Positions 1 to 52,497 of a stretch of DNA of 52,497 bases are shown here, piece by piece. Position 1 is the stretch's first letter. Each line of letters starts with the position of its first letter. The stretch covers positions 1 to 52,497 of IMG/VR virus record IMGVR_UViG_3300028394_002084. One strand, written 5' to 3'. Under the pieces are notes generated by a model that was not told where the DNA came from, did not search any database, and was given only the letters and a program-made list of their open reading frames with translations. The position numbers and the translations under genes are program-made. This DNA comes from a virus.

Positions 1-1
1 T

Positions 2-1747
2 ACTGCAACAACATTACCGGCGTACACATATGACAATGGTACTAGTGGAGTTGGGGCAACTCTTACAGGAAATGCCAACGGGGCACTATCAATAGATGGT
101 AATGCAGTAAGTGCTACACAACGTGTTTTAATTAAAAATGAAACAGGTGGAAATGCACCATACAACGGTATATATGTTGTAACTAATGCAGGTAGCGGTG
201 CTGCTGCATATGTGTTAACACGTAGTACTGACTTTGATACTAGTGCTGAGATGGTATCGGCTTTCACATTTGTTGAATATGGTACGACACAATCAGATAC
301 CGGTTGGGTATGTATAACGAATGCTCCCATCACAGTTGGTACAACAGCTATAGCATTTTCACAATTTAGTGGCGCCGGCACATATACTGCAGGATCAGGT
401 TTAACATTAACTGGTTCAGTGTTCAGCGTTAATACCGCACAACCTACTATCACTTCAGTTGGTACATTGGATGCTCTAAGTGTAACTGGTAACATTACCA
501 CTGGTAATATATCTGCGACAAATGGTGGATTCACTACAATTGGCGGTAATTTAACAACTAACGCTCAAACTAATATTACAAGTGTTGGAACACTAACTTC
601 TATATCTGTGTCAGGTAATGCTAACGTTGGCAATATTGGTGCCAATAATGCAGTATTTACAACAGTAAGTGGTAATGGTTCAACATTAAGTGCAATTACT
701 GGTGCTAATGTTACTGGTGCAGTTGCATTCGCTACAACAGCTAATAGTGTAGCAGGCGCCAACGTATCAGGTGCTGTATCTAGTGCAACGACCGCAGGTA
801 CAGTAACAACTAATGCACAACCTAACATAACAAGTGTTGGTACATTAACAAGTCTATCAATATCCGGTAATGCTGACGTTGGTAATATAAGTGCTACAAT
901 TGGTTCTTTTACTAATGTCAGTGGTAATGGTTCAAGTTTAAGCTCAATAACAGGCGCTAATGTAACTGGTGCGGTGTCATTTGCAACAACTGCAAACAGT
1001 GTAGCGGGAGCTAACGTTTCAGGTGCAGTATCATTTGCAACAACAGCTAATAGTGTAGCTGGTGCTAATGTAAGTGGTGAAGTATCGTTTGCAGCAACTG
1101 CCAATAGTGTAGCTGGTGCTAATGTAACTGGTGCAGTTGGATTAGCTACCTTTGCAACAACAGCTAATGCAGTAGCAGGCGCCAACGTATCAGGTGCAGT
1201 TGCATTCGCTACAACAGCTAACAGTGTAGCAGGTGCTAATGTATCCGGTCAAGTTGGTTTTGCTAACGTTGCAAATAACGTAGCAGGCGCTAATGTAAGC
1301 GGTACTGTCTCAAGTGCAACTACCGCAGGTACAGTAACAACTAATGCACAAGCTAATATTACAAGTGTTGGCACATTATCAAGTCTATCAGTATCAGGTA
1401 ATGCTAACGTTGGTAACTTGGGAGTAAGTGGTGGACTAACATCTACACGATCTCTAGTAACAGTTACAACTAACACAGTAATTGATCAATTTAGCCCAGC
1501 AGTATATACAACTGCTAAATATGTTATTAGTGTGACAGGTGATAATGGCGTACAATCAGTTGAAACATTGTTAGCACAAGATGGAACATCTTCTTTCATT
1601 ACAATCTATGCTGATGTATGTTCTAACAATACTGCTGATATCATTGAACTGTCTAGTAATATTAACGGTATATCAGGAAACGTAACGTTGTATGCAACTG
1701 CTAGTGGTGCAAACACAAGAGTGAACATAGTAACTATGTACATTTAA
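2..1747 (+). CDS. Tail fibre-like repeat protein (5' end outside window)
   Basis: The reading frame is open from base 2, so the gene begins upstream of the window and the Met at 212 is internal. The N-terminal visible part matches a domain common in phage tail fibres: a valid-parameter-like segment with RVLIKNET, then NGIYVV, and FVEYGTTQSDTGWVC (about residues 45-105 of the visible part). It is followed by short repeats of the type TSVGTL-SxSVSGNANVGNIG and ANVSGAVSFATTANSVAG, which also occur in the genes at 1808 and 16378. The C-terminal 110 residues are non-repetitive and may form the tip. By context it is a virion adhesin acting outside the cell; the receptor is unknown. Family-level confidence is high, precise role is inferred. 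Confidence 0.8.
   Translation, partial: TATTLPAYTYDNGTSGVGATLTGNANGALSIDGNAVSATQRVLIKNETGGNAPYNGIYVVTNAGSGAAAYVLTRSTDFDTSAEMVSAFTFVEYGTTQSDTGWVCITNAPITVGTTAIAFSQFSGAGTYTAGSGLTLTGSVFSVNTAQPTITSVGTLDALSVTGNITTGNISATNGGFTTIGGNLTTNAQTNITSVGTLTSISVSGNANVGNIGANNAVFTTVSGNGSTLSAITGANVTGAVAFATTANSVAGANVSGAVSSATTAGTVTTNAQPNITSVGTLTSLSISGNADVGNISATIGSFTNVSGNGSSLSSITGANVTGAVSFATTANSVAGANVSGAVSFATTANSVAGANVSGEVSFAATANSVAGANVTGAVGLATFATTANAVAGANVSGAVAFATTANSVAGANVSGQVGFANVANNVAGANVSGTVSSATTAGTVTTNAQANITSVGTLSSLSVSGNANVGNLGVSGGLTSTRSLVTVTTNTVIDQFSPAVYTTAKYVISVTGDNGVQSVETLLAQDGTSSFITIYADVCSNNTADIIELSSNINGISGNVTLYATASGANTRVNIVTMYI
688..1312 (+). repeat. Tandem short coding repeats (ANVSGAV type)
   Basis: Around nine imperfect units of roughly 36-60 bases encode variations on ANVSGAVSFATTANSVAG. 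The DNA is conserved as well as the protein (gctaatagtgtagcaggtgc-like units recur), which would favour recombination between copies in this gene and the two other fibre genes. Confidence 0.75.
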
Positions 1748-1765
1748 TAAATAAAAATTTGTAAA

Positions 1766-1781
1766 TGCGGGGTAACCCGCA
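1766..1781 (+). other. Short GC-rich hairpin between fibre genes
   Basis: TGCGGG-GTAA-CCCGCA is a perfect 6-bp stem with a GNRA-type tetraloop lying between the stop of the first gene and the GTG start at 1808. It lacks a downstream T-run, so it may be an mRNA processing or stability element rather than a terminator. Confidence 0.45.
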
Positions 1782-1807
1782 TATACTTAAACAGGGAATA
1801 TGGAACT

Positions 1808-4800
1808 GTGACAGTAAAATACTTTAACGTAAAGACCGGCCTAACAACCGGAAATATACTATTGGATGCAGGTAATAGCAATATTACTGCTAATACGTTC
1901 ATAGGTAATTTATCTGTCACAAATATTGCTAATTTGGGTAATGTTGGCAATGTAAAAATATCCGGCGGAACTAACGGATACGTACTTTCTACAGATGGTA
2001 GTGGAAATTTAAGTTGGGAAGTCGGTGACACTCTACCGGGAGGCACGAATACACAAGTTCAGTTTAATGATGCCAGTACATTTGGTGGCAATTCAGCCTT
2101 TACTTTTAATAAAACAACTGGAACTCTTAGTTCAACTATATTTTCAGGTGCCGGTAATGCACTAAGCAATATTCAAGGAGCCAATGTATCCGGTCAAGTT
2201 GCATATTCTAATGTAGCAAACAACGTAGCAGGTGCTAATGTTTTGGGACAAGTAGGTAATGCATTAGTAGCTGGAACGGTATATACAAACGCACAACCTA
2301 ACATAACAAGTACTGGTACATTAACAAGTGTTAGTGTGTCAGGAAATGCTAACATAGGCAATATTGGTACAGGTGGTTTAATAACTGCAACAGGTAACAT
2401 TAGTGGTGGTAACTTAAATACAGGTGGTGTAATATCTGCTACTGGTAATGCTAACGTTGGTAACTTAGGTACAGCCGGTTTAGTCACTGCAACCGGCAAT
2501 ATCATTGGTGGCAATTTAACTACGAGTGGCATATTATCTGTTACTGGTACAGGTGTAAGCTCAATCAATGGCAATTTGAACATGAACAGCCAATTTGTTG
2601 TTTCAGTTTCAGACCCAGTTAACTTACAGGATGTAGCAACAAAGAACTATGTTGATATAAAAGTAACTAGTGGTATATCATATCATCAACCTGTACAGGT
2701 AGCAACAACAACTACATTAGCAATTGCTACCGGTGGCACGACAGCATACAACTCACCAAATGGCGCTGCTAATGGCATTGGCGCATATATTAGTACAACT
2801 GGTACATTCAACTTAATTGATACTGCAAACGTTCAAACTGTTGATACACGTATCTTAGTTAAAGATGAAGCAAACGCAACATGGAACGGCGTTTACACAT
2901 ATGCAAATACAACTGCTATCGTTCGTTCTACTGATACTGACGAATACGGTGCAGATAGTGTAGAAGCATTTAGCATCAATGACTATTTCTATACACAAAA
3001 TGGCACAGTAAACAAAGGTGTTGCTTTTGTTGTAAGTGCCCCGAGTGGAACAATTACATTTGGTACAAGTAATATTACATTCTCAATATTCAGTTCATCA
3101 CAAGTTTATAGTGCAGGAACTGGTATTGCGATTACGGGCACAACTATCAGTGCAAATGCCAGTCAAACACAAATTACAGCAGTTGGCACACTAACAACTT
3201 TAAGTGTCAGTGGTAATGCTAATATTGGAAATATTGGTACAGGTGGAATAATTACAGCTACCGGAACTGCAACCGTTGGTAACTTAGCTACAGGTGGAAC
3301 ATTAAGCGCAGGTGGTAATGCTAACGTAGGTAACTTGGGTGTTACTGGAGTGTTTGCTACTACACTAAGTGCTACGGGTAATGCTAACGCTGGTAACATA
3401 GGCGCAACACAAGGTATATTCACTAATGTAAGTGGTAATGGATCAACATTAAGTTCAATCACAGGTGCTAATGTTACCGGAGCAGTTGCATTTGCAACAA
3501 CTGCCAATGCAGTAGCAGGAGCTAACGTGTCAGGAGCAGTTGCATTTGCAACAACTGCCAATGCAGTAGCAGGAGCTAACGTGTCAGGTGCTGTAACTTA
3601 TGCCGCAACAGCAAATGCGGTAGCTGGTGCTAATGTCTCCGGAGCAGTTGCATTTGCAACAACAGCAAATAGTGTAGCAGGTGCTAATGTTTCGGGACAA
3701 GTAGGTAATGCATTAGTAGCTGGAACTGTATATACAAACGCACAACCAAACATCACAAGTACAGGAACATTGGCAAGTTTATCAGTATCAGGTAATGCTA
3801 CAGTTGGTAATATTATTGGCCCACTTGCAAGTGGTAATAGTAATATTTATATTACATCAAATGCCAATATTAGCATGTATGTGAATGGTAATGCTACCGT
3901 AAGATTTGTTGTTACTGATACCGGCGCTAATATTACAGGTACACTCAGTGCTACAGGTAATGCCAACGTTGGTAATATAGGTGCTACTAACATTGTTGGT
4001 ACATTATCGACAGCATCACAAACAAACATTACAAGTACAGGTACATTAGCAAGTTTATCAGTGTCAGGCAACGCTAACGTAGGTAATATTGGCACAGCAG
4101 GACAATTTATATCAAGTGTAATTACTGGTACAGCTCCAATGGTAGTATCATCAACTACTCAAGTTGCTAACTTGAATGCAACAACCGCAGGTACGGTTTA
4201 CACTAACGCTCAACCAAACATTACTAGTACCGGTACATTGGCAAGTTTATCAGTAAGTGGTAATGCCAACGTTGGTAATATAGGTGCTACTAACATTGTT
4301 GGAACACTATCAACAGCATCACAACCAAACATTACAAGTACCGGCACATTAGCAAGTTTATCAGTAAGTGGTAATGCAACCGTTGGAAATATAATTGGCC
4401 CACTTGCAAGTGGTAATAGTAACATATCTATTACAGCAAACAGTAATATTGCAATGACTGTTGCCGGTACTTCTAACATAATGATTTTAACTGCTACTGG
4501 GGCTAACATTACAGGATCATTGAGTGTGAGTGGTAACGTATCAACCGGTGGTGCAATTTTACCTAGAGTAGTATCTATTACTGATGGTACAAGTGTTACT
4601 ATAAATGGTGATACTACTGATATAGCAACACAAACTAATACTCAAGTTTCAGGTACGCTTACAATTAATGCACCTACCGGAACACCATTCAATGGCCAAA
4701 AGTTAATATTTAGATTGCAATCTAGTAACATACAAACGTTCAGTTGGAACGCTGTTTTTGCTGGGTCAACTGATTTAAGTTTACCTACAACAAGTTCAGG

Positions 4801-4885
4801 TTCGAGTAAATATGACTATGTTGGATTCATATATAACACGCCGGCAATTAATTGGCAATTGTTAGCTAAGAATTTTGGATTTTAA
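1808..4885 (+). CDS. Tail fibre-like repeat protein, 1025 aa
   Basis: A 1025-residue protein starting at GTG; no ATG lies in frame upstream, and AGGGA precedes it by about 10 bases. It has blocks of SGNANVGNIG and ANVSGQVG repeats. A central non-repeat domain (about residues 270-420, from ATKNYVD through RILVKDEA to FVVSAPSG) is the same kind of fibre module seen in the other two repeat proteins. A C-terminal domain follows (about 915-1025, INAPTGTPFNGQKLIFRL to NWQLLAKNFGF) of a sort found at the ends of phage fibre and structural proteins. It sits between two other fibre genes. Probably a virion host-recognition protein; this is inferred from family and context. Confidence 0.75.
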   Translation: MTVKYFNVKTGLTTGNILLDAGNSNITANTFIGNLSVTNIANLGNVGNVKISGGTNGYVLSTDGSGNLSWEVGDTLPGGTNTQVQFNDASTFGGNSAFTFNKTTGTLSSTIFSGAGNALSNIQGANVSGQVAYSNVANNVAGANVLGQVGNALVAGTVYTNAQPNITSTGTLTSVSVSGNANIGNIGTGGLITATGNISGGNLNTGGVISATGNANVGNLGTAGLVTATGNIIGGNLTTSGILSVTGTGVSSINGNLNMNSQFVVSVSDPVNLQDVATKNYVDIKVTSGISYHQPVQVATTTTLAIATGGTTAYNSPNGAANGIGAYISTTGTFNLIDTANVQTVDTRILVKDEANATWNGVYTYANTTAIVRSTDTDEYGADSVEAFSINDYFYTQNGTVNKGVAFVVSAPSGTITFGTSNITFSIFSSSQVYSAGTGIAITGTTISANASQTQITAVGTLTTLSVSGNANIGNIGTGGIITATGTATVGNLATGGTLSAGGNANVGNLGVTGVFATTLSATGNANAGNIGATQGIFTNVSGNGSTLSSITGANVTGAVAFATTANAVAGANVSGAVAFATTANAVAGANVSGAVTYAATANAVAGANVSGAVAFATTANSVAGANVSGQVGNALVAGTVYTNAQPNITSTGTLASLSVSGNATVGNIIGPLASGNSNIYITSNANISMYVNGNATVRFVVTDTGANITGTLSATGNANVGNIGATNIVGTLSTASQTNITSTGTLASLSVSGNANVGNIGTAGQFISSVITGTAPMVVSSTTQVANLNATTAGTVYTNAQPNITSTGTLASLSVSGNANVGNIGATNIVGTLSTASQPNITSTGTLASLSVSGNATVGNIIGPLASGNSNISITANSNIAMTVAGTSNIMILTATGANITGSLSVSGNVSTGGAILPRVVSITDGTSVTINGDTTDIATQTNTQVSGTLTINAPTGTPFNGQKLIFRLQSSNIQTFSWNAVFAGSTDLSLPTTSSGSSKYDYVGFIYNTPAINWQLLAKNFGF
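3430..3715 (+). repeat. Tandem coding repeats shared with neighbouring fibre genes
   Basis: Five consecutive units encode ANVTGAVAFATTANAVAG and close variants. Two adjacent copies around 3478-3590 are nearly identical at the DNA level (gcagttgcatttgcaacaac recurs), a sign of recent tandem duplication. Confidence 0.75.
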
Positions 4886-4904
4886 TAGTTAAGGAAAATA
4901 GAAC

Positions 4905-5105
4905 ATGGAAGATATTATCAATCAGATTGACGGACGAGTACAAATTATTTTTGAAAAGACCAGTGAATACAACCAAACATATCGTGATGCATTGTGGATG
5001 ACACAAGAAGAATATGATGCGACATCAAGTGAAACTATTGAGTCAATGAAGCAAGAGAGATTTGATAATTGGTTAGCAATTGTCAATGCACTGCCAACAG
5101 AATAA
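4905..5105 (+). CDS. Small protein of unknown function, 66 aa
   Basis: A short acidic, mostly helical protein (MEDIINQIDGRVQ... to NWLAIVNALPTE) preceded by AAGGAAAA. It lies 19 bases after the fibre gene and 15 before the giant repeat gene, all co-directional, so it is probably co-transcribed. Small proteins between fibre genes often assist fibre assembly, but no such motif is recognisable here and I do not assign a function. Confidence 0.6.
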   Translation: MEDIINQIDGRVQIIFEKTSEYNQTYRDALWMTQEEYDATSSETIESMKQERFDNWLAIVNALPTE

Positions 5106-5120
5106 CAGTAGTAATAACAT

Positions 5121-8100
5121 ATGGCAAATAGATATTGGGTAGGCGGTACCGGTACTTGGACTACTACTACCACTAACTGGTCGGCAAGTTCAGGTGGTGC
5201 TTCGGGCGCATCTGCACCTACCGCAGCGGACTCTGTATTTTTTGACCAGGCAGCAACTTATACTGTCACTATGACGGGTGCCTTAACCTGCTTAGACATT
5301 ACAGTATCGGCAGGTACAGTAACCTTCACTAGCACAGGTACGTTAGCAGTCAGTGGTTCGATGTCGTTATTAGCCGGAACATTGTGGAGTGCAACCGGTA
5401 CTATAACCTTTAACGCAACCACCAGTAAAACAATTACGACCAATGCAGTAACGATAAACAGCCCCATAACCTTTGCTGGTGTAGGTGGCACATGGACGTT
5501 GGGTAGTAACCTCACCTTAGGTCTTACACTTACTACAACATTAACTAACGGTACAATATCATTATCTACTTTTACCTTAGCTACAGGCATATTTAGTTCA
5601 GCCGGCACTGCTGCCCGCTCAATTAGTTTTGGTACAGGTAATATTGACTTAACACATACTACTGCTGGAACTATTGTATTAGCAATGGCAACTGCTACTT
5701 TATTTACAGTATCAGGCACTGGTGGATTTACTAGTGCAATGTCAGTGACAAGAACATTTCAATTCGGGAGTACTGCTGGCGGATCAGCAACCAACAGTCC
5801 AAACCTATCTCTTACAAGCGGTGCATCCATACCCACTTTATCAGCAGCTAGTTGGTTTAACACATTAAATTTCAATGGTTCAACGTGTACACCGGCATCA
5901 ACCACATTAAACTTAAATGGATTAACACTGGCTTTGGGTGGTACTTATACTAATTTAACACCTACAATGGTTGGTACTGGTACTATTACAAGTAATGGCA
6001 ATACTACTTTAACTAATTTAACAATCAATAGTACATCAGGTACTACTACATTAGGTGCTGACTTTGCATTAACTGCAACAAGTACAACAACGTTAACCAG
6101 TGGTACATTAGCATTGGGTACTTTTACATTAAGTACTGGTATATTCAGTTCAAATAACTCAACTACTAGATCAATTAGTTTTGGTACAGGCACAATTAAT
6201 TTAACACATACTACAGCAACAACCACAGTATTGAACATGCCAACTGTTACTGGATTTACTTATACAGGTACAGGTGGATTCACCACAGCGGCGACAGTTG
6301 CTAGAGCAGTTTTTTTCGGTAACACAGCCGGTGGCACATCAGCTAATGCGCCAAACATGACAGTAACAGGTACTGGTACATCAGTAATATCCTTTGCAAC
6401 AGGTAGTTGGTTTAACACATTGAGTTTTACTAGTACTGTGTTTAACCCAGGTACAACCGCATTAAACTTAAATGGATTGACACTATCACCTAGTGGTACA
6501 TTTACTAGCTTAACACCTACAATGGTTGGTACTGGTACTATTACATCTAGTGGTAATACCACACTTGCATCATTAACTATTGCTAGCACATCAGGTACTA
6601 CTACATTAGGTGATACATTTACGTTAACTGCAACAAGTACAACTACATTAACCAGTGGCACATTAGCACTAGCTAATTTTACATTAAGTACCGGTATATT
6701 CAGTTCAGCCGGCCTACTCACTAGAGCAATATCATTTGGTACTGGTAATATTGCACTAACTCATACTACAGCCGGAACTACAGTATTGTCAATGGCAACT
6801 GTTACAGGATTTACTTATACAGCTACCACTGGTGGATTTACCAGTGCAATGTCAGTAGCAAGAACATTTACTTTTGGTACTACAGCTGGTTCAACTACTA
6901 ATGCACCAAACTTGTCACTTCCGAGCGGTGCATCTATACCCACTTTAACAACTGGTAGTTGGTTTAACACATTAAATTTTAACGGATCAACATGTACACC
7001 GGCAGTAACTGCATTAAACTTAAATGGATTAACACTGGCTTCGGGTGGTAATTATGCTAGCTTAACACCTACAATGGTTGGTACTGGTACTATTACATCA
7101 AACACCAATACCACACTTGCATCATTAAATATTGCTAGCACATCAGGCACTACTACATTAGGTGATACATTTACGTTAACTGCAACAAGTACAACTACAC
7201 TAACTAGTGGAACATTAGCGTTAGGTACTTTTACATTAAGTACAGGTATATTCAGTTCATCTAGCGCAGTCACTAGAGCAATATCATTTGGTACGGGTAA
7301 TATTGCATTAACACATACTACGGCCGCAACAGTAGTATTGAATATGGCAACAGTTACTGGATTTACATATACAGGTACTGGTGGATTTACCAGTGCAATG
7401 GGAAATACAAGAACATTTACATTTGGTACTACGGGTGGTTCTACAACTAACAGTGTAAACTTAACATTGAGTGGTGCATCAGTTGCAACACTTACAACAG
7501 CTAGTTATTTTAACAAACTGGATTTTACTACTAGTACATTTAACCCAGGCACAACTACATTAAACTTAAATGGATTGACATTGAGTAATGGTGTTGGTGC
7601 AGTATATACTACTATGACAGTTAACATGGTTGGTACTGGTACTATTACACCTAATACCAATACTACATTGGGTCCGTTGATTATTAATAATGGTGCCGGC
7701 ACTACTACATTGGCGGCTGCACTAAGTTGTACCACATTCACTATGACTGCGGGTACTATTAATTTTGCTACATTTAATTTAACCTGTTCCAGTACAGCCG
7801 CATATACCTCTGGTACCCTGAGCAATATTGGTACTATTACCTGTACAACTTTTACAGTTAACGGAACATTTACATTATCTAGTGGTACTATTACACCAAG
7901 TGTTAGTTTTGTATTGACCAGTGGTGCCTTCAATTATAACGGTGGTACTTTAAGTGCAGTACCTACATTTACGCATACAGCAGGTACAGTTACTCTTGGT
8001 CAAGCATATGCGCTTACTGCAACCGGTACATATACATTAACTGCTGGAACATTAAATTTAAACGGATATGATTTAACTACTGGTATATTCAGTTCAACTG

Positions 8101-11100
8101 GTACAGGTGTTCGTTCAATAACATTTGGTACTAATACTATTATATTAAATCATTCTACAGCCGCACAAACTGTATTATCCATGGCAATTGTTACTAACTT
8201 TACATATACAGGTACAGGTGGGTTCGTTACAGATACAACATCAGTAACAAGAACGGTAACCTTTGGCACTACAGGTGGCTCTGCAACCAATGCACCACTC
8301 TTAACGTTAACTGGTAGTGGTACAAATGTAATAACATTTACAACAGGTAGTTGGTTTAAAAATCTTAGTTTTGGTACTACGGCATTTAACCCGGGTACAA
8401 CTGCATTATCAATTGTTGGAGATCTAACACTATCAAGTGGTGGTACATTTACTGGTTTGACAGCTACAATGGTTACTACTGGTACTATTACAAATAATAC
8501 TAAAACTATAGCTGCATTAACAATCAACAGCACCTCAGGCACTACTACCTTATCTGCTGCACTAACAGTATCAGGTACTACTACATTAACTAGTGGCACT
8601 CTTAATCTAGCCAATTTTACAATAACAACCGCTATATTCAGTTCAAGTAACACAAACACCCGGTCAATTACTTTTGGTACAGGTACTATTATATTATCTA
8701 ATAATACAGCAACTACTATATTGTCTATGGCAATTGCTACTAACTTTACATGTGATAATACCAGCGCCGGAGGTTTTGTAGTAGCATCTCTAAATAGCGG
8801 GCTTTTAGAAACTGTAGTATTTGGTACTACGGGCGGATCAACCACTAATGCACCAAATTTAACTGTTGGCAACAGTAATACCACCTTATTTTTAAATATT
8901 ACTGATAGCTCTTGGTTTAACACATTAACCTCAACATATACTAATGCATATATAAATTACTCCACAGGAGCTACGACTCAAGTACTTGGAACATATGTAA
9001 GTACATTGGCATTGTCTAATCAGCGTGATAATTATACAGGATTTCTTCCAAACTTTACCAGAACACAAACATATACTACTACCACATCCCAAGTGTTGGC
9101 CGGCATTGGTTTTAACTGTCCGGGTGGAACATTAACTATAGTAGATCCTGTTAGAAATTTTAATGCATTTACAATTAATACCTATGCTGGCACCGTAGTC
9201 ACTACTTTGGCGCTAGTGGCAGGTACTATAGATGTAAGTGATGCGGCTAATGCATATGATGGGATTAGTGACTCGATGGGGTTTGGACGAATAGTTTCGT
9301 CTAACCAAAATACCCGTTCGATGGCATTTGGTTCTAATATTATGCAGCTGGCAAATGCATCATCACCGTATGTTTATGCTACTTCAATATCAATGGCAGA
9401 TACTACTAATTTTACCAGTACTGGAACTGGGGGATTTTGGTTATATCCTTATACCGGTACTGCTATTACTATTGGTACTACAGCTGGTGGATCTGTTACT
9501 AGTACTTTCAACCTATACGTAGGGAACTTTGGTGCACCAGGCGCACTGACCATTACAACTGGTAGTTGGTTTAAAACTTTAAGTTTTATAGCACCATATG
9601 GTTTTTCATCGTTTAGTGGTACTATTACTTCCACTTCTATAAACTGTAGTTCTTTGGCACTTTCCACTTATGTCAGTTTCAGTAATTTAAGTGCAACCAT
9701 GAGAGATACTGGTACTATTACATCTACTAGTCCTGGTACTACTACTATGGGTAACCTAACAATTAATAATGGTGCAGGTACTACTACATTAGCGACAGCA
9801 CTATCATGTACCACTTTTACACAAACAGACGGTACTATTGATTTTGCTACATTTAACTTAACTTGTTCAAGTACAGCAACATATACAACAGGTACATTAT
9901 CAAATATAGGTACTATCAGTTGTACAACATGGACTATTTCTGCGGCCAGTACATTTACATTAACTCAGGGTACTATTACACCAAGTGTTAGTTTTGTATT
10001 GACCAGTGGTGCCTTCAATTATAACGGCGGCACATTGAGTGCTGTACCCACCTTTACGCATACAGCAGGTACAGTAACATTGGGGCAAGCACTATCATTG
10101 GCTGCAACAGGTACATATACATTAACTGCCGGAACATTAAACTTAAATGGATTTGATTTAACTACAGGTATATTCAGTTCGAGTAACACAAATACTCGTT
10201 CAATTACATTCGGTACAAATAATATTGTATTAGCGCACACCACGGCAGCAACAGTTGTATTGAGTATGGCAATTGCTACTGGATTTACATATACAGGTAC
10301 GGGTGGTTTTACTAGTGATATGTCAGTAACAAGAACATTTACTTTTGGTACTACAAGTGGTTCAACAACTAATGCACCCAATTTGTCACTTATATCTGGT
10401 GCATCGACTTCAACATTTACTGATGGGTCATGGTTTAAAGCACTAGACTTTACTGGAAGTACTTGTACTGTTGCAGTTACTGCTAGTCTACTTGGCATTA
10501 ACGTAGACACATTAACGTTAGCAACGGGTGGTACTTACACAAGTTTAATACCAGTTTTTACTAGATCACAAACTTGGACCCCGCAATATAGCAAACAATT
10601 AGGTGGTATTGGATTTAATGTAGTTGGAGGCACATTCACATTAGGTGGCGCACAAACTTACACAGCAACTTCGGTGACTATTTTAACTGCAGGTACAATG
10701 GATTTAGGGGGATTTGATTTTACGACTGGTTCATTCCTTTCATCTAACACAAACACCAGATCAATTAATTTTGGTACAAACAACATTATATTAGCAACTA
10801 CAACTGCCGCAACTACAGTATTGAGTATGGCAGTAGTTACTGGATTTACTTATACAGGTACTGGTGGATTTCAAACAGATGCAACATCAGTAACAAGAAC
10901 GGTTACATTTGGTACTACGGGCGGCTCATCAACTAATGCACCAAGCTTGTCAATAACTGGTAGTGGTACAAATGTAATAACACTTACTACCGGTAGTTGG
11001 TTTAACACATTGAGTTTTGGAACTACTGCATTTACAGTTCCAGCTACGTCATTAAGCGTAAATAGTTTAACACTATCCAGTAGTGGTACATTTACCGGAT

Positions 11101-14100
11101 TAACAGCTACAATGGTTGGTACTGGTACTATTACAAGTAATAATAAACCAATTGCGGCATTAACAATCAATCATTCAGGCACTACTACATTAGCAGATGC
11201 ATTATCTACTGGTATAACTGCTACTACTACACTAACCATAGGAACATTAAACTTAAATGGATTTGATTTAACAACTGGTATATTCAGTTCATCTAACACA
11301 TCTACTCGTTCAATTATTTTTGGTAGTAATAATATTATACTATCAACTACTACGGCTGCACAAATTGTGTTAGCAATGGCCACTGCTACTGGATTTACAT
11401 GGGACAATACAAGCATTGGCGGGTTTACTAGTACAATGTCAACTACAAGAACATTTCAATTTGGTCAAACTGCCGGCGGCTCTGCAACCAATGCCCCTAA
11501 CTTAACATTAATCAGTGGTTCGTCAATTGCTACGCTTACAACAGGTAGTTGGTTTGATAATCTTAGTTTTGGTGGTTCTGGTGGTACTGAGTTTACTTTA
11601 GGTACAACTGCATTGTCAATTAATGGAAGTTTAACACTATCAAATGCAGCACTTGCTATATTTACTGGTTTAACACCAACAATGGTTGGTACTGGTACTA
11701 TTACTAGTTACGGTAAAACTATAGCCGCATTAACAATTAATAGCACCTCAGGTACTACTACATTAGGTGGTGCATTGTCATTTGCACTTGCTACAGCAAC
11801 AACTACACTAACATCAGGTACATTAAACTTGGGTGGATTTGATTTAACAACCGGTATATTCAGTTCAACTAATACGAATACTCGTTCAATAGTTTTTGGT
11901 ACTAATAATATTATATTAGCACATACAACTGCGGCAACAACAGTATTGTCAATGGCAACTGCTACTGGATTTACGTGGGACAATACAAGCACCGGAGGAT
12001 TTACTGCGGCAGCAGATATCACTAGGACATTTACATTTGGTACTACTGGCGGATCAACCACCAATGCACCAAATTTATCAATAACTGGTAGTGGCACAGC
12101 AATAGCAACAATCACAACAGCTAGTTGGTTTAACAATCTTAATTTTAATAGTACTGCATTTACTGTTCCAGCAACCGCATTATCAATTGCCGGCGGTCTA
12201 ACATTATCAAGTGCAGCCCTTGCTGTATATACTGGTTTGTCAATTACTATGGTTGATACTGGTACTTTTACTACTAATGGTAAAACCATAGCGGCATTCA
12301 CTGTTAATAATGGCGCAGGCACCACTACAATGTTAGGTGCAATAGGTTGTACAACATTTACTATGACCGCCGGCACTATTGATTTTGCTTTCTATGCAAT
12401 AACTTGTTCAGGTGCATTTACATATACATCCGGTACTATATTAAACTTCCCAGGAAGTTTAAGCACTACTACATTAACAATTAACGGAACACTGACCATG
12501 ACCGCTGGTATGACTATTACTGCAACAGTCAGTGTAGTATTGCAATCAGGTGCATTTAACTATAACGGCGGAACATTAACTACTCCTGTTTTCACTCAAA
12601 CAACAGGTGCAGTAACATTGGGTCAACCATTAACAATTACTGGTGCATACACACTAACAGCCGGTACATTAGACTTAGGTAATAATAACTTAACAGTTGG
12701 TACATTTGTCTCATCTACTGCTAATACTCGTTCAATATCATTTGGTACAGCAAGTATTACATTAAACACCAGTGTAGCAGCTTCTACTGTATTAAGTATG
12801 GCAACTGTTACTGGATTTACTTATACAGGTACTGGTAATTTTATTAGTGATGCAGCGGTAACAAGAACATTTACATTTGGTACTACCGGTGGTTCTATAA
12901 CTAATAGTCCTAATTTAGCAATAAATGGTAGTGGTACAGCAATAGCAACAATTACAACAGGTAGTTGGTTTAACACATTGAGTTTTGATACTACTGCATT
13001 TGTATTACCGGCTACATCATTGAATCTAGAATCATTAACATTATCCCCCGGTGGTACATTCACTGGATTGACAATTACTATGCTAGATACTGGTACAATT
13101 ACTGGAAATAGTCGTACAATTGTTTCTATGACTATCAATCATTCAGGTACTACTACTATTGCTGGTACACTTTTAACTTGCACCGGCAGTATTACCCTTA
13201 CAGCGGGCACTTTAACTTTAACCGCTAATCTTAATTTACTAACAACCAATGGGCAATTTGTCTCAACTAACACTAATACTCGTTCAATTAATTTTGGAGC
13301 ATTTAACATTGACCTTCAATGTACTACATCCGCAACTGTAGTATTGAATATGGCAGACGCCACTGGATTTACATATTCAGGCACCGGTGGTTTCACAAGC
13401 CCTTCTACTAGTACTAGAACATTTACCTTTGGTACTACTTCGGGTTCAATTACCAATAGCCCTAATTTAACATTAACTGGTGTTGGTACATCAGTGTCAA
13501 CATTTACAACTGGTAGTTGGTTTAACACATTAAGTTTTGGTAGTACTGTGTTTACCTTAGCCGCAACAAGTTTAAACTTAAATGGATTGACATTAAGTAC
13601 TGGTGCCGGTGTATATACCAACTTGACAGCCAATATGCGTGGAACTGGTACTATTACTCCGAACACCAATACTACATTAGGTCCGTTAGTTATTAATAAT
13701 GGTGCCGGCACTACCACATTAGCGGCAGCATTAAGTTGTACCACCTTCACTATGACGGCCGGCGCAATTGATTTTGCTACGTTCAACTTAACATGTTCAG
13801 GTACAGCAACATATACATCAGGTACATTAAGTAATATTGGTACTATAAGTTGTACAACATTTACTGTTAATATTGGAACATTTACATTAACTCAAGGTAC
13901 TATCACACCAAGTGTTAGTTTTGTAGTATCTGGTAGTGGTACATTTAACTACAATGGTGGTACATTAAGTGCAGTACCTACATTTACCCAAAGCCAAGGT
14001 AATGTGACCCTTGGCAAAGCATACGCTCTTACTGCGACAGGTACATATTCATTTAGTGGTGCTGGTACACTAGATTTAGCTGGATTTACCTTAACCACTG

Positions 14101-16298
14101 GTATATTCAGTTGCAACCACGGATCAATTCGTTCAATTAGTTTTGGTACAGGTAACATTGTATTAGCACATACAACTGCGGCACAAACAGTGTTGGATAT
14201 GGCAAATGCCAGTAACTTTACTTGGACAGGCACTGGCGGTTTTACTACTACAATGTCAGTGACACGAACATTCACTTTTGGTACTACGGGTGGTTCCTCA
14301 ACTAATGCACCAAACTTAACATTGAGTAGTGGCGCATCAGTAGCAACAATTACTAATGGTAGTTATTTTAACACACTTAGTTTTGGTACTACTGCGTTTA
14401 CAATAGGTACAATAACATTAAACTTAAATGGACTGACTTTATCTGCCACCGGCACATATACAACATTAACAGCTAACATGATTGGTACTGGTACTATTAC
14501 AGGTAATACCAACACCACATTAGTTACCTTAACAATCAATAGTACATCCGGCACTACTACGTTAGGTGACGCATTTAGTTTAGCCGCAACTGGAGTAACA
14601 ACGTTAACAAGTGGCACATTGGCATTAGCTACTTTTACTTTAACAACTGGTGTATTCAGTTCAAGTAATGCCAATACTCGTTCAATTAGTTTTGGTACAG
14701 GTAATATTGCATTAACTCACACTACTGCATCTACTACAGTATTGTCAATGGCCACTGCCACTGGATTTACTTATACAACTACTACTGGTGGATTTACCAG
14801 TATAATGTCATTGGCAAGAATATTTGTATTTGGTACTACCGGTGGCTCATCAACTAATGCACCAAATTTAACACTCAGTAGCGGTTCATCAATAGCAACA
14901 ATTACTACAGGTAGTTGGTTTAATAAATTAGATTTTGGAACTACAGCATTCAATCCAGGAACCACTGCGTTAAACTTAAATGCATTAACACTATCAAGTG
15001 GTGGTACATTTACAACATTGACACCAACAATGGTTGGTACTGGTAGCATCACAAGTAATGGCAAAACTATATCCGCATTAACAATCAACAGCACATCAGG
15101 TACTACTACATTGGCTGATGCGTTGTCATTGGCACTTGCCACAGCAACAACTACTTTAACGAGTGGAACACTGGCACTTGGTGGATTTACATTAACTACT
15201 GGTATATTCAGTTCAACTAACGCAAACACTCGCTCAATAAGTTTTGGTACAGGTAATATTGTGTTGGCTCATACTACAGCCGCACAAACTGTATTGTCAA
15301 TGGCAACTGCTACTGGATTTACTTATACAGGTACAGGTGGATTTACCGCAGATGCGTCAGTAACCAGAACATATACATTTGGTACTACTGGTGGTTTAGC
15401 AACTAACAGTCCAAATTTATCAATAACTGGTAGTGGTACTCAAATTGCAACACTTACAACCGGTAGTTGGTTTAACACACTGAGTTTTGGTAGTACTGTG
15501 TTTACCTTAGCTACAACAAGTTTAAACTTGAACGGATTAACATTATCAACTGGTGCAGGTGTATATACCAACTTGGTACCAACAATGGTTGGGACTGGTT
15601 CAATCAATACAAATGGTAAAAGTTTATCTACATTAACTATCAATCATTCAGGTACTACTACACTATCAAGTGACGTAACCACAAGTACAAGCACAACATT
15701 GACCAGCGGTACATTGGCATTGGCAGGATTTACACTGACCCCAACACAATTTATTTCAGGCACGGCAGCTACTAGAGCAATTTCTGGCGCAGGAACTGGG
15801 GTAATTTCATTGGCTAACGATTGGACTGTATCAGACGGTACAGGATTTACTGGTTCTGATTATACCATTAACATGACAAAAGCAACAGCTAAGACCTTTG
15901 CAGGAGCCGGGGGATCGTATGGTACTCTTGTTCAAGCAGGAGCTGGTGCATTGACTATCAGTGGATCAAATACATTAGCCGATATACAAGCAACTACTAG
16001 ACCTTCAACAATTACTTTTACCGCAGGAACAACACAAACAGTAAGTCTATTTACCCTTGCTGGAACTGTTGGTAACTTAGTAACAATTAACAGCGTCACA
16101 CCAGGATCACGATTCACGTTATCTAAAGCTAGCGGTACTGTAACAGCAAGTTATTTAAGTATTAAAGATAGTGCTGCTGTTGGCGGTGCAGTTTGGAATG
16201 CATATAATGGAACTAACACCGACAGCGGAAACAACATAGGTTGGTTATTTATAGCACCATCTATCTCTGGAAACGGAAACTTTATGGCCTTCTTCTAA
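5121..16298 (+). CDS. Giant Thr-rich repeat virion protein, 3725 aa
   Basis: An 11.2-kb uninterrupted frame. The N-terminus (RYWVGGTGTWTTTTTNWS, then AADSVFFDQAA) matches a module common at the start of large phage and bacterial beta-rich surface proteins. The body consists of repeats of about 190-210 residues. I count sixteen copies of the landmark TRSISFGTGNI-L, each usually followed by VLSMATATGFTYTGTGGF, then FTFGTTGGSTTNAPNL, SWFNTLSF, LNLNGLTLS and MVGTGTIT. A seventeenth copy (TRAISGAGTGVISL) is diverged. The last 170 residues form a different cap (SDYTINMTKATAKTF to NNIGWLFIAPSISG). The predicted fold is beta-strand repeats, and Thr, Ser, Gly and Asn dominate. It is probably an extended fibre or adhesin on the virion; no enzymatic domain is visible. 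Confidence 0.8.
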   Translation: MANRYWVGGTGTWTTTTTNWSASSGGASGASAPTAADSVFFDQAATYTVTMTGALTCLDITVSAGTVTFTSTGTLAVSGSMSLLAGTLWSATGTITFNATTSKTITTNAVTINSPITFAGVGGTWTLGSNLTLGLTLTTTLTNGTISLSTFTLATGIFSSAGTAARSISFGTGNIDLTHTTAGTIVLAMATATLFTVSGTGGFTSAMSVTRTFQFGSTAGGSATNSPNLSLTSGASIPTLSAASWFNTLNFNGSTCTPASTTLNLNGLTLALGGTYTNLTPTMVGTGTITSNGNTTLTNLTINSTSGTTTLGADFALTATSTTTLTSGTLALGTFTLSTGIFSSNNSTTRSISFGTGTINLTHTTATTTVLNMPTVTGFTYTGTGGFTTAATVARAVFFGNTAGGTSANAPNMTVTGTGTSVISFATGSWFNTLSFTSTVFNPGTTALNLNGLTLSPSGTFTSLTPTMVGTGTITSSGNTTLASLTIASTSGTTTLGDTFTLTATSTTTLTSGTLALANFTLSTGIFSSAGLLTRAISFGTGNIALTHTTAGTTVLSMATVTGFTYTATTGGFTSAMSVARTFTFGTTAGSTTNAPNLSLPSGASIPTLTTGSWFNTLNFNGSTCTPAVTALNLNGLTLASGGNYASLTPTMVGTGTITSNTNTTLASLNIASTSGTTTLGDTFTLTATSTTTLTSGTLALGTFTLSTGIFSSSSAVTRAISFGTGNIALTHTTAATVVLNMATVTGFTYTGTGGFTSAMGNTRTFTFGTTGGSTTNSVNLTLSGASVATLTTASYFNKLDFTTSTFNPGTTTLNLNGLTLSNGVGAVYTTMTVNMVGTGTITPNTNTTLGPLIINNGAGTTTLAAALSCTTFTMTAGTINFATFNLTCSSTAAYTSGTLSNIGTITCTTFTVNGTFTLSSGTITPSVSFVLTSGAFNYNGGTLSAVPTFTHTAGTVTLGQAYALTATGTYTLTAGTLNLNGYDLTTGIFSSTGTGVRSITFGTNTIILNHSTAAQTVLSMAIVTNFTYTGTGGFVTDTTSVTRTVTFGTTGGSATNAPLLTLTGSGTNVITFTTGSWFKNLSFGTTAFNPGTTALSIVGDLTLSSGGTFTGLTATMVTTGTITNNTKTIAALTINSTSGTTTLSAALTVSGTTTLTSGTLNLANFTITTAIFSSSNTNTRSITFGTGTIILSNNTATTILSMAIATNFTCDNTSAGGFVVASLNSGLLETVVFGTTGGSTTNAPNLTVGNSNTTLFLNITDSSWFNTLTSTYTNAYINYSTGATTQVLGTYVSTLALSNQRDNYTGFLPNFTRTQTYTTTTSQVLAGIGFNCPGGTLTIVDPVRNFNAFTINTYAGTVVTTLALVAGTIDVSDAANAYDGISDSMGFGRIVSSNQNTRSMAFGSNIMQLANASSPYVYATSISMADTTNFTSTGTGGFWLYPYTGTAITIGTTAGGSVTSTFNLYVGNFGAPGALTITTGSWFKTLSFIAPYGFSSFSGTITSTSINCSSLALSTYVSFSNLSATMRDTGTITSTSPGTTTMGNLTINNGAGTTTLATALSCTTFTQTDGTIDFATFNLTCSSTATYTTGTLSNIGTISCTTWTISAASTFTLTQGTITPSVSFVLTSGAFNYNGGTLSAVPTFTHTAGTVTLGQALSLAATGTYTLTAGTLNLNGFDLTTGIFSSSNTNTRSITFGTNNIVLAHTTAATVVLSMAIATGFTYTGTGGFTSDMSVTRTFTFGTTSGSTTNAPNLSLISGASTSTFTDGSWFKALDFTGSTCTVAVTASLLGINVDTLTLATGGTYTSLIPVFTRSQTWTPQYSKQLGGIGFNVVGGTFTLGGAQTYTATSVTILTAGTMDLGGFDFTTGSFLSSNTNTRSINFGTNNIILATTTAATTVLSMAVVTGFTYTGTGGFQTDATSVTRTVTFGTTGGSSTNAPSLSITGSGTNVITLTTGSWFNTLSFGTTAFTVPATSLSVNSLTLSSSGTFTGLTATMVGTGTITSNNKPIAALTINHSGTTTLADALSTGITATTTLTIGTLNLNGFDLTTGIFSSSNTSTRSIIFGSNNIILSTTTAAQIVLAMATATGFTWDNTSIGGFTSTMSTTRTFQFGQTAGGSATNAPNLTLISGSSIATLTTGSWFDNLSFGGSGGTEFTLGTTALSINGSLTLSNAALAIFTGLTPTMVGTGTITSYGKTIAALTINSTSGTTTLGGALSFALATATTTLTSGTLNLGGFDLTTGIFSSTNTNTRSIVFGTNNIILAHTTAATTVLSMATATGFTWDNTSTGGFTAAADITRTFTFGTTGGSTTNAPNLSITGSGTAIATITTASWFNNLNFNSTAFTVPATALSIAGGLTLSSAALAVYTGLSITMVDTGTFTTNGKTIAAFTVNNGAGTTTMLGAIGCTTFTMTAGTIDFAFYAITCSGAFTYTSGTILNFPGSLSTTTLTINGTLTMTAGMTITATVSVVLQSGAFNYNGGTLTTPVFTQTTGAVTLGQPLTITGAYTLTAGTLDLGNNNLTVGTFVSSTANTRSISFGTASITLNTSVAASTVLSMATVTGFTYTGTGNFISDAAVTRTFTFGTTGGSITNSPNLAINGSGTAIATITTGSWFNTLSFDTTAFVLPATSLNLESLTLSPGGTFTGLTITMLDTGTITGNSRTIVSMTINHSGTTTIAGTLLTCTGSITLTAGTLTLTANLNLLTTNGQFVSTNTNTRSINFGAFNIDLQCTTSATVVLNMADATGFTYSGTGGFTSPSTSTRTFTFGTTSGSITNSPNLTLTGVGTSVSTFTTGSWFNTLSFGSTVFTLAATSLNLNGLTLSTGAGVYTNLTANMRGTGTITPNTNTTLGPLVINNGAGTTTLAAALSCTTFTMTAGAIDFATFNLTCSGTATYTSGTLSNIGTISCTTFTVNIGTFTLTQGTITPSVSFVVSGSGTFNYNGGTLSAVPTFTQSQGNVTLGKAYALTATGTYSFSGAGTLDLAGFTLTTGIFSCNHGSIRSISFGTGNIVLAHTTAAQTVLDMANASNFTWTGTGGFTTTMSVTRTFTFGTTGGSSTNAPNLTLSSGASVATITNGSYFNTLSFGTTAFTIGTITLNLNGLTLSATGTYTTLTANMIGTGTITGNTNTTLVTLTINSTSGTTTLGDAFSLAATGVTTLTSGTLALATFTLTTGVFSSSNANTRSISFGTGNIALTHTTASTTVLSMATATGFTYTTTTGGFTSIMSLARIFVFGTTGGSSTNAPNLTLSSGSSIATITTGSWFNKLDFGTTAFNPGTTALNLNALTLSSGGTFTTLTPTMVGTGSITSNGKTISALTINSTSGTTTLADALSLALATATTTLTSGTLALGGFTLTTGIFSSTNANTRSISFGTGNIVLAHTTAAQTVLSMATATGFTYTGTGGFTADASVTRTYTFGTTGGLATNSPNLSITGSGTQIATLTTGSWFNTLSFGSTVFTLATTSLNLNGLTLSTGAGVYTNLVPTMVGTGSINTNGKSLSTLTINHSGTTTLSSDVTTSTSTTLTSGTLALAGFTLTPTQFISGTAATRAISGAGTGVISLANDWTVSDGTGFTGSDYTINMTKATAKTFAGAGGSYGTLVQAGAGALTISGSNTLADIQATTRPSTITFTAGTTQTVSLFTLAGTVGNLVTINSVTPGSRFTLSKASGTVTASYLSIKDSAAVGGAVWNAYNGTNTDSGNNIGWLFIAPSISGNGNFMAFF
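5560..15790 (+). repeat. Long tandem coding repeats (~0.6 kb unit) of the giant protein
   Basis: Sixteen recognisable units and one degenerate unit encode the repeated beta-rich module. Strings such as ggtagttggtttaacacatt and atggttggtactggtactat recur many times, so both DNA and protein are repetitive. Unequal exchange could change the length of the protein between isolates. Confidence 0.8.
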
Positions 16299-16328
16299 AT
16301 ATCGTAAGTACAGTACGATTGAAAAAAT

Positions 16329-16336
16329 GATAAATA
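16329..16336 (+). promoter_or_regulatory. Late-type promoter motif GATAAATA
   Basis: GATAAATA lies about 42 bases before the ATG at 16378. It resembles the T4-type late promoter box TATAAATA and leaves room for a leader with a GAGGT ribosome site just before the ATG. No -35 box is needed in that class. Confidence 0.5.
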
Positions 16337-16377
16337 AGAGTAATATCTGGTAGAACGCTACTTATCATGAGGTAAAA

Positions 16378-19300
16378 ATGAGTTTAATTTTAAAACAAGA
16401 ACCCGCAAACACTATATCAACGCCTCCGGCCGGCAAAAGTACACTATTTGTCAATGACAATAGTGTAATGTCTGTTAAAGACCCATCGGGCAATGTAACT
16501 ACTTTTCCAACGGCCCAAGGCGCAAACACACAAGTTTTCTTTAACGATAATGGTGCAATTAACGGGAATACTGCTCTTGTATTTGATAAGAACAATGGAT
16601 TACTAACTGTAGCTAATGTAAGTATTACTGGAACATTAAGTGCTGGTAATATCTCTATATCAACTATCAGTGATGGTAATAGTAGTATAGCAATAGCACC
16701 AAACGCTAATATAACAATGAGCGTTAATGGAAACGCTAATATAATGACAGTGACTGTTTCTGGCGTTAACGTTGCCGGAACGCTTAGTGCCACCGGCAAT
16801 ACTACTTTGGGCAATCTTTCTGTTACAGGAACACTGAATGCAGGTGACATATCAGTTGGTAGTATTGCAAATGGTACAAGTAATATTGATATTGTTGGTG
16901 TAAGTGGTAATGTGACTACCAGTGTTAATGGCACAGCAAATGTTTTAGTAGTTGCATCTACTGGTGTTAACGTTGCCGGAACATTCAGTGCTAGCGGTAA
17001 TGCAAACGTTGGTAACATAGGTGCTACCAATGGTGTGTTTACTAATGTAAGTGGAAATGGATCAAGTTTAAGTTCTATAACCGGTGCAAATGTAACCGGA
17101 ACAGTTGGTCTTGCATCATTTGCAACAACAGCAAATGCAGTAGCAGGCGCTAATGTAAGTGGTGCAGTCAGTTTTGCAACAACAGCTAATAGTGTAGCAG
17201 GCGCCAATGTAACTGGTGAAGTTGGATTAGCAACATATGCTACAACAGCAAATGCAGTAGCAGGCGCTAATGTAAGTGGTGCAGTTGGAATGGCAGCGTA
17301 TGCTACTACTGCTAATAATGTAGCAGGTGCTAACGTAAGTGGACAAGTTGCTTATGCGGCAACAGCAAATAGTGTTGCAGGGGCTAACGTATCAGGTGTT
17401 GTATCCAGTGCTACTACAGCGGGTACAGTCACTACAGCCGCACAACCAAACATTACAAGTACCGGAATATTAGCAAATCTATCGGTGTCGGGTAATGCTA
17501 ATGTTGGTAACTTAGGTGCAACACAAGGTATATTCACTGATGTCTCAGGTAATGGCTCAAGTTTAAGCTCAATAACAGGCGCTAATGTAACAGGTGCAGT
17601 ATCATTCGCATCAACCGCTAATGCAGTAGCAGGTGCTAATGTATCAGGTACGGTGGCTAATGCAACATATGCGACTAGTGCAGGTACTGCAGGTACTGCT
17701 GGTTCTGCAACTACAGCCGGTACAGTCACAACTAACGCACAACCAAACATCACAAGTACTGGCACGTTATCAAGTTTATCAGTGTCAGGTAACATCACAG
17801 CCGGAAATGTCAATGCCGGTAATTTATTAACTGCAAATTATTCAACTTCTGTATTGACTACAGCAGCTCAACCAAACATAACAAGTACCGGCACATTATC
17901 AGGTTTATCAGTAAGTGGTAATGCAAACGTTGGTAACATAGGTGCTAATAATGCAGTATTCACATCAGTAAGTGGTAATGGTTCAAGTTTGAGTTCTATT
18001 ACAGGCGCAAACGTAACAGGTGCAGTTGCATTTGCAACTACAGCCAATAGTGTAGCCGGGGCTAACGTTTTAGGTGCGGTTGCTTTTGCAACGACAGCTA
18101 ATAGTGTAGCCGGGGCTAACGTTTCAGGTACAGTAGCCAATGCAACATATGCAACCAGTGCTGGTACTGCTGGTACAGTTACAACTAACGCACAACCAAA
18201 CATAACAAGCACCGGTACACTTGCAAGTTTATCAGTAAGTGGTAATGCCAACGTAGGTAATATAGGTGCAACATTTGGCGTATTTACTAATGTAAGTGGT
18301 AACGGATCAAGTTTAAGTTCAATCACAGGTGCTAATGTTACCGGTGCCGTATCATTTGCAACGACAGCTAATAGTGTAGCAGGGGCTAATGTAAGTGGTA
18401 CAGTAGCTAATGCAACATATGCAACCAGTGCAGGTACTGCTGGTTCTGCAACTACAGCGGGTACTGTAACAACTAATGCACAACCAAACATCACAAGTAC
18501 TGGCACACTAGCTTCATTAAGTGTAACCGGTACTGCAACAGCAGGTAACTTAGCAACCGCCGGCACACTAAGTGCAGGTGGTAATGCAAACGTTGGTAAC
18601 TTAGGTACAGCAGCCTTAGTCGCAACTGGAACAGGTAGCTTTGGTGGTAATGTTAACTTAAATAGCTTTAATATCACAAGTCTTGCAACACCGGTTAATG
18701 ACACTGATGCGGCAACAAAAGCATATGTAGATACTGTGGCACAAGGTCTTGATACTAAGGCTAGTGTTGTGGCTGCAACTACAGCTAATATTACTTTATC
18801 AGGTGCACAAACTATTGATGGTATATCTATTGTAGCCGGTAATAGAGTATTAGTCAAGAATCAAACAGCGCCGGCAGAAAACGGTCTATATCTATGTGCC
18901 ACCGGTGCTTGGACAAGAACGACAGATATGACAACTTGGGCACAAGTTCCGGGTGCATATGTATTTGTTGAAGGTGGTACTACACAAGCAGATACTGGTT
19001 GGGTATGTACATCAGATGCAGGTGGCACAATTGGTGTAACTGCAATGACTTGGGCACAGTTTTCAGGCGCAGGTAGTTACACGGCAGGAACAGGATTAAC
19101 TTTAACCGGCACAACATTCAGTGTTAATGTTGCACAATCACAAATTACTTCAGTTGGTACATTAACAAGTTTAAGTGTTTCTGGTAATGCAAACATTGGA
19201 AATATTGGTACAGGTGGAGTAATTACAGCTACAGGAACTGCAACAGCAGGGAACTTAGCTACAAGTGGAACATTAAGTGCAGGTGGTAATGCTAACGTTG

Positions 19301-20979
19301 GTAACTTGGGTGTTACTGGAGTATTTGCTACTACAGTAAGTGCTACGGGTAATGCAAACGTTGGTAACATAGGTGCTAATAATGCAGTATTCACATCAGT
19401 AAGTGGTAATGGTTCAAGTTTGAGTTCTATTACAGGCGCAAATGTAACCGGAGCAGTATCATTCGCAACTACAGCTAATAGTGTAGCTGGTGCTAACGTG
19501 TCAGGTGCAGTTGCATTTGCAACGACAGCTAATAGTGTAGCAGGAGCTAACGTAAGTGGTCAGGTAGGTAATGCATTAATTGCAGGCACGGTCTACACAA
19601 ATGCTCAACCAAACATTACAAGTACTGGTACATTGACAAGTTTAAGTGTATCTGGTAATGCTACAGTTGGTAACTTAGTTGGCCCACATGCAAGTGGTAA
19701 TAGTAACATTGCAATTATAGCTAACAGTAACATTGCAATGACAGTTGCTGGAACAGCTAACGTGTTGTTAGTAACCGCTACTGGTGCAAACATTACTGGT
19801 ACGTTTAGTACTAGTGGTAATGCTAACGTAGGCAATATTGGTGCTACACAGGGTGTATTCACTAACGTATCAGGTAATGGTTCAACACTAAGCTCAATTA
19901 CAGGCGCAAACGTAACAGGTGCAGTATCATTCGCTACAACAGCTAATGCAGTAGCAGGTGCAAACGTAAGTGGTACTGTGAGTTCAGCAACTACAGCCGG
20001 AACAGTAACGACAGCCGCACAGGGTAACATTACAAGTGTTGGAACATTAACAGGACTGACAGTTGGTAATGCTACTGCTAATGCAGTGTTTGGTAATGGT
20101 ACTATCGTATTGAATTCAGGTCTTATCACTGGTAACGCTAATGGTATATCAAGTGTTCAAGCTGGTAATATTGTTGGTACTACATTGGGTGCAACAGTTG
20201 TTACTTCAAGTTTAACCGCAGTTGGTACATTAGCTTCATTAAGTGTGTCGGGTAATGCTACAGTCGGTAACATTGTTGGCCCTCATGCATCAGGTAATAG
20301 TAATATTGCAATTACTGCTAACAGTAACATCGCAATGACAGTAGCGGGTACTGCTAACGTATTATTGGTAACTGCAACTGGTGCAAACATAACTGGTACA
20401 TTGAGTGTCAGTGGTAATGCTAACGTAGGTAATTTAGGCGCAACTAACTTAGTTGGTACAGTAACAACCGCATCACAAACAAGTATAACCGCAGTTGGCA
20501 CATTAACCTCATTAAGTGTGTCGGGTAATGCTACAGTGGGTAATATCAGTGCTACTAACCATACTGGTACTACTTCAAACATTACCGGTCAATATATCTC
20601 TACGGTAACTACAGGTACTGCTCCGTTAGTTGTTAGTTCAACTACTCAAGTTGCTAACTTGTCAGTTGCAACAGCAGGCTCAGCTACGACTGCAGGTAGT
20701 GCTACTACAGCAGGCACAGTGACAACAGCGGCTCAACCTAACATTACTTCAGTTGGTACACTAAGTTCATTGAGTGTATCAGGTAATGCTAACGTTGGTA
20801 ACATTGGTGCTGCATCCGGTATATACACTACACTAAGTGCATCAGGTAATGCTAGCGCAGGTAACTTAGTGTTAGCTAATGCGGCAATTATTACAGTAGG
20901 TGCAAACACTAACGTGGGTACTATTACTGGTAACTTTTCATTGAGTGCAGGTTCTCGTCACGCGGCGACTTACTCCTAA
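16378..20979 (+). CDS. Tail fibre-like repeat protein, 1533 aa
   Basis: Start ATG is preceded by ATGAGGT. The N-terminus (LILKQEPANTISTPPAGKSTLFVND) is a typical phage fibre attachment segment. Arrays of SGNGSSLSSITGANVTGAV, ANVSGAV and NITSTGTLSSLSVSGNANVGNIG follow. A single module (about residues 775-920) carries AATKAYVDTVAQGLD, RVLVKNQTAPAENGLY and FVEGGTTQADTGWVC. It is the complete version of the domain at the start of the window and is common in tail fibres of marine and T4-like phages. It ends with a short cap. It lies downstream of the giant gene and shares repeat DNA with the genes at 2 and 1808. Role in host recognition is inferred. Confidence 0.8.
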   Translation: MSLILKQEPANTISTPPAGKSTLFVNDNSVMSVKDPSGNVTTFPTAQGANTQVFFNDNGAINGNTALVFDKNNGLLTVANVSITGTLSAGNISISTISDGNSSIAIAPNANITMSVNGNANIMTVTVSGVNVAGTLSATGNTTLGNLSVTGTLNAGDISVGSIANGTSNIDIVGVSGNVTTSVNGTANVLVVASTGVNVAGTFSASGNANVGNIGATNGVFTNVSGNGSSLSSITGANVTGTVGLASFATTANAVAGANVSGAVSFATTANSVAGANVTGEVGLATYATTANAVAGANVSGAVGMAAYATTANNVAGANVSGQVAYAATANSVAGANVSGVVSSATTAGTVTTAAQPNITSTGILANLSVSGNANVGNLGATQGIFTDVSGNGSSLSSITGANVTGAVSFASTANAVAGANVSGTVANATYATSAGTAGTAGSATTAGTVTTNAQPNITSTGTLSSLSVSGNITAGNVNAGNLLTANYSTSVLTTAAQPNITSTGTLSGLSVSGNANVGNIGANNAVFTSVSGNGSSLSSITGANVTGAVAFATTANSVAGANVLGAVAFATTANSVAGANVSGTVANATYATSAGTAGTVTTNAQPNITSTGTLASLSVSGNANVGNIGATFGVFTNVSGNGSSLSSITGANVTGAVSFATTANSVAGANVSGTVANATYATSAGTAGSATTAGTVTTNAQPNITSTGTLASLSVTGTATAGNLATAGTLSAGGNANVGNLGTAALVATGTGSFGGNVNLNSFNITSLATPVNDTDAATKAYVDTVAQGLDTKASVVAATTANITLSGAQTIDGISIVAGNRVLVKNQTAPAENGLYLCATGAWTRTTDMTTWAQVPGAYVFVEGGTTQADTGWVCTSDAGGTIGVTAMTWAQFSGAGSYTAGTGLTLTGTTFSVNVAQSQITSVGTLTSLSVSGNANIGNIGTGGVITATGTATAGNLATSGTLSAGGNANVGNLGVTGVFATTVSATGNANVGNIGANNAVFTSVSGNGSSLSSITGANVTGAVSFATTANSVAGANVSGAVAFATTANSVAGANVSGQVGNALIAGTVYTNAQPNITSTGTLTSLSVSGNATVGNLVGPHASGNSNIAIIANSNIAMTVAGTANVLLVTATGANITGTFSTSGNANVGNIGATQGVFTNVSGNGSTLSSITGANVTGAVSFATTANAVAGANVSGTVSSATTAGTVTTAAQGNITSVGTLTGLTVGNATANAVFGNGTIVLNSGLITGNANGISSVQAGNIVGTTLGATVVTSSLTAVGTLASLSVSGNATVGNIVGPHASGNSNIAITANSNIAMTVAGTANVLLVTATGANITGTLSVSGNANVGNLGATNLVGTVTTASQTSITAVGTLTSLSVSGNATVGNISATNHTGTTSNITGQYISTVTTGTAPLVVSSTTQVANLSVATAGSATTAGSATTAGTVTTAAQPNITSVGTLSSLSVSGNANVGNIGAASGIYTTLSASGNASAGNLVLANAAIITVGANTNVGTITGNFSLSAGSRHAATYS
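17060..17420 (+). repeat. Tandem coding repeats in third fibre gene
   Basis: Six consecutive units encode ANVSGAVGLATYATTANAVAG-like peptides; unit boundaries and DNA resemble those at 688-1312 and 3430-3715. Further copies lie at 17575-17680, 18000-18150, 18330-18420 and 19430-19570. Confidence 0.7.
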
Positions 20980-21026
20980 TATAGTCAAATTCATAGACAC
21001 TTTCTTAAAATGATAAGTAAGTGTCT

Positions 21027-21470
21027 ATGAACATCTTTCAATCATCGTATGAAGCAAGGCTTCAAGATTGGTTTCAATTACGGAATTCCGTATCTGGTTT
21101 ACCCTTACAGGATAAATGCATCACTATAGATAAATGGTGGCAAACTGCGCCATTAGTTACCCATCATCTGCACCCGCATGATATGGACAACTGGCCTGAT
21201 CCCTGGGTACTTTTGTCCGAAAATACCTACTGTGAGGTTGCAAGATCGTTAGGAATGTGTTATACTCTATTGTTGATAGGTATAACCAACATAGAATTGG
21301 TTTTGGCAAAGAATAACATAGGTGAAGATGTGGTACTAGTCCTAGTAGACAACGCAAAATATATACTGAATTACTGGCCTAATACGGTCATAAGTAATAG
21401 TCTAGCAGAATTCACCATAATACAAAAATTAGATATAACAACAATAACAGAGAAGATAAGTAAACTATGA
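21027..21470 (+). CDS. Conserved-looking phage protein of unknown function
   Basis: About 147 residues from the ATG at 21027; a GTG two codons upstream (21021) is an alternative start. The sequence is rich in Trp and His (WFQLRNSV, KWWQTAPLVTHHLHPHDMDNWPDPW), then becomes hydrophobic (YTLLLIGITNIELVLA). It ends in the overlap ATGA with nrdA, so translation is probably coupled. Its place directly before nrdA suggests a shared transcript with nucleotide-metabolism genes. I recognise no catalytic motif and assign no function. Confidence 0.65.
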   Translation: MNIFQSSYEARLQDWFQLRNSVSGLPLQDKCITIDKWWQTAPLVTHHLHPHDMDNWPDPWVLLSENTYCEVARSLGMCYTLLLIGITNIELVLAKNNIGEDVVLVLVDNAKYILNYWPNTVISNSLAEFTIIQKLDITTITEKISKL

Positions 21471-23779
21471 TTATAAACGTGATCAAACGATCTGGGGCGA
21501 AAGAACCTCTAACATTAGAAAAATGGCAAGCACAAGTAGCAAAAGTATGTACAGGGATAGCAGACGTTAGCCCATCGATGATAGAAATAAAATCACAATT
21601 ACATTTTTACGATGGTATCACAACTAAGCAAATTGATGAGATTACATTACGAGCTATTGTAGATTTGATTGATGTAGAGAATAATCCAGATGTTGGTCAC
21701 ACAAATTATCAATATGTAGCAGGTAAGCAACGTATAAGTATGTTACGCAAAGATGTATATGGTAGCTATTCACCTCCTAAGTTATATGATGTAGTAAAGA
21801 CAAATGTAGCTACAGGGTTGTACACACCTGAATTACTAGAATGGTATAATGAAGAAGATTGGGACAAGATGGATAGTTTCATCGACCACTCTAAGGACGA
21901 AAGTTATAGTTATGCTGCCATTGAACAATTGATTGAAAAATATTTGGTTAAGAACCGTAGTACAAAACAAACATATGAAACTCCGCAAATCAGATATATG
22001 GTCGCGGCCGCCACTATCTTTCATAGTGAAGAACCTAACAACGCAAGAATACGTTATATAAAGGAATACTATAATGCTGCCTCTGACGGATTATTTACTC
22101 TTGCTACTCCTGTCCTCGCTGGTCTCGGTACCCCTACTAAGCAATTCAGTTCGTGCGTACTTATTCGCAGTGATGATGACCTTGATAGTATTTTTGCTAG
22201 TGGTGAAATGATGGCTAAGTATGCTAGCAAACGTGCTGGCATTGGATTAGAAATTGGTAGACTACGTTCACTAGGTAGTCCTATTCGTGGTGGCGAGATT
22301 ATGCACACTGGCATGATTCCGTTTTTAAAGAAATGGTTTGGCGACTTACGTAGTTGCTCACAAGGAGGTATTCGTAATGCAAGTGCTACAGTATTTTATC
22401 CCATTTGGCATCATCAGTTTGATGATCTTATTGTTCTTAAAAACAATCAAGGCACAGAAGAAACAAGAGTTAGACACATGGACTATGGAGTTGTCCTTAG
22501 TGCATTCTTTTGGCGCAGATTCAAGAATAAGGAAAACATCACCTTCTTTGATCCGAATGAGGTACCCGACTTATACGAAGCATTTTACAAGAACACAGAA
22601 CTATTTGAAGAACTGTATGTAAAATACGAAAAGCGTAAAGACTTACGCAAGAAAACAATGAATGCAGAAGATGTGTTTAAGAGTGGAATTCTTAAAGAAC
22701 GTACAGACACTGGACGTATCTATCTAGTCTTCATTGACAATGTGATGAATCAAGGCCCATTTGACCCTGAGTATCATACAATTTACCAGAGTAACTTATG
22801 CTGTGAGATTCTTCTTCCTACTAAATCTTTTAAACGTCTTGATGATAGTGACGGTCGTATCGCTTTATGTACGCTCGGATCTATTAACTGGGGTGCGTTC
22901 CGTAATCCTGAAGACATGCGTAGGGCTTGTCGTATTCTACACCGTAGCCTCAATAATATATTGGACTATCAAGACTTTTTAAGCATACAATCTAAACTAA
23001 GCAATGACGAGATTCGTCCATTGGGTATTGGTGTCACTAACTTAGCATACTGGCATGCAAAGCGTGGAATGAAGTATGGCGAAAAAGACTCACTAGCTGA
23101 AGTTAAATCTTGGATGGAACATCTATCATTCTATCTTACAGAAGCAAGTGTAGAACTAGCCAAAGAACGCGGTGCTTGTTTAGGTAGTGATAAGACACGC
23201 TATGGTAAAGGTATCTTCCCTTGGGAACTACGTGCTAAGGGCGTTAATGAACTTACAGATTTTACCCCAGAACTTCCTTGGGAAAACTTACGTGCAGAGA
23301 TGAGAGCTTACGGTGTACGTAATGCTACACAAATGGCAGTAGCTCCTGTAGAATCTAGTAGTGTGGTAATTAATTCTACAAACGGTATTGAAATGCCAAT
23401 GAGCTTGATTAGTGTTAAGGAAAGTAAAGCTGGAAGTTTTGTTCAAGTTGTTCCTGAGTATCATAAATTAAAGAACAAGTATCAAATGATGTGGGAACAA
23501 ACTGATTGTGAAGGTTATCTAAAGACAGCAGCAGTTATTGCAGCCTATGTTGATCAATCTATTAGTACAAACACATTCTATAACCCTGCACACTTTGCTG
23601 ATCGTAAAGTACCTACAACGCTAATTGCCAAAAACTTAATGCAAAGTCATGTTTGGGGGTTGAAGACATTCTACTATAGTTTGATTAACAAACAAGGTAG
23701 TAAAGAAGTAGCAGACGATGCCCCATTAGAAGTTATTGATTTTGACATGGAAGAAGATTGCGAAAGTTGCAAACTATGA
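21467..23779 (+). CDS. nrdA: Ribonucleoside-diphosphate reductase, class Ia alpha subunit
   Basis: NrdA reduces ribonucleoside diphosphates to deoxyribonucleotides in the cytoplasm and supplies phage DNA synthesis. The 770-residue length fits the family. Residues 1-70 look like an ATP-cone allosteric domain. Catalytic landmarks are visible: Cys in QFSSCVL, the NLCCEI block with the thiyl-radical Cys and adjacent Glu, LCTLGS with the second redox Cys, the radical-transfer Tyr pair in TFYYSL, and the C-terminal CESC reducing pair. The start overlaps the previous stop (ATGA) and the stop overlaps the next ATG, consistent with an operon including nrdB and glutaredoxin. No intron or intein is seen. 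Identification is secure. Confidence 0.97.
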   Translation: MIINVIKRSGAKEPLTLEKWQAQVAKVCTGIADVSPSMIEIKSQLHFYDGITTKQIDEITLRAIVDLIDVENNPDVGHTNYQYVAGKQRISMLRKDVYGSYSPPKLYDVVKTNVATGLYTPELLEWYNEEDWDKMDSFIDHSKDESYSYAAIEQLIEKYLVKNRSTKQTYETPQIRYMVAAATIFHSEEPNNARIRYIKEYYNAASDGLFTLATPVLAGLGTPTKQFSSCVLIRSDDDLDSIFASGEMMAKYASKRAGIGLEIGRLRSLGSPIRGGEIMHTGMIPFLKKWFGDLRSCSQGGIRNASATVFYPIWHHQFDDLIVLKNNQGTEETRVRHMDYGVVLSAFFWRRFKNKENITFFDPNEVPDLYEAFYKNTELFEELYVKYEKRKDLRKKTMNAEDVFKSGILKERTDTGRIYLVFIDNVMNQGPFDPEYHTIYQSNLCCEILLPTKSFKRLDDSDGRIALCTLGSINWGAFRNPEDMRRACRILHRSLNNILDYQDFLSIQSKLSNDEIRPLGIGVTNLAYWHAKRGMKYGEKDSLAEVKSWMEHLSFYLTEASVELAKERGACLGSDKTRYGKGIFPWELRAKGVNELTDFTPELPWENLRAEMRAYGVRNATQMAVAPVESSSVVINSTNGIEMPMSLISVKESKAGSFVQVVPEYHKLKNKYQMMWEQTDCEGYLKTAAVIAAYVDQSISTNTFYNPAHFADRKVPTTLIAKNLMQSHVWGLKTFYYSLINKQGSKEVADDAPLEVIDFDMEEDCESCKL

Positions 23780-24507
23780 ACATAGGTATATACGGAGATA
23801 GTTTTGCTGAATTTGATAAAATAGCAAAACATCTTCATTGGTCTACTATAGTAGTAGAAAAATTAAATGCCAAAGTAGAAAACTTTGGGTATCCGGCAAC
23901 CTCTTTATACTATTCGTATAAAAAATTTTTAGAAAATTATACAAAGCACGATTTAATAATAGTTGCGGTAACTAATCCGGATCGGTACATCAAAATGGTT
24001 GATTGGTGTGACACACCAGATAGAAATAATAGTTATATCAATTCATATGAACATGTTATTCGTTACAAAAACACAATTTTAAATGACCATGACCAACGAA
24101 TGTTAACTCATTTAGAAGGATGGTATATAATGTCTGACTCAGATTATAATTCTAGAATGAATGAATTAATGATGAAACACATGGAATCATTGCATAAAAA
24201 TATTATTTTTTATCCGTGTTTTGTAGACTCATTTTTGCCTGAAAGATACAGTGAGAATAATTTTCCTAAGTTTTATGATTTTTTTTCTTTGGTAAAACAG
24301 CAAATAAAATTAATTAACTATCGTGGGAAAATCGATCTTCATACAAAGGAAAACACGCACATAATGGCAGGGCATCTGTTTCCAGAAATGAATGAGTATG
24401 TCGCGGAAACAATAGTTTCTAAGATAACAACAGGAGATTGGAAATTTCTAAATTTAGATAATGTAAAATTAAAACATCCAATAACATATTATTACAATAT
24501 AGAATGA
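23776..24507 (+). CDS. SGNH/GDSL hydrolase-like protein
   Basis: About 243 residues starting at the ATG that overlaps the nrdA stop; an upstream ATG at 23758 would add six residues and lacks support. The N-terminus MNIGIYGDSFAEF carries the GDS block with the likely nucleophile Ser. Near the C-terminus, NTHIMAGHLFPEMNEYVAE resembles the block V His region of SGNH hydrolases. Those enzymes cleave esters or acetyl groups on lipids or glycans. It is inserted between nrdA and nrdB and coupled to both by overlapping codons, which places expression with nucleotide metabolism although the chemistry does not fit it. Substrate unknown. Confidence 0.65.
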   Translation: MNIGIYGDSFAEFDKIAKHLHWSTIVVEKLNAKVENFGYPATSLYYSYKKFLENYTKHDLIIVAVTNPDRYIKMVDWCDTPDRNNSYINSYEHVIRYKNTILNDHDQRMLTHLEGWYIMSDSDYNSRMNELMMKHMESLHKNIIFYPCFVDSFLPERYSENNFPKFYDFFSLVKQQIKLINYRGKIDLHTKENTHIMAGHLFPEMNEYVAETIVSKITTGDWKFLNLDNVKLKHPITYYYNIE

Positions 24508-24515
24508 GAGTAACA

Positions 24516-25616
24516 ATGAGCAAACAACAATATAACTTAAACACAAAGACAGATTACTTGAATAGAAAAATGTTTTTGGACCCAGAAGGTCCCGTAACCA
24601 TTCAACGTTTTGAAGAAGTGAAGTACAACAAGCTAGTAAAAATTGAACAAACCGCACGTGGTTTCTTTTGGGTCCCGGAAGAGATATCATTAACCAAAGA
24701 TGCAAATGACTTTAAAGATGCCAGCGACACTGTACGTCACATATTCACCTCTAATCTATTGCGTCAAACTGCACTAGATAGTTTGCAAGGTCGTGGTCCC
24801 AGTCAAATCTTTACACCAGTATGTAGTATTCCCGAACTAGAAGCATTGATGTACAACTGGAGCTTCTTTGAGACTAACATTCATAGTCGCAGTTATAGTC
24901 ACATTATTCGTAACATCTATAATGTACCAAAAGATGTCTTCAACACTATCCACGATACACAAGAGATTATCAGCATGGCTAGTAGTGTTGGTAAGTATTA
25001 TGATGACTTGCATACTATTAACTGTCGCAAAGAATTAGGTGAAGTTGTTAGTGAACATGACCATATTAAAGCAATCTGGTTAGCACTTCATGCAAGCTAT
25101 GCACTAGAAGCATTTAGATTTATGGTGTCATTTGCTACCTCATTGGCAATGGTAGAGAACAAAATCTTTATTGGTAATGGCAATATCATTGGATTAATTC
25201 TACAAGATGAACTATTACATAAAGAGTGGACAGCTTGGATGATTAATCAAGTAATCAAAGAAGATAGTCGTTTTGCTGCCATTAAGCAAGAATGTGAAGC
25301 TGAAGTCTATCAAATCTACATGGATGTTATTCGTGAAGAAAAAGACTGGGCTAAGTATCTGTTCAAGTACGGTCCTGTTATTGGATTGAACGCAAACATT
25401 CTAAATGACTTTGTAGACTATACAGCAGTAGGTGCATTGAAAGAAATTGGTATCAAGTATCAAAATCCAGCCCCTAAAACTACCCCTATCCCATGGTTTA
25501 ATAAGCATAGTGACACAAGCAAGAAGCAAACAGCACTACAAGAAAACGAATCAACGAATTATGTGATAGGAGTTATGTCTGACTCATTAGATTATGACGC
25601 ATTACCAAATATTTAA
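24516..25616 (+). CDS. nrdB: Ribonucleotide reductase, class Ia beta subunit
   Basis: NrdB carries the di-iron tyrosyl radical that starts catalysis in NrdA. Ligand regions are recognisable: Asp in QTALDSLQGRGPS, Glu and His in FETNIHSRSY (Tyr of HSRSY is the radical position), Glu in LAMVENK, and Glu/His in QDELLHKE. The first Glu is four rather than three residues before its His. The tail (NYVIGVMSDSLDYDAL) resembles the flexible end that binds the alpha subunit. I chose the ATG at 24516, which has GAGAG just upstream; an ATG at 24504 overlaps the previous stop and would add four residues. The gene belongs to the nrd operon. Confidence 0.95.
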   Translation: MSKQQYNLNTKTDYLNRKMFLDPEGPVTIQRFEEVKYNKLVKIEQTARGFFWVPEEISLTKDANDFKDASDTVRHIFTSNLLRQTALDSLQGRGPSQIFTPVCSIPELEALMYNWSFFETNIHSRSYSHIIRNIYNVPKDVFNTIHDTQEIISMASSVGKYYDDLHTINCRKELGEVVSEHDHIKAIWLALHASYALEAFRFMVSFATSLAMVENKIFIGNGNIIGLILQDELLHKEWTAWMINQVIKEDSRFAAIKQECEAEVYQIYMDVIREEKDWAKYLFKYGPVIGLNANILNDFVDYTAVGALKEIGIKYQNPAPKTTPIPWFNKHSDTSKKQTALQENESTNYVIGVMSDSLDYDALPNI

Positions 25617-25627
25617 AAGGAAATAAA

Positions 25628-25858
25628 ATGACAGCAATTGTATGGAGTAAGTATCATTGTCCTTATTGCGACCAAGCAAAGGCACTATTAACAAGTAAAG
25701 GTATACGATTTGAAGAACGTAAGATCGGAGACGGATATACCAAAGAAGAATTGCTAGAAGCAATCCCGTTAGCAAGAACAGTACCCCAAATAATTTTAGA
25801 TGGCGTATTAATCGGTGGTTTCACTGAACTTAAACAAAAATTAACAGAAAGAATATAA
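25628..25858 (+). CDS. Glutaredoxin
   Basis: A 76-residue glutaredoxin of the short, nrd-associated type. CPYC at residues 11-14 is the redox pair, and TVPQIILDG followed by IGGFTEL is the cis-Pro and glutathione-binding region. It would re-reduce the NrdA disulfide using glutathione. The start has AAAAGGAA upstream and lies 11 bases after nrdB. The stop TAA shares a base with the next ATG. Identification is secure; the physiological partner is inferred from context. Confidence 0.95.
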   Translation: MTAIVWSKYHCPYCDQAKALLTSKGIRFEERKIGDGYTKEELLEAIPLARTVPQIILDGVLIGGFTELKQKLTERI

Positions 25859-26151
25859 TGGAAATTGGAAAAGTATATACACTGAAACTGAATAGCGGTG
25901 AAGAAATGGTTACTAAGGTAGTTGCAATTACCCGTGATAATATCATCATAGAAGAACCAGTATCTATTGCTCCCACACAACAGGGTATGCAAATGATCCC
26001 TAGCGTATTTACCGCAGATCCAAAGGGTAAATTTACACTAAATACTACTAGTATTGCTCTATATGCTGAAACTGACGATGGTGTCAAGATGAAGTATCTA
26101 GAAGCAACAACTGGTATTAAAGTACCGGATAAAAAGTTAATTTTAGGATAA
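25858..26151 (+). CDS. Small beta-rich phage protein (possibly Sm-like fold)
   Basis: A 97-residue protein. The pattern GKVYTLKLNSGEEMVTKVVAITRDNIIIEEPVSIAP looks like a small beta barrel of the Sm/LSm kind, in which a Leu-x-Ser/Asn-Gly-Glu turn is followed by alternating hydrophobic strands. The fold call is from pattern only. It starts one base inside the glutaredoxin stop and is followed four bases later by the PAAR gene, so it is in the same transcription unit. Function is unknown. Confidence 0.6.
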   Translation: MEIGKVYTLKLNSGEEMVTKVVAITRDNIIIEEPVSIAPTQQGMQMIPSVFTADPKGKFTLNTTSIALYAETDDGVKMKYLEATTGIKVPDKKLILG

Positions 26152-26154
26152 AAA

Positions 26155-26433
26155 ATGCCGCAACTATGTAGGATGGGTGACACAAATCAGATGAAGGGTG
26201 CTATATTAAATGGCGCAACCACTGTATTTGCAAACGGAAAATTAGTTGGTGTTCAAGGTAGTAAAATTAGTCCACACAACCCCAACAACGGTCCCCATGT
26301 TGCCGCTATGATTTCTGATGGTAGTCCTACTGTGTTTGCAGACGGTAAACCAGTAGCACGGGTTGGATCATTAAATAGTTGTCTTTGCGGACATTCAATG
26401 GCACAGGGTAGTCCTGATGTATATGTAGCATGA
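26155..26433 (+). CDS. PAAR-domain tail spike-tip protein
   Basis: A 92-residue PAAR protein (LCRMGDTNQMKGAI, GCP-like loops with HN and PH, repeated SPTVFADGKPVARVGS, CGHSMAQGSPDVYVA). PAAR proteins form the metal-bound sharp tip of contractile tail spikes, equivalent to T4 gp5.4. The His and Cys positions for metal binding are present. The gene overlaps the next one by ATGA, suggesting that the 1167-residue protein is a coupled tail or baseplate component. Confidence 0.9.
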   Translation: MPQLCRMGDTNQMKGAILNGATTVFANGKLVGVQGSKISPHNPNNGPHVAAMISDGSPTVFADGKPVARVGSLNSCLCGHSMAQGSPDVYVA

Positions 26434-29400
26434 GCGATACAGGTAAACAAAGCCCATTAGGCGTTAACGCAGTTAATTCTTATCTGATAGCCAAAGGTTT
26501 AATGATAAATCCTATCTTTGCCGGATTTACAGGATCATCATACAATTTTACTGACTACACTTTTGGTAGTATATGCCAAACTACTGCATTGAGAGTATTG
26601 ACACATGCTATCCACGCGGGATACACTTGTAATACTGATGGCGGGCCCTCGCAAACTGCATATAATAATCTTATTAGTATAGGTGCTGGCTTTGTAAACA
26701 TACCAATATCTAGTATAATTGCAGGCAACGACCCAGGCACTGACTATAAATGGTTTAAAGTCACCTATACTAATAACATAACTCTGAATATTAACGGCTA
26801 TGTGAGAATTTCAGGATCTAATCCTGAAGGTTATAATGGTAATTGGTTAATTGAAAGTGTTGGTTCAGACAGCCCGGGAACAAAATATTTTAGAGTTGCG
26901 GTAACAGCTAACTATGGCACAACAACTTCACCGGGAACATTTGTAGTTGACACCCAAGTGCCGGCATTAGGTAATGCCAAATCATTGGTATATACTTGGG
27001 AAAAACCAATTGGTTGGATAGGTACAGGTACCTTTAATTTAGGTGATTACAAGGGTTGGGGTGGTTCTCTTTATAAAAATAATAGAGAGTCAAATGGTGA
27101 ACCAAATGCTAATCCAAATACTGCGAATCCGGCAACTCAGTGGGGTTTCAACCGATTACTAGCATTACAAGCTTGGATGGAGTTTAATTATAACAGTACA
27201 CTTGAAAAGGGTGATGATGTTAATCCAATTGGGTACAGAGACTTCTTACAATCATTTAATACAGCAGCCGGCTTCATTAGTTATTCAAACACTGGTATTC
27301 TTTCTGTAGATAATTCCGCTACATTCTTAGATGGAACCTATAGTAACATGAATGACCTGATATCAGGAGACTTAACTGGTATTAGTTTAGCAACAAAAGC
27401 ATTTGGTCAAGATTTAATAACAATGGGTAAGGTATTAAATCTTGAAACAATATCTACATTTGGTTTACCTAGTAACTTACTAAAAACATTAGCTAAACAT
27501 AATGCATTGACTCAAAACATTAGTTTAGCTATTATTAGTGCTGGTATTAACACTAATGAGTTAGATGCAATATTGGGGAATGCAGTACAGCCTACCATTG
27601 CACAAGAACAAAAATTATATGCTGCCTTCTATTTAACTGTGGGGCAAAGTTTATCTGACGCATTGATTCCGTTGAATTGTAAAACATCAGGATTAACATC
27701 AATTGCTGATTTATTGAATCCAATTAAATTATTCCCAAATAGTTATTCAACACTGACTGTCCCTGTATATAACACTACTACACAACCTACTAATAGCAAA
27801 ACTTATTATCCGATATATATTAACAATGGAATTAATCCCAACTTAACCAGCACTGGCGTATTAAATCAAATCGGTGCTCAGGTACCAATTGGCACCCCTC
27901 AAATAAGCACCACTACACCTAGTGCTAACATTGTGATTCAACAACCTGTTGTAGGATTTGGTTCTTATCTATCATCAATTGTTCCACCTGCCCAAGCAAC
28001 AGCATGTGGAGCAATTGCCGCCTCATTTTTACAAGTTAAAAACATTGTTAATGTCCCTTTAGAAAAACTAGGGCAAGTTGTTACCAATATAGAAACTATA
28101 GTTGGCTTACCGGTTAACGGAACATATGTTCCAACTAATTTGACGTTGAGAAATCAAGGAAGACCTAAGATAGCATTGGGAAGCGGTCCACAGGGAACAT
28201 ATACTACTAGCGATTTCTTTGGTTGCATGAGTGGATTACCTTATAACGGCCCACTTACTAATATTCTAGCTAGAATTAAAGAAGTTGAGACACCTAAATT
28301 ATATAATATCTATCACGAAACATATCTGGCAGCTTCATGGGAACGTGCTAAAGGATATATAAAACAAAACATATACTATGTAAATGTACAACTAAGCGGT
28401 CCTAGAATTGATGACTGGTATTATACAATTACAATTGGGCTAGAAACACCCGGTGGGGGATATACTAGAGGTGGCGGTACAACACCTACAGTCAGCCTTT
28501 ATCCAAACTATTGCGGTGCTAGCATGGCGGTAACAGTAGATTCAAATGATACACATCTTCCGGGTACTTTTGGTCAAGTGATTGTTCAATCTAAAACTTC
28601 CGGTGTGGCTTACAAGTATGCTACTACTAGGGTAAACGAAACAAATGCTCCTACCCCACCTGTACCACCTGAGGAATGGATTCGTATTCAAGCACCACCC
28701 ATTGCAATGTTACCAATACAAGCTAATGGTTCATTTTCAACCGGCGCGGTAAACGTAGATGGCTATGCAAGAGGTAGTTTAGGAGGTGTAACTGAGGGTG
28801 TTTGGTATTGGCCAAGGGGGGGATCAGATCCTGGAATGAATCAAGTACTTCAAGGATATATTGATCAAGCTAATGCTGAGATTAATAGTATCAACACAAA
28901 TAAACAAACTAGCTGCCAAAGCTTAAACAATTCATGGAATGCAATAGGTTCTCAATTAACAATTGAACAACGTGCTAGAGACTATGGATTAAAACCACCA
29001 ACAGATACCGGACCACCTACTGTAGACAAAAGCGGTACCACTATATTACCACAAAGACAAAATAATTTGTCATTATATCCTACGGTAGTTTATAACTTTG
29101 TTGATAGTTTATCACAGTATGGCCTCAACACCGAACCGCATATGTACGCTCAGACAATAGAGAACATCACTGATTATTCAACCCCGGGTGGTCAGAGTGC
29201 TGTTGCATTGATGCGTCAACAAAGAAACCAAGAACGATTAGCATTGTTGGGTATTCCGTTAGATAATAACATAGAAGACAAATTACCATACGATCAGCAG
29301 AAAATATTAATTGCTAATGGAACATTACCTACTGCTAGATATGACCCTAATATACCTAGTGGTTCTATAACAGCCAACACAACAAATCCATTTAGTTCGA

Positions 29401-29933
29401 CAACTGTAACCGGTCCAGTCTCTACTACGGTACCCGCAACACCAATACAAATTGACCCAATTGGTAATGTTATATATACAACACCAATTGGTATCTATGT
29501 TCCGATAGATAGCACATATCTCGTAACAAATCCTTTATTTGGAGGACAAACACCACCTATTCCAATAGACACCGGTAAGGCATGGACACCATATACTCCC
29601 GGTAACGCTACTTCAAATATTGTTACTATTTCTGCTAACATAGTTGATAGTAATGTTTCTGCTAACATAGTTAACAATAACGCTATTTATAACAATACTA
29701 TTATTTTTTCTAACATAATTGACGGTAACGCAACTAGTGCAGTTCCAGCAGGAAATGCTATTTATTTTCCTGGTACACCCGGATCGTTTGCAGGCACTGT
29801 GTATGGTAACACGGTAATACCTGGATTAAACACTTGGTACACATCAAACACTTTATATCCATCAACATATACTGTTCAGCAAGCAATTGAAGAAGTTATA
29901 CGCTGTAACTGCGATTGCTGGCAATTAGCATAA
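26430..29933 (+). CDS. Large virion structural protein (tail/baseplate), 1167 aa
   Basis: A 1167-residue protein coupled by ATGA to the PAAR gene. The N-terminal third is a mixed domain (GSICQTTALRVLTHAIHAG, then ITLNINGYVRISG). The centre contains helical segments and a long Ala/Gln-rich coil around residues 800-850 (YIDQANAEINSINTNKQ). The C-terminal region is Pro/Thr/Asn-rich with beta-like repeats (SNIVTISANIVDSNVSANIVN). It ends with CNCDCWQLA, an unusual Cys cluster. No enzymatic motif is visible. Location between spike tip and lysis gene supports a tail or baseplate role. Confidence 0.6.
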   Translation: MSDTGKQSPLGVNAVNSYLIAKGLMINPIFAGFTGSSYNFTDYTFGSICQTTALRVLTHAIHAGYTCNTDGGPSQTAYNNLISIGAGFVNIPISSIIAGNDPGTDYKWFKVTYTNNITLNINGYVRISGSNPEGYNGNWLIESVGSDSPGTKYFRVAVTANYGTTTSPGTFVVDTQVPALGNAKSLVYTWEKPIGWIGTGTFNLGDYKGWGGSLYKNNRESNGEPNANPNTANPATQWGFNRLLALQAWMEFNYNSTLEKGDDVNPIGYRDFLQSFNTAAGFISYSNTGILSVDNSATFLDGTYSNMNDLISGDLTGISLATKAFGQDLITMGKVLNLETISTFGLPSNLLKTLAKHNALTQNISLAIISAGINTNELDAILGNAVQPTIAQEQKLYAAFYLTVGQSLSDALIPLNCKTSGLTSIADLLNPIKLFPNSYSTLTVPVYNTTTQPTNSKTYYPIYINNGINPNLTSTGVLNQIGAQVPIGTPQISTTTPSANIVIQQPVVGFGSYLSSIVPPAQATACGAIAASFLQVKNIVNVPLEKLGQVVTNIETIVGLPVNGTYVPTNLTLRNQGRPKIALGSGPQGTYTTSDFFGCMSGLPYNGPLTNILARIKEVETPKLYNIYHETYLAASWERAKGYIKQNIYYVNVQLSGPRIDDWYYTITIGLETPGGGYTRGGGTTPTVSLYPNYCGASMAVTVDSNDTHLPGTFGQVIVQSKTSGVAYKYATTRVNETNAPTPPVPPEEWIRIQAPPIAMLPIQANGSFSTGAVNVDGYARGSLGGVTEGVWYWPRGGSDPGMNQVLQGYIDQANAEINSINTNKQTSCQSLNNSWNAIGSQLTIEQRARDYGLKPPTDTGPPTVDKSGTTILPQRQNNLSLYPTVVYNFVDSLSQYGLNTEPHMYAQTIENITDYSTPGGQSAVALMRQQRNQERLALLGIPLDNNIEDKLPYDQQKILIANGTLPTARYDPNIPSGSITANTTNPFSSTTVTGPVSTTVPATPIQIDPIGNVIYTTPIGIYVPIDSTYLVTNPLFGGQTPPIPIDTGKAWTPYTPGNATSNIVTISANIVDSNVSANIVNNNAIYNNTIIFSNIIDGNATSAVPAGNAIYFPGTPGSFAGTVYGNTVIPGLNTWYTSNTLYPSTYTVQQAIEEVIRCNCDCWQLA

Positions 29934-29947
29934 TCAAAGGGTCTACT

Positions 29948-30556
29948 ATGAAAGAGAAAATTAATTTTTTCAGAATTTTTGCCAGCATTACAATTGTAGT
30001 ATTGGGATTTTTCTTGACCAATACAAGTGAAAGATACTTTCTATTTGACGACACTATTGAACCAATTGAAGAAGTTGTCAAAGTAGCAAAGAAAGTTGAT
30101 CCAAAACAACTAGCTTGTTTAACTAAGAACATCTTTTATGAAGCAGGTGGAGAATCTATACTTGGACAAGCCGCAGTAGCAAGAGTTGTGTTAAACAGAA
30201 TTACACATGGTTTTGGATCTAACCCGTGTAATGTTATCTATCAATCAACAACCATACAGCAAGAGAATGATGAAGGTGAAACAGAGAAAGTAAAATTCTG
30301 TCAGTTTAGTTGGGTGTGTGAAAATAAGGGTGAACCAAATAAAAATAGCCCAAGATATCAGCAGGCTTCCCAAATAGCATATGAAGTACTAGCATATGAT
30401 GCGTATAATGATGTAGTGCCTACATCTACACTGTTCTTTCATAATCTAAGTGTTCAACCAAATTGGCCCTATCAGCAAGCAAAAAAGATTGGTAATCATA
30501 TCTTTTATTCAAAAGTAAAGAAGAAAAATAATAATGACCATCAGCAAAAGCCCTGA
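29948..30556 (+). CDS. Cell wall hydrolase, SleB/CwlJ family, membrane-anchored endolysin
   Basis: About 202 residues from ATG 29948, which follows an AAAGGG ribosome site; an upstream ATG at 29915 overlaps the previous gene and is less likely. Residues 8-25 (FRIFASITIVVLGFF) form a membrane segment or signal anchor. The catalytic domain of the SleB family begins near residue 55 with LTKNIFYEAGGES (predicted catalytic Glu) and continues with QAAVARVVLNRI, FCQFSW and TLFFHN. These enzymes cut peptidoglycan. With an N-terminal anchor it may act as a signal-arrest-release endolysin at the end of infection; that is inference. Confidence 0.85.
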   Translation: MKEKINFFRIFASITIVVLGFFLTNTSERYFLFDDTIEPIEEVVKVAKKVDPKQLACLTKNIFYEAGGESILGQAAVARVVLNRITHGFGSNPCNVIYQSTTIQQENDEGETEKVKFCQFSWVCENKGEPNKNSPRYQQASQIAYEVLAYDAYNDVVPTSTLFFHNLSVQPNWPYQQAKKIGNHIFYSKVKKKNNNDHQQKP

Positions 30557-31103
30557 ACGACATACATTTCAAATGAAAAATTATATCAAACGCTGTGGAG
30601 AAAAGGGTGAAGAGCCTGATGAAGATTATCTAAACCTGTATAAATCTTATCAGCAACAGGATGAAGAAAATATAGTAGATCCTAAATGGCAAAAAGATAA
30701 CATGGAATACGACTTACGTAGTACTCAATGGATTATTGATAAAGTTAAAGGTGATGATGTATATGCTCAGAACTTGTATGCCGCAATGTGTAACCGAGAC
30801 TTTACTAAAAATGACGTATGGCCTATATTAACTGAAAAACGCTGGAGTTGCAGTTGGAGACATGCCGGTGGCATTGTTGCTGATATGCTAGAAAAAGGTG
30901 ACTACATTGATTGGTACTGTAGTGGTATTAGAAACAACAGTGACTTAGACAATGAAGAATTTCGTCAACTAACTAAAGAACAACAAGAATTTCGTCTTAA
31001 GCTCAAAGCATATGTTGGTGAGGGAATGGTAACTGATGAGATACGAGAAGATTTATTGAAATTGGGGTGGATAGTATTAGATGATGATATTCTTGATAGC
31101 TAA
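30534..31103 (+). CDS. Phage protein of unknown function, 189 aa
   Basis: Overlaps the hydrolase by 23 bases. The sequence is helical and acidic with a striking central motif, WSCSWRHAGGIVADMLEKGDYIDWYCSG, which I associate with uncharacterised proteins of other phages. The C-terminus is acidic (LDDDILDS). No catalytic residues can be assigned. Co-expression with the hydrolase is likely. Confidence 0.65.
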   Translation: MTISKSPERHTFQMKNYIKRCGEKGEEPDEDYLNLYKSYQQQDEENIVDPKWQKDNMEYDLRSTQWIIDKVKGDDVYAQNLYAAMCNRDFTKNDVWPILTEKRWSCSWRHAGGIVADMLEKGDYIDWYCSGIRNNSDLDNEEFRQLTKEQQEFRLKLKAYVGEGMVTDEIREDLLKLGWIVLDDDILDS

Positions 31104-31138
31104 ATACAATAGTTAAATCTCACAAACGGGTTCACCGA

Positions 31139-31146
31139 GATAAATA
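31139..31146 (+). promoter_or_regulatory. Late-type promoter motif GATAAATA before HNH gene
   Basis: GATAAATA ends six bases before the ATG at 31152, so a transcript would start nearly at the start codon. A second TAAATA copy lies at 31101, overlapping the previous stop. Confidence 0.35.
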
Positions 31147-31151
31147 GTTAT

Positions 31152-31757
31152 ATGAAAAATAAATATGGCTTATTAATGTATTGTTCATATTGTGGGTCTG
31201 AGTTTATAACTAAACCTAAATTTTTAGAATTTTGTTCAACACCTTGCAAAAATCCTATAAATCGTGTGGGTAATATACCTTGGAATAAGGGTATAAAAAT
31301 GACCGCTGAACAAAAATTAAAATTAAACACAGCCGGACTTGTTAAAGGACATGGTTGGAACAAGGGGAAAGCTAATACAGCACAAAAAGAAAAATGGGCT
31401 GGCGCCTCAAATCCAAATTGGGAAGGTAAATTAAACAATCAACGACCCAAAAAACAAATAAATGATGAATTAGTTAAATACAAGAGAGAATGTAGTAAAG
31501 CAACACGACGGACTCTATATAGACTTAGAAAGCAAAATTTAATGCCAGTGACTGGTAAAAAGAAAACAGATATTCAAGTAGATCATATCATACCCTTTAA
31601 ACAAGGGTATGAACTTAAAATTGATCCTATGATTATAGGACATCTATGTAATTTAAGATTTATAACAGGTGAGGAAAACAGAAAGAAATGGGATATGTTT
31701 CAATCTGAGGAAATAGTTAATAATATATTGGAGAACTATAATGGCATATTCAGATAA
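31152..31757 (+). CDS. HNH homing-type endonuclease
   Basis: A 201-residue endonuclease. Residues 10-35 carry a zinc-finger pattern CSYCG...FCSTPC. Residues 40-95 look like NUMOD3-type DNA-binding repeats (NIPWNKGIKMTAEQK and GHGWNKGKANTAQK, then SNPNWEG). The HNH core is near residues 145-180 (VDHIIPF, then HLCNLRFITGEENRKKW). Such enzymes cut specific DNA sites and spread between phage genomes. It overlaps the first 17 bases of iscU, and iscU is interrupted about 100 bases downstream. Free-standing homing endonucleases typically sit beside the gene they target, so iscU may be the target locus; that is inference. Confidence 0.85.
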   Translation: MKNKYGLLMYCSYCGSEFITKPKFLEFCSTPCKNPINRVGNIPWNKGIKMTAEQKLKLNTAGLVKGHGWNKGKANTAQKEKWAGASNPNWEGKLNNQRPKKQINDELVKYKRECSKATRRTLYRLRKQNLMPVTGKKKTDIQVDHIIPFKQGYELKIDPMIIGHLCNLRFITGEENRKKWDMFQSEEIVNNILENYNGIFR

Positions 31758-32139
31758 AGTGTTGGATCACTATAATAACCCCCGCAATGCGGGAACCTTT
31801 GATAAGGAGGACACGCACGTTGGGACTGGTATGGTAGGAGCCCCGGCGTGCGGTTAGTTAGGTGATGTAATGAAGCTTCAAATTAAAGTAGATAAACTAA
31901 CAGGGATAATAACAGATGCCAAATTTAAAACATATGGGTGCGGGTCGGCAATTGCTAGCTCAAGTCTTGTCACTGAGTGGGTCAAAGGTAAAACACTTGA
32001 TGAAGCTGCCCAGCTCCGAAACTCTCAAATCGCAGAAGAACTTGCACTCCCCCCGGTCAAAATCCATTGCTCAATCCTTGCAGAAGACGCCATCAAAGCC
32101 GCAGTAAATGATTATAAACAGAGACATGTTACTCACTGA
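31741..32139 (+). pseudogene. iscU: IscU Fe-S scaffold gene interrupted by in-frame TAG
   Basis: Read as one frame, this encodes a near full-length IscU scaffold for Fe-S cluster assembly. MAYSDKVLDHYNNPRN to GMVGAPACG matches residues 1-38 of bacterial IscU, and after the interruption DVMKLQIKV to the C-terminus continues the same frame. All three cluster Cys are present (APACG, TYGCGSA, IHCSILA). Compared with the family there are three extra codons, TAG TTA GGT at 31855-31863, directly after the first Cys-Gly and before the conserved Asp. The frame is otherwise intact. It could be a recent disruption, a split gene, or a site of readthrough. GC content is higher than its neighbours, suggesting recent acquisition from a bacterial host. 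Confidence 0.85.
31870..32139 (+). CDS. IscU C-terminal part as a separate open frame
   Basis: From the natural internal Met codon, 89 residues (MKLQIKVDKLTGIIT to NDYKQRHVTH) can be translated if ribosomes restart after the TAG at 31855. The extra bases create AGGTGA four bases before this ATG, which could serve as a weak ribosome site. This part contains the second and third cluster Cys but lacks the first Cys and the essential Asp before Val-Met, so alone it should not hold a cluster normally. It might pair with the 38-residue N-terminal peptide. This view and the pseudogene view are alternatives. Confidence 0.5.
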   Translation: MKLQIKVDKLTGIITDAKFKTYGCGSAIASSSLVTEWVKGKTLDEAAQLRNSQIAEELALPPVKIHCSILAEDAIKAAVNDYKQRHVTH

Positions 32140-32833
32140 GGATATTGTCCCCATAACATACATGAGCGGAACCGGTGGCAATTTTTTATGTCATTTTATT
32201 ATAAGTGCAAAAAGAAACATAAAAACTGTTATTGAACTTAGTGAGCATGGAAATGCACATAAAACCAATTATAAAGATATTGTTGGGCCACCCTTAGGCC
32301 CCAAAGAGCCCGATCAATATAAAATTGATTTTATATTGTCTCAATTAGAACATATAAATCAAAAAGGTATACCAAGTTATCCTGTTGTGCAAAAACCATA
32401 CTATACCACCTCACATATAGTTGATATTAACTTAATTAGTGCTTATTTTAAAAAATTTATTAGAATTACATATGATTTGGATGACATAGAAGAACTTGCT
32501 ACTGTTTTCTATGGTAAATGGTACATTGATGAAGGTCATGTTAAATCAGTTATAAATACAAGACGGTCTCATGAAATATTTATTGATATGTACCAATCAA
32601 AATTTACTAGACCAAATTTAGTAAATTTTAATTCAAAATTTACTAAATTAGAAAACATGCCTAATGTGTTGTTCATCTCTTGGAAAGAATTTTTCAAAGG
32701 AAATATTGAGGAATTAATAACCAAACTAAGTATATTTACAGAGATTGATACAAATAATTTCTCACGTGAATCATTGATGCATTGGAGAAATAAAACTCAA
32801 TATTGTATTGACAAATTTATGGATATATGTTAA
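32126..32833 (+). CDS. P-loop protein, sulfotransferase/kinase-like (GTGGNFL type)
   Basis: About 235 residues from the ATG at 32126; an ATG at 32108 is possible but overlaps iscU further. Near the N-terminus, YMSGTGGNFLCHFI resembles a nucleotide-binding P-loop in the position seen in sulfotransferase-like proteins (PAPS binding). The same layout occurs in the gene at 45808 (APGAGGNFLSG), so these are paralogues. The centre has FIRITYDLDDIEELA and the C-terminus has LFISWKEFF, as in the strand-helix pattern of that superfamily. Substrate and even reaction (sulfate or phosphate transfer) are unknown. Confidence 0.55.
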   Translation: MLLTEDIVPITYMSGTGGNFLCHFIISAKRNIKTVIELSEHGNAHKTNYKDIVGPPLGPKEPDQYKIDFILSQLEHINQKGIPSYPVVQKPYYTTSHIVDINLISAYFKKFIRITYDLDDIEELATVFYGKWYIDEGHVKSVINTRRSHEIFIDMYQSKFTRPNLVNFNSKFTKLENMPNVLFISWKEFFKGNIEELITKLSIFTEIDTNNFSRESLMHWRNKTQYCIDKFMDIC

Positions 32834-32842
32834 ACTATTAAT

Positions 32843-33133
32843 ATGAGCAATGAAGTCGCAAAATTTTTAAACAGTCGCCGTCGCCATAAAAACGATGTAG
32901 CAGTCGCAAGACAAGTACGTATTGCCAAAGGATTTGGTATACCTGTTAAAGAACCGCATAAGTTTGCCAAACATCACGCTATGAATTGTGGCAATACAAA
33001 TTGTGTAATGTGCGGTAACCCACGCAAGACATTCAAAGAATTAACACAGCAAGAAAAACGTTTGTTTCAAGATGTTGAAAAAACATCAGACAAACATAGT
33101 AATGGTATCTTACCAAAAGATACAGATAAATAA
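32843..33133 (+). CDS. Small Cys-rich conserved protein of unknown function
   Basis: A 96-residue basic protein with RRRHKNDVAVARQVRIAKGFGIPV followed by HHAMNCGNTNCVMCGNPRKTFKELTQQE. The Cys pattern (C-G-N-T-N-C-x-x-C) looks like a small zinc site. I associate this arrangement with uncharacterised small proteins in phages and proteobacteria. It precedes rubrerythrin by 18 bases. A nucleic-acid-binding role is possible, not shown. Confidence 0.65.
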   Translation: MSNEVAKFLNSRRRHKNDVAVARQVRIAKGFGIPVKEPHKFAKHHAMNCGNTNCVMCGNPRKTFKELTQQEKRLFQDVEKTSDKHSNGILPKDTDK

Positions 33134-33151
33134 ACATTTTAAAGGAAAAAC

Positions 33152-33619
33152 ATGTCAGAAACAATTAACAGTTTACATACAGCATATTCCGGAGAAAGCC
33201 AGGCACACACTAAGTATAGATACTTTGCGAAAATCGCACGTGAAGAAGGCTTTGAGGATATAGCAAAGCATTTTGAGCATACAGCAGACCAAGAGTTACT
33301 ACACTCATGGGGTCATTTAGAATTGATTATTGGTAAGCCAACCACTAAGAAATGCTTAGAACTTGCTATTGAAGGTGAAACATATGAGTTTACAGAGATG
33401 TATCCTCGCTTCAAAGAAGTTGCTGAATTTGAGGGTGATTTGGCTGCTGCCAATGAAGCACACACTCAGATTGCTGAATCAAAAGAACATGCTGAACAGT
33501 TTAAAGCTATGTTGAAAAAGGCTGAAAAACGTTTTACAGCACTAGCTAAAGTTGAGCAACGCCATGCTGAAGCATACCAAACTAAATTGGATGAATTAAA
33601 CCAAATGGAGGCAAGATAA
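33152..33619 (+). CDS. Rubrerythrin (di-iron domain)
   Basis: A 155-residue di-iron four-helix protein. Ligand motifs are visible: Glu in GESQAHTKYRYFA, ExxH in ELLHSWGH, Glu in EGETYEFTEMYP, and ExxH-like EQRHAEAY near the C-terminus. Rubrerythrins reduce hydrogen peroxide with electrons from rubredoxin. The usual C-terminal rubredoxin domain is absent, but a rubredoxin-like gene starts at the overlapping TAATG. The pair therefore looks like a split rubrerythrin system. AAAGGAAAA precedes the start. In a cluster with many iron oxygenases it may limit peroxide damage or serve as redox partner; that is inference. Confidence 0.88.
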   Translation: MSETINSLHTAYSGESQAHTKYRYFAKIAREEGFEDIAKHFEHTADQELLHSWGHLELIIGKPTTKKCLELAIEGETYEFTEMYPRFKEVAEFEGDLAAANEAHTQIAESKEHAEQFKAMLKKAEKRFTALAKVEQRHAEAYQTKLDELNQMEAR

Positions 33620-33753
33620 TGGACCACGTTTGCGTAATTTGCGGTCATGTACATGACGAAGAAACAGAAGGTAAATGGGAAGACTTGCCAGAGGACTTTC
33701 CTTGTCCAGAGTGCGGTGGATTTAAAGCCGACTACGAAACTATTGATTTTTAA
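33619..33753 (+). CDS. Rubredoxin-like electron carrier, 44 aa
   Basis: A 44-residue protein with CVICG at residues 5-9 and CPECG at 29-33, the two Cys pairs of a single-iron rubredoxin site. WEDLPEDFPCPECG is the typical second half. The spacing between pairs (20 residues) is shorter than in classical rubredoxins and closer to the rubredoxin domains attached to rubrerythrin. The start overlaps the rubrerythrin stop (TAATG), so both are made together. It could pass electrons to rubrerythrin and perhaps to the membrane desaturases nearby. Confidence 0.88.
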   Translation: MDHVCVICGHVHDEETEGKWEDLPEDFPCPECGGFKADYETIDF

Positions 33754-33759
33754 CACTTG

Positions 33760-34626
33760 ATGCAATTGCATGATGGTTATTTGAGTTGGTCTGGGAACGG
33801 ATCAACTTGGAATGTAGATTTTAAACCAGTTACTCGACCCATCAAATCCTTTTATGAAGAAACTGTATTAGTAGCTGAAAAACTTTGGGCTGAAAAGCAA
33901 GGCAATATTCACTTATGCTATAGTGGTGGTCTTGATAGTGAATACGTGTTAGCAGTATTTAGAACGTTAGGTATGCCAATCACACCCGTGATTATGCGTA
34001 CACAATACAATCACCATGAAACACAATACGCATTTAAATATTGTGATAAAAATAATATTACTCCGATTGTCATTGATTTAGATTATGATAAATTTGTAGA
34101 GTCCGGCGAGTTCTTAAAAATCGCAACAGACTATAAAATAGCAGCATTTCAAATGCCTAGCAATTTGTGGCTTACTACTCAAATAGACGGAACAGTAGTA
34201 ACAGGGGATTCTGATCCCCATTTGTTTTTAGTAAATGATAATGAATGGTATGTAGATGAACTAGAACCTTTGTATACACAATTCAATTTCTATGAGCAAA
34301 ACAATATTTACGGGACACCTTTCTTTTTAAGTTACACCGCAGAACAGTATTTTGCGTTCTTGACCGACCCAACAATGCAACAGTTAGCAAACAATCAGAT
34401 ACCTGGTAAAACAGGATCTTATTCTAGCAAAGTTCATGTATATAACAATCAAAATAAATTTGTATTAGAACAACGTGTTAAAAAACACGGGTATGAAATC
34501 GTAGAACAAAGTTCTATTTTTAATCACCCTGACATACAATTAGTAAATAGTTGGAAAGATAAATGGTGGGGCTCCAGTAACCATGAATATTTTAAACTTA
34601 TCGAAGGGTTATCATGGACAAAATAG
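33760..34626 (+). CDS. PP-loop ATPase, asparagine-synthetase-like (subfamily A)
   Basis: A 288-residue protein with the PP-loop SGGLDSE at residues 55-61, which binds ATP and activates a carbonyl or carboxyl as adenylate. The flanking strand (NIHLCY) and the next element (AVFRTLGMPITPVIMRTQYN) fit the adenine-nucleotide alpha-hydrolase fold seen in asparagine synthetase C-domains, QueC and related enzymes. There is no glutaminase domain. The start is ATG 33760 (a TTG lies one codon upstream). The gene at 40994 is its closest relative here by length and motif (SGGIDSE). Acceptor unknown. Confidence 0.75.
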   Translation: MQLHDGYLSWSGNGSTWNVDFKPVTRPIKSFYEETVLVAEKLWAEKQGNIHLCYSGGLDSEYVLAVFRTLGMPITPVIMRTQYNHHETQYAFKYCDKNNITPIVIDLDYDKFVESGEFLKIATDYKIAAFQMPSNLWLTTQIDGTVVTGDSDPHLFLVNDNEWYVDELEPLYTQFNFYEQNNIYGTPFFLSYTAEQYFAFLTDPTMQQLANNQIPGKTGSYSSKVHVYNNQNKFVLEQRVKKHGYEIVEQSSIFNHPDIQLVNSWKDKWWGSSNHEYFKLIEGLSWTK

Positions 34627-35144
34627 AAATGATTACACTTACTAAAGAAAATAAAAGTGAGTTTTTTGAAAAATTAAAACAAGCATTGACTGAAAAGTTT
34701 GGTGATGAATTACCTGAGAACTATGGTACATTACAGCCATGGAGTTTATTAAATTTGATTAACAATGATATAGTAGACACTTATCAATTGTTATATGTAA
34801 ATGATAAATTTTGGACAGCAACCGGCGGTATAGTAAGAGAATTTAATAAGGGAAAAGTATATCAAGCAGTGTTTCGTGGATTCTCATATGCTGACCACCG
34901 ACACAAAGGGTTAGGTGTAAAATCATATACACATATGTATAATACATCATATCAAATTCAACGAGCTAAAGAACTCAACTGTAATAGTGTAATCATATCC
35001 TTTAACGACTATAATTACAAGTTATTTGAGTTAAATCAACGATACTTACTACCCAGAGCGTTTCCAAATCATACCTTTGTTGCATCCAGTGAACCTATAT
35101 TGTTTAACGGTGTAAAACAATGGTTGTTGACTATGAAATTGTAA
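34614..35144 (+). CDS. GNAT-like acyltransferase (putative)
   Basis: A 176-residue protein overlapping the PP-loop gene by 13 bases. GFSYADHRHKGLGVKSYTHMY resembles the acyl-CoA-binding turn (R/K-x-x-G-x-G) of GNAT enzymes, preceded by strands FWTATGGIVREF and YQAVFRGF. The following NCNSVIISFNDYNYKLFELNQRY fits the later part of that fold, where a residue swaps acyl acceptors. The call is by pattern. Its coupling to the PP-loop enzyme suggests a shared acceptor molecule. Confidence 0.5.
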   Translation: MDKIEMITLTKENKSEFFEKLKQALTEKFGDELPENYGTLQPWSLLNLINNDIVDTYQLLYVNDKFWTATGGIVREFNKGKVYQAVFRGFSYADHRHKGLGVKSYTHMYNTSYQIQRAKELNCNSVIISFNDYNYKLFELNQRYLLPRAFPNHTFVASSEPILFNGVKQWLLTMKL

Positions 35145-35154
35145 CTAAATACTA
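35145..35154 (+). promoter_or_regulatory. CTAAATACTA motif at desaturase start
   Basis: Ends two bases before the ATG at 35157 and resembles the downstream part of a T4-type late promoter. Such a position would give a leaderless message, so it may instead be a translation or stop-codon context element. Confidence 0.3.
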
Positions 35155-35156
35155 AT

Positions 35157-35864
35157 ATGACATATAAACAACAACTTCTAATAACTCAAGTATATACTCA
35201 CTTTTTCTTTGTTTTGGGCGCGATTTTGTTTCCATGGTACGTGACAATTCCTGCAATTGTGCTATCGCAGATTGTGTATGTTGGATTGTGTGGAACAATG
35301 TTATTTCATAGAACAATTGCACACAGAAACACAATTCATCCTTTAGCAGAAACAGTTTTAATTTTAGTGTCATGGTTAGGGGCTACTTCATCTGCGCTTG
35401 CTTGGGCAGGAGTGCATAGAAAACATCATAGATATAGTGATACTGAAAAAGACCCGCATAGTCCCAAATGGATGGGTAGATGGAAAGCATACTGGCAACT
35501 ATCTAACAATGACACTGATATAGTAAAGTATGTCCCTGATCTATTAAGAAAACCCTTATACCTATTTCAACATAAGTATTACTTTCATGTGTTATGGCCT
35601 ATTCACCTAGTTGGATTGATATTCTTGTCATGGCAATGGTATTGGATTTTGTTAGTTGTGCCAGGCGTTCTCATGTGGTTTGGTGGTAGTATGATTAATG
35701 TATTCTGTCATGGCAATGAAGGTCCACGTAATATACCGTTACTAGGCTTTTTGATTGGCGGAGAAGGATGGCACAAGAATCACCATGAAGAACCAGCTAA
35801 CCCGTCATTTAGACACTGGGGTGATTGGGGCGGACATTTCCACAAATTATTAAGTGTAAAATGA
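35157..35864 (+). CDS. Membrane fatty-acid desaturase 1
   Basis: A 235-residue integral membrane di-iron desaturase of the acyl-CoA/acyl-lipid Delta9 type. The three His boxes are present: HRTIAH (HxxxxH), HRKHH (HxxHH, after GVHRKHHRYSDTEKDPHSP) and GEGWHKNHH. Hydrophobic segments flank them (VYTHFFFVLGAILFPWYV, VLILVSWLGATSSALAWAG, HVLWPIHLVGLIFLSWQW). It would introduce a double bond in membrane fatty acids using O2 and an electron carrier. It is slightly shorter than bacterial family members but retains all boxes. Two further desaturase genes lie at 37768 and 40221. Confidence 0.92.
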   Translation: MTYKQQLLITQVYTHFFFVLGAILFPWYVTIPAIVLSQIVYVGLCGTMLFHRTIAHRNTIHPLAETVLILVSWLGATSSALAWAGVHRKHHRYSDTEKDPHSPKWMGRWKAYWQLSNNDTDIVKYVPDLLRKPLYLFQHKYYFHVLWPIHLVGLIFLSWQWYWILLVVPGVLMWFGGSMINVFCHGNEGPRNIPLLGFLIGGEGWHKNHHEEPANPSFRHWGDWGGHFHKLLSVK

Positions 35865-36565
35865 AACTCAAACACCAGTTGCCTACCTATAGTATAATAG
35901 ATCATTTATCTTTAGATGAAGAACTACTACTGGAATTGCAGAACTGTGTTAGTGAGTTAAACAATGAATTTAAATCAGTACTTGAAGTTAATAAAGGACT
36001 GTGCGGTGTACATCATGACTTGTTGAAATCTGTTTACGATAATTTTTTTCAAATTAGTTTGACCGATAGTGTAGTAGAAAATAAAAATATTACAATGAAC
36101 GAGTGTGAGGTTGCTCACGACAACTTGTATAAGAATGGATATAGACATAAACAATTATTGGCGTTAGATGATAATAATGTTTTAAATGAATCTACTTATA
36201 CGTCTAAAACAGATATCTATCATAGATATGCACACATTTTTGATAAGGTACTTGCAAAATTTAAAGGTAGCCCTACTAGGATTCGTCTAGTAAAATTGGA
36301 AGCAGGCAGTAACGTTTCACCGCATATTGATTACGATCCTAGCTATGCAGTTAGAATTATCATACCAATTATTGCAGACCCTGAATGTGTGAATGTATTT
36401 TGGGTAAAAAATGATGTAGAAGCTACTATGTTTGTTCCTGGAAAAGCATATTTTTTAAACACAGGATACAAACATGCAGTAATGAACATGAGTAAATGTG
36501 ATAGGTATACTTTCATGATTTCTATTAATGGTACTGAAGATATAGACCATCTTATACAAAAATGA
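35861..36565 (+). CDS. 2OG-Fe(II) oxygenase, aspartyl/asparaginyl hydroxylase-like
   Basis: About 234 residues from the ATG overlapping the desaturase stop (ATGA). The double-stranded beta-helix core carries RIRLVKLEAGSNVSPHIDYDPSYAVRIIIPI (HxD iron ligands, then Arg) and FLNTGYKHAVMNMSKCDRYTFMISI (second His and the 2OG-binding Arg). This arrangement resembles the Asp/Asn beta-hydroxylase family, which hydroxylates side chains of peptides, amino acids or lipid-linked groups. The N-terminal half is specific to this protein. Coupled translation with the desaturase suggests a shared pathway. Confidence 0.75.
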   Translation: MKLKHQLPTYSIIDHLSLDEELLLELQNCVSELNNEFKSVLEVNKGLCGVHHDLLKSVYDNFFQISLTDSVVENKNITMNECEVAHDNLYKNGYRHKQLLALDDNNVLNESTYTSKTDIYHRYAHIFDKVLAKFKGSPTRIRLVKLEAGSNVSPHIDYDPSYAVRIIIPIIADPECVNVFWVKNDVEATMFVPGKAYFLNTGYKHAVMNMSKCDRYTFMISINGTEDIDHLIQK

Positions 36566-37149
36566 ACCCATTTACTTATCGTTATTTAGATGTGCCAAAC
36601 TCACATCAAATACAAGAAGAATTAAAAAATTTCATTTTGCCATATTGTGAAGATAAACCAACTGGTCTCTGGTCTGTAGATTTATTGAAATTTTTTGCAA
36701 AATGTCCGGAATCAATTCAATATTTAACCAATTTTAATTTATCAAACAAATTAAAAAAAGTATGTTATATCATTGTTCACCCTGGGTCCGGAGAAAAAGA
36801 TGCACATGTAGATAGAAACATAGAGCCACCAGCATCATTTGGTACTGATACTAACGGGTGCTTAAGTCTTAATTTTGGTATACATAATTGTACAGAAACA
36901 CCGGTGATATTTTATGAATACTTAACTGGACCAAAAGACTATGTACCATTACCAGATCCTTCCGAAGGTTCTTATATATTCTATGCCAAATCAACACTAA
37001 AAGAAATTGATAGGTATATCTTAGATGCCCCGGTTATTATGAACAACACTGTTCCTCACGCTATATACAATAATACAGATAAAATTCGTATATCGGTGAG
37101 TTTTAGATTTTCAACTGACCCATGGAACTTGACCCAAATAAATCAATAG
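36562..37149 (+). CDS. 2OG-Fe(II) oxygenase-like protein 2
   Basis: A 195-residue protein coupled by ATGA to the preceding oxygenase. CYIIVHPGSGEKDAHVDRN contains an HxD pair, and VIMNNTVPHAIYNNTDKIRISVSFRF contains a distal His and the Arg expected to bind 2-oxoglutarate. Length fits a minimal oxygenase core. It is clearly different in sequence from the 35861 product. Substrate unknown. Confidence 0.65.
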   Translation: MNPFTYRYLDVPNSHQIQEELKNFILPYCEDKPTGLWSVDLLKFFAKCPESIQYLTNFNLSNKLKKVCYIIVHPGSGEKDAHVDRNIEPPASFGTDTNGCLSLNFGIHNCTETPVIFYEYLTGPKDYVPLPDPSEGSYIFYAKSTLKEIDRYILDAPVIMNNTVPHAIYNNTDKIRISVSFRFSTDPWNLTQINQ

Positions 37150-37766
37150 TTATATTCAGTCACCCTAGAAGTGGTAGTACTTGGATACAGGATAGTTTAC
37201 CTCAATTTAATTTGAGTGAATTGTTTACCATGTACTGCCATATAAAAAGTGTAGATATCAATAGTGGGATACGATATCGTTACTCATCTGAACCTGCAAA
37301 TGATTTAGACTACAGATTTGAATTGTTTGACAAGTTTCAAAAACAACATAATGCAATATCTGTAAAGGTTCACTTACATTTACTTACTGATGAAATATGT
37401 AATTTTTTTGAGAGCAAAGACTTACAATATATATTACTGGAACGCAATAATAATATGGATACGTTTTGGAGTCTATTAATTGCACTTAACACACTAGAAT
37501 TACATAACACAATAAATACAAAAACTATTTTTGTCTCTCGTCAGTCATTTGATGACGCAGTTTATATTATGAATGAGTGCAAGAATAGAATAGATGAGGT
37601 TAGAAGACGATTTAAACCAATTGAGATTATATATGAAGATTTGATTCAAGAGCCAATTTCTGCTGTATGGAATCCTAGTTCAAAATACATAATTCAAAAT
37701 GCTAAAGATAAAACAGAAATAACTAACATTGAAGAAGTAACTTTTTGGTTAAAGGATAAAATATAA
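37122..37766 (+). CDS. Sulfotransferase-like protein (PRSGST type)
   Basis: A 214-residue protein overlapping the upstream oxygenase by 28 bases. VIFSHPRSGSTWIQDSL near the N-terminus is the classical 5'-phosphosulfate loop of sulfotransferases. The 3' site is less certain, perhaps LQYILLERNN with the Arg near residue 109. EVRRRFKPIEIIYEDL resembles the later helix-strand. These enzymes move sulfate from PAPS to hydroxyl or amine groups. The gene at 51391 (STPRTGST) is of the same type. Substrate unknown; a cell-surface glycan or lipid is possible. Confidence 0.7.
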   Translation: MELDPNKSIVIFSHPRSGSTWIQDSLPQFNLSELFTMYCHIKSVDINSGIRYRYSSEPANDLDYRFELFDKFQKQHNAISVKVHLHLLTDEICNFFESKDLQYILLERNNNMDTFWSLLIALNTLELHNTINTKTIFVSRQSFDDAVYIMNECKNRIDEVRRRFKPIEIIYEDLIQEPISAVWNPSSKYIIQNAKDKTEITNIEEVTFWLKDKI

Positions 37767-37767
37767 C

Positions 37768-38529
37768 ATGCAATTAGGATCAACATCACATAATATTAAT
37801 TTATTGACTTTGGGAGTGACAATTAGTGTTGTTTTGGGATTTTTTAACTCACCAATGTTCACTCTATCTAATATGTTAGTAACTTTGGTCAGTTTCTATA
37901 TACTGAATATTCTAGGTAATTGGATGACATTACATAGATATTACTCACACAGATCATTTGAATTTAAAAACAATTTCTTAAAATTGATTTTCACTTTATT
38001 AGCAGTACTATCCGGTAGAGGTAGTCCACTCGGTTGGTCATATCTACATAGAAAACATCATGCATATTCTGACACAGAACAAGATCCGCATAGCCCTAAA
38101 TATTTAGGATACAAGATTTTTGGTTTTAACCATTATAAAAAACAAGAAGAAGAATCAATGCAAATCTTTCTAGTAAAAGATTTGATGACTAAAGAACAAT
38201 TGTTTATCCACAAATGGTATATAGCTATCATATTGTCATTTGTGTGTGCGTTAGCACTAATCAATTTAGAGTTATTATATTTTGTTTGGATACTTCCTAC
38301 TTTTTTAGTTCACTTGAGTCAAAACAATTTTAACTATTTTGGACATACAAATGGATATAGAAACTTTGAAACAAAAGATGATAGCAGAAATAATATATGG
38401 TTATTTCCTTTTATATTAGGAGAAGCTTGGCATAATAATCATCATTATGATGCTAAAAACTACTCAACTAAAAAGAACAAATATGAATTTGATCCATTAA
38501 GTTTTGTCATAACTATAATAAAAAAATGA
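37768..38529 (+). CDS. Membrane fatty-acid desaturase 2
   Basis: A 253-residue membrane desaturase with His boxes HRYYSH, HRKHH (in SYLHRKHHAYSDTEQDPHSP) and GEAWHNNHH, plus several hydrophobic helices. It resembles the product at 40221 in its third box and the product at 35157 in its second box. The stop overlaps the next ATG. Length is normal for phage-type members and somewhat short for bacterial Delta9 desaturases. Activity is expected to need an electron donor such as rubredoxin or ferredoxin. Confidence 0.92.
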   Translation: MQLGSTSHNINLLTLGVTISVVLGFFNSPMFTLSNMLVTLVSFYILNILGNWMTLHRYYSHRSFEFKNNFLKLIFTLLAVLSGRGSPLGWSYLHRKHHAYSDTEQDPHSPKYLGYKIFGFNHYKKQEEESMQIFLVKDLMTKEQLFIHKWYIAIILSFVCALALINLELLYFVWILPTFLVHLSQNNFNYFGHTNGYRNFETKDDSRNNIWLFPFILGEAWHNNHHYDAKNYSTKKNKYEFDPLSFVITIIKK

Positions 38530-39131
38530 TAATATACACTCCTATCGATCTACCTAAAATAGAACCTGATAATTGGGAAGTATTTTGGGATATATGGAAT
38601 ACACATCAAAATTACTTAGTCAAAACAAAAAATAATACACCATTATCTAATGCGTCTATTGGGGTTGCTGATCTGTGGTTGGGTTTAGATATTTTAAAAA
38701 AAACAACAGCGTATACAGCTTGGCAGGCACCTTTTTTTGATATTAAACATTTATTACCTAATATGTATAATTCATTAGTAACTTTGTTCCCTACTGCTAC
38801 TGTTATTAGATTAGTGCAAAGTCAAAAAAACTTTGGGGCTCACACTGATGATAATAGAAATGTTTGGTATATACGTGCATATTTACACTATACTAGTTCA
38901 AAATCTCAATGGTATTTTACTAAACCACATGATTCAAGGGGTAACAGAACATATATTGAGTTACCGGAAGAAACCAATTGGTTTGCATATAATGACTTAA
39001 ATTGTTGGCACGGGACTGATTTTGACCCTAATAATAAAAAGATTTTACTACAAGTTTTTGGTAATTATACACCTCCCTCACTGATCGAACAAAGTATCAA
39101 TAAATACAAAAACTATACCATAGACTTTTAA
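38526..39131 (+). CDS. 2OG-Fe(II) oxygenase-like protein 3
   Basis: A 201-residue protein coupled to desaturase 2. TVIRLVQSQKNFGAHTDDNRNVWYIRAYLHY carries HxD, and NWFAYNDLNCWHGTDFDPNNKKILLQVF carries the distal His. The position of the 2OG-binding basic residue (Lys rather than Arg) is less clear. Fold call comes from the spacing of these motifs between predicted strands. Substrate unknown. Confidence 0.6.
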   Translation: MIIYTPIDLPKIEPDNWEVFWDIWNTHQNYLVKTKNNTPLSNASIGVADLWLGLDILKKTTAYTAWQAPFFDIKHLLPNMYNSLVTLFPTATVIRLVQSQKNFGAHTDDNRNVWYIRAYLHYTSSKSQWYFTKPHDSRGNRTYIELPEETNWFAYNDLNCWHGTDFDPNNKKILLQVFGNYTPPSLIEQSINKYKNYTIDF

Positions 39132-39132
39132 A

Positions 39133-39639
39133 ATGTATTATAAACAACTAAATGTCAGTTCTAACATAATTGACAATCTTAAAAAAAAGATAGAAACTAC
39201 CACAGAAGACCAATGGAAAACTACATTAGAGCAAGAATTGATATTATTAACAATTGACGATTTCTCACCAGACCCCGCGATTAAAAAACTTATCACCGAT
39301 GTAGGTAATATTAATAGATTATCAATTTTTAGATTTTTTGGAAAAGAATGTTATAACTGGCACATAGATGCAATAAGAGAATCATCTATTAATATGTTGT
39401 TAACAGGATTTGATAGTATGTGTATTTTTGGCAATCCAGCAAAAAATCGTAGATTTACTGACATTATTAGATTACAGCATGAACCTGCTCAATATTATAT
39501 AATGAATGTAAAGAAGATGCACACTGTCTATAATTTTGGGGATGAAACACGACATGTACTAAGTATAGGATTACCTAGCATAACTTATGAAGGTGCATGT
39601 AAATATTTACAAGACCATGCCCTAATATTGAATAAATAA
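39133..39639 (+). CDS. 2OG-Fe(II) oxygenase-like protein 4
   Basis: A 168-residue protein. FRFFGKECYNWHIDAIRESSINMLL holds the HxD pair, and YYIMNVKKMHTVYNFGDETRHVLSIGLP holds the distal His followed by Arg. Arrangement and size fit a compact 2OG oxygenase core of a type frequent in T4-like phages of aquatic bacteria. One base separates it from the previous gene, so it is in the same unit. Confidence 0.6.
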   Translation: MYYKQLNVSSNIIDNLKKKIETTTEDQWKTTLEQELILLTIDDFSPDPAIKKLITDVGNINRLSIFRFFGKECYNWHIDAIRESSINMLLTGFDSMCIFGNPAKNRRFTDIIRLQHEPAQYYIMNVKKMHTVYNFGDETRHVLSIGLPSITYEGACKYLQDHALILNK

Positions 39640-39643
39640 ACTC

Positions 39644-40216
39644 ATGTCATTTGAAGTACGCTATGTAACCGAAGAATACGATGAATTATGTGATAGCATT
39701 GTGCTGGCACAAAAAAAAATAAGTGGAACAAAACCTATTTCCCATGAGAAATATTTAGAAATTAAAAAATCTGCAAGTGATTTAATTAAAATTGGATATT
39801 TTGAGAACAATAAACTTATAAGTTGGATTATTGTTGCTTTTCGAGAAAGTAAAATGCGTGGTAAATTTTGGGTTATAGCTGGATTGTTTACTACTAATTT
39901 TGAAGAACGATTTTCTTTTGCTAGGCCGGAATTTGGTCTCATATTTAAAAGAGCGTTTGAGATAGCAGAAGAAAAGGGATATTTTCAATATTTTTACTGC
40001 GTTTCTGAAAAAATAGAGAGGGTATATGAAAGACAGTGGAAGAAGAATCCCTGGGGATTTAATGGTAGATATGATTTAATCACGCTGGATATAGTGCCTG
40101 CAAATACTCAACCAAAATACGAATTATATTGGAAATTGATGGGACAAGAACTAAAGCCTGATAATATGGTAATAAAGGCAAGAATATTAAAAAATTATGA
40201 TCCACATACTAAATAA
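39644..40216 (+). CDS. GNAT-like protein (putative)
   Basis: A 190-residue protein. LIKIGYFENNKLISWIIVAFRES followed by KFWVIAGLFTTNFEERFSFARPEFGLIFKRAFEIAEEKGY suggests the alternating strands and helix of an acyltransferase, but the acyl-CoA loop is not clear. A role as autoinducer-like or acyl transferase is speculative. It lies between an oxygenase and desaturase 3 with four bases of spacing. Confidence 0.4.
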   Translation: MSFEVRYVTEEYDELCDSIVLAQKKISGTKPISHEKYLEIKKSASDLIKIGYFENNKLISWIIVAFRESKMRGKFWVIAGLFTTNFEERFSFARPEFGLIFKRAFEIAEEKGYFQYFYCVSEKIERVYERQWKKNPWGFNGRYDLITLDIVPANTQPKYELYWKLMGQELKPDNMVIKARILKNYDPHTK

Positions 40217-40220
40217 TAAT

Positions 40221-40997
40221 ATGAAAAACTTTTTTACAAGTAGTACCCTTGGCGCTCAGATATTTTTAATTACATCCTTGTTTGGTTCAATACTAGGTGC
40301 ATATATCTACGGCATCGGAGCAACTGAGTTAGTGTTAGTAGTAACTGGATATTTTGTATATGGTTGTCTTGGGATTGTTGTTACATATCATAGACAATTA
40401 ACACACCAAAGCTATACCACATATCCTTTATTAACTAAAGTTTTATCAGTATTTGGTTGTTTTGCAGGTACCGGTAGCCCATTAGCTTGGGTTGCAATTC
40501 ACTTGAATCATCACTTAAAAAGTGACAAACCATCTGACCCTCATAGTCCGTTATATAAAGGATTGAGGATCTTCAATCTAGATTACGTAAATGAAGTTGA
40601 CGCTAATACTAAATGGCGTATGCGCGGATTAGTTACTGATAGATTCCAACAGTTATTGCATCGTTATTATTTTGCTATCATTGGTTTGTACAGTCTTACA
40701 TTGTTTATAATTGGTGGATTTTATTTAATGATATTTTTACATTGGTTACCGGCACTGATTACAGGACTTATGAGTAATGTAGTTAATTACATAGGACATA
40801 AACCAACTTGGTGGGGTGGATATCGTAGTTATAATCTTAACGACCAAAGTTCAAATAACTGGTTATGGGCAATACCTAGTTGGGGAGAAGCTTGGCACAA
40901 CAACCATCATAGATTTCCTAAGGATTATACCTTTAGAAAAAAATGGTGGGAGTTAGACATAGCCGGACTTATCATTTCTCTAATTAGGAAAGCATGA
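40221..40997 (+). CDS. Membrane fatty-acid desaturase 3
   Basis: About 258 residues from the ATG at 40221 (an in-frame start at 40197 overlaps the previous gene and is not needed). His boxes are HRQLTH, HLNHH (in VAIHLNHHLKSDKPSDPHSP) and GEAWHNNHH, with long hydrophobic segments (FLITSLFGSILGAYIYG and FAIIGLYSLTLFIIGGFYLMIFL). It is the third desaturase of the cluster and is clearly diverged, since the second box has Asn instead of Lys. Its stop overlaps the next ATG. Different copies could act at different chain positions; that is inference. Confidence 0.92.
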   Translation: MKNFFTSSTLGAQIFLITSLFGSILGAYIYGIGATELVLVVTGYFVYGCLGIVVTYHRQLTHQSYTTYPLLTKVLSVFGCFAGTGSPLAWVAIHLNHHLKSDKPSDPHSPLYKGLRIFNLDYVNEVDANTKWRMRGLVTDRFQQLLHRYYFAIIGLYSLTLFIIGGFYLMIFLHWLPALITGLMSNVVNYIGHKPTWWGGYRSYNLNDQSSNNWLWAIPSWGEAWHNNHHRFPKDYTFRKKWWELDIAGLIISLIRKA

Positions 40998-41914
40998 TTA
41001 AGACTACTCTTAATGATTGGCTCGTTTGGAGCTACAATGATGTTCCCTTCGGACAACGAACAAACAAAGATGACGTTTATAAATTTACTATAAATCATCT
41101 ACCGAGTAGTGAGCCGATAAAATCTTACAAAGAAGAATTATACAACAACGCTAAGTTAATGAGAGATTACCATACTGGTAAATTTGATGTATTGTTATCC
41201 GGCGGCATTGATAGTGAAGTAATTGTTAGAACTTTTAAAGATTTGGGCATCACTCACAATACCTACATTTTTAAATATGAAGATAATATAAATCACAAAG
41301 ATGTAGCATCAGCCATAGAAATTGCTACCAGTTTAAATATCCCATATACAGTAATAGATTTTAATTTAGAAAAATTCTTTAACACAGAGGCATATGATGT
41401 GTTTCAAAAAAGCGGATGCATCAGAGCAGGTAGACTCCCACATTTGAAATTTTTTGATTATTTAGATAATATTCCATTAATGGGAGAGGGAGAACCATAT
41501 TGGTCAAGAGTATTAGTTGGAGACTATAGTAAAAAATCAGAGTGGTTATTTCCTATGAATGAATCAAATCATAATTGTGCAATCTACTTGCATAATTTAG
41601 GTAGAGATAATTTATGCGACTGGTATGAATTTAGTCCCAACCTCATTAAGGCGTTTAATAATTTATCACTTATACAAGATTTATTAAACGATAATATAGT
41701 TGGCAAGACAAGTTGCTGGACTAGTAGAATCCCTATACATTTAACAATATGGCCCGATATTAAACATAAACATAAATCAACAGGGTATGAGGGTGATAAG
41801 TATCCAGGTGTGTATCCTGAATATATTACCAAAATTCAAGATTACATGACCAGTACTATCGGCTCCGGTAATGAATATTGGGTTAACTATGATGAGTTAA
41901 CTCAATTATTTTAA
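40994..41914 (+). CDS. PP-loop ATPase, asparagine-synthetase-like (subfamily A)
   Basis: A 306-residue protein with SGGIDSE at residues 69-75 after the strand FDVLL, and VIVRTFKDLGITHNTYIFKYED following it. It is similar in layout to the product at 33760 and lacks a glutaminase domain. WIIFPMNESNHN-like and LNDNIVGKTSCWTSR segments probably bind substrate; GK/GT after NNQIP or DNIV is shared by both paralogues (PGKTGSYSS and VGKTSCWTS). It overlaps desaturase 3 by ATGA, and its 3' end overlaps the minus-strand Rieske gene by nine bases. Confidence 0.75.
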   Translation: MIKTTLNDWLVWSYNDVPFGQRTNKDDVYKFTINHLPSSEPIKSYKEELYNNAKLMRDYHTGKFDVLLSGGIDSEVIVRTFKDLGITHNTYIFKYEDNINHKDVASAIEIATSLNIPYTVIDFNLEKFFNTEAYDVFQKSGCIRAGRLPHLKFFDYLDNIPLMGEGEPYWSRVLVGDYSKKSEWLFPMNESNHNCAIYLHNLGRDNLCDWYEFSPNLIKAFNNLSLIQDLLNDNIVGKTSCWTSRIPIHLTIWPDIKHKHKSTGYEGDKYPGVYPEYITKIQDYMTSTIGSGNEYWVNYDELTQLF

Positions 41915-42742
41915 TCTATTGTTTTTCACCCAATTTCCAAAATGCACACTATGATCCTCATATCTATTCATTGCGGTAGATAACGGGAAATAATTTCCTT
42001 TTTGCATTTCAGCAGCCTTAATATCTTCATGAAACACTGGTTCGAGTGTTTCAAATATCATCTTGCTGTTGATATCAACCTTATCATCGTAATAAATTTG
42101 CGTCATCCATGAAAATCCATATTCATTATTGATATCGTTAGGAATCACTGTATTAATTGATAATTTGCCAGGGCTTCCATACTCAACAAAGGTAAATGGA
42201 TATATACAACACCACCATCCATCTGGATGTGATTGTAGTACCCAGTTCTCACCCTGATCCATTATAACGTCCTCAAGATCAATCTGTTTGGACAAGAATG
42301 GGTGTATGCCTTCTTTGAATACATGTAACAAGTCTGTGTTTACATCCATAAACCAAAGCCAGCTACCATTGCTAGTTCCATAGTATGAATGACTGTATTT
42401 TAAATTCTGTTCAGCGGCCAAATCATCTACCCAGTGATGATCAGGTTCGTTAAAGTTTTTAAATACTAACCCAGACTTTCCAACGGTTGCACTTCCGCAA
42501 TTTAGTGATTTGTCATTGTTAATAGGGATACCGTTGGTTGACCATTCTAGTCCATGAAACTTGCATGTAATCTGTTGAACATGATCACCTGTGTTGTGTA
42601 GTGGATATCGGCGATGCGGACAAAACCGATGAAATAGATTTATGCCATCAACCGACTTGTTTAGTATAACTTCCGGAAGAACAAAGTTACCTTTTTCCAC
42701 AGATGAAATATGTGAAAATATTTTGGGTATAGGTTTAAACAT
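41906..42742 (-). CDS. Rieske non-heme iron oxygenase
   Basis: A 278-residue protein from ATG at 42742; a TTG at 42784 would add 14 residues. The Rieske [2Fe-2S] site is complete: Cys41 and His43 in FCPHRRYPLHN, Cys60 and His63 in CKFHGLEW. The catalytic iron site is probably DLLHVFKEGIH (Asp, His, His) plus Glu/Asp in FHEDIKAAEMQKGN. Such oxygenases hydroxylate or demethylate small molecules with electrons from a reductase not seen here. It is the only minus-strand gene in the accessory cluster, convergent with a PP-loop gene and divergent from another. Substrate unknown. Confidence 0.85.
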   Translation of the reverse strand: MFKPIPKIFSHISSVEKGNFVLPEVILNKSVDGINLFHRFCPHRRYPLHNTGDHVQQITCKFHGLEWSTNGIPINNDKSLNCGSATVGKSGLVFKNFNEPDHHWVDDLAAEQNLKYSHSYYGTSNGSWLWFMDVNTDLLHVFKEGIHPFLSKQIDLEDVIMDQGENWVLQSHPDGWWCCIYPFTFVEYGSPGKLSINTVIPNDINNEYGFSWMTQIYYDDKVDINSKMIFETLEPVFHEDIKAAEMQKGNYFPLSTAMNRYEDHSVHFGNWVKNNRLK

Positions 42743-42746
42743 TAAA

Positions 42747-42754
42747 TATTTATA
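42747..42754 (-). promoter_or_regulatory. TATAAATA late-type promoter box, minus strand
   Basis: On the minus strand the sequence is TATAAATA, an exact match to the T4-type late box, four bases upstream of the ATG of the Rieske gene at 42742. Transcription from it would begin close to that ATG. This supports its separate transcription from the surrounding plus-strand operon. Confidence 0.45.
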
Positions 42755-42786
42755 ATATAATTTCAAGGTATCAATAAAATACAAAT

Positions 42787-43965
42787 ATGAGTCTAAACGG
42801 TTATTATGTCGTTAATGAGGTGTCAATTAAAAATAAACTACAAGCCATACTTGAGGCTAGTAGAACTAAGACTACGGTTCAATGGAATTTCTTTGATGAT
42901 ATTTTTGCCAATGCAACGAAGTCATTTAACAAACATGAAGTACCCTTAAAGGAACTGTATAGAATTAGAGCACAACAGCTAAGAGACTCATACGATTATT
43001 TAATTCTCAATTACAGTGGTGGCAGTGATAGTCATAATATCTTGATGACTTTTCTAGAGTATGATATTAAACTAGACCATGTATACATTCAGTGGCCTGA
43101 GCAATTAATGAACAAAGGCATCTATACTCCTAATGCATTGGATAGAACAAATGCAAACTTTCATTCGGAATGGGATCTAGTAATAAAAAAGGACCTGGAG
43201 TGGTTAAGTAAAAATCATCCTGAAATTAAAATTGAAATAGGCGACTGGACTACAACTGTTAAAGAACAATTTTATAAAGATGACATATTTGCCAATGATG
43301 TTAGTAATTTACCAAGCATTGCAAGAGCACAAAAACAAAACACCTTTAGTACAACAGAAGGCATACTGGCACTACAAGGTAACAAGGTAGCAAGTATATT
43401 TGGTGTAGATAAACCCAACATCGTTAAAAAAGGCAACACCTGGTTTTTTTATTTTACTGATACTTCATGTATGGCTCAACCTAATCCAGATAATCCAAGC
43501 GGCACTGAATATTTTTACTGGAGTCCTAGCTTTCCAGATATAGCAATAGCACAGGCATATGCCATGAAAAAATATTTTGAAATAAATACAAGTAAAGAAT
43601 ACCTAGTACGAGCTTTATCAGAAAGGATGGTGCCTTCAACATCGCAACAGACGGCCTATACTACTAAAAATTATGAAAATTGGTATCATGAGTTTTCTCA
43701 ACTTTCAGAGATATCAAAATTAGTGTGTTACCCATACTGGGATTTTAACCGTTTTCAAGCAGACAAGCCATTTGCAATCCTGACTGGATTTAAAATGGGA
43801 ACACGAGGATGGGATAATATACTTACCAAATTACCCAAATTTGATAGAGTTCAACAGGCATGGGAGTATCATTGGAAGAGTTATTTGAACAAAATAGATA
43901 TGAAATTTCTAAGAAATAATGACACGTTGACCGTTTGTAAAACCAACTGGCATATGCTTGCATAA
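42787..43965 (+). CDS. PP-loop ATPase (subfamily B), 392 aa
   Basis: PP-loop SGGSDS at residues 77-82 in YLILNYSGGSDSHNILMTF. The N-terminal part ELYRIRAQQLRDSYD is shared nearly word for word with the product at 46733 (ELYRIRAQQIRDAYD). Later landmarks are also shared: VASIFGVDKPNIV versus IASVWGTDKPVLAV, and FYWSPSFPDIAI versus FYWSPELPELMI. The two therefore form a pair distinct from the shorter subfamily A. ATP-dependent activation of an acid or amide is expected; I do not recognise the substrate. It starts three bases from the Rieske alternative start, in divergent orientation. Confidence 0.75.
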   Translation: MSLNGYYVVNEVSIKNKLQAILEASRTKTTVQWNFFDDIFANATKSFNKHEVPLKELYRIRAQQLRDSYDYLILNYSGGSDSHNILMTFLEYDIKLDHVYIQWPEQLMNKGIYTPNALDRTNANFHSEWDLVIKKDLEWLSKNHPEIKIEIGDWTTTVKEQFYKDDIFANDVSNLPSIARAQKQNTFSTTEGILALQGNKVASIFGVDKPNIVKKGNTWFFYFTDTSCMAQPNPDNPSGTEYFYWSPSFPDIAIAQAYAMKKYFEINTSKEYLVRALSERMVPSTSQQTAYTTKNYENWYHEFSQLSEISKLVCYPYWDFNRFQADKPFAILTGFKMGTRGWDNILTKLPKFDRVQQAWEYHWKSYLNKIDMKFLRNNDTLTVCKTNWHMLA

Positions 43966-43982
43966 TACGTAGAATATAAATC

Positions 43983-44297
43983 ATGTTTACATTAATTAAA
44001 AAATATATACGAGAAGATGTTACTATTCCATTTTTTGGAGAGCACGAACCATATCCAAAAGAATACTTGATGCAAATTAATGATAGATACATTAAAACCA
44101 GCAAGATATTAAAAAGTACAACAGAGTTTTCGGATGATAAAAAAATACAGACTACAACAATATTATGGAAAACGTCAGATGCTTTTTTAGACTTTGTGGT
44201 AGACAGTTCTTATCATATAGCTACCTACATGAGAAAACAACACATTTATAATTTAAAAAATAATATCAGAACAGAAACCAACCGTATAGGAAAATAA
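43983..44297 (+). CDS. Small protein, paralogue of 45492 (monooxygenase-like fold?)
   Basis: A 104-residue protein beginning FTLIKKYIREDVTIPFF. It resembles the product at 45492 (YQIIKKLVRPGVDTPWP) in start, length and the block TTTILWKTSDAFLDF versus LTVLWETKEAWEEF. The strand-helix pattern looks like a ferredoxin-like dimeric barrel of the antibiotic-biosynthesis-monooxygenase kind, but that is only a fold guess. It lies two bases before the P450 gene, so it may be the P450's partner. Confidence 0.5.
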   Translation: MFTLIKKYIREDVTIPFFGEHEPYPKEYLMQINDRYIKTSKILKSTTEFSDDKKIQTTTILWKTSDAFLDFVVDSSYHIATYMRKQHIYNLKNNIRTETNRIGK

Positions 44298-44298
44298 C

Positions 44299-45435
44299 AT
44301 GGAATATTTTAACCCACATTCAAATGAGTGGTTATTAAACAAATTTGAAAGTTATAAAAAATTACGAGAATTAGACAAAGCACAATATGATGAAAAATAC
44401 AATGTACATTTAATAACAAGATACAAAGATGTTAGACTTGCGCTATCAGACCACAGCATATTTTCGTCTGCTAAAGGAAATCTAATAGTAGAAAATGAAG
44501 ATCGTTTTGAAATGACTCCGGGGGCAAGCGATGACCCTATACATACAATTTATAAAAATATTGCTTTTGCTGCGTACAGTAAGGACAATATACAAAGAAT
44601 AAGTGATTGTACAAACGAGCACATCAAACGCCTACTCAAAAAAGGAACATTTAATATATCAGAAGTTATAGAAGAAATAAGTGCATGGGCGACCGTAGAA
44701 ATAATGAATCTTCCATATGATAAAGAATATGTTAAAAACTTGGTCATGGATATTCAGCGTCATTCTCCCAAATGTGTCTCAGTGAATGTTGATGACAGAT
44801 CCCATAATGAACTGATTAAGTTACTAATCTCATTAACTACTATAGATTGTACTAAGTCTACAGGACCAGGGATATATCATGAATACATGAACAACAACCC
44901 AACTGGCGCAACTGTACTTTCTTTATTCGCAGGCCCTTGTATTTCCGGTGCAAGTTCATTGACAGGCGCACTACAATTTTTAACTTTGGATTTAGCCAGA
45001 GAAAATCAATTAAAGGTCTTGTTAGAAAATAAAAGTTTAATTCCGTTAGCAATAAATGAGTCATTACGATTTAACGCATCGACTGGGCGGTTTAGTAGAA
45101 CTGTCACCAAAGATGTGACTTTACATAATATTAGTTTAAAACCGGGAGATAGAGTAGCATTGTGTTTAGAATCAGCTAACAGAGACTCAAATATATTTGA
45201 TAATCCGGATGTATTTGATATACATAGAAATACTAGTGGTCATTTGGGATTTGGTTACGGCGCACACGCATGTATTGCGCTTGCGATTAGTAAGGCAATA
45301 ATGAACATTTATTTGGATACGTTATTAGATAACGGAATGTATCAAATAATTACTGAAAATACTGATTTGAAATATGTGATGACCGCTAGTGGAAATGATG
45401 ACATGATATCCAATATCATTATAGAGAGCATATAA
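44299..45435 (+). CDS. Cytochrome P450
   Basis: A 378-residue soluble P450. The heme-binding loop is FGYGAHACIALA with Cys325 as axial ligand, ExxR is Glu254-Arg257 (ESLR), and the region RDSNIFDNPDVFDIHR matches the conserved segment before the heme loop. The I-helix reads LFAGPCISGASS at 209-220, where the usual acid/alcohol pair for oxygen activation is replaced by small residues. That suggests unusual oxygen chemistry or a non-monooxygenase reaction. Length is about 20-30 residues below typical bacterial CYPs. It needs electrons from a ferredoxin, possibly the host's. P450s are rare in phages. Small paralogous genes lie on both sides. Confidence 0.93.
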   Translation: MEYFNPHSNEWLLNKFESYKKLRELDKAQYDEKYNVHLITRYKDVRLALSDHSIFSSAKGNLIVENEDRFEMTPGASDDPIHTIYKNIAFAAYSKDNIQRISDCTNEHIKRLLKKGTFNISEVIEEISAWATVEIMNLPYDKEYVKNLVMDIQRHSPKCVSVNVDDRSHNELIKLLISLTTIDCTKSTGPGIYHEYMNNNPTGATVLSLFAGPCISGASSLTGALQFLTLDLARENQLKVLLENKSLIPLAINESLRFNASTGRFSRTVTKDVTLHNISLKPGDRVALCLESANRDSNIFDNPDVFDIHRNTSGHLGFGYGAHACIALAISKAIMNIYLDTLLDNGMYQIITENTDLKYVMTASGNDDMISNIIIESI

Positions 45436-45459
45436 TTTTAAACAAATTGAATTTCCTTA

Positions 45460-45467
45460 GATAAATA
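45460..45467 (+). promoter_or_regulatory. Late-type promoter motif GATAAATA before gene 45492
   Basis: GATAAATA sits 24 bases before the ATG with a clear AGGAG ribosome site between them. A perfect dyad CTGTAT-C-ATACAG (45471-45483) follows directly and could be an operator or a small hairpin near the ribosome site. Confidence 0.5.
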
Positions 45468-45491
45468 CATCTGTATCATACAGGAGAATAT

Positions 45492-45803
45492 ATGTATCAA
45501 ATAATAAAAAAATTAGTAAGACCGGGCGTAGACACACCATGGCCTGATACTCTAGTAACTATGGATCCACAGCTTATAGAACATTTCAAAACAAATCACA
45601 TAGAAACCGGTAAACATATTTTTCGAAACACCGACGATCATAAAAACGGATTAGAACGTACATTGACTGTTTTGTGGGAAACTAAAGAAGCATGGGAAGA
45701 GTTTGAAGCAGATCCATTAATGACGGAAATGCGTAATCATGTTTCACAACTATTTAAAGATGCAGGGATAACGGAAGAAATTGTAAGTTTCTCCGAAATT
45801 TAA
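45492..45803 (+). CDS. Small protein, paralogue of 43983 (monooxygenase-like fold?)
   Basis: A 103-residue acidic protein (YQIIKKLVRPGVDTPWPDT, then TLTVLWETKEAWEEFEADPLM). The pattern strand-helix-strand with W-E-T-x-E-A-W-E-E-F resembles ABM-type small barrels and related quality-control or oxygenase partners. Its relative is at 43983 on the other side of the P450. It has its own promoter-like box and AGGAG site, so it may be made at higher level than the P450. Confidence 0.55.
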   Translation: MYQIIKKLVRPGVDTPWPDTLVTMDPQLIEHFKTNHIETGKHIFRNTDDHKNGLERTLTVLWETKEAWEEFEADPLMTEMRNHVSQLFKDAGITEEIVSFSEI

Positions 45804-45807
45804 TTTA

Positions 45808-46743
45808 GTGCCCTCTATATTTGACTTACCTCATCTTTTTATTGTATTCGCCCCCGGCGCCGGGGGCAACTTTTTGTCAGGAATATTCGCCGGCCTAATT
45901 AATAAAGAATATTCTGATTTAGCAATATCAGAATCAGGAAGCTCACACACAACAATCTCTAAAAAATTTGATGTAAATAGTGATCTTTCTATGGGAACAT
46001 TTATTGACGATACATCAAGTATCGATAAAAAAATAAAACACTATAGAGAATTGTTTAGCGATTTGATAATAAATCATCCAATAGTATCTTGGACACATGA
46101 TTTTAACAATATCGAACTATATCGCAATATTTTCCCTAATTCAAAAATAATTGTAGTAACACAGTACACTGACGCTGAACAGTTAGCAGTCACGTTCATG
46201 CATGTGATTAAAAATCTAATGGATAATGATGTATCCACTGCAATACCAATTAGTCAATTTAAATCTATACAAAAAATCTTCAAAGAAGATTGCATAAATG
46301 TGCTTAGAAAAAAAATGAGTGAAACTCATATTAATTTAATATTCTCTGACCCCAAATATAAAAATATCGTAACATATATCTACTTAAAAAGAATGATGGG
46401 GTGGTATGGGTTACTCCACTTAGTAGAAGATGTACCTAAACAACATTTTTTGGAGATTATTAAATATGGTACAAGCAATAAACCTTACGAAATTGACAAA
46501 TATTTAAATAGTGATTGTGTTTTACTACCATATTCGTCTATTATGTCAGGAGATGTTCATGTATTATTGAAAGTAATAAAAAATGTGTTATCCAGAGAAT
46601 TGACCAACACTGAAAAAATATTTGTAAATGACAACTATTATAAATATAGAGCTAAACAAAATTTAGATATTTTAACAAATTCAAAAATGTATTATAAAAA
46701 TCTTAGAAATTTAAATGTAGAAAGAAACATAAATGATAACTGA
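45808..46743 (+). CDS. P-loop protein, sulfotransferase/kinase-like (GAGGNFL type)
   Basis: A 311-residue protein starting at GTG (no ATG nearby). FIVFAPGAGGNFLSGIFAGLI gives a glycine-rich nucleotide loop like that of the product at 32126. Later SKIIVVTQYTDAEQLAVTF parallels FIRITYDLDDIEELATVF in that paralogue, a second shared block. The C-terminal part (VHVLLKVIKNVLSRELTN) is helical. PAPS- or ATP-dependent transfer is plausible, substrate unknown. The stop overlaps the following PP-loop gene. Confidence 0.5.
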   Translation: MPSIFDLPHLFIVFAPGAGGNFLSGIFAGLINKEYSDLAISESGSSHTTISKKFDVNSDLSMGTFIDDTSSIDKKIKHYRELFSDLIINHPIVSWTHDFNNIELYRNIFPNSKIIVVTQYTDAEQLAVTFMHVIKNLMDNDVSTAIPISQFKSIQKIFKEDCINVLRKKMSETHINLIFSDPKYKNIVTYIYLKRMMGWYGLLHLVEDVPKQHFLEIIKYGTSNKPYEIDKYLNSDCVLLPYSSIMSGDVHVLLKVIKNVLSRELTNTEKIFVNDNYYKYRAKQNLDILTNSKMYYKNLRNLNVERNINDN

Positions 46744-47980
46744 TTTGGGTTTTTATAGTGTACGTGGGAAAAGTTTTTCTACAAACAAAGTCATGGCTGT
46801 TCTTGAGGCACAAAAAACAAACGCTGAAGTAGAATGGAATTATTTTGATGATGTATTCAATAAAGCAGATTGGTTAACTGAACCTGAAATTTCATTAGAA
46901 GAATTATACCGAATTCGAGCGCAACAAATTCGTGATGCGTATGATTATGTTGTTATATATGTCAGTGGGGGCGCTGATAGTTCAAATGTTGTTAGGACTT
47001 TTATAAATAATAATATTCATATAGATGAAGTAATTACAGAAATACCGGAATCTGGTATTAAAAATTTTGATTGGAACGATAAAGATTTTACCGCAAGTAA
47101 TTTAATGTCCGAAGCAAAGTATGCACAATATCCTATACTTCATGAAATTTCTATCAATTCTCCGTCGACACGTATAACTGTTCACGACTTTTTTACCGGT
47201 GTTGTTAATGTGGAATCAGACGAATGGATATATCAAAATGAGGGAGACATTATTAGCATGTCAAACTATCAGTATGGGCGCATGGACCCCTTCCCTCATT
47301 TAAAAGACTTAGCAGAACAAGGTAAAAAAATTGCATCTGTATGGGGTACTGATAAACCAGTACTGGCCGTTTGGGGTGATGGATACATTTATACATTGAT
47401 TGCTGACTCCGCAGTGTATGTGCCTAAATATCCCTTCAAGACAGTATATCCTAATGTAAATAGAGTATTATTTTATTGGTCCCCTGAATTACCAGAACTA
47501 ATGATTAAGCAGTCGCATATTGTCGCCCGAGAAATTCTTAAACCTGAAAATAAATTTATTTTACGGGCTGCTATAGATCAAGGAAAGCGTAGTAAGGAAG
47601 TGAGCCTACTAGGAGTTGATGATACATTAAAGAATATTTTTAATTCTGCGGCCGATACAAATGTATCTTACTCACCTAAAACAATATATCAACGAAGCAT
47701 AGTTCCTTTTATATATCCAAACACATTTAGAGAAGACGTATTTCAGGTACTCAAGTTTGAACAATCGCAAACCTTCTGTCCGGCTATTAATAATTGGATG
47801 AAATCATTACATGGAAATAGTCGCATAGGAGAAATGATTATTAGTGATTTTTCCTTGTTTTATAAAAACATATTACCCAAGTATTTAAATCCAAATAAAA
47901 CAGGATTTAATATGTGTCTAAAAAGGTTCCGTATTGGATCTATAAAAAGTTTTTTACCAAAATCAAATAACAACTTATGA
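46733..47980 (+). CDS. PP-loop ATPase (subfamily B), 415 aa
   Basis: PP-loop SGGADS at residues 78-83. It is a paralogue of the 42787 product, with the same N-terminal block ELYRIRAQQIRDAYD, WGTDKPVLAVWGDGY and FYWSPELPELMIKQ. It differs in the C-terminal third. It overlaps the P-loop gene before it by 11 bases and the Bug receptor after it by ATGA. As elsewhere in the cluster, adenylation is the likely step. It probably arose by duplication followed by divergence. Confidence 0.75.
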   Translation: MITDLGFYSVRGKSFSTNKVMAVLEAQKTNAEVEWNYFDDVFNKADWLTEPEISLEELYRIRAQQIRDAYDYVVIYVSGGADSSNVVRTFINNNIHIDEVITEIPESGIKNFDWNDKDFTASNLMSEAKYAQYPILHEISINSPSTRITVHDFFTGVVNVESDEWIYQNEGDIISMSNYQYGRMDPFPHLKDLAEQGKKIASVWGTDKPVLAVWGDGYIYTLIADSAVYVPKYPFKTVYPNVNRVLFYWSPELPELMIKQSHIVAREILKPENKFILRAAIDQGKRSKEVSLLGVDDTLKNIFNSAADTNVSYSPKTIYQRSIVPFIYPNTFREDVFQVLKFEQSQTFCPAINNWMKSLHGNSRIGEMIISDFSLFYKNILPKYLNPNKTGFNMCLKRFRIGSIKSFLPKSNNNL

Positions 47981-48924
47981 AAAAAAATATAATTTCAATA
48001 TTATTACTACTACTATGTATTAGTTCTGCATGGTCAGATACAATCAAATTAATCGTGCCGTTTGCTGCCGCAGGCCCCATTACAGATATTGCGAGAGCGA
48101 TTGCTCCTACATTATCTAAAAAATTAGATAAAACTATAATAATAGAAAATAAGCCAGGGGCAAGTGGCGCAATTGCAATGGAATTGGTATCTAATTCCCC
48201 ATCAGATGGGCTAACTTTAATTATGGTTAATAATGGACTACTAAACATAAATCCAATGTTGAATACTGCTACTAGCTATAAGTCATCCGATGTAGTATCC
48301 GTAGGAGTATTTGCAACTGCACCAATCATATTGTATACTAGTTCTTCTATCCCTGTCAAAAACTTAAAAGAACTAATAGATTACATAAAGAGTAATCCTG
48401 GAAAGGCAAGCTGGGCTAGTCCGGGTTTAGGAACTAATCCACATTTACTTGGGGAAATGCTTAAAGCGCAACATGATTTAGACATGGTGCATGTTATGTA
48501 TAAAGGTACATTACCTGCAACCATAGATGTGGCCGAGGGTAGAGTCACTATGATGTTTGATATTCTAAATCCAAGAATGACATCATTGTTTGATGCAGGA
48601 AAAACGAAGCCTATTGCAGTAATGGGAACTGAGCGAATACCATCACTACCTAATGTTCCAACTGTCGTAGAAGAAGGCTACTTTTTCTTAATTACTCAAT
48701 CTTGGGTTGGTATATCTGTTAAATCTGATACTCCCGAACCTATTTTAAAACAGTTAAGAACTGTACTGACAGAAACTGTAGAAGATCCAGAGACAAAAGC
48801 TAACTTAAAATTTTTAGGACTGAATCCGTCAAATATAAAACCAGCGGCCGCACAAAAATTCATAGATGATGAAAAGAACAAGTGGACAAAGGTAATTAAA
48901 AAAGCAAACATTAAGATAGAATAA
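47977..48924 (+). CDS. Bug/TctC-family periplasmic solute-binding receptor
   Basis: A 315-residue protein with a signal peptide (MKKNIISILLLLLCISSAWS). The mature part follows the Bug family: LIVPFAAAGPITDIARAIAP, IIIENKPGASGAIAMELV, SNSPSDGLTLIMVNN, then WASPGLGTNPHLLGEML and RIPSLPNVPTVVEEGY. These receptors bind carboxylates or amides for tripartite tricarboxylate transporters, or act as sensors. They are especially numerous in Betaproteobacteria. No transporter membrane genes are next to it, so it would have to use host partners. It is coupled to the PP-loop gene by ATGA, which ties it to the accessory cluster. It is the last protein gene before the RNA region. Confidence 0.92.
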   Translation: MKKNIISILLLLLCISSAWSDTIKLIVPFAAAGPITDIARAIAPTLSKKLDKTIIIENKPGASGAIAMELVSNSPSDGLTLIMVNNGLLNINPMLNTATSYKSSDVVSVGVFATAPIILYTSSSIPVKNLKELIDYIKSNPGKASWASPGLGTNPHLLGEMLKAQHDLDMVHVMYKGTLPATIDVAEGRVTMMFDILNPRMTSLFDAGKTKPIAVMGTERIPSLPNVPTVVEEGYFFLITQSWVGISVKSDTPEPILKQLRTVLTETVEDPETKANLKFLGLNPSNIKPAAAQKFIDDEKNKWTKVIKKANIKIE

Positions 48925-48986
48925 AATGAAGAAGTATTAACTTAGTGTTACATATAACACTATGGGTAAACTGTTGAAAAAAGTAG

Positions 48987-49015
48987 TTGACATCAATTCC
49001 TAGCTATGCTACACT
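48987..49015 (+). promoter_or_regulatory. sigma70-type promoter 1
   Basis: TTGACA (48987-48992), 17-base spacer, TACACT (49010-49015). The surrounding bases resemble promoter 2, 96 bases downstream, as if duplicated. Confidence 0.7.
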
Positions 49016-49082
49016 TCAGCATGAGTTGAGAAATCAACACAAAAGAATTTTTGAGTTATGGGCAGATAGATGAAAAAAGAGG

Positions 49083-49111
49083 TTGACACTAATTCAACTA
49101 TCTGCTATAAT
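49083..49111 (+). promoter_or_regulatory. sigma70-type promoter 2 (full consensus)
   Basis: TTGACA (49083-49088), exactly 17 bases, TATAAT (49106-49111): a perfect consensus housekeeping promoter. It reads toward the 49188 frame, the terminator at 49379 and, beyond it, the RNA region. Confidence 0.85.
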
Positions 49112-49187
49112 TCAGACATGAATTGCAAAAAGCACAAAAAACAGTGCTTAATTGCAGTAATTTTTAACCAGGACTAAATAAAACACT

Positions 49188-49355
49188 ATGATGAAAAATA
49201 TCAATCAATCGCTGAAACATACGAGCTTGTGGGCAATAGCACCAGAATGTTCCGTGTTAGCTGCCTTTGAGGGAAATTATTCAACACCGACAAGTATTCG
49301 CGGCAATAACGATCAGATGCTCCAGGGGTTCATAGGACGAGGAAGTTACAACTAA
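49188..49355 (+). CDS. Possible small leader ORF, 55 aa
   Basis: ATG ATG start; the product begins MMKNINQSLKHTSLW and ends FIGRGSYN. No strong ribosome site is present (GGA 15 bases upstream). The frame lies between a consensus promoter and a terminator whose alternative pairing overlaps its 3' end, so it could be a leader peptide. It could equally be part of a non-coding RNA. No family recognised. Confidence 0.35.
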   Translation: MMKNINQSLKHTSLWAIAPECSVLAAFEGNYSTPTSIRGNNDQMLQGFIGRGSYN

Positions 49356-49378
49356 AGTAACACTCAACAAGTTTTATG

Positions 49379-49413
49379 AAACCCCTGGGATTGAAAAGTC
49401 TCAGGGGTTTTTG
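49379..49413 (+). terminator. Rho-independent terminator with competing hairpin
   Basis: A 12-bp stem (AAACCCCTGGGA with TCTCAGGGGTTT, one G-T pair, 8-base loop) followed by TTTTTG. Its left arm can instead pair with CCAGGGGTTCATA at 49322-49334, which would prevent the terminator from forming. Confidence 0.85.
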
Positions 49414-49444
49414 TTTATGTGTTGCTTAAAAGCAACAAAGGAAT

Positions 49445-49473
49445 TTGACAATAAATGGATAAAGAGATACAAT
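49445..49473 (+). promoter_or_regulatory. sigma70-type promoter 3 for RNA/tRNA region
   Basis: TTGACA (49445-49450), 17 bases, TACAAT (49468-49473), placed just after the terminator. It reads into the structured stretch and tRNA array. Confidence 0.8.
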
Positions 49474-49601
49474 ACAAAACTTCTGAAACAAAGCGTGATT
49501 GGTTTAAAGATCATGTTCTGACAAAGGAGCAACTAGCACAGTTGATAGCTAACAAGTTACAACGTGCAAAGGTCTATCAGATCCTGTATAAGGTAAAATG
49601 A
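49455..49601 (+). CDS. Possible small ORF, 48 aa, overlapping promoter 3
   Basis: Frame from MDKEIQYKTSETKRDWF to KVYQILYKVK, basic and helical. The ATG lies upstream of the -10 box of promoter 3, so it could only be translated from a transcript that began earlier and passed the terminator. No ribosome site is seen. May be fortuitous. Confidence 0.25.
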   Translation: MDKEIQYKTSETKRDWFKDHVLTKEQLAQLIANKLQRAKVYQILYKVK

Positions 49602-49603
49602 TA

Positions 49604-49915
49604 GACAGCGTGAATAGGCAACGAGAGCCGTAATACAGCGCAAAATGTATAGAATGGGCGGACAGTATACATGAACGTGTGGCGATAACACATTAGTAAG
49701 ACTACTGGGTAGGGTATTGACCCTATCATGTCGTGTAGCAATACACGGCATTCTAAAACATACTAACGGGGTAACCCTGCAGTAGCTTTCTAGATAAGCA
49801 GGCTGCAAGTTTCTTGAAAAGTAGGTGGTATAACGGGGTCTAGTGTGTTTTAGAATGCTTACTACAGATGAACAACTCATATCCCTCTGACGGGTATGCT
49901 GTAGTGACAGATTTT
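49604..49915 (+). ncRNA. Candidate structured non-coding RNA
   Basis: This gene-free 312 bases holds a chain of strong hairpins. These are ATGTATA/TATACAT (49645-49672), TAGGGT-ATTG-ACCCTA (49710-49725), CGTGTA-GCAA-TACACG with a GNRA loop (49732-49747), and a long-range 18-bp pairing of 49748-49765 with 49841-49858 (one mismatch). A further stem is CTACAG...CTGTAG (49862-49904), with an inner CATATCCC/GGGTATG stem. Promoter 3 lies upstream and tRNA-Asn starts right after. The position, beside phage tRNAs, resembles that of GOLLD and ROOL large ornate RNAs, but I cannot match their consensus by eye. Confidence 0.55.
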
Positions 49916-49918
49916 TAT

Positions 49919-50013
49919 TCTCCGGTACTCTAATTGGTAAGAGACCTGACTGTTAATCAGACGTAAAGGCTGCAAAGCGTAATATGGAGGTTCGATGCCT
50001 CTCTGGGGAGCCA
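49919..50013 (+). tRNA. tRNA-Asn (GTT), long variable region
   Basis: Acceptor TCTCCGG pairs with CTGGGGA; CCA is encoded. Anticodon loop CTGTTAA gives GTT. About 25 bases lie between anticodon and T arms, much longer than the 4-5 expected for Asn. Confidence 0.8.
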
Positions 50014-50019
50014 AATTTA

Positions 50020-50094
50020 GGTGCGTTCATATAATGGTCATTATCTCGGATTGTCTATCCGAAGACGGGAGTTCGATTCTCCCACGCATCGCCA
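50020..50094 (+). tRNA. tRNA-Asp (GTC)
   Basis: Acceptor GGTGCGT/ACGCATC, anticodon stem TCGGA/TCCGA with loop TTGTCTA, T arm GGGAG-TTCGATT-CTCCC, CCA encoded. Confidence 0.95.
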
Positions 50095-50103
50095 GTATTA
50101 TGT

Positions 50104-50179
50104 TGGGGTATAGTGTAATGGCTTATCACAGCGGGCTTTGAACTCGCTAATCTTGGTTCGATTCCAAGTACCCCTACCA
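50104..50179 (+). tRNA. tRNA-Gln (TTG)
   Basis: Acceptor TGGGGTA/TACCCCT with a U1-U72 mismatch, anticodon stem GCGGG/CTCGC with loop CTTTGAA, T arm around TTGG-TTCGATT-CCAA, CCA encoded. A weak first pair is common in tRNA-Gln. Confidence 0.92.
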
Positions 50180-50186
50180 AGTTCAT

Positions 50187-50260
50187 CTGAGTGAAATGTT
50201 ACGGTAGCATCCCTGTCCTGGACACAGGAAGCGGCAGTTCAACTCTGCCCACTCAGACCA
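50187..50260 (+). tRNA. tRNA-Pro (TGG)
   Basis: Acceptor CTGAGTG/CACTCAG, discriminator A and CCA encoded. Anticodon stem CCTGT/ACAGG with loop CCTGGAC gives TGG; position 33 is C rather than U, which is unusual. T arm GGCAG-TTCAACT-CTGCC. Confidence 0.85.
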
Positions 50261-50265
50261 AATGT

Positions 50266-50301
50266 GTTTCTCATTGTGTACAATTGTATAGAATGAGAAA
50301 C
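50266..50301 (+). other. Spacer hairpin between tRNA-Pro and tRNA-Tyr
   Basis: GTTTCTCATT pairs perfectly with AATGAGAAAC (10 bp), and the loop contains the palindrome TACAATTGTA. Possible processing site of the tRNA precursor. Confidence 0.6.
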
Positions 50302-50311
50302 AAAAATCAAT

Positions 50312-50398
50312 GGAGTGTGTTCCCTGTTGTCGGCTGTAACCCGATAGGCACAATAAGCAGGGTGGCGCCAAGTAGTTCGATTCTATCACACTCCACCA
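50312..50398 (+). tRNA. tRNA-Tyr (GTA)-like, reduced D arm
   Basis: Acceptor GGAGTGT/ACACTCC and CCA are perfect. Anticodon stem GTCGG/CCGAT with loop CTGTAAC gives GTA, and there is a long variable arm as expected for Tyr. Only about ten bases lie where the D arm should be, with no GG loop, and the T stem has a mismatch. May be degenerate or adopt an alternative fold using CCCTG/CAGGG. Confidence 0.6.
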
Positions 50399-50404
50399 GT
50401 ATAT

Positions 50405-50479
50405 GGGGGCAGCAGCGGGCTGCGGTGATCCCTTGCAAGGATCATGACTAGAAGGGTTCAACTCCCTCGGCCTCCACCA
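50405..50479 (+). tRNA. tRNA-Ala (TGC)
   Basis: Acceptor GGGGGCA/GGCCTCC (last pair mismatched), anticodon stem GATCC/GGATC with loop CTTGCAA, T loop TTCAACT, CCA encoded. Confidence 0.85.
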
Positions 50480-50484
50480 AGTTT

Positions 50485-50540
50485 AGGATGCTAACAGCAA
50501 AGTTAAAAACTTTTCTTTTGGTGAAAACAAAACGCATCCT
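50485..50540 (+). other. 56-base stem-loop element between tRNAs
   Basis: AGGATGC at 50485 pairs with GCATCCT at 50534 (7 bp), enclosing an A/T-rich stretch. The arms are the length of an acceptor stem but no CCA or T arm is present, so it is either a spacer hairpin or a decayed tRNA. Confidence 0.5.
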
Positions 50541-50549
50541 GTTTTATAT

Positions 50550-50624
50550 GCTCTATTAGTTCACGTGGTAGAATAACGGTTTTGTAGTCCGTAGAAGGCA
50601 GTTCAAGTCTGTCATAGAGCACCA
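50550..50624 (+). tRNA. tRNA-Thr (TGT)
   Basis: Acceptor GCTCTAT/ATAGAGC, anticodon loop TTTGTAG giving TGT (closing pair weak), T arm GGCAG-TTCAAGT-CTGTC, CCA encoded. Confidence 0.9.
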
Positions 50625-50630
50625 ATTAAT

Positions 50631-50705
50631 ACTCCGGTCGTATAGTGGCTAGGACGCCAGCCTTTCAAGTTGGAGAAGCGGGATCGAAACCCGTTCGGAG
50701 TACCA
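50631..50705 (+). tRNA. tRNA-Glu (TTC)
   Basis: Acceptor ACTCCGG/TCGGAGT, anticodon stem CCAGC/GTTGG with loop CTTTCAA, T arm CGGG-ATCGAAA-CCCG, CCA encoded. Confidence 0.93.
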
Positions 50706-50707
50706 AA

Positions 50708-51247
50708 TTATTCTATATATTTAGATAGTAATTTTTGTGCCTGCTTCATTGTAAGCCTATTGCCAGCTAAATCAGTAAGCACAAAACATAAACAATATCT
50801 ATCTTCTTTTGGATTTACTACTAAATGTGGTATACCTACTTGAATTAATGCACACCCTGTTACATTAGTAGCATGTACATGCGTAACTTCATTGAGAGAA
50901 AATTCAAGATATTCGGTATCAGCCATTGTTACTTTTACTTGTTTTTTATTTACGGAGTCATTAATAGTAAACCAAAGCATTTTACTATTTTTTCCCTTAT
51001 ATATCCAATTAATCTTAGTGAAGTCACCGGATAAGTTGTCAGCGTGAATGGTTCCTTGTTGTCCGGGCTTTCTATAGAACAATTCAATCCAAGATACTTT
51101 TATTCCTAAATTAAATAACAACTCTTTTATTTCGAGATTTATTTCATCTAGACTAATGGATGTGTGATGTTCTGTTATTTTTGTGATATCATACATTTCT
51201 CTCATAGGTGAAATGTACAATGTCAATGGGTTGCAATAAGGATTCAT
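50708..51247 (-). CDS. 2OG-Fe(II) oxygenase-like protein 5
   Basis: A 179-residue protein on the minus strand, wedged between tRNA-Glu and tRNA-Arg. WIELFYRKPGQQGTIHADNLSGD carries the HxD iron pair. ALIQVGIPHLVVNPKEDRYCLCFVL carries the distal His and the Arg for 2-oxoglutarate. The fold call rests on these motifs and their spacing. It resembles the oxygenase-like genes of the main accessory cluster in kind but is isolated and reversed, as if inserted into the tRNA array. CTAAATA lies just upstream of its ATG on the same strand. Confidence 0.6.
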   Translation of the reverse strand: MNPYCNPLTLYISPMREMYDITKITEHHTSISLDEINLEIKELLFNLGIKVSWIELFYRKPGQQGTIHADNLSGDFTKINWIYKGKNSKMLWFTINDSVNKKQVKVTMADTEYLEFSLNEVTHVHATNVTGCALIQVGIPHLVVNPKEDRYCLCFVLTDLAGNRLTMKQAQKLLSKYIE

Positions 51248-51252
51248 ATATA

Positions 51253-51259
51253 TATTTAG
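51253..51259 (-). promoter_or_regulatory. CTAAATA motif upstream of minus-strand oxygenase
   Basis: Five bases before the ATG at 51247; the same motif and spacing occur before the minus-strand gene at 51972. Confidence 0.35.
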
Positions 51260-51271
51260 TAATTAGTTTTT

Positions 51272-51348
51272 GCGACCGTAACTCAGTTGGATAGAGTACC
51301 AGGCTACGAACTTGGGAGTCGGGAGTTCGAATCTCTCCGGTCGCACCA
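51272..51348 (+). tRNA. tRNA-Arg (ACG)
   Basis: Acceptor GCGACCG/CGGTCGC, anticodon stem CCAGG/CTTGG with loop CTACGAA, D loop with GG (CAGTTGGATAG), T arm GGGAG-TTCGAAT-CTCTC, CCA encoded. ACG needs adenosine deamination to inosine by host TadA to read all CGN codons it normally covers. Confidence 0.95.
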
Positions 51349-51349
51349 A
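51329..51349 (+). repeat. Direct repeat copy 1 (tRNA-Arg 3' end)
   Basis: The last 21 bases, GAATCTCT through GCACCAA, recur at 52049-52069 with two changes. The two copies flank the minus-strand sulfotransferase-like gene. Confidence 0.7.
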
Positions 51350-51390
51350 TTTTAAATTTCGTGTCCTTTGTTGACGCTTAATTACATAAT

Positions 51391-51972
51391 TTATTTATTT
51401 TGCACTAATTTTTGTATTGTGACTAATAGTTCGTTGTAGTTAGACGGCTTGGGTACAATATAATAACTAGCATCATCAATAGTAGGCAAGTCTTCATAGT
51501 ACAAGTCTAGATCAAAACTAACGGCCGCGTGATCTAATTTATAGTTTGCATATTTAAGAAATGCAATATACTGTTTAATTTTTGCAATATTAATGGATAC
51601 AGTATCAACAAGAGTTGATTCTTCTTTATTAAAATGCCATTTATAATTTCGTTCATGTGCAATATACCAACTTGCAACTTGTTTAATAAAATCTTTTCTT
51701 CTAATTCTTATTTTATATGCCTCACGTAGTAAATATATGGATGCTTCTGTTCCGTATCTATGTAGGTATACAAAATGACATTTAAGAATAAAATCTTTTG
51801 AATGCTTAATATAGTTTAAAAAATTATTAATTTCTTGTTGGCCTGTGTAATCAGGTTCTACAAAATAAGGAATATCTTTTTCATATAACGATTTTATGTA
51901 CTTACCTAACACAGTACTACCTGTTCTGGGAGTTGACAGTATTAGAATAGGTGTTTTTGTTATTGTAAACAT
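51391..51972 (-). CDS. Sulfotransferase-like protein (PRTGST type)
   Basis: A 193-residue minus-strand protein. PILILSTPRTGSTVLGKYIKSL near the N-terminus is the classical PAPS 5'-phosphosulfate loop. YKIRIRRKDFIKQVASWYIAHER resembles the 3'-phosphate-binding Arg/Ser region. The C-terminal third is diverged. It is the second PRxGST-type sulfotransferase in the window (other at 37122). It lies alone between tRNA-Arg and a mosaic pseudo-tRNA, flanked by a 21-base direct repeat, so it looks like a recently gained cassette. Acceptor unknown. Confidence 0.75.
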   Translation of the reverse strand: MFTITKTPILILSTPRTGSTVLGKYIKSLYEKDIPYFVEPDYTGQQEINNFLNYIKHSKDFILKCHFVYLHRYGTEASIYLLREAYKIRIRRKDFIKQVASWYIAHERNYKWHFNKEESTLVDTVSINIAKIKQYIAFLKYANYKLDHAAVSFDLDLYYEDLPTIDDASYYIVPKPSNYNELLVTIQKLVQNK

Positions 51973-51976
51973 ATGA

Positions 51977-51983
51977 TATTTAG
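51977..51983 (-). promoter_or_regulatory. CTAAATA motif upstream of minus-strand sulfotransferase
   Basis: Four bases before the ATG at 51972, matching the arrangement at 51253. Confidence 0.35.
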
Positions 51984-51993
51984 TTAGTCATTT

Positions 51994-52068
51994 GTTCTAC
52001 TAATATAAAGGCTATTATACCTGTTTTGTAATCAGGTTATGGCGGTTTGAATCTCTTAGGTCGCACCA
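51994..52068 (+). pseudogene. Mosaic pseudo-tRNA (Thr TGT-like anticodon)
   Basis: An anticodon arm CCTGT-TTTGTAA-TCAGG would read Thr (TGT), and a D-stem AATA/TATT is visible. However, no 5' sequence pairs with the 3' acceptor AGGTCGC, and the T stem does not pair. The 3' end copies tRNA-Arg, so this looks like a recombination remnant. Confidence 0.6.
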
Positions 52069-52069
52069 A
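52049..52069 (+). repeat. Direct repeat copy 2
   Basis: Matches 51329-51349 at 19 of 21 positions and forms the 3' end of the pseudo-tRNA. Confidence 0.7.
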
Positions 52070-52072
52070 AGT

Positions 52073-52101
52073 TTGACAATAAATCACAATTGTGATACAA
52101 T
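52073..52101 (+). promoter_or_regulatory. sigma70-type promoter 4 with palindromic spacer
   Basis: TTGACA (52073-52078), 17 bases, TACAAT (52096-52101). The spacer contains the perfect 12-base palindrome TCACAATTGTGA (52084-52095), a plausible operator. Flanking bases resemble promoter 3. Confidence 0.8.
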
Positions 52102-52123
52102 ACATTTTTAAAAGGAGAACGAC

Positions 52124-52147
52124 ATGAAACGTTCAGGTAAACGATAG
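52124..52147 (+). CDS. Seven-codon minigene (MKRSGKR)
   Basis: ATG to TAG with a strong AAAGGAGAA ribosome site eight bases upstream, about 20 bases after the predicted transcription start. It may be a leader peptide. A 15-bp hairpin (with G-T pairs) begins directly at the stop, GTGTCATTCTTAGAC with GTCTAGGGATGGCAC (52147-52187). Confidence 0.4.
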   Translation: MKRSGKR

Positions 52148-52187
52148 TGTCATTCTTAGACTTCCAAGTATGGTCTAGGGATGGCAC
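52147..52187 (+). other. Leader hairpin before tRNA-Lys pair
   Basis: Two 15-base arms pair fully when G-T pairs are allowed, with an 11-base loop. No T-run follows, so it is not a simple terminator. Confidence 0.5.
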
Positions 52188-52212
52188 ATTAAAGAAAATT
52201 TAATACTGCTAT

Positions 52213-52286
52213 CCCTCACAAACATTAAGGTGATGTAACCGGCTCTTAACCGGTAAAACACGGATCGTTACCGTGGTGTGGGACCA
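52213..52286 (+). tRNA. tRNA-Lys (CTT)
   Basis: Acceptor CCCTCAC/GTGTGGG (one mismatch), D stem ACAT/ATGT, anticodon stem ACCGG/CCGGT with loop CTCTTAA, T arm CACGG-ATCGTTA-CCGTG, CCA encoded. Confidence 0.88.
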
Positions 52287-52291
52287 TATTT

Positions 52292-52368
52292 GGGTTCATA
52301 GTTTAACGGCTAAAACATCAGACTTTTAATCTGTAAGACTCCCGGTTCGAATCCGGGTGGACTCACCA
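52292..52368 (+). tRNA. tRNA-Lys (TTT)
   Basis: Acceptor GGGTTCA/TGGACTC (G-T pairs), anticodon loop CTTTTAA, T arm CCCGG-TTCGAAT-CCGGG, CCA encoded. Begins five bases after the CTT isoacceptor. Confidence 0.93.
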
Positions 52369-52374
52369 TATAAA

Positions 52375-52440
52375 AACACATTATAAAACGGGTTCGATTC
52401 CCTGCTAATAAAATAGTCTGGTGACGGAAGCTAGTGTGTT
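52375..52440 (+). other. Possible tRNA remnant or structured RNA at window end
   Basis: A lone T-arm GGG-TTCGATT-CCC (52390-52402) without a CCA end lies inside a stem formed by AACACA near 52376 and TGTGTT near 52434. No complete tRNA could be folded. The remaining bases to the window end show nothing I can identify with confidence. Confidence 0.3.
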
Positions 52441-52497
52441 TCTATATGGTTAGTAGCAAAAGATGGGACTGAAACAGGACTGTTAGTCACAGCCTAT

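Follow-up and report, generated by a model that had tools for sequence, protein, structure and literature searches.

A candidate modular metabolic island in a lineage of jumbo phages pairs a PP-loop ATPase family with solute-binding proteins

Does a 17-kb viral block of oxidative and adenylating genes encode one biosynthetic route, or a changing set of enzymes around a smaller unit? The block lies in IMG/VR record IMGVR_UViG_3300028394_002084 (positions 1 to 52,497), analyzed here as a window of 52,497 nt, and the original prediction read it as a tailoring pathway for a lipid, glycan or small molecule. In the literature searched, which excluded most subscription journals and preprints, we found no description of this gene combination.

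The block is real, with densely packed and frequently overlapping genes (Table 1). Ratios of dN/dS were 0.065–0.20 in 11 of 13 block-region genes (PP3, 0.065; P450, 0.076; PP1, 0.08), with dS saturated for OG1 and ORF 30534, which are therefore without a ratio; on these values, the block genes look functional. A Pfam scan covering ORFs at 29.9–52 kb of the window, which is a fragment, bore out the predicted rubrerythrin, three membrane desaturases, Rieske oxygenase, P450 and periplasmic receptor. One of four predicted 2OG oxygenases (OG1) and one of four PP-loop ATPases (PP2) were recovered in the same way; the others rest on HxD...H motifs seen by eye and SGGxDS motifs, respectively. The three sulfotransferase or P-loop calls and the two acyltransferase-like calls are weak, and the presumed rubredoxin was rejected, its ORF instead matching a PHROG family with no assigned function. 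No redox partner for the P450 or Rieske enzyme and no scaffold synthase (NRPS or PKS) appeared among the block's Pfam matches. The T4-type late promoter TATAAATA had 7 matches versus 11 expected, and sigma-70-like and terminator-like sites showed no excess over the shuffled level.

Table 1 Genes in and beside the 17-kb block, with the evidence for each
Gene	Coordinates	Strand	Evidence and remarks
IscU/NifU_N, downstream part	31870..32139	+	PF01592 E 2e-35; neighboring module, outside core
ST1, P-loop-like by eye	32108..32833	+	No Pfam or PHROG match
Small Cys-containing protein, phrog_4499 (function unannotated)	32843..33133	+	PHROG match
Rubrerythrin diiron domain	33152..33619	+	Pfam E 4e-17
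PP1, PP-loop protein	33757..34626	+	SGGLDS by eye; clusters with PP2
AT1, acyltransferase-like by eye only	34614..35144	+	No Pfam match at 0.01
DES1, membrane desaturase	35157..35864	+	PF00487 FA_desaturase E 5e-8; His boxes by eye
OG1, Asp/Asn (Asp/Arg in Pfam summary) hydroxylase-like 2OG oxygenase	35825..36565	+	PF05118 E 5e-5
OG2, 2OG-like	36562..37149	+	HxD...H by eye; no Pfam match
ST2, sulfotransferase-like	37122..37766	+	PF00685 E 0.0013, below cut-off
DES2, membrane desaturase	37768..38529	+	FA_desaturase E 8e-18; His boxes by eye
OG3, 2OG-like	38526..39131	+	HxD...H by eye
OG4, 2OG-like	39133..39639	+	HxD...H by eye; no Pfam match
AT2, acyltransferase-like by eye only	39644..40216	+	No Pfam match at 0.01
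DES3, membrane desaturase	40197..40997	+	FA_desaturase E 1e-17; His boxes by eye
PP2, QueC-like PP-loop ATPase	40994..41914	+	PF06508 E 1e-5
Rieske oxygenase alpha-like	41906..42784	-	PF00355 E 2e-6; antisense, 2 nt from PP3 start
PP3 (core), PP-loop ATPase, asparagine-synthetase-C-like predicted fold	42787..43965	+	SGGxDS; no Pfam match at 0.01
ABM1, ABM-like small protein	43983..44297	+	Belongs to ABM2 family
Cytochrome P450	44299..45435	+	PF00067 E 3e-17; ExxR, FGxGxHxC by eye
ABM2, predicted alpha+beta barrel of ABM type	45492..45803	+	Predicted structure; no Pfam match
ST3, P-loop-like protein	45808..46743	+	Only a sub-cut-off Pfam match, to a DUF; recurs in core
PP4, second PP3-family ATPase	46733..47980	+	SGGxDS; no Pfam match at 0.01; overlaps TctC by 4 nt
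TctC (Bug-type) solute-binding protein, core	47977..48924	+	PF03401 E 2e-55; leader peptide visible
Fifth 2OG-like ORF, outside block	50708	-	HxD...H by eye only

PP3 and PP4 belong to a family present on 333 viral stretches. In 84,980 species of bacteria and archaea, a pattern scan returned one relative, an undercount because a profile search of 290 genomes from one phylum gave four strong matches; judging from these searches, the family appears mainly in viral contigs, with few bacteria. Among 50,697 GenBank phage records, single-sequence tblastn (E 1e-3) found no relatives of PP3 (two queries), PP2 or the P450, while three records held a DES2 relative and two a TctC relative. Megablast of the window DNA against GenBank phage records gave none.

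The PP3 family is coupled to TctC. Of 35 TctC genes on 26 large phage contigs, 26 have a PP3-family gene within 5 kb (mean under rotation 4.0; 0 of 5,000 rotations reached the observed count), as do 14 of 31 desaturase genes (mean 2.9, 0 of 5,000). The statistic was run for these two families and two controls: radical SAM (10/92 within 5 kb versus a mean of 8.6; 24/92 within 10 kb versus 15.3, reached in 330 of 5,000) and RNR (0/12 within 5 kb). Contigs behind L032, L034, L054 and L063 were excluded as duplicates or overlaps, four A1-profile matches at E about 1e-4 (a fifth being on an excluded contig) and one fragment of a counted gene were dropped, and one PP3 gene and four RNR genes that had been split into pieces were each rejoined. 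Radical SAM matches were counted at E below 1e-8 and all TctC matches at E up to 1e-3, with four TctC and one desaturase retained although under the Pfam cut-off. Counted by contig, TctC lies near PP3 on 21 of the 22 that carry it, and 4 of the 26 have PP3 and no TctC.

Closer linkage was seen in a set of 76 loci (L001-L006, L008 and L010 omitted as redundant, L084 kept separate and some near-duplicate pairs remaining), 37 of which hold PP3 and solute-binding protein genes directly adjacent on the same strand; 20 of these 41 pairs overlap. PP3 also co-diverges with its TctC partner (r 0.68, 0 of 5,000 permutations), a pattern that may stem from shared phage ancestry. The block TctC matches a Cupriavidus homolog at 39% over 94%, and 53 of 55 phage TctC proteins have a leader-like N terminus by a simple hydrophobicity rule, an untrained predictor. 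In L083 and L019 the permease gene TctA neighbors PP3 and a TctC-like gene, and TctA was found on only 1 of the 26 large contigs plus L019; no TctA or TctB occurred among the scanned ORFs at 29.9–52 kb of the window. No recognized TctC adjoins PP3 in the bacterial relatives examined. DctP, an unrelated carboxylate-type binding-protein family searched for with a separate alignment, had PP3 within 6 kb at 24 of 80 loci, a count uncorrected for duplicates and including 4 loci on contigs already in the PP3 scan. The DctP-like family (289 viral stretches) lies beside TctC and PP3 in some cases; such partners seem by eye to have no leader peptide (2/6 and 29/86 are leader-like by the simple rule), an odd fit to uptake.

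What PP3 might catalyze was approached through motif, profile and fold. All 104 full-length family members contain SGGxDS, at a median position of 81, a motif shared with asparagine, beta-lactam and carbapenam synthetases; unlike those enzymes, the family lacks an N-terminal Ntn glutaminase with Cys2, none of its members beginning M-C. A C-terminal Lys (K327) is likewise invariant. The PP3 structure model (pLDDT 92.6) returned a best Foldseek E of 3e-3, with a methyltransferase (EgtD) in the first row, LarE filling much of the list and TtuA, TrmU and TilS also present. In a structural second look, the best seven rows were asparagine and beta-lactam synthetases plus TsnB9 (Z 8.3–9.7), and this group outscored LarE and TilS/MesJ; the predicted fold aligns over 236–280 residues to the C-terminal half of such synthetases (1ct9: Z 9.7, rmsd 5.9, 280 aligned), at Z values of 8–10 that barely exceed those common between non-kin structures. 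By profile, homology to asparagine synthetase was not upheld: hhalign aligned only the region around the PP-loop (probability 5%), and neither PP3 nor PP4 matched PF00733 or any other Pfam family at 0.01. By the structural second look, the predicted fold is nearest to the ATPase half of asparagine and beta-lactam synthetases, without the glutaminase, and the PP-loop-only alignment, the EgtD-led Foldseek result and the Z range make ligase chemistry putative for PP3. Profile comparison with a protein of L128, NAD-synthetase-like by eye, also aligned the PP-loop region alone. The gene after PP3 in L084, by eye nicotianamine-synthase-like, had only sub-cut-off methyltransferase matches in Pfam, so that this name was not upheld.

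The oxidative genes around this pair are less constant. The P450 family occupies 31 viral loci; ExxR is present in 29/29 and FGxGxHxC in 23/29, and in the remaining six, four replace F with W but retain HAC, one has HAC only and one has neither pattern. PP3 accompanies the P450 in 10 of 29 loci, a figure uncorrected for near-identical and short contigs, and the other 19 have no PP3 within the stretch examined. Two small ABM-like proteins, one on either side of the P450, had been overlooked in the first reading. The ABM2 model (pLDDT 97) is predicted to form a ferredoxin-like alpha+beta barrel monomer, a feature of the ABM superfamily, and matched structures at Z 8.0–9.2 and rmsd 2.3–3.1, many of which carry ABM, IsdG or dimeric ferredoxin-like in their titles. 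PDB sequence searches with the PP3, ABM and ST3 profiles gave no result; for the ABM profile, the best match (E 0.07) was to an antibiotic biosynthesis monooxygenase. In L016 the OG3 counterpart again lies between two desaturases. At the 5' edge, a short insertion upstream introduces an in-frame stop in the IscU gene; IscU and the phrog_4499 gene are present in relatives L009 and L016 without the genes directly 3' of them here.

The predicted tailoring pathway therefore stands in part. Its core (PP3 family, TctC, P450, ABM-like proteins, ST3 and desaturases) recurs jointly in relatives rather than being scattered, but its full composition differs among phages and the P450 also occurs without PP3, so a single fixed 17-kb pathway was rejected. 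A better unit is the PP3-family ATPase with a solute-binding protein, the oxidative enzymes being variable additions. The block forms a variable island, and the phage lineage to which it belongs includes a 349-kb contig. As in an auxiliary metabolic island, its metabolic genes sit where the phage genome varies; the best explanation is that jumbo phages of this lineage carry a modular metabolic island.

As to function, we tentatively favor import of a carboxylate followed by ATP-dependent activation and oxidative tailoring, while giving this somewhat less than even weight. Exported TctC would bind the carboxylate in the periplasm and hand it to host TctAB, two relatives supplying their own TctA permease. 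Cytosolic PP3 and PP4 would then use ATP to adenylate it, in the manner of asparagine and beta-lactam synthetases, and couple it to ammonia or some other amine. The P450, ABM-like, cupin, 2OG, Rieske and desaturase enzymes, in a set varying by phage, could then oxidize the product or a lipid partner, to the possible benefit of the phage.

Alternatively, and with a lower though appreciable probability, the block may be a hypervariable landing zone beside structural genes that collects unrelated host-manipulation genes, which would share a place and not a pathway. Consistent with this, composition shifts among phages, the P450 elsewhere lies within a structural block or belongs to a Prx-AhpD-hydrolase-cupin cassette lacking PP3, the Rieske gene runs antisense, and G+C is mostly 30–35% in the block versus 37–43% in the first 24 kb. 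Pelagimyophages own a comparable island, according to PMC7029224. A landing zone, however, predicts other metabolic genes near PP3 as well, and radical SAM genes are enriched there at most weakly while TctC and desaturases clearly are; PP3 and TctC moreover overlap and co-diverge.

Many PP-loop enzymes act in tRNA modification, and the block's PP-loop proteins could act on tRNA or DNA, with hydroxylation of proteins or nucleic acids, whether of phage or host, falling to the 2OG, P450 and Rieske enzymes. The QueC-like score of PP2 and the presence of LarE, TtuA, TrmU and TilS in the PP3 Foldseek list point this way, but the ranking of the synthetase group above LarE and TilS/MesJ does not, and a secreted solute-binding protein, or the permease of two contigs, has no obvious place in such a scheme, which we regard as unlikely. 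Slightly less likely still is remodeling of the membrane or envelope, in which desaturases, P450 and sulfotransferase-like proteins alter host lipids for replication, lysis or rival exclusion and TctC feeds fatty-acid synthesis. Three desaturases are present here, desaturases are enriched near PP3, and a phage acyl-CoA desaturase from Lake Baikal was interpreted as membrane remodeling in PMC7678222; yet four PP-loop proteins and several 2OG-like proteins would be left unexplained, and of the 18 contigs that carry desaturases, only 9 have one within 5 kb of PP3. It is very improbable that the binding proteins form a sponge that mops up a host signal while PP3 makes or destroys the ligand as a counter-defense, for although the DctP-like partners, leaderless by eye, would be cytosolic, and some lie beside TctC and PP3, nearly all TctC partners are leader-like and TctA sits beside two.

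The island has partial counterparts in known systems. Bacterial natural-product tailoring clusters bring together P450, ABM, cupin, 2OG, Rieske and ligase-like enzymes, and PP3/PP4 could be the scaffold ligase of such a bacterial-type cluster; enzyme packing is similar here, but the block is phage-borne and shows no NRPS or PKS among its Pfam matches. The pelagimyophage host-recognition cluster (PMC7029224) is likewise a variable island beside structural genes with metabolic genes of unclear role, but its gene set differs, the present one having a P450, a Rieske oxygenase, a PP-loop/binding-protein pair and a statistical core. CYP102L1 of Mycobacterium phage Adler is a phage P450 named in PMC11814380, whereas the family here spans 31 viral loci and has no match in the GenBank phage records searched. 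With the tripartite tricarboxylate transporter (TctABC, Bug receptors) the island has in common TctC, its leader peptide and, in two relatives, TctA; here, TctC is instead coupled to a PP-loop ATPase family, and the scanned part of the window holds no TctA or TctB.

Descriptions of phage metabolic genes usually present them as single host-gene copies; here, an ATPase family that appears chiefly in viral contigs is linked with the uptake of solutes. It is possible, if doubtful, that aquatic phages have an import-and-ligate metabolism of their own, in which a class of stand-alone synthetases seen mainly in phages, translationally coupled to a carboxylate-binding protein and in some cases to its permease, would activate a scavenged carboxylate and, with phage P450, Rieske, 2OG, ABM and desaturase enzymes, make a small molecule with no known cellular producer. 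Ligase-like, P450 and Rieske enzymes that are as yet unstudied can also be drawn from the island. The recurrence of a ligase-like enzyme with a nutrient-binding protein suggests that phages import and remodel a carboxylic acid during infection, and the PP3–TctC link offers a testable handle on what aquatic phages draw from outside the infected cell.

The dense gene block at 31.9–48.9 kb of the 52,497-bp IMG/VR virus record is real and unusual, as originally predicted; its G+C content is mostly 30–35%, compared with 37–43% for the first 24 kb of the window, and nine tRNA genes come after it. Genes at 21–26 kb, including the ribonucleotide reductase (RNR) large subunit, have counterparts with 56–93% identity on a 348,701-bp phage contig (the gene at 23758 was the only one compared without a match there), and on these matches the window is probably a fragment of a jumbo-phage genome. 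Pfam supports the rubrerythrin, three desaturases, an Asp/Asn-hydroxylase-like protein, a Rieske protein, the P450, the solute-binding protein TctC and a QueC-like PP-loop protein, and the remaining PP-loop and 2OG-like assignments are based on motifs read by eye. Sulfotransferase-like assignments are weak, acyltransferase-like ones lack Pfam support, the 'rubredoxin' is instead a PHROG of unknown function, and two ABM-like proteins around the P450 had been overlooked. The block had been read tentatively as a single pathway; its unit is smaller and better defined, consisting of a PP-loop ATPase (the PP3/PP4 family) that is coupled to a receptor of the carboxylate type and accompanied by oxidative enzymes that vary between phages.

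Features of the window and of related phage contigs
Feature	Position	Strand	Observation
IscU	31741–32139		Short insertion with in-frame stop at the conserved Cys-Gly-Asp site
Rieske gene	41906–42784	antisense (rest of block same-strand)	Overlaps the end of PP2; starts 2 nt from PP3; no intergenic space for its own promoter
PP3	42787–43965	+	PP-loop ATPase
ABM1	43983		ABM-like
P450	44299–45435	+	
ABM2	45492		ABM-like
ST3	45808–46743	+	P-loop-like protein
Hairpin	45850–45867		Perfect, 7 pairs, all GC, then T-rich sequence; inside the start of ST3, over P-loop-like codons
PP4	46733–47980	+	Overlaps TctC by 4 nt
TctC	47977–48924	+	Solute-binding protein
RNR large subunit, 349-kb relative (G002, L213)	~167416–170748		1377-aa frame, domain in two parts
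P450, another phage lineage (L089)	9998–11155		Amid an apparent structural gene block (structural genes named by eye)

Terminator-like sites as a whole occur at chance level in the window. Two further assemblies of this phage share the IscU insertion with its stop, as does the 349-kb relative, and another relative carries a different short insertion at the same site. An HNH endonuclease family defined by clustering occurs in the three lineages with an insertion and was not found in the three uninterrupted ones (L012, L021 and L030), which suggests a link between the two. The split RNR domain of the 349-kb relative suggests that extra sequence, for example an intein, has been inserted in frame.

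We sought relatives in 2.9 million viral contigs using a P450 scan, a PP3 scan and a PP3/PP4 profile scan, the last yielding 333 encoding stretches, from which 79 loci were kept. Their gene sets are reshuffled yet strongly overlapping: all 76 clustered loci have a PP3-family gene, 45 of them also contain TctC and 39 contain a desaturase. A tblastn search of 50,697 GenBank phage records with PP3 (two queries), PP2 and the P450 found none, but PP3-like uncharacterised proteins (E down to 7e-25) from uncultured Caudovirales phages are present in a library of predicted viral proteins. In cells, scanning 84,980 species with a pattern gave one PP3 relative, which is an undercount, as a profile search of 290 genomes from that bacterial phylum found strong matches in four, plus one marginal. 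No recognised TctC adjoins PP3 in the bacterial neighbourhoods examined (L084, named Bacteriovoracaceae, and L223–L225); an RpiB/LacAB-like gene lies nearby in L224 (Pfam) and in L223 and L225 (by eye).

That the block is a hotspot where unrelated genes have gathered is only somewhat less likely than the import account given below. The association with PP3 is specific to certain genes and does not reflect metabolic genes crowding together in general. Gene positions on 26 non-redundant phage contigs (70–357 kb) were rotated 5,000 times. TctC lay within 5 kb of a PP3-family gene in 26 of 35 cases (rotation mean 4.0; median distance 1.2 kb) and desaturases in 14 of 31 (mean 2.9), counts that no rotation reached. 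In contrast, radical SAM genes were at most weakly enriched (10/92 within 5 kb, mean 8.6; 24/92 within 10 kb, mean 15.3, reached by 330 rotations), and RNR was not (0/12 within 5 kb). Four phage contigs of 128–357 kb (G022, G023, G028 and G003, behind L065, L066, L082 and L017) each hold 14–19 matches to radical SAM at E values up to 1e-3, without clear clustering around PP3.

Coupling of PP3 to its receptor extends to gene order. In 37 of the 76 loci, PP3 and a solute-binding protein gene are immediate neighbours on the same strand, giving 41 pairs. The gap is no more than 30 nt in 35 of these pairs, and the two genes overlap in 20. Distances among PP3 proteins and their adjacent TctC partners correlate (r = 0.68, 28 pairs after removal of identical ones, 0/5,000 permutations), to which common phage ancestry could contribute. 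DctP (PF03480), a second carboxylate-type family unrelated to TctC, also adjoins PP3: in a scan with its own alignment, PP3 lay within 6 kb in 24 of 80 loci (four on contigs already in the PP3 scan) and was adjacent in nine. The DctP-like family of L129–L208 (289 viral stretches), seemingly leaderless by eye (start like MKTIRWVLAHEPIELFLRAA), is part of a conserved gene block in several lineages.

The P450, whose nearest solved relative by sequence is 8fbc, occurs at 31 viral loci; PP3 lies within the available stretch at 10 of 29 examined, and elsewhere the gene sits inside a structural-gene block or a Prx-AhpD-hydrolase-cupin cassette. It is thus a mobile accessory and not a fixed pathway step. 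The literature names a phage P450 in Mycobacterium phage Adler (PMC11814380). ExxR is present in 29/29 P450s and canonical FGxGxHxC in 23/29; four of the other six have W instead of F together with HAC, one has HAC only and one has neither pattern. SGGxDS is present in 104/104 full-length PP3-family members. Of 13 genes compared between the window and L012 (64–98% protein identity), two had saturated dS and the other 11 gave dN/dS of 0.065–0.20.

Foldseek matched the PP3 model (79 sequences, pLDDT 92.6) to no PDB entry with confidence; EgtD came first at E 3e-3, followed by LarE, TtuA and others. In a second structural comparison, the seven best rows (Z 8.3–9.7, 236–280 residues, rmsd 5.5–6.5) were asparagine synthetases, beta-lactam synthetase and TsnB9, ahead of NAD and GMP synthetases, LarE and TilS/MesJ; the program cautions that unrelated proteins often reach Z of 7–8. 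Unlike asparagine and beta-lactam synthetases, PP3 lacks an N-terminal glutaminase, and sequence profiles align it to asparagine synthetases only around the PP-loop; we therefore describe PP3 as a protein that may work like, rather than be, an asparagine-synthetase-type ligase. ABM2 is confidently predicted to form an ABM-type barrel.

Two loci also carry the permease TctA. In L083, TctA, a TctC-like gene (E 5e-6, slightly below the TctC cut-off) and PP3 follow one another on one strand amid phage genes. In L019, the order is TctA, a TctC-like protein with a leader (no Pfam match; phage TctC profile, E 3e-17) and two PP3 genes, with divergent P450, cupin, ABM-like, ST3 and PP4-like neighbours. 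TctA was not found on 25 of 26 large phage contigs, themselves possibly fragments, and in most cases would have to be supplied by the host. The simplest account of the PP3/receptor coupling, which we advance tentatively, is that a carboxylate would be imported via the receptor and then activated with ATP.
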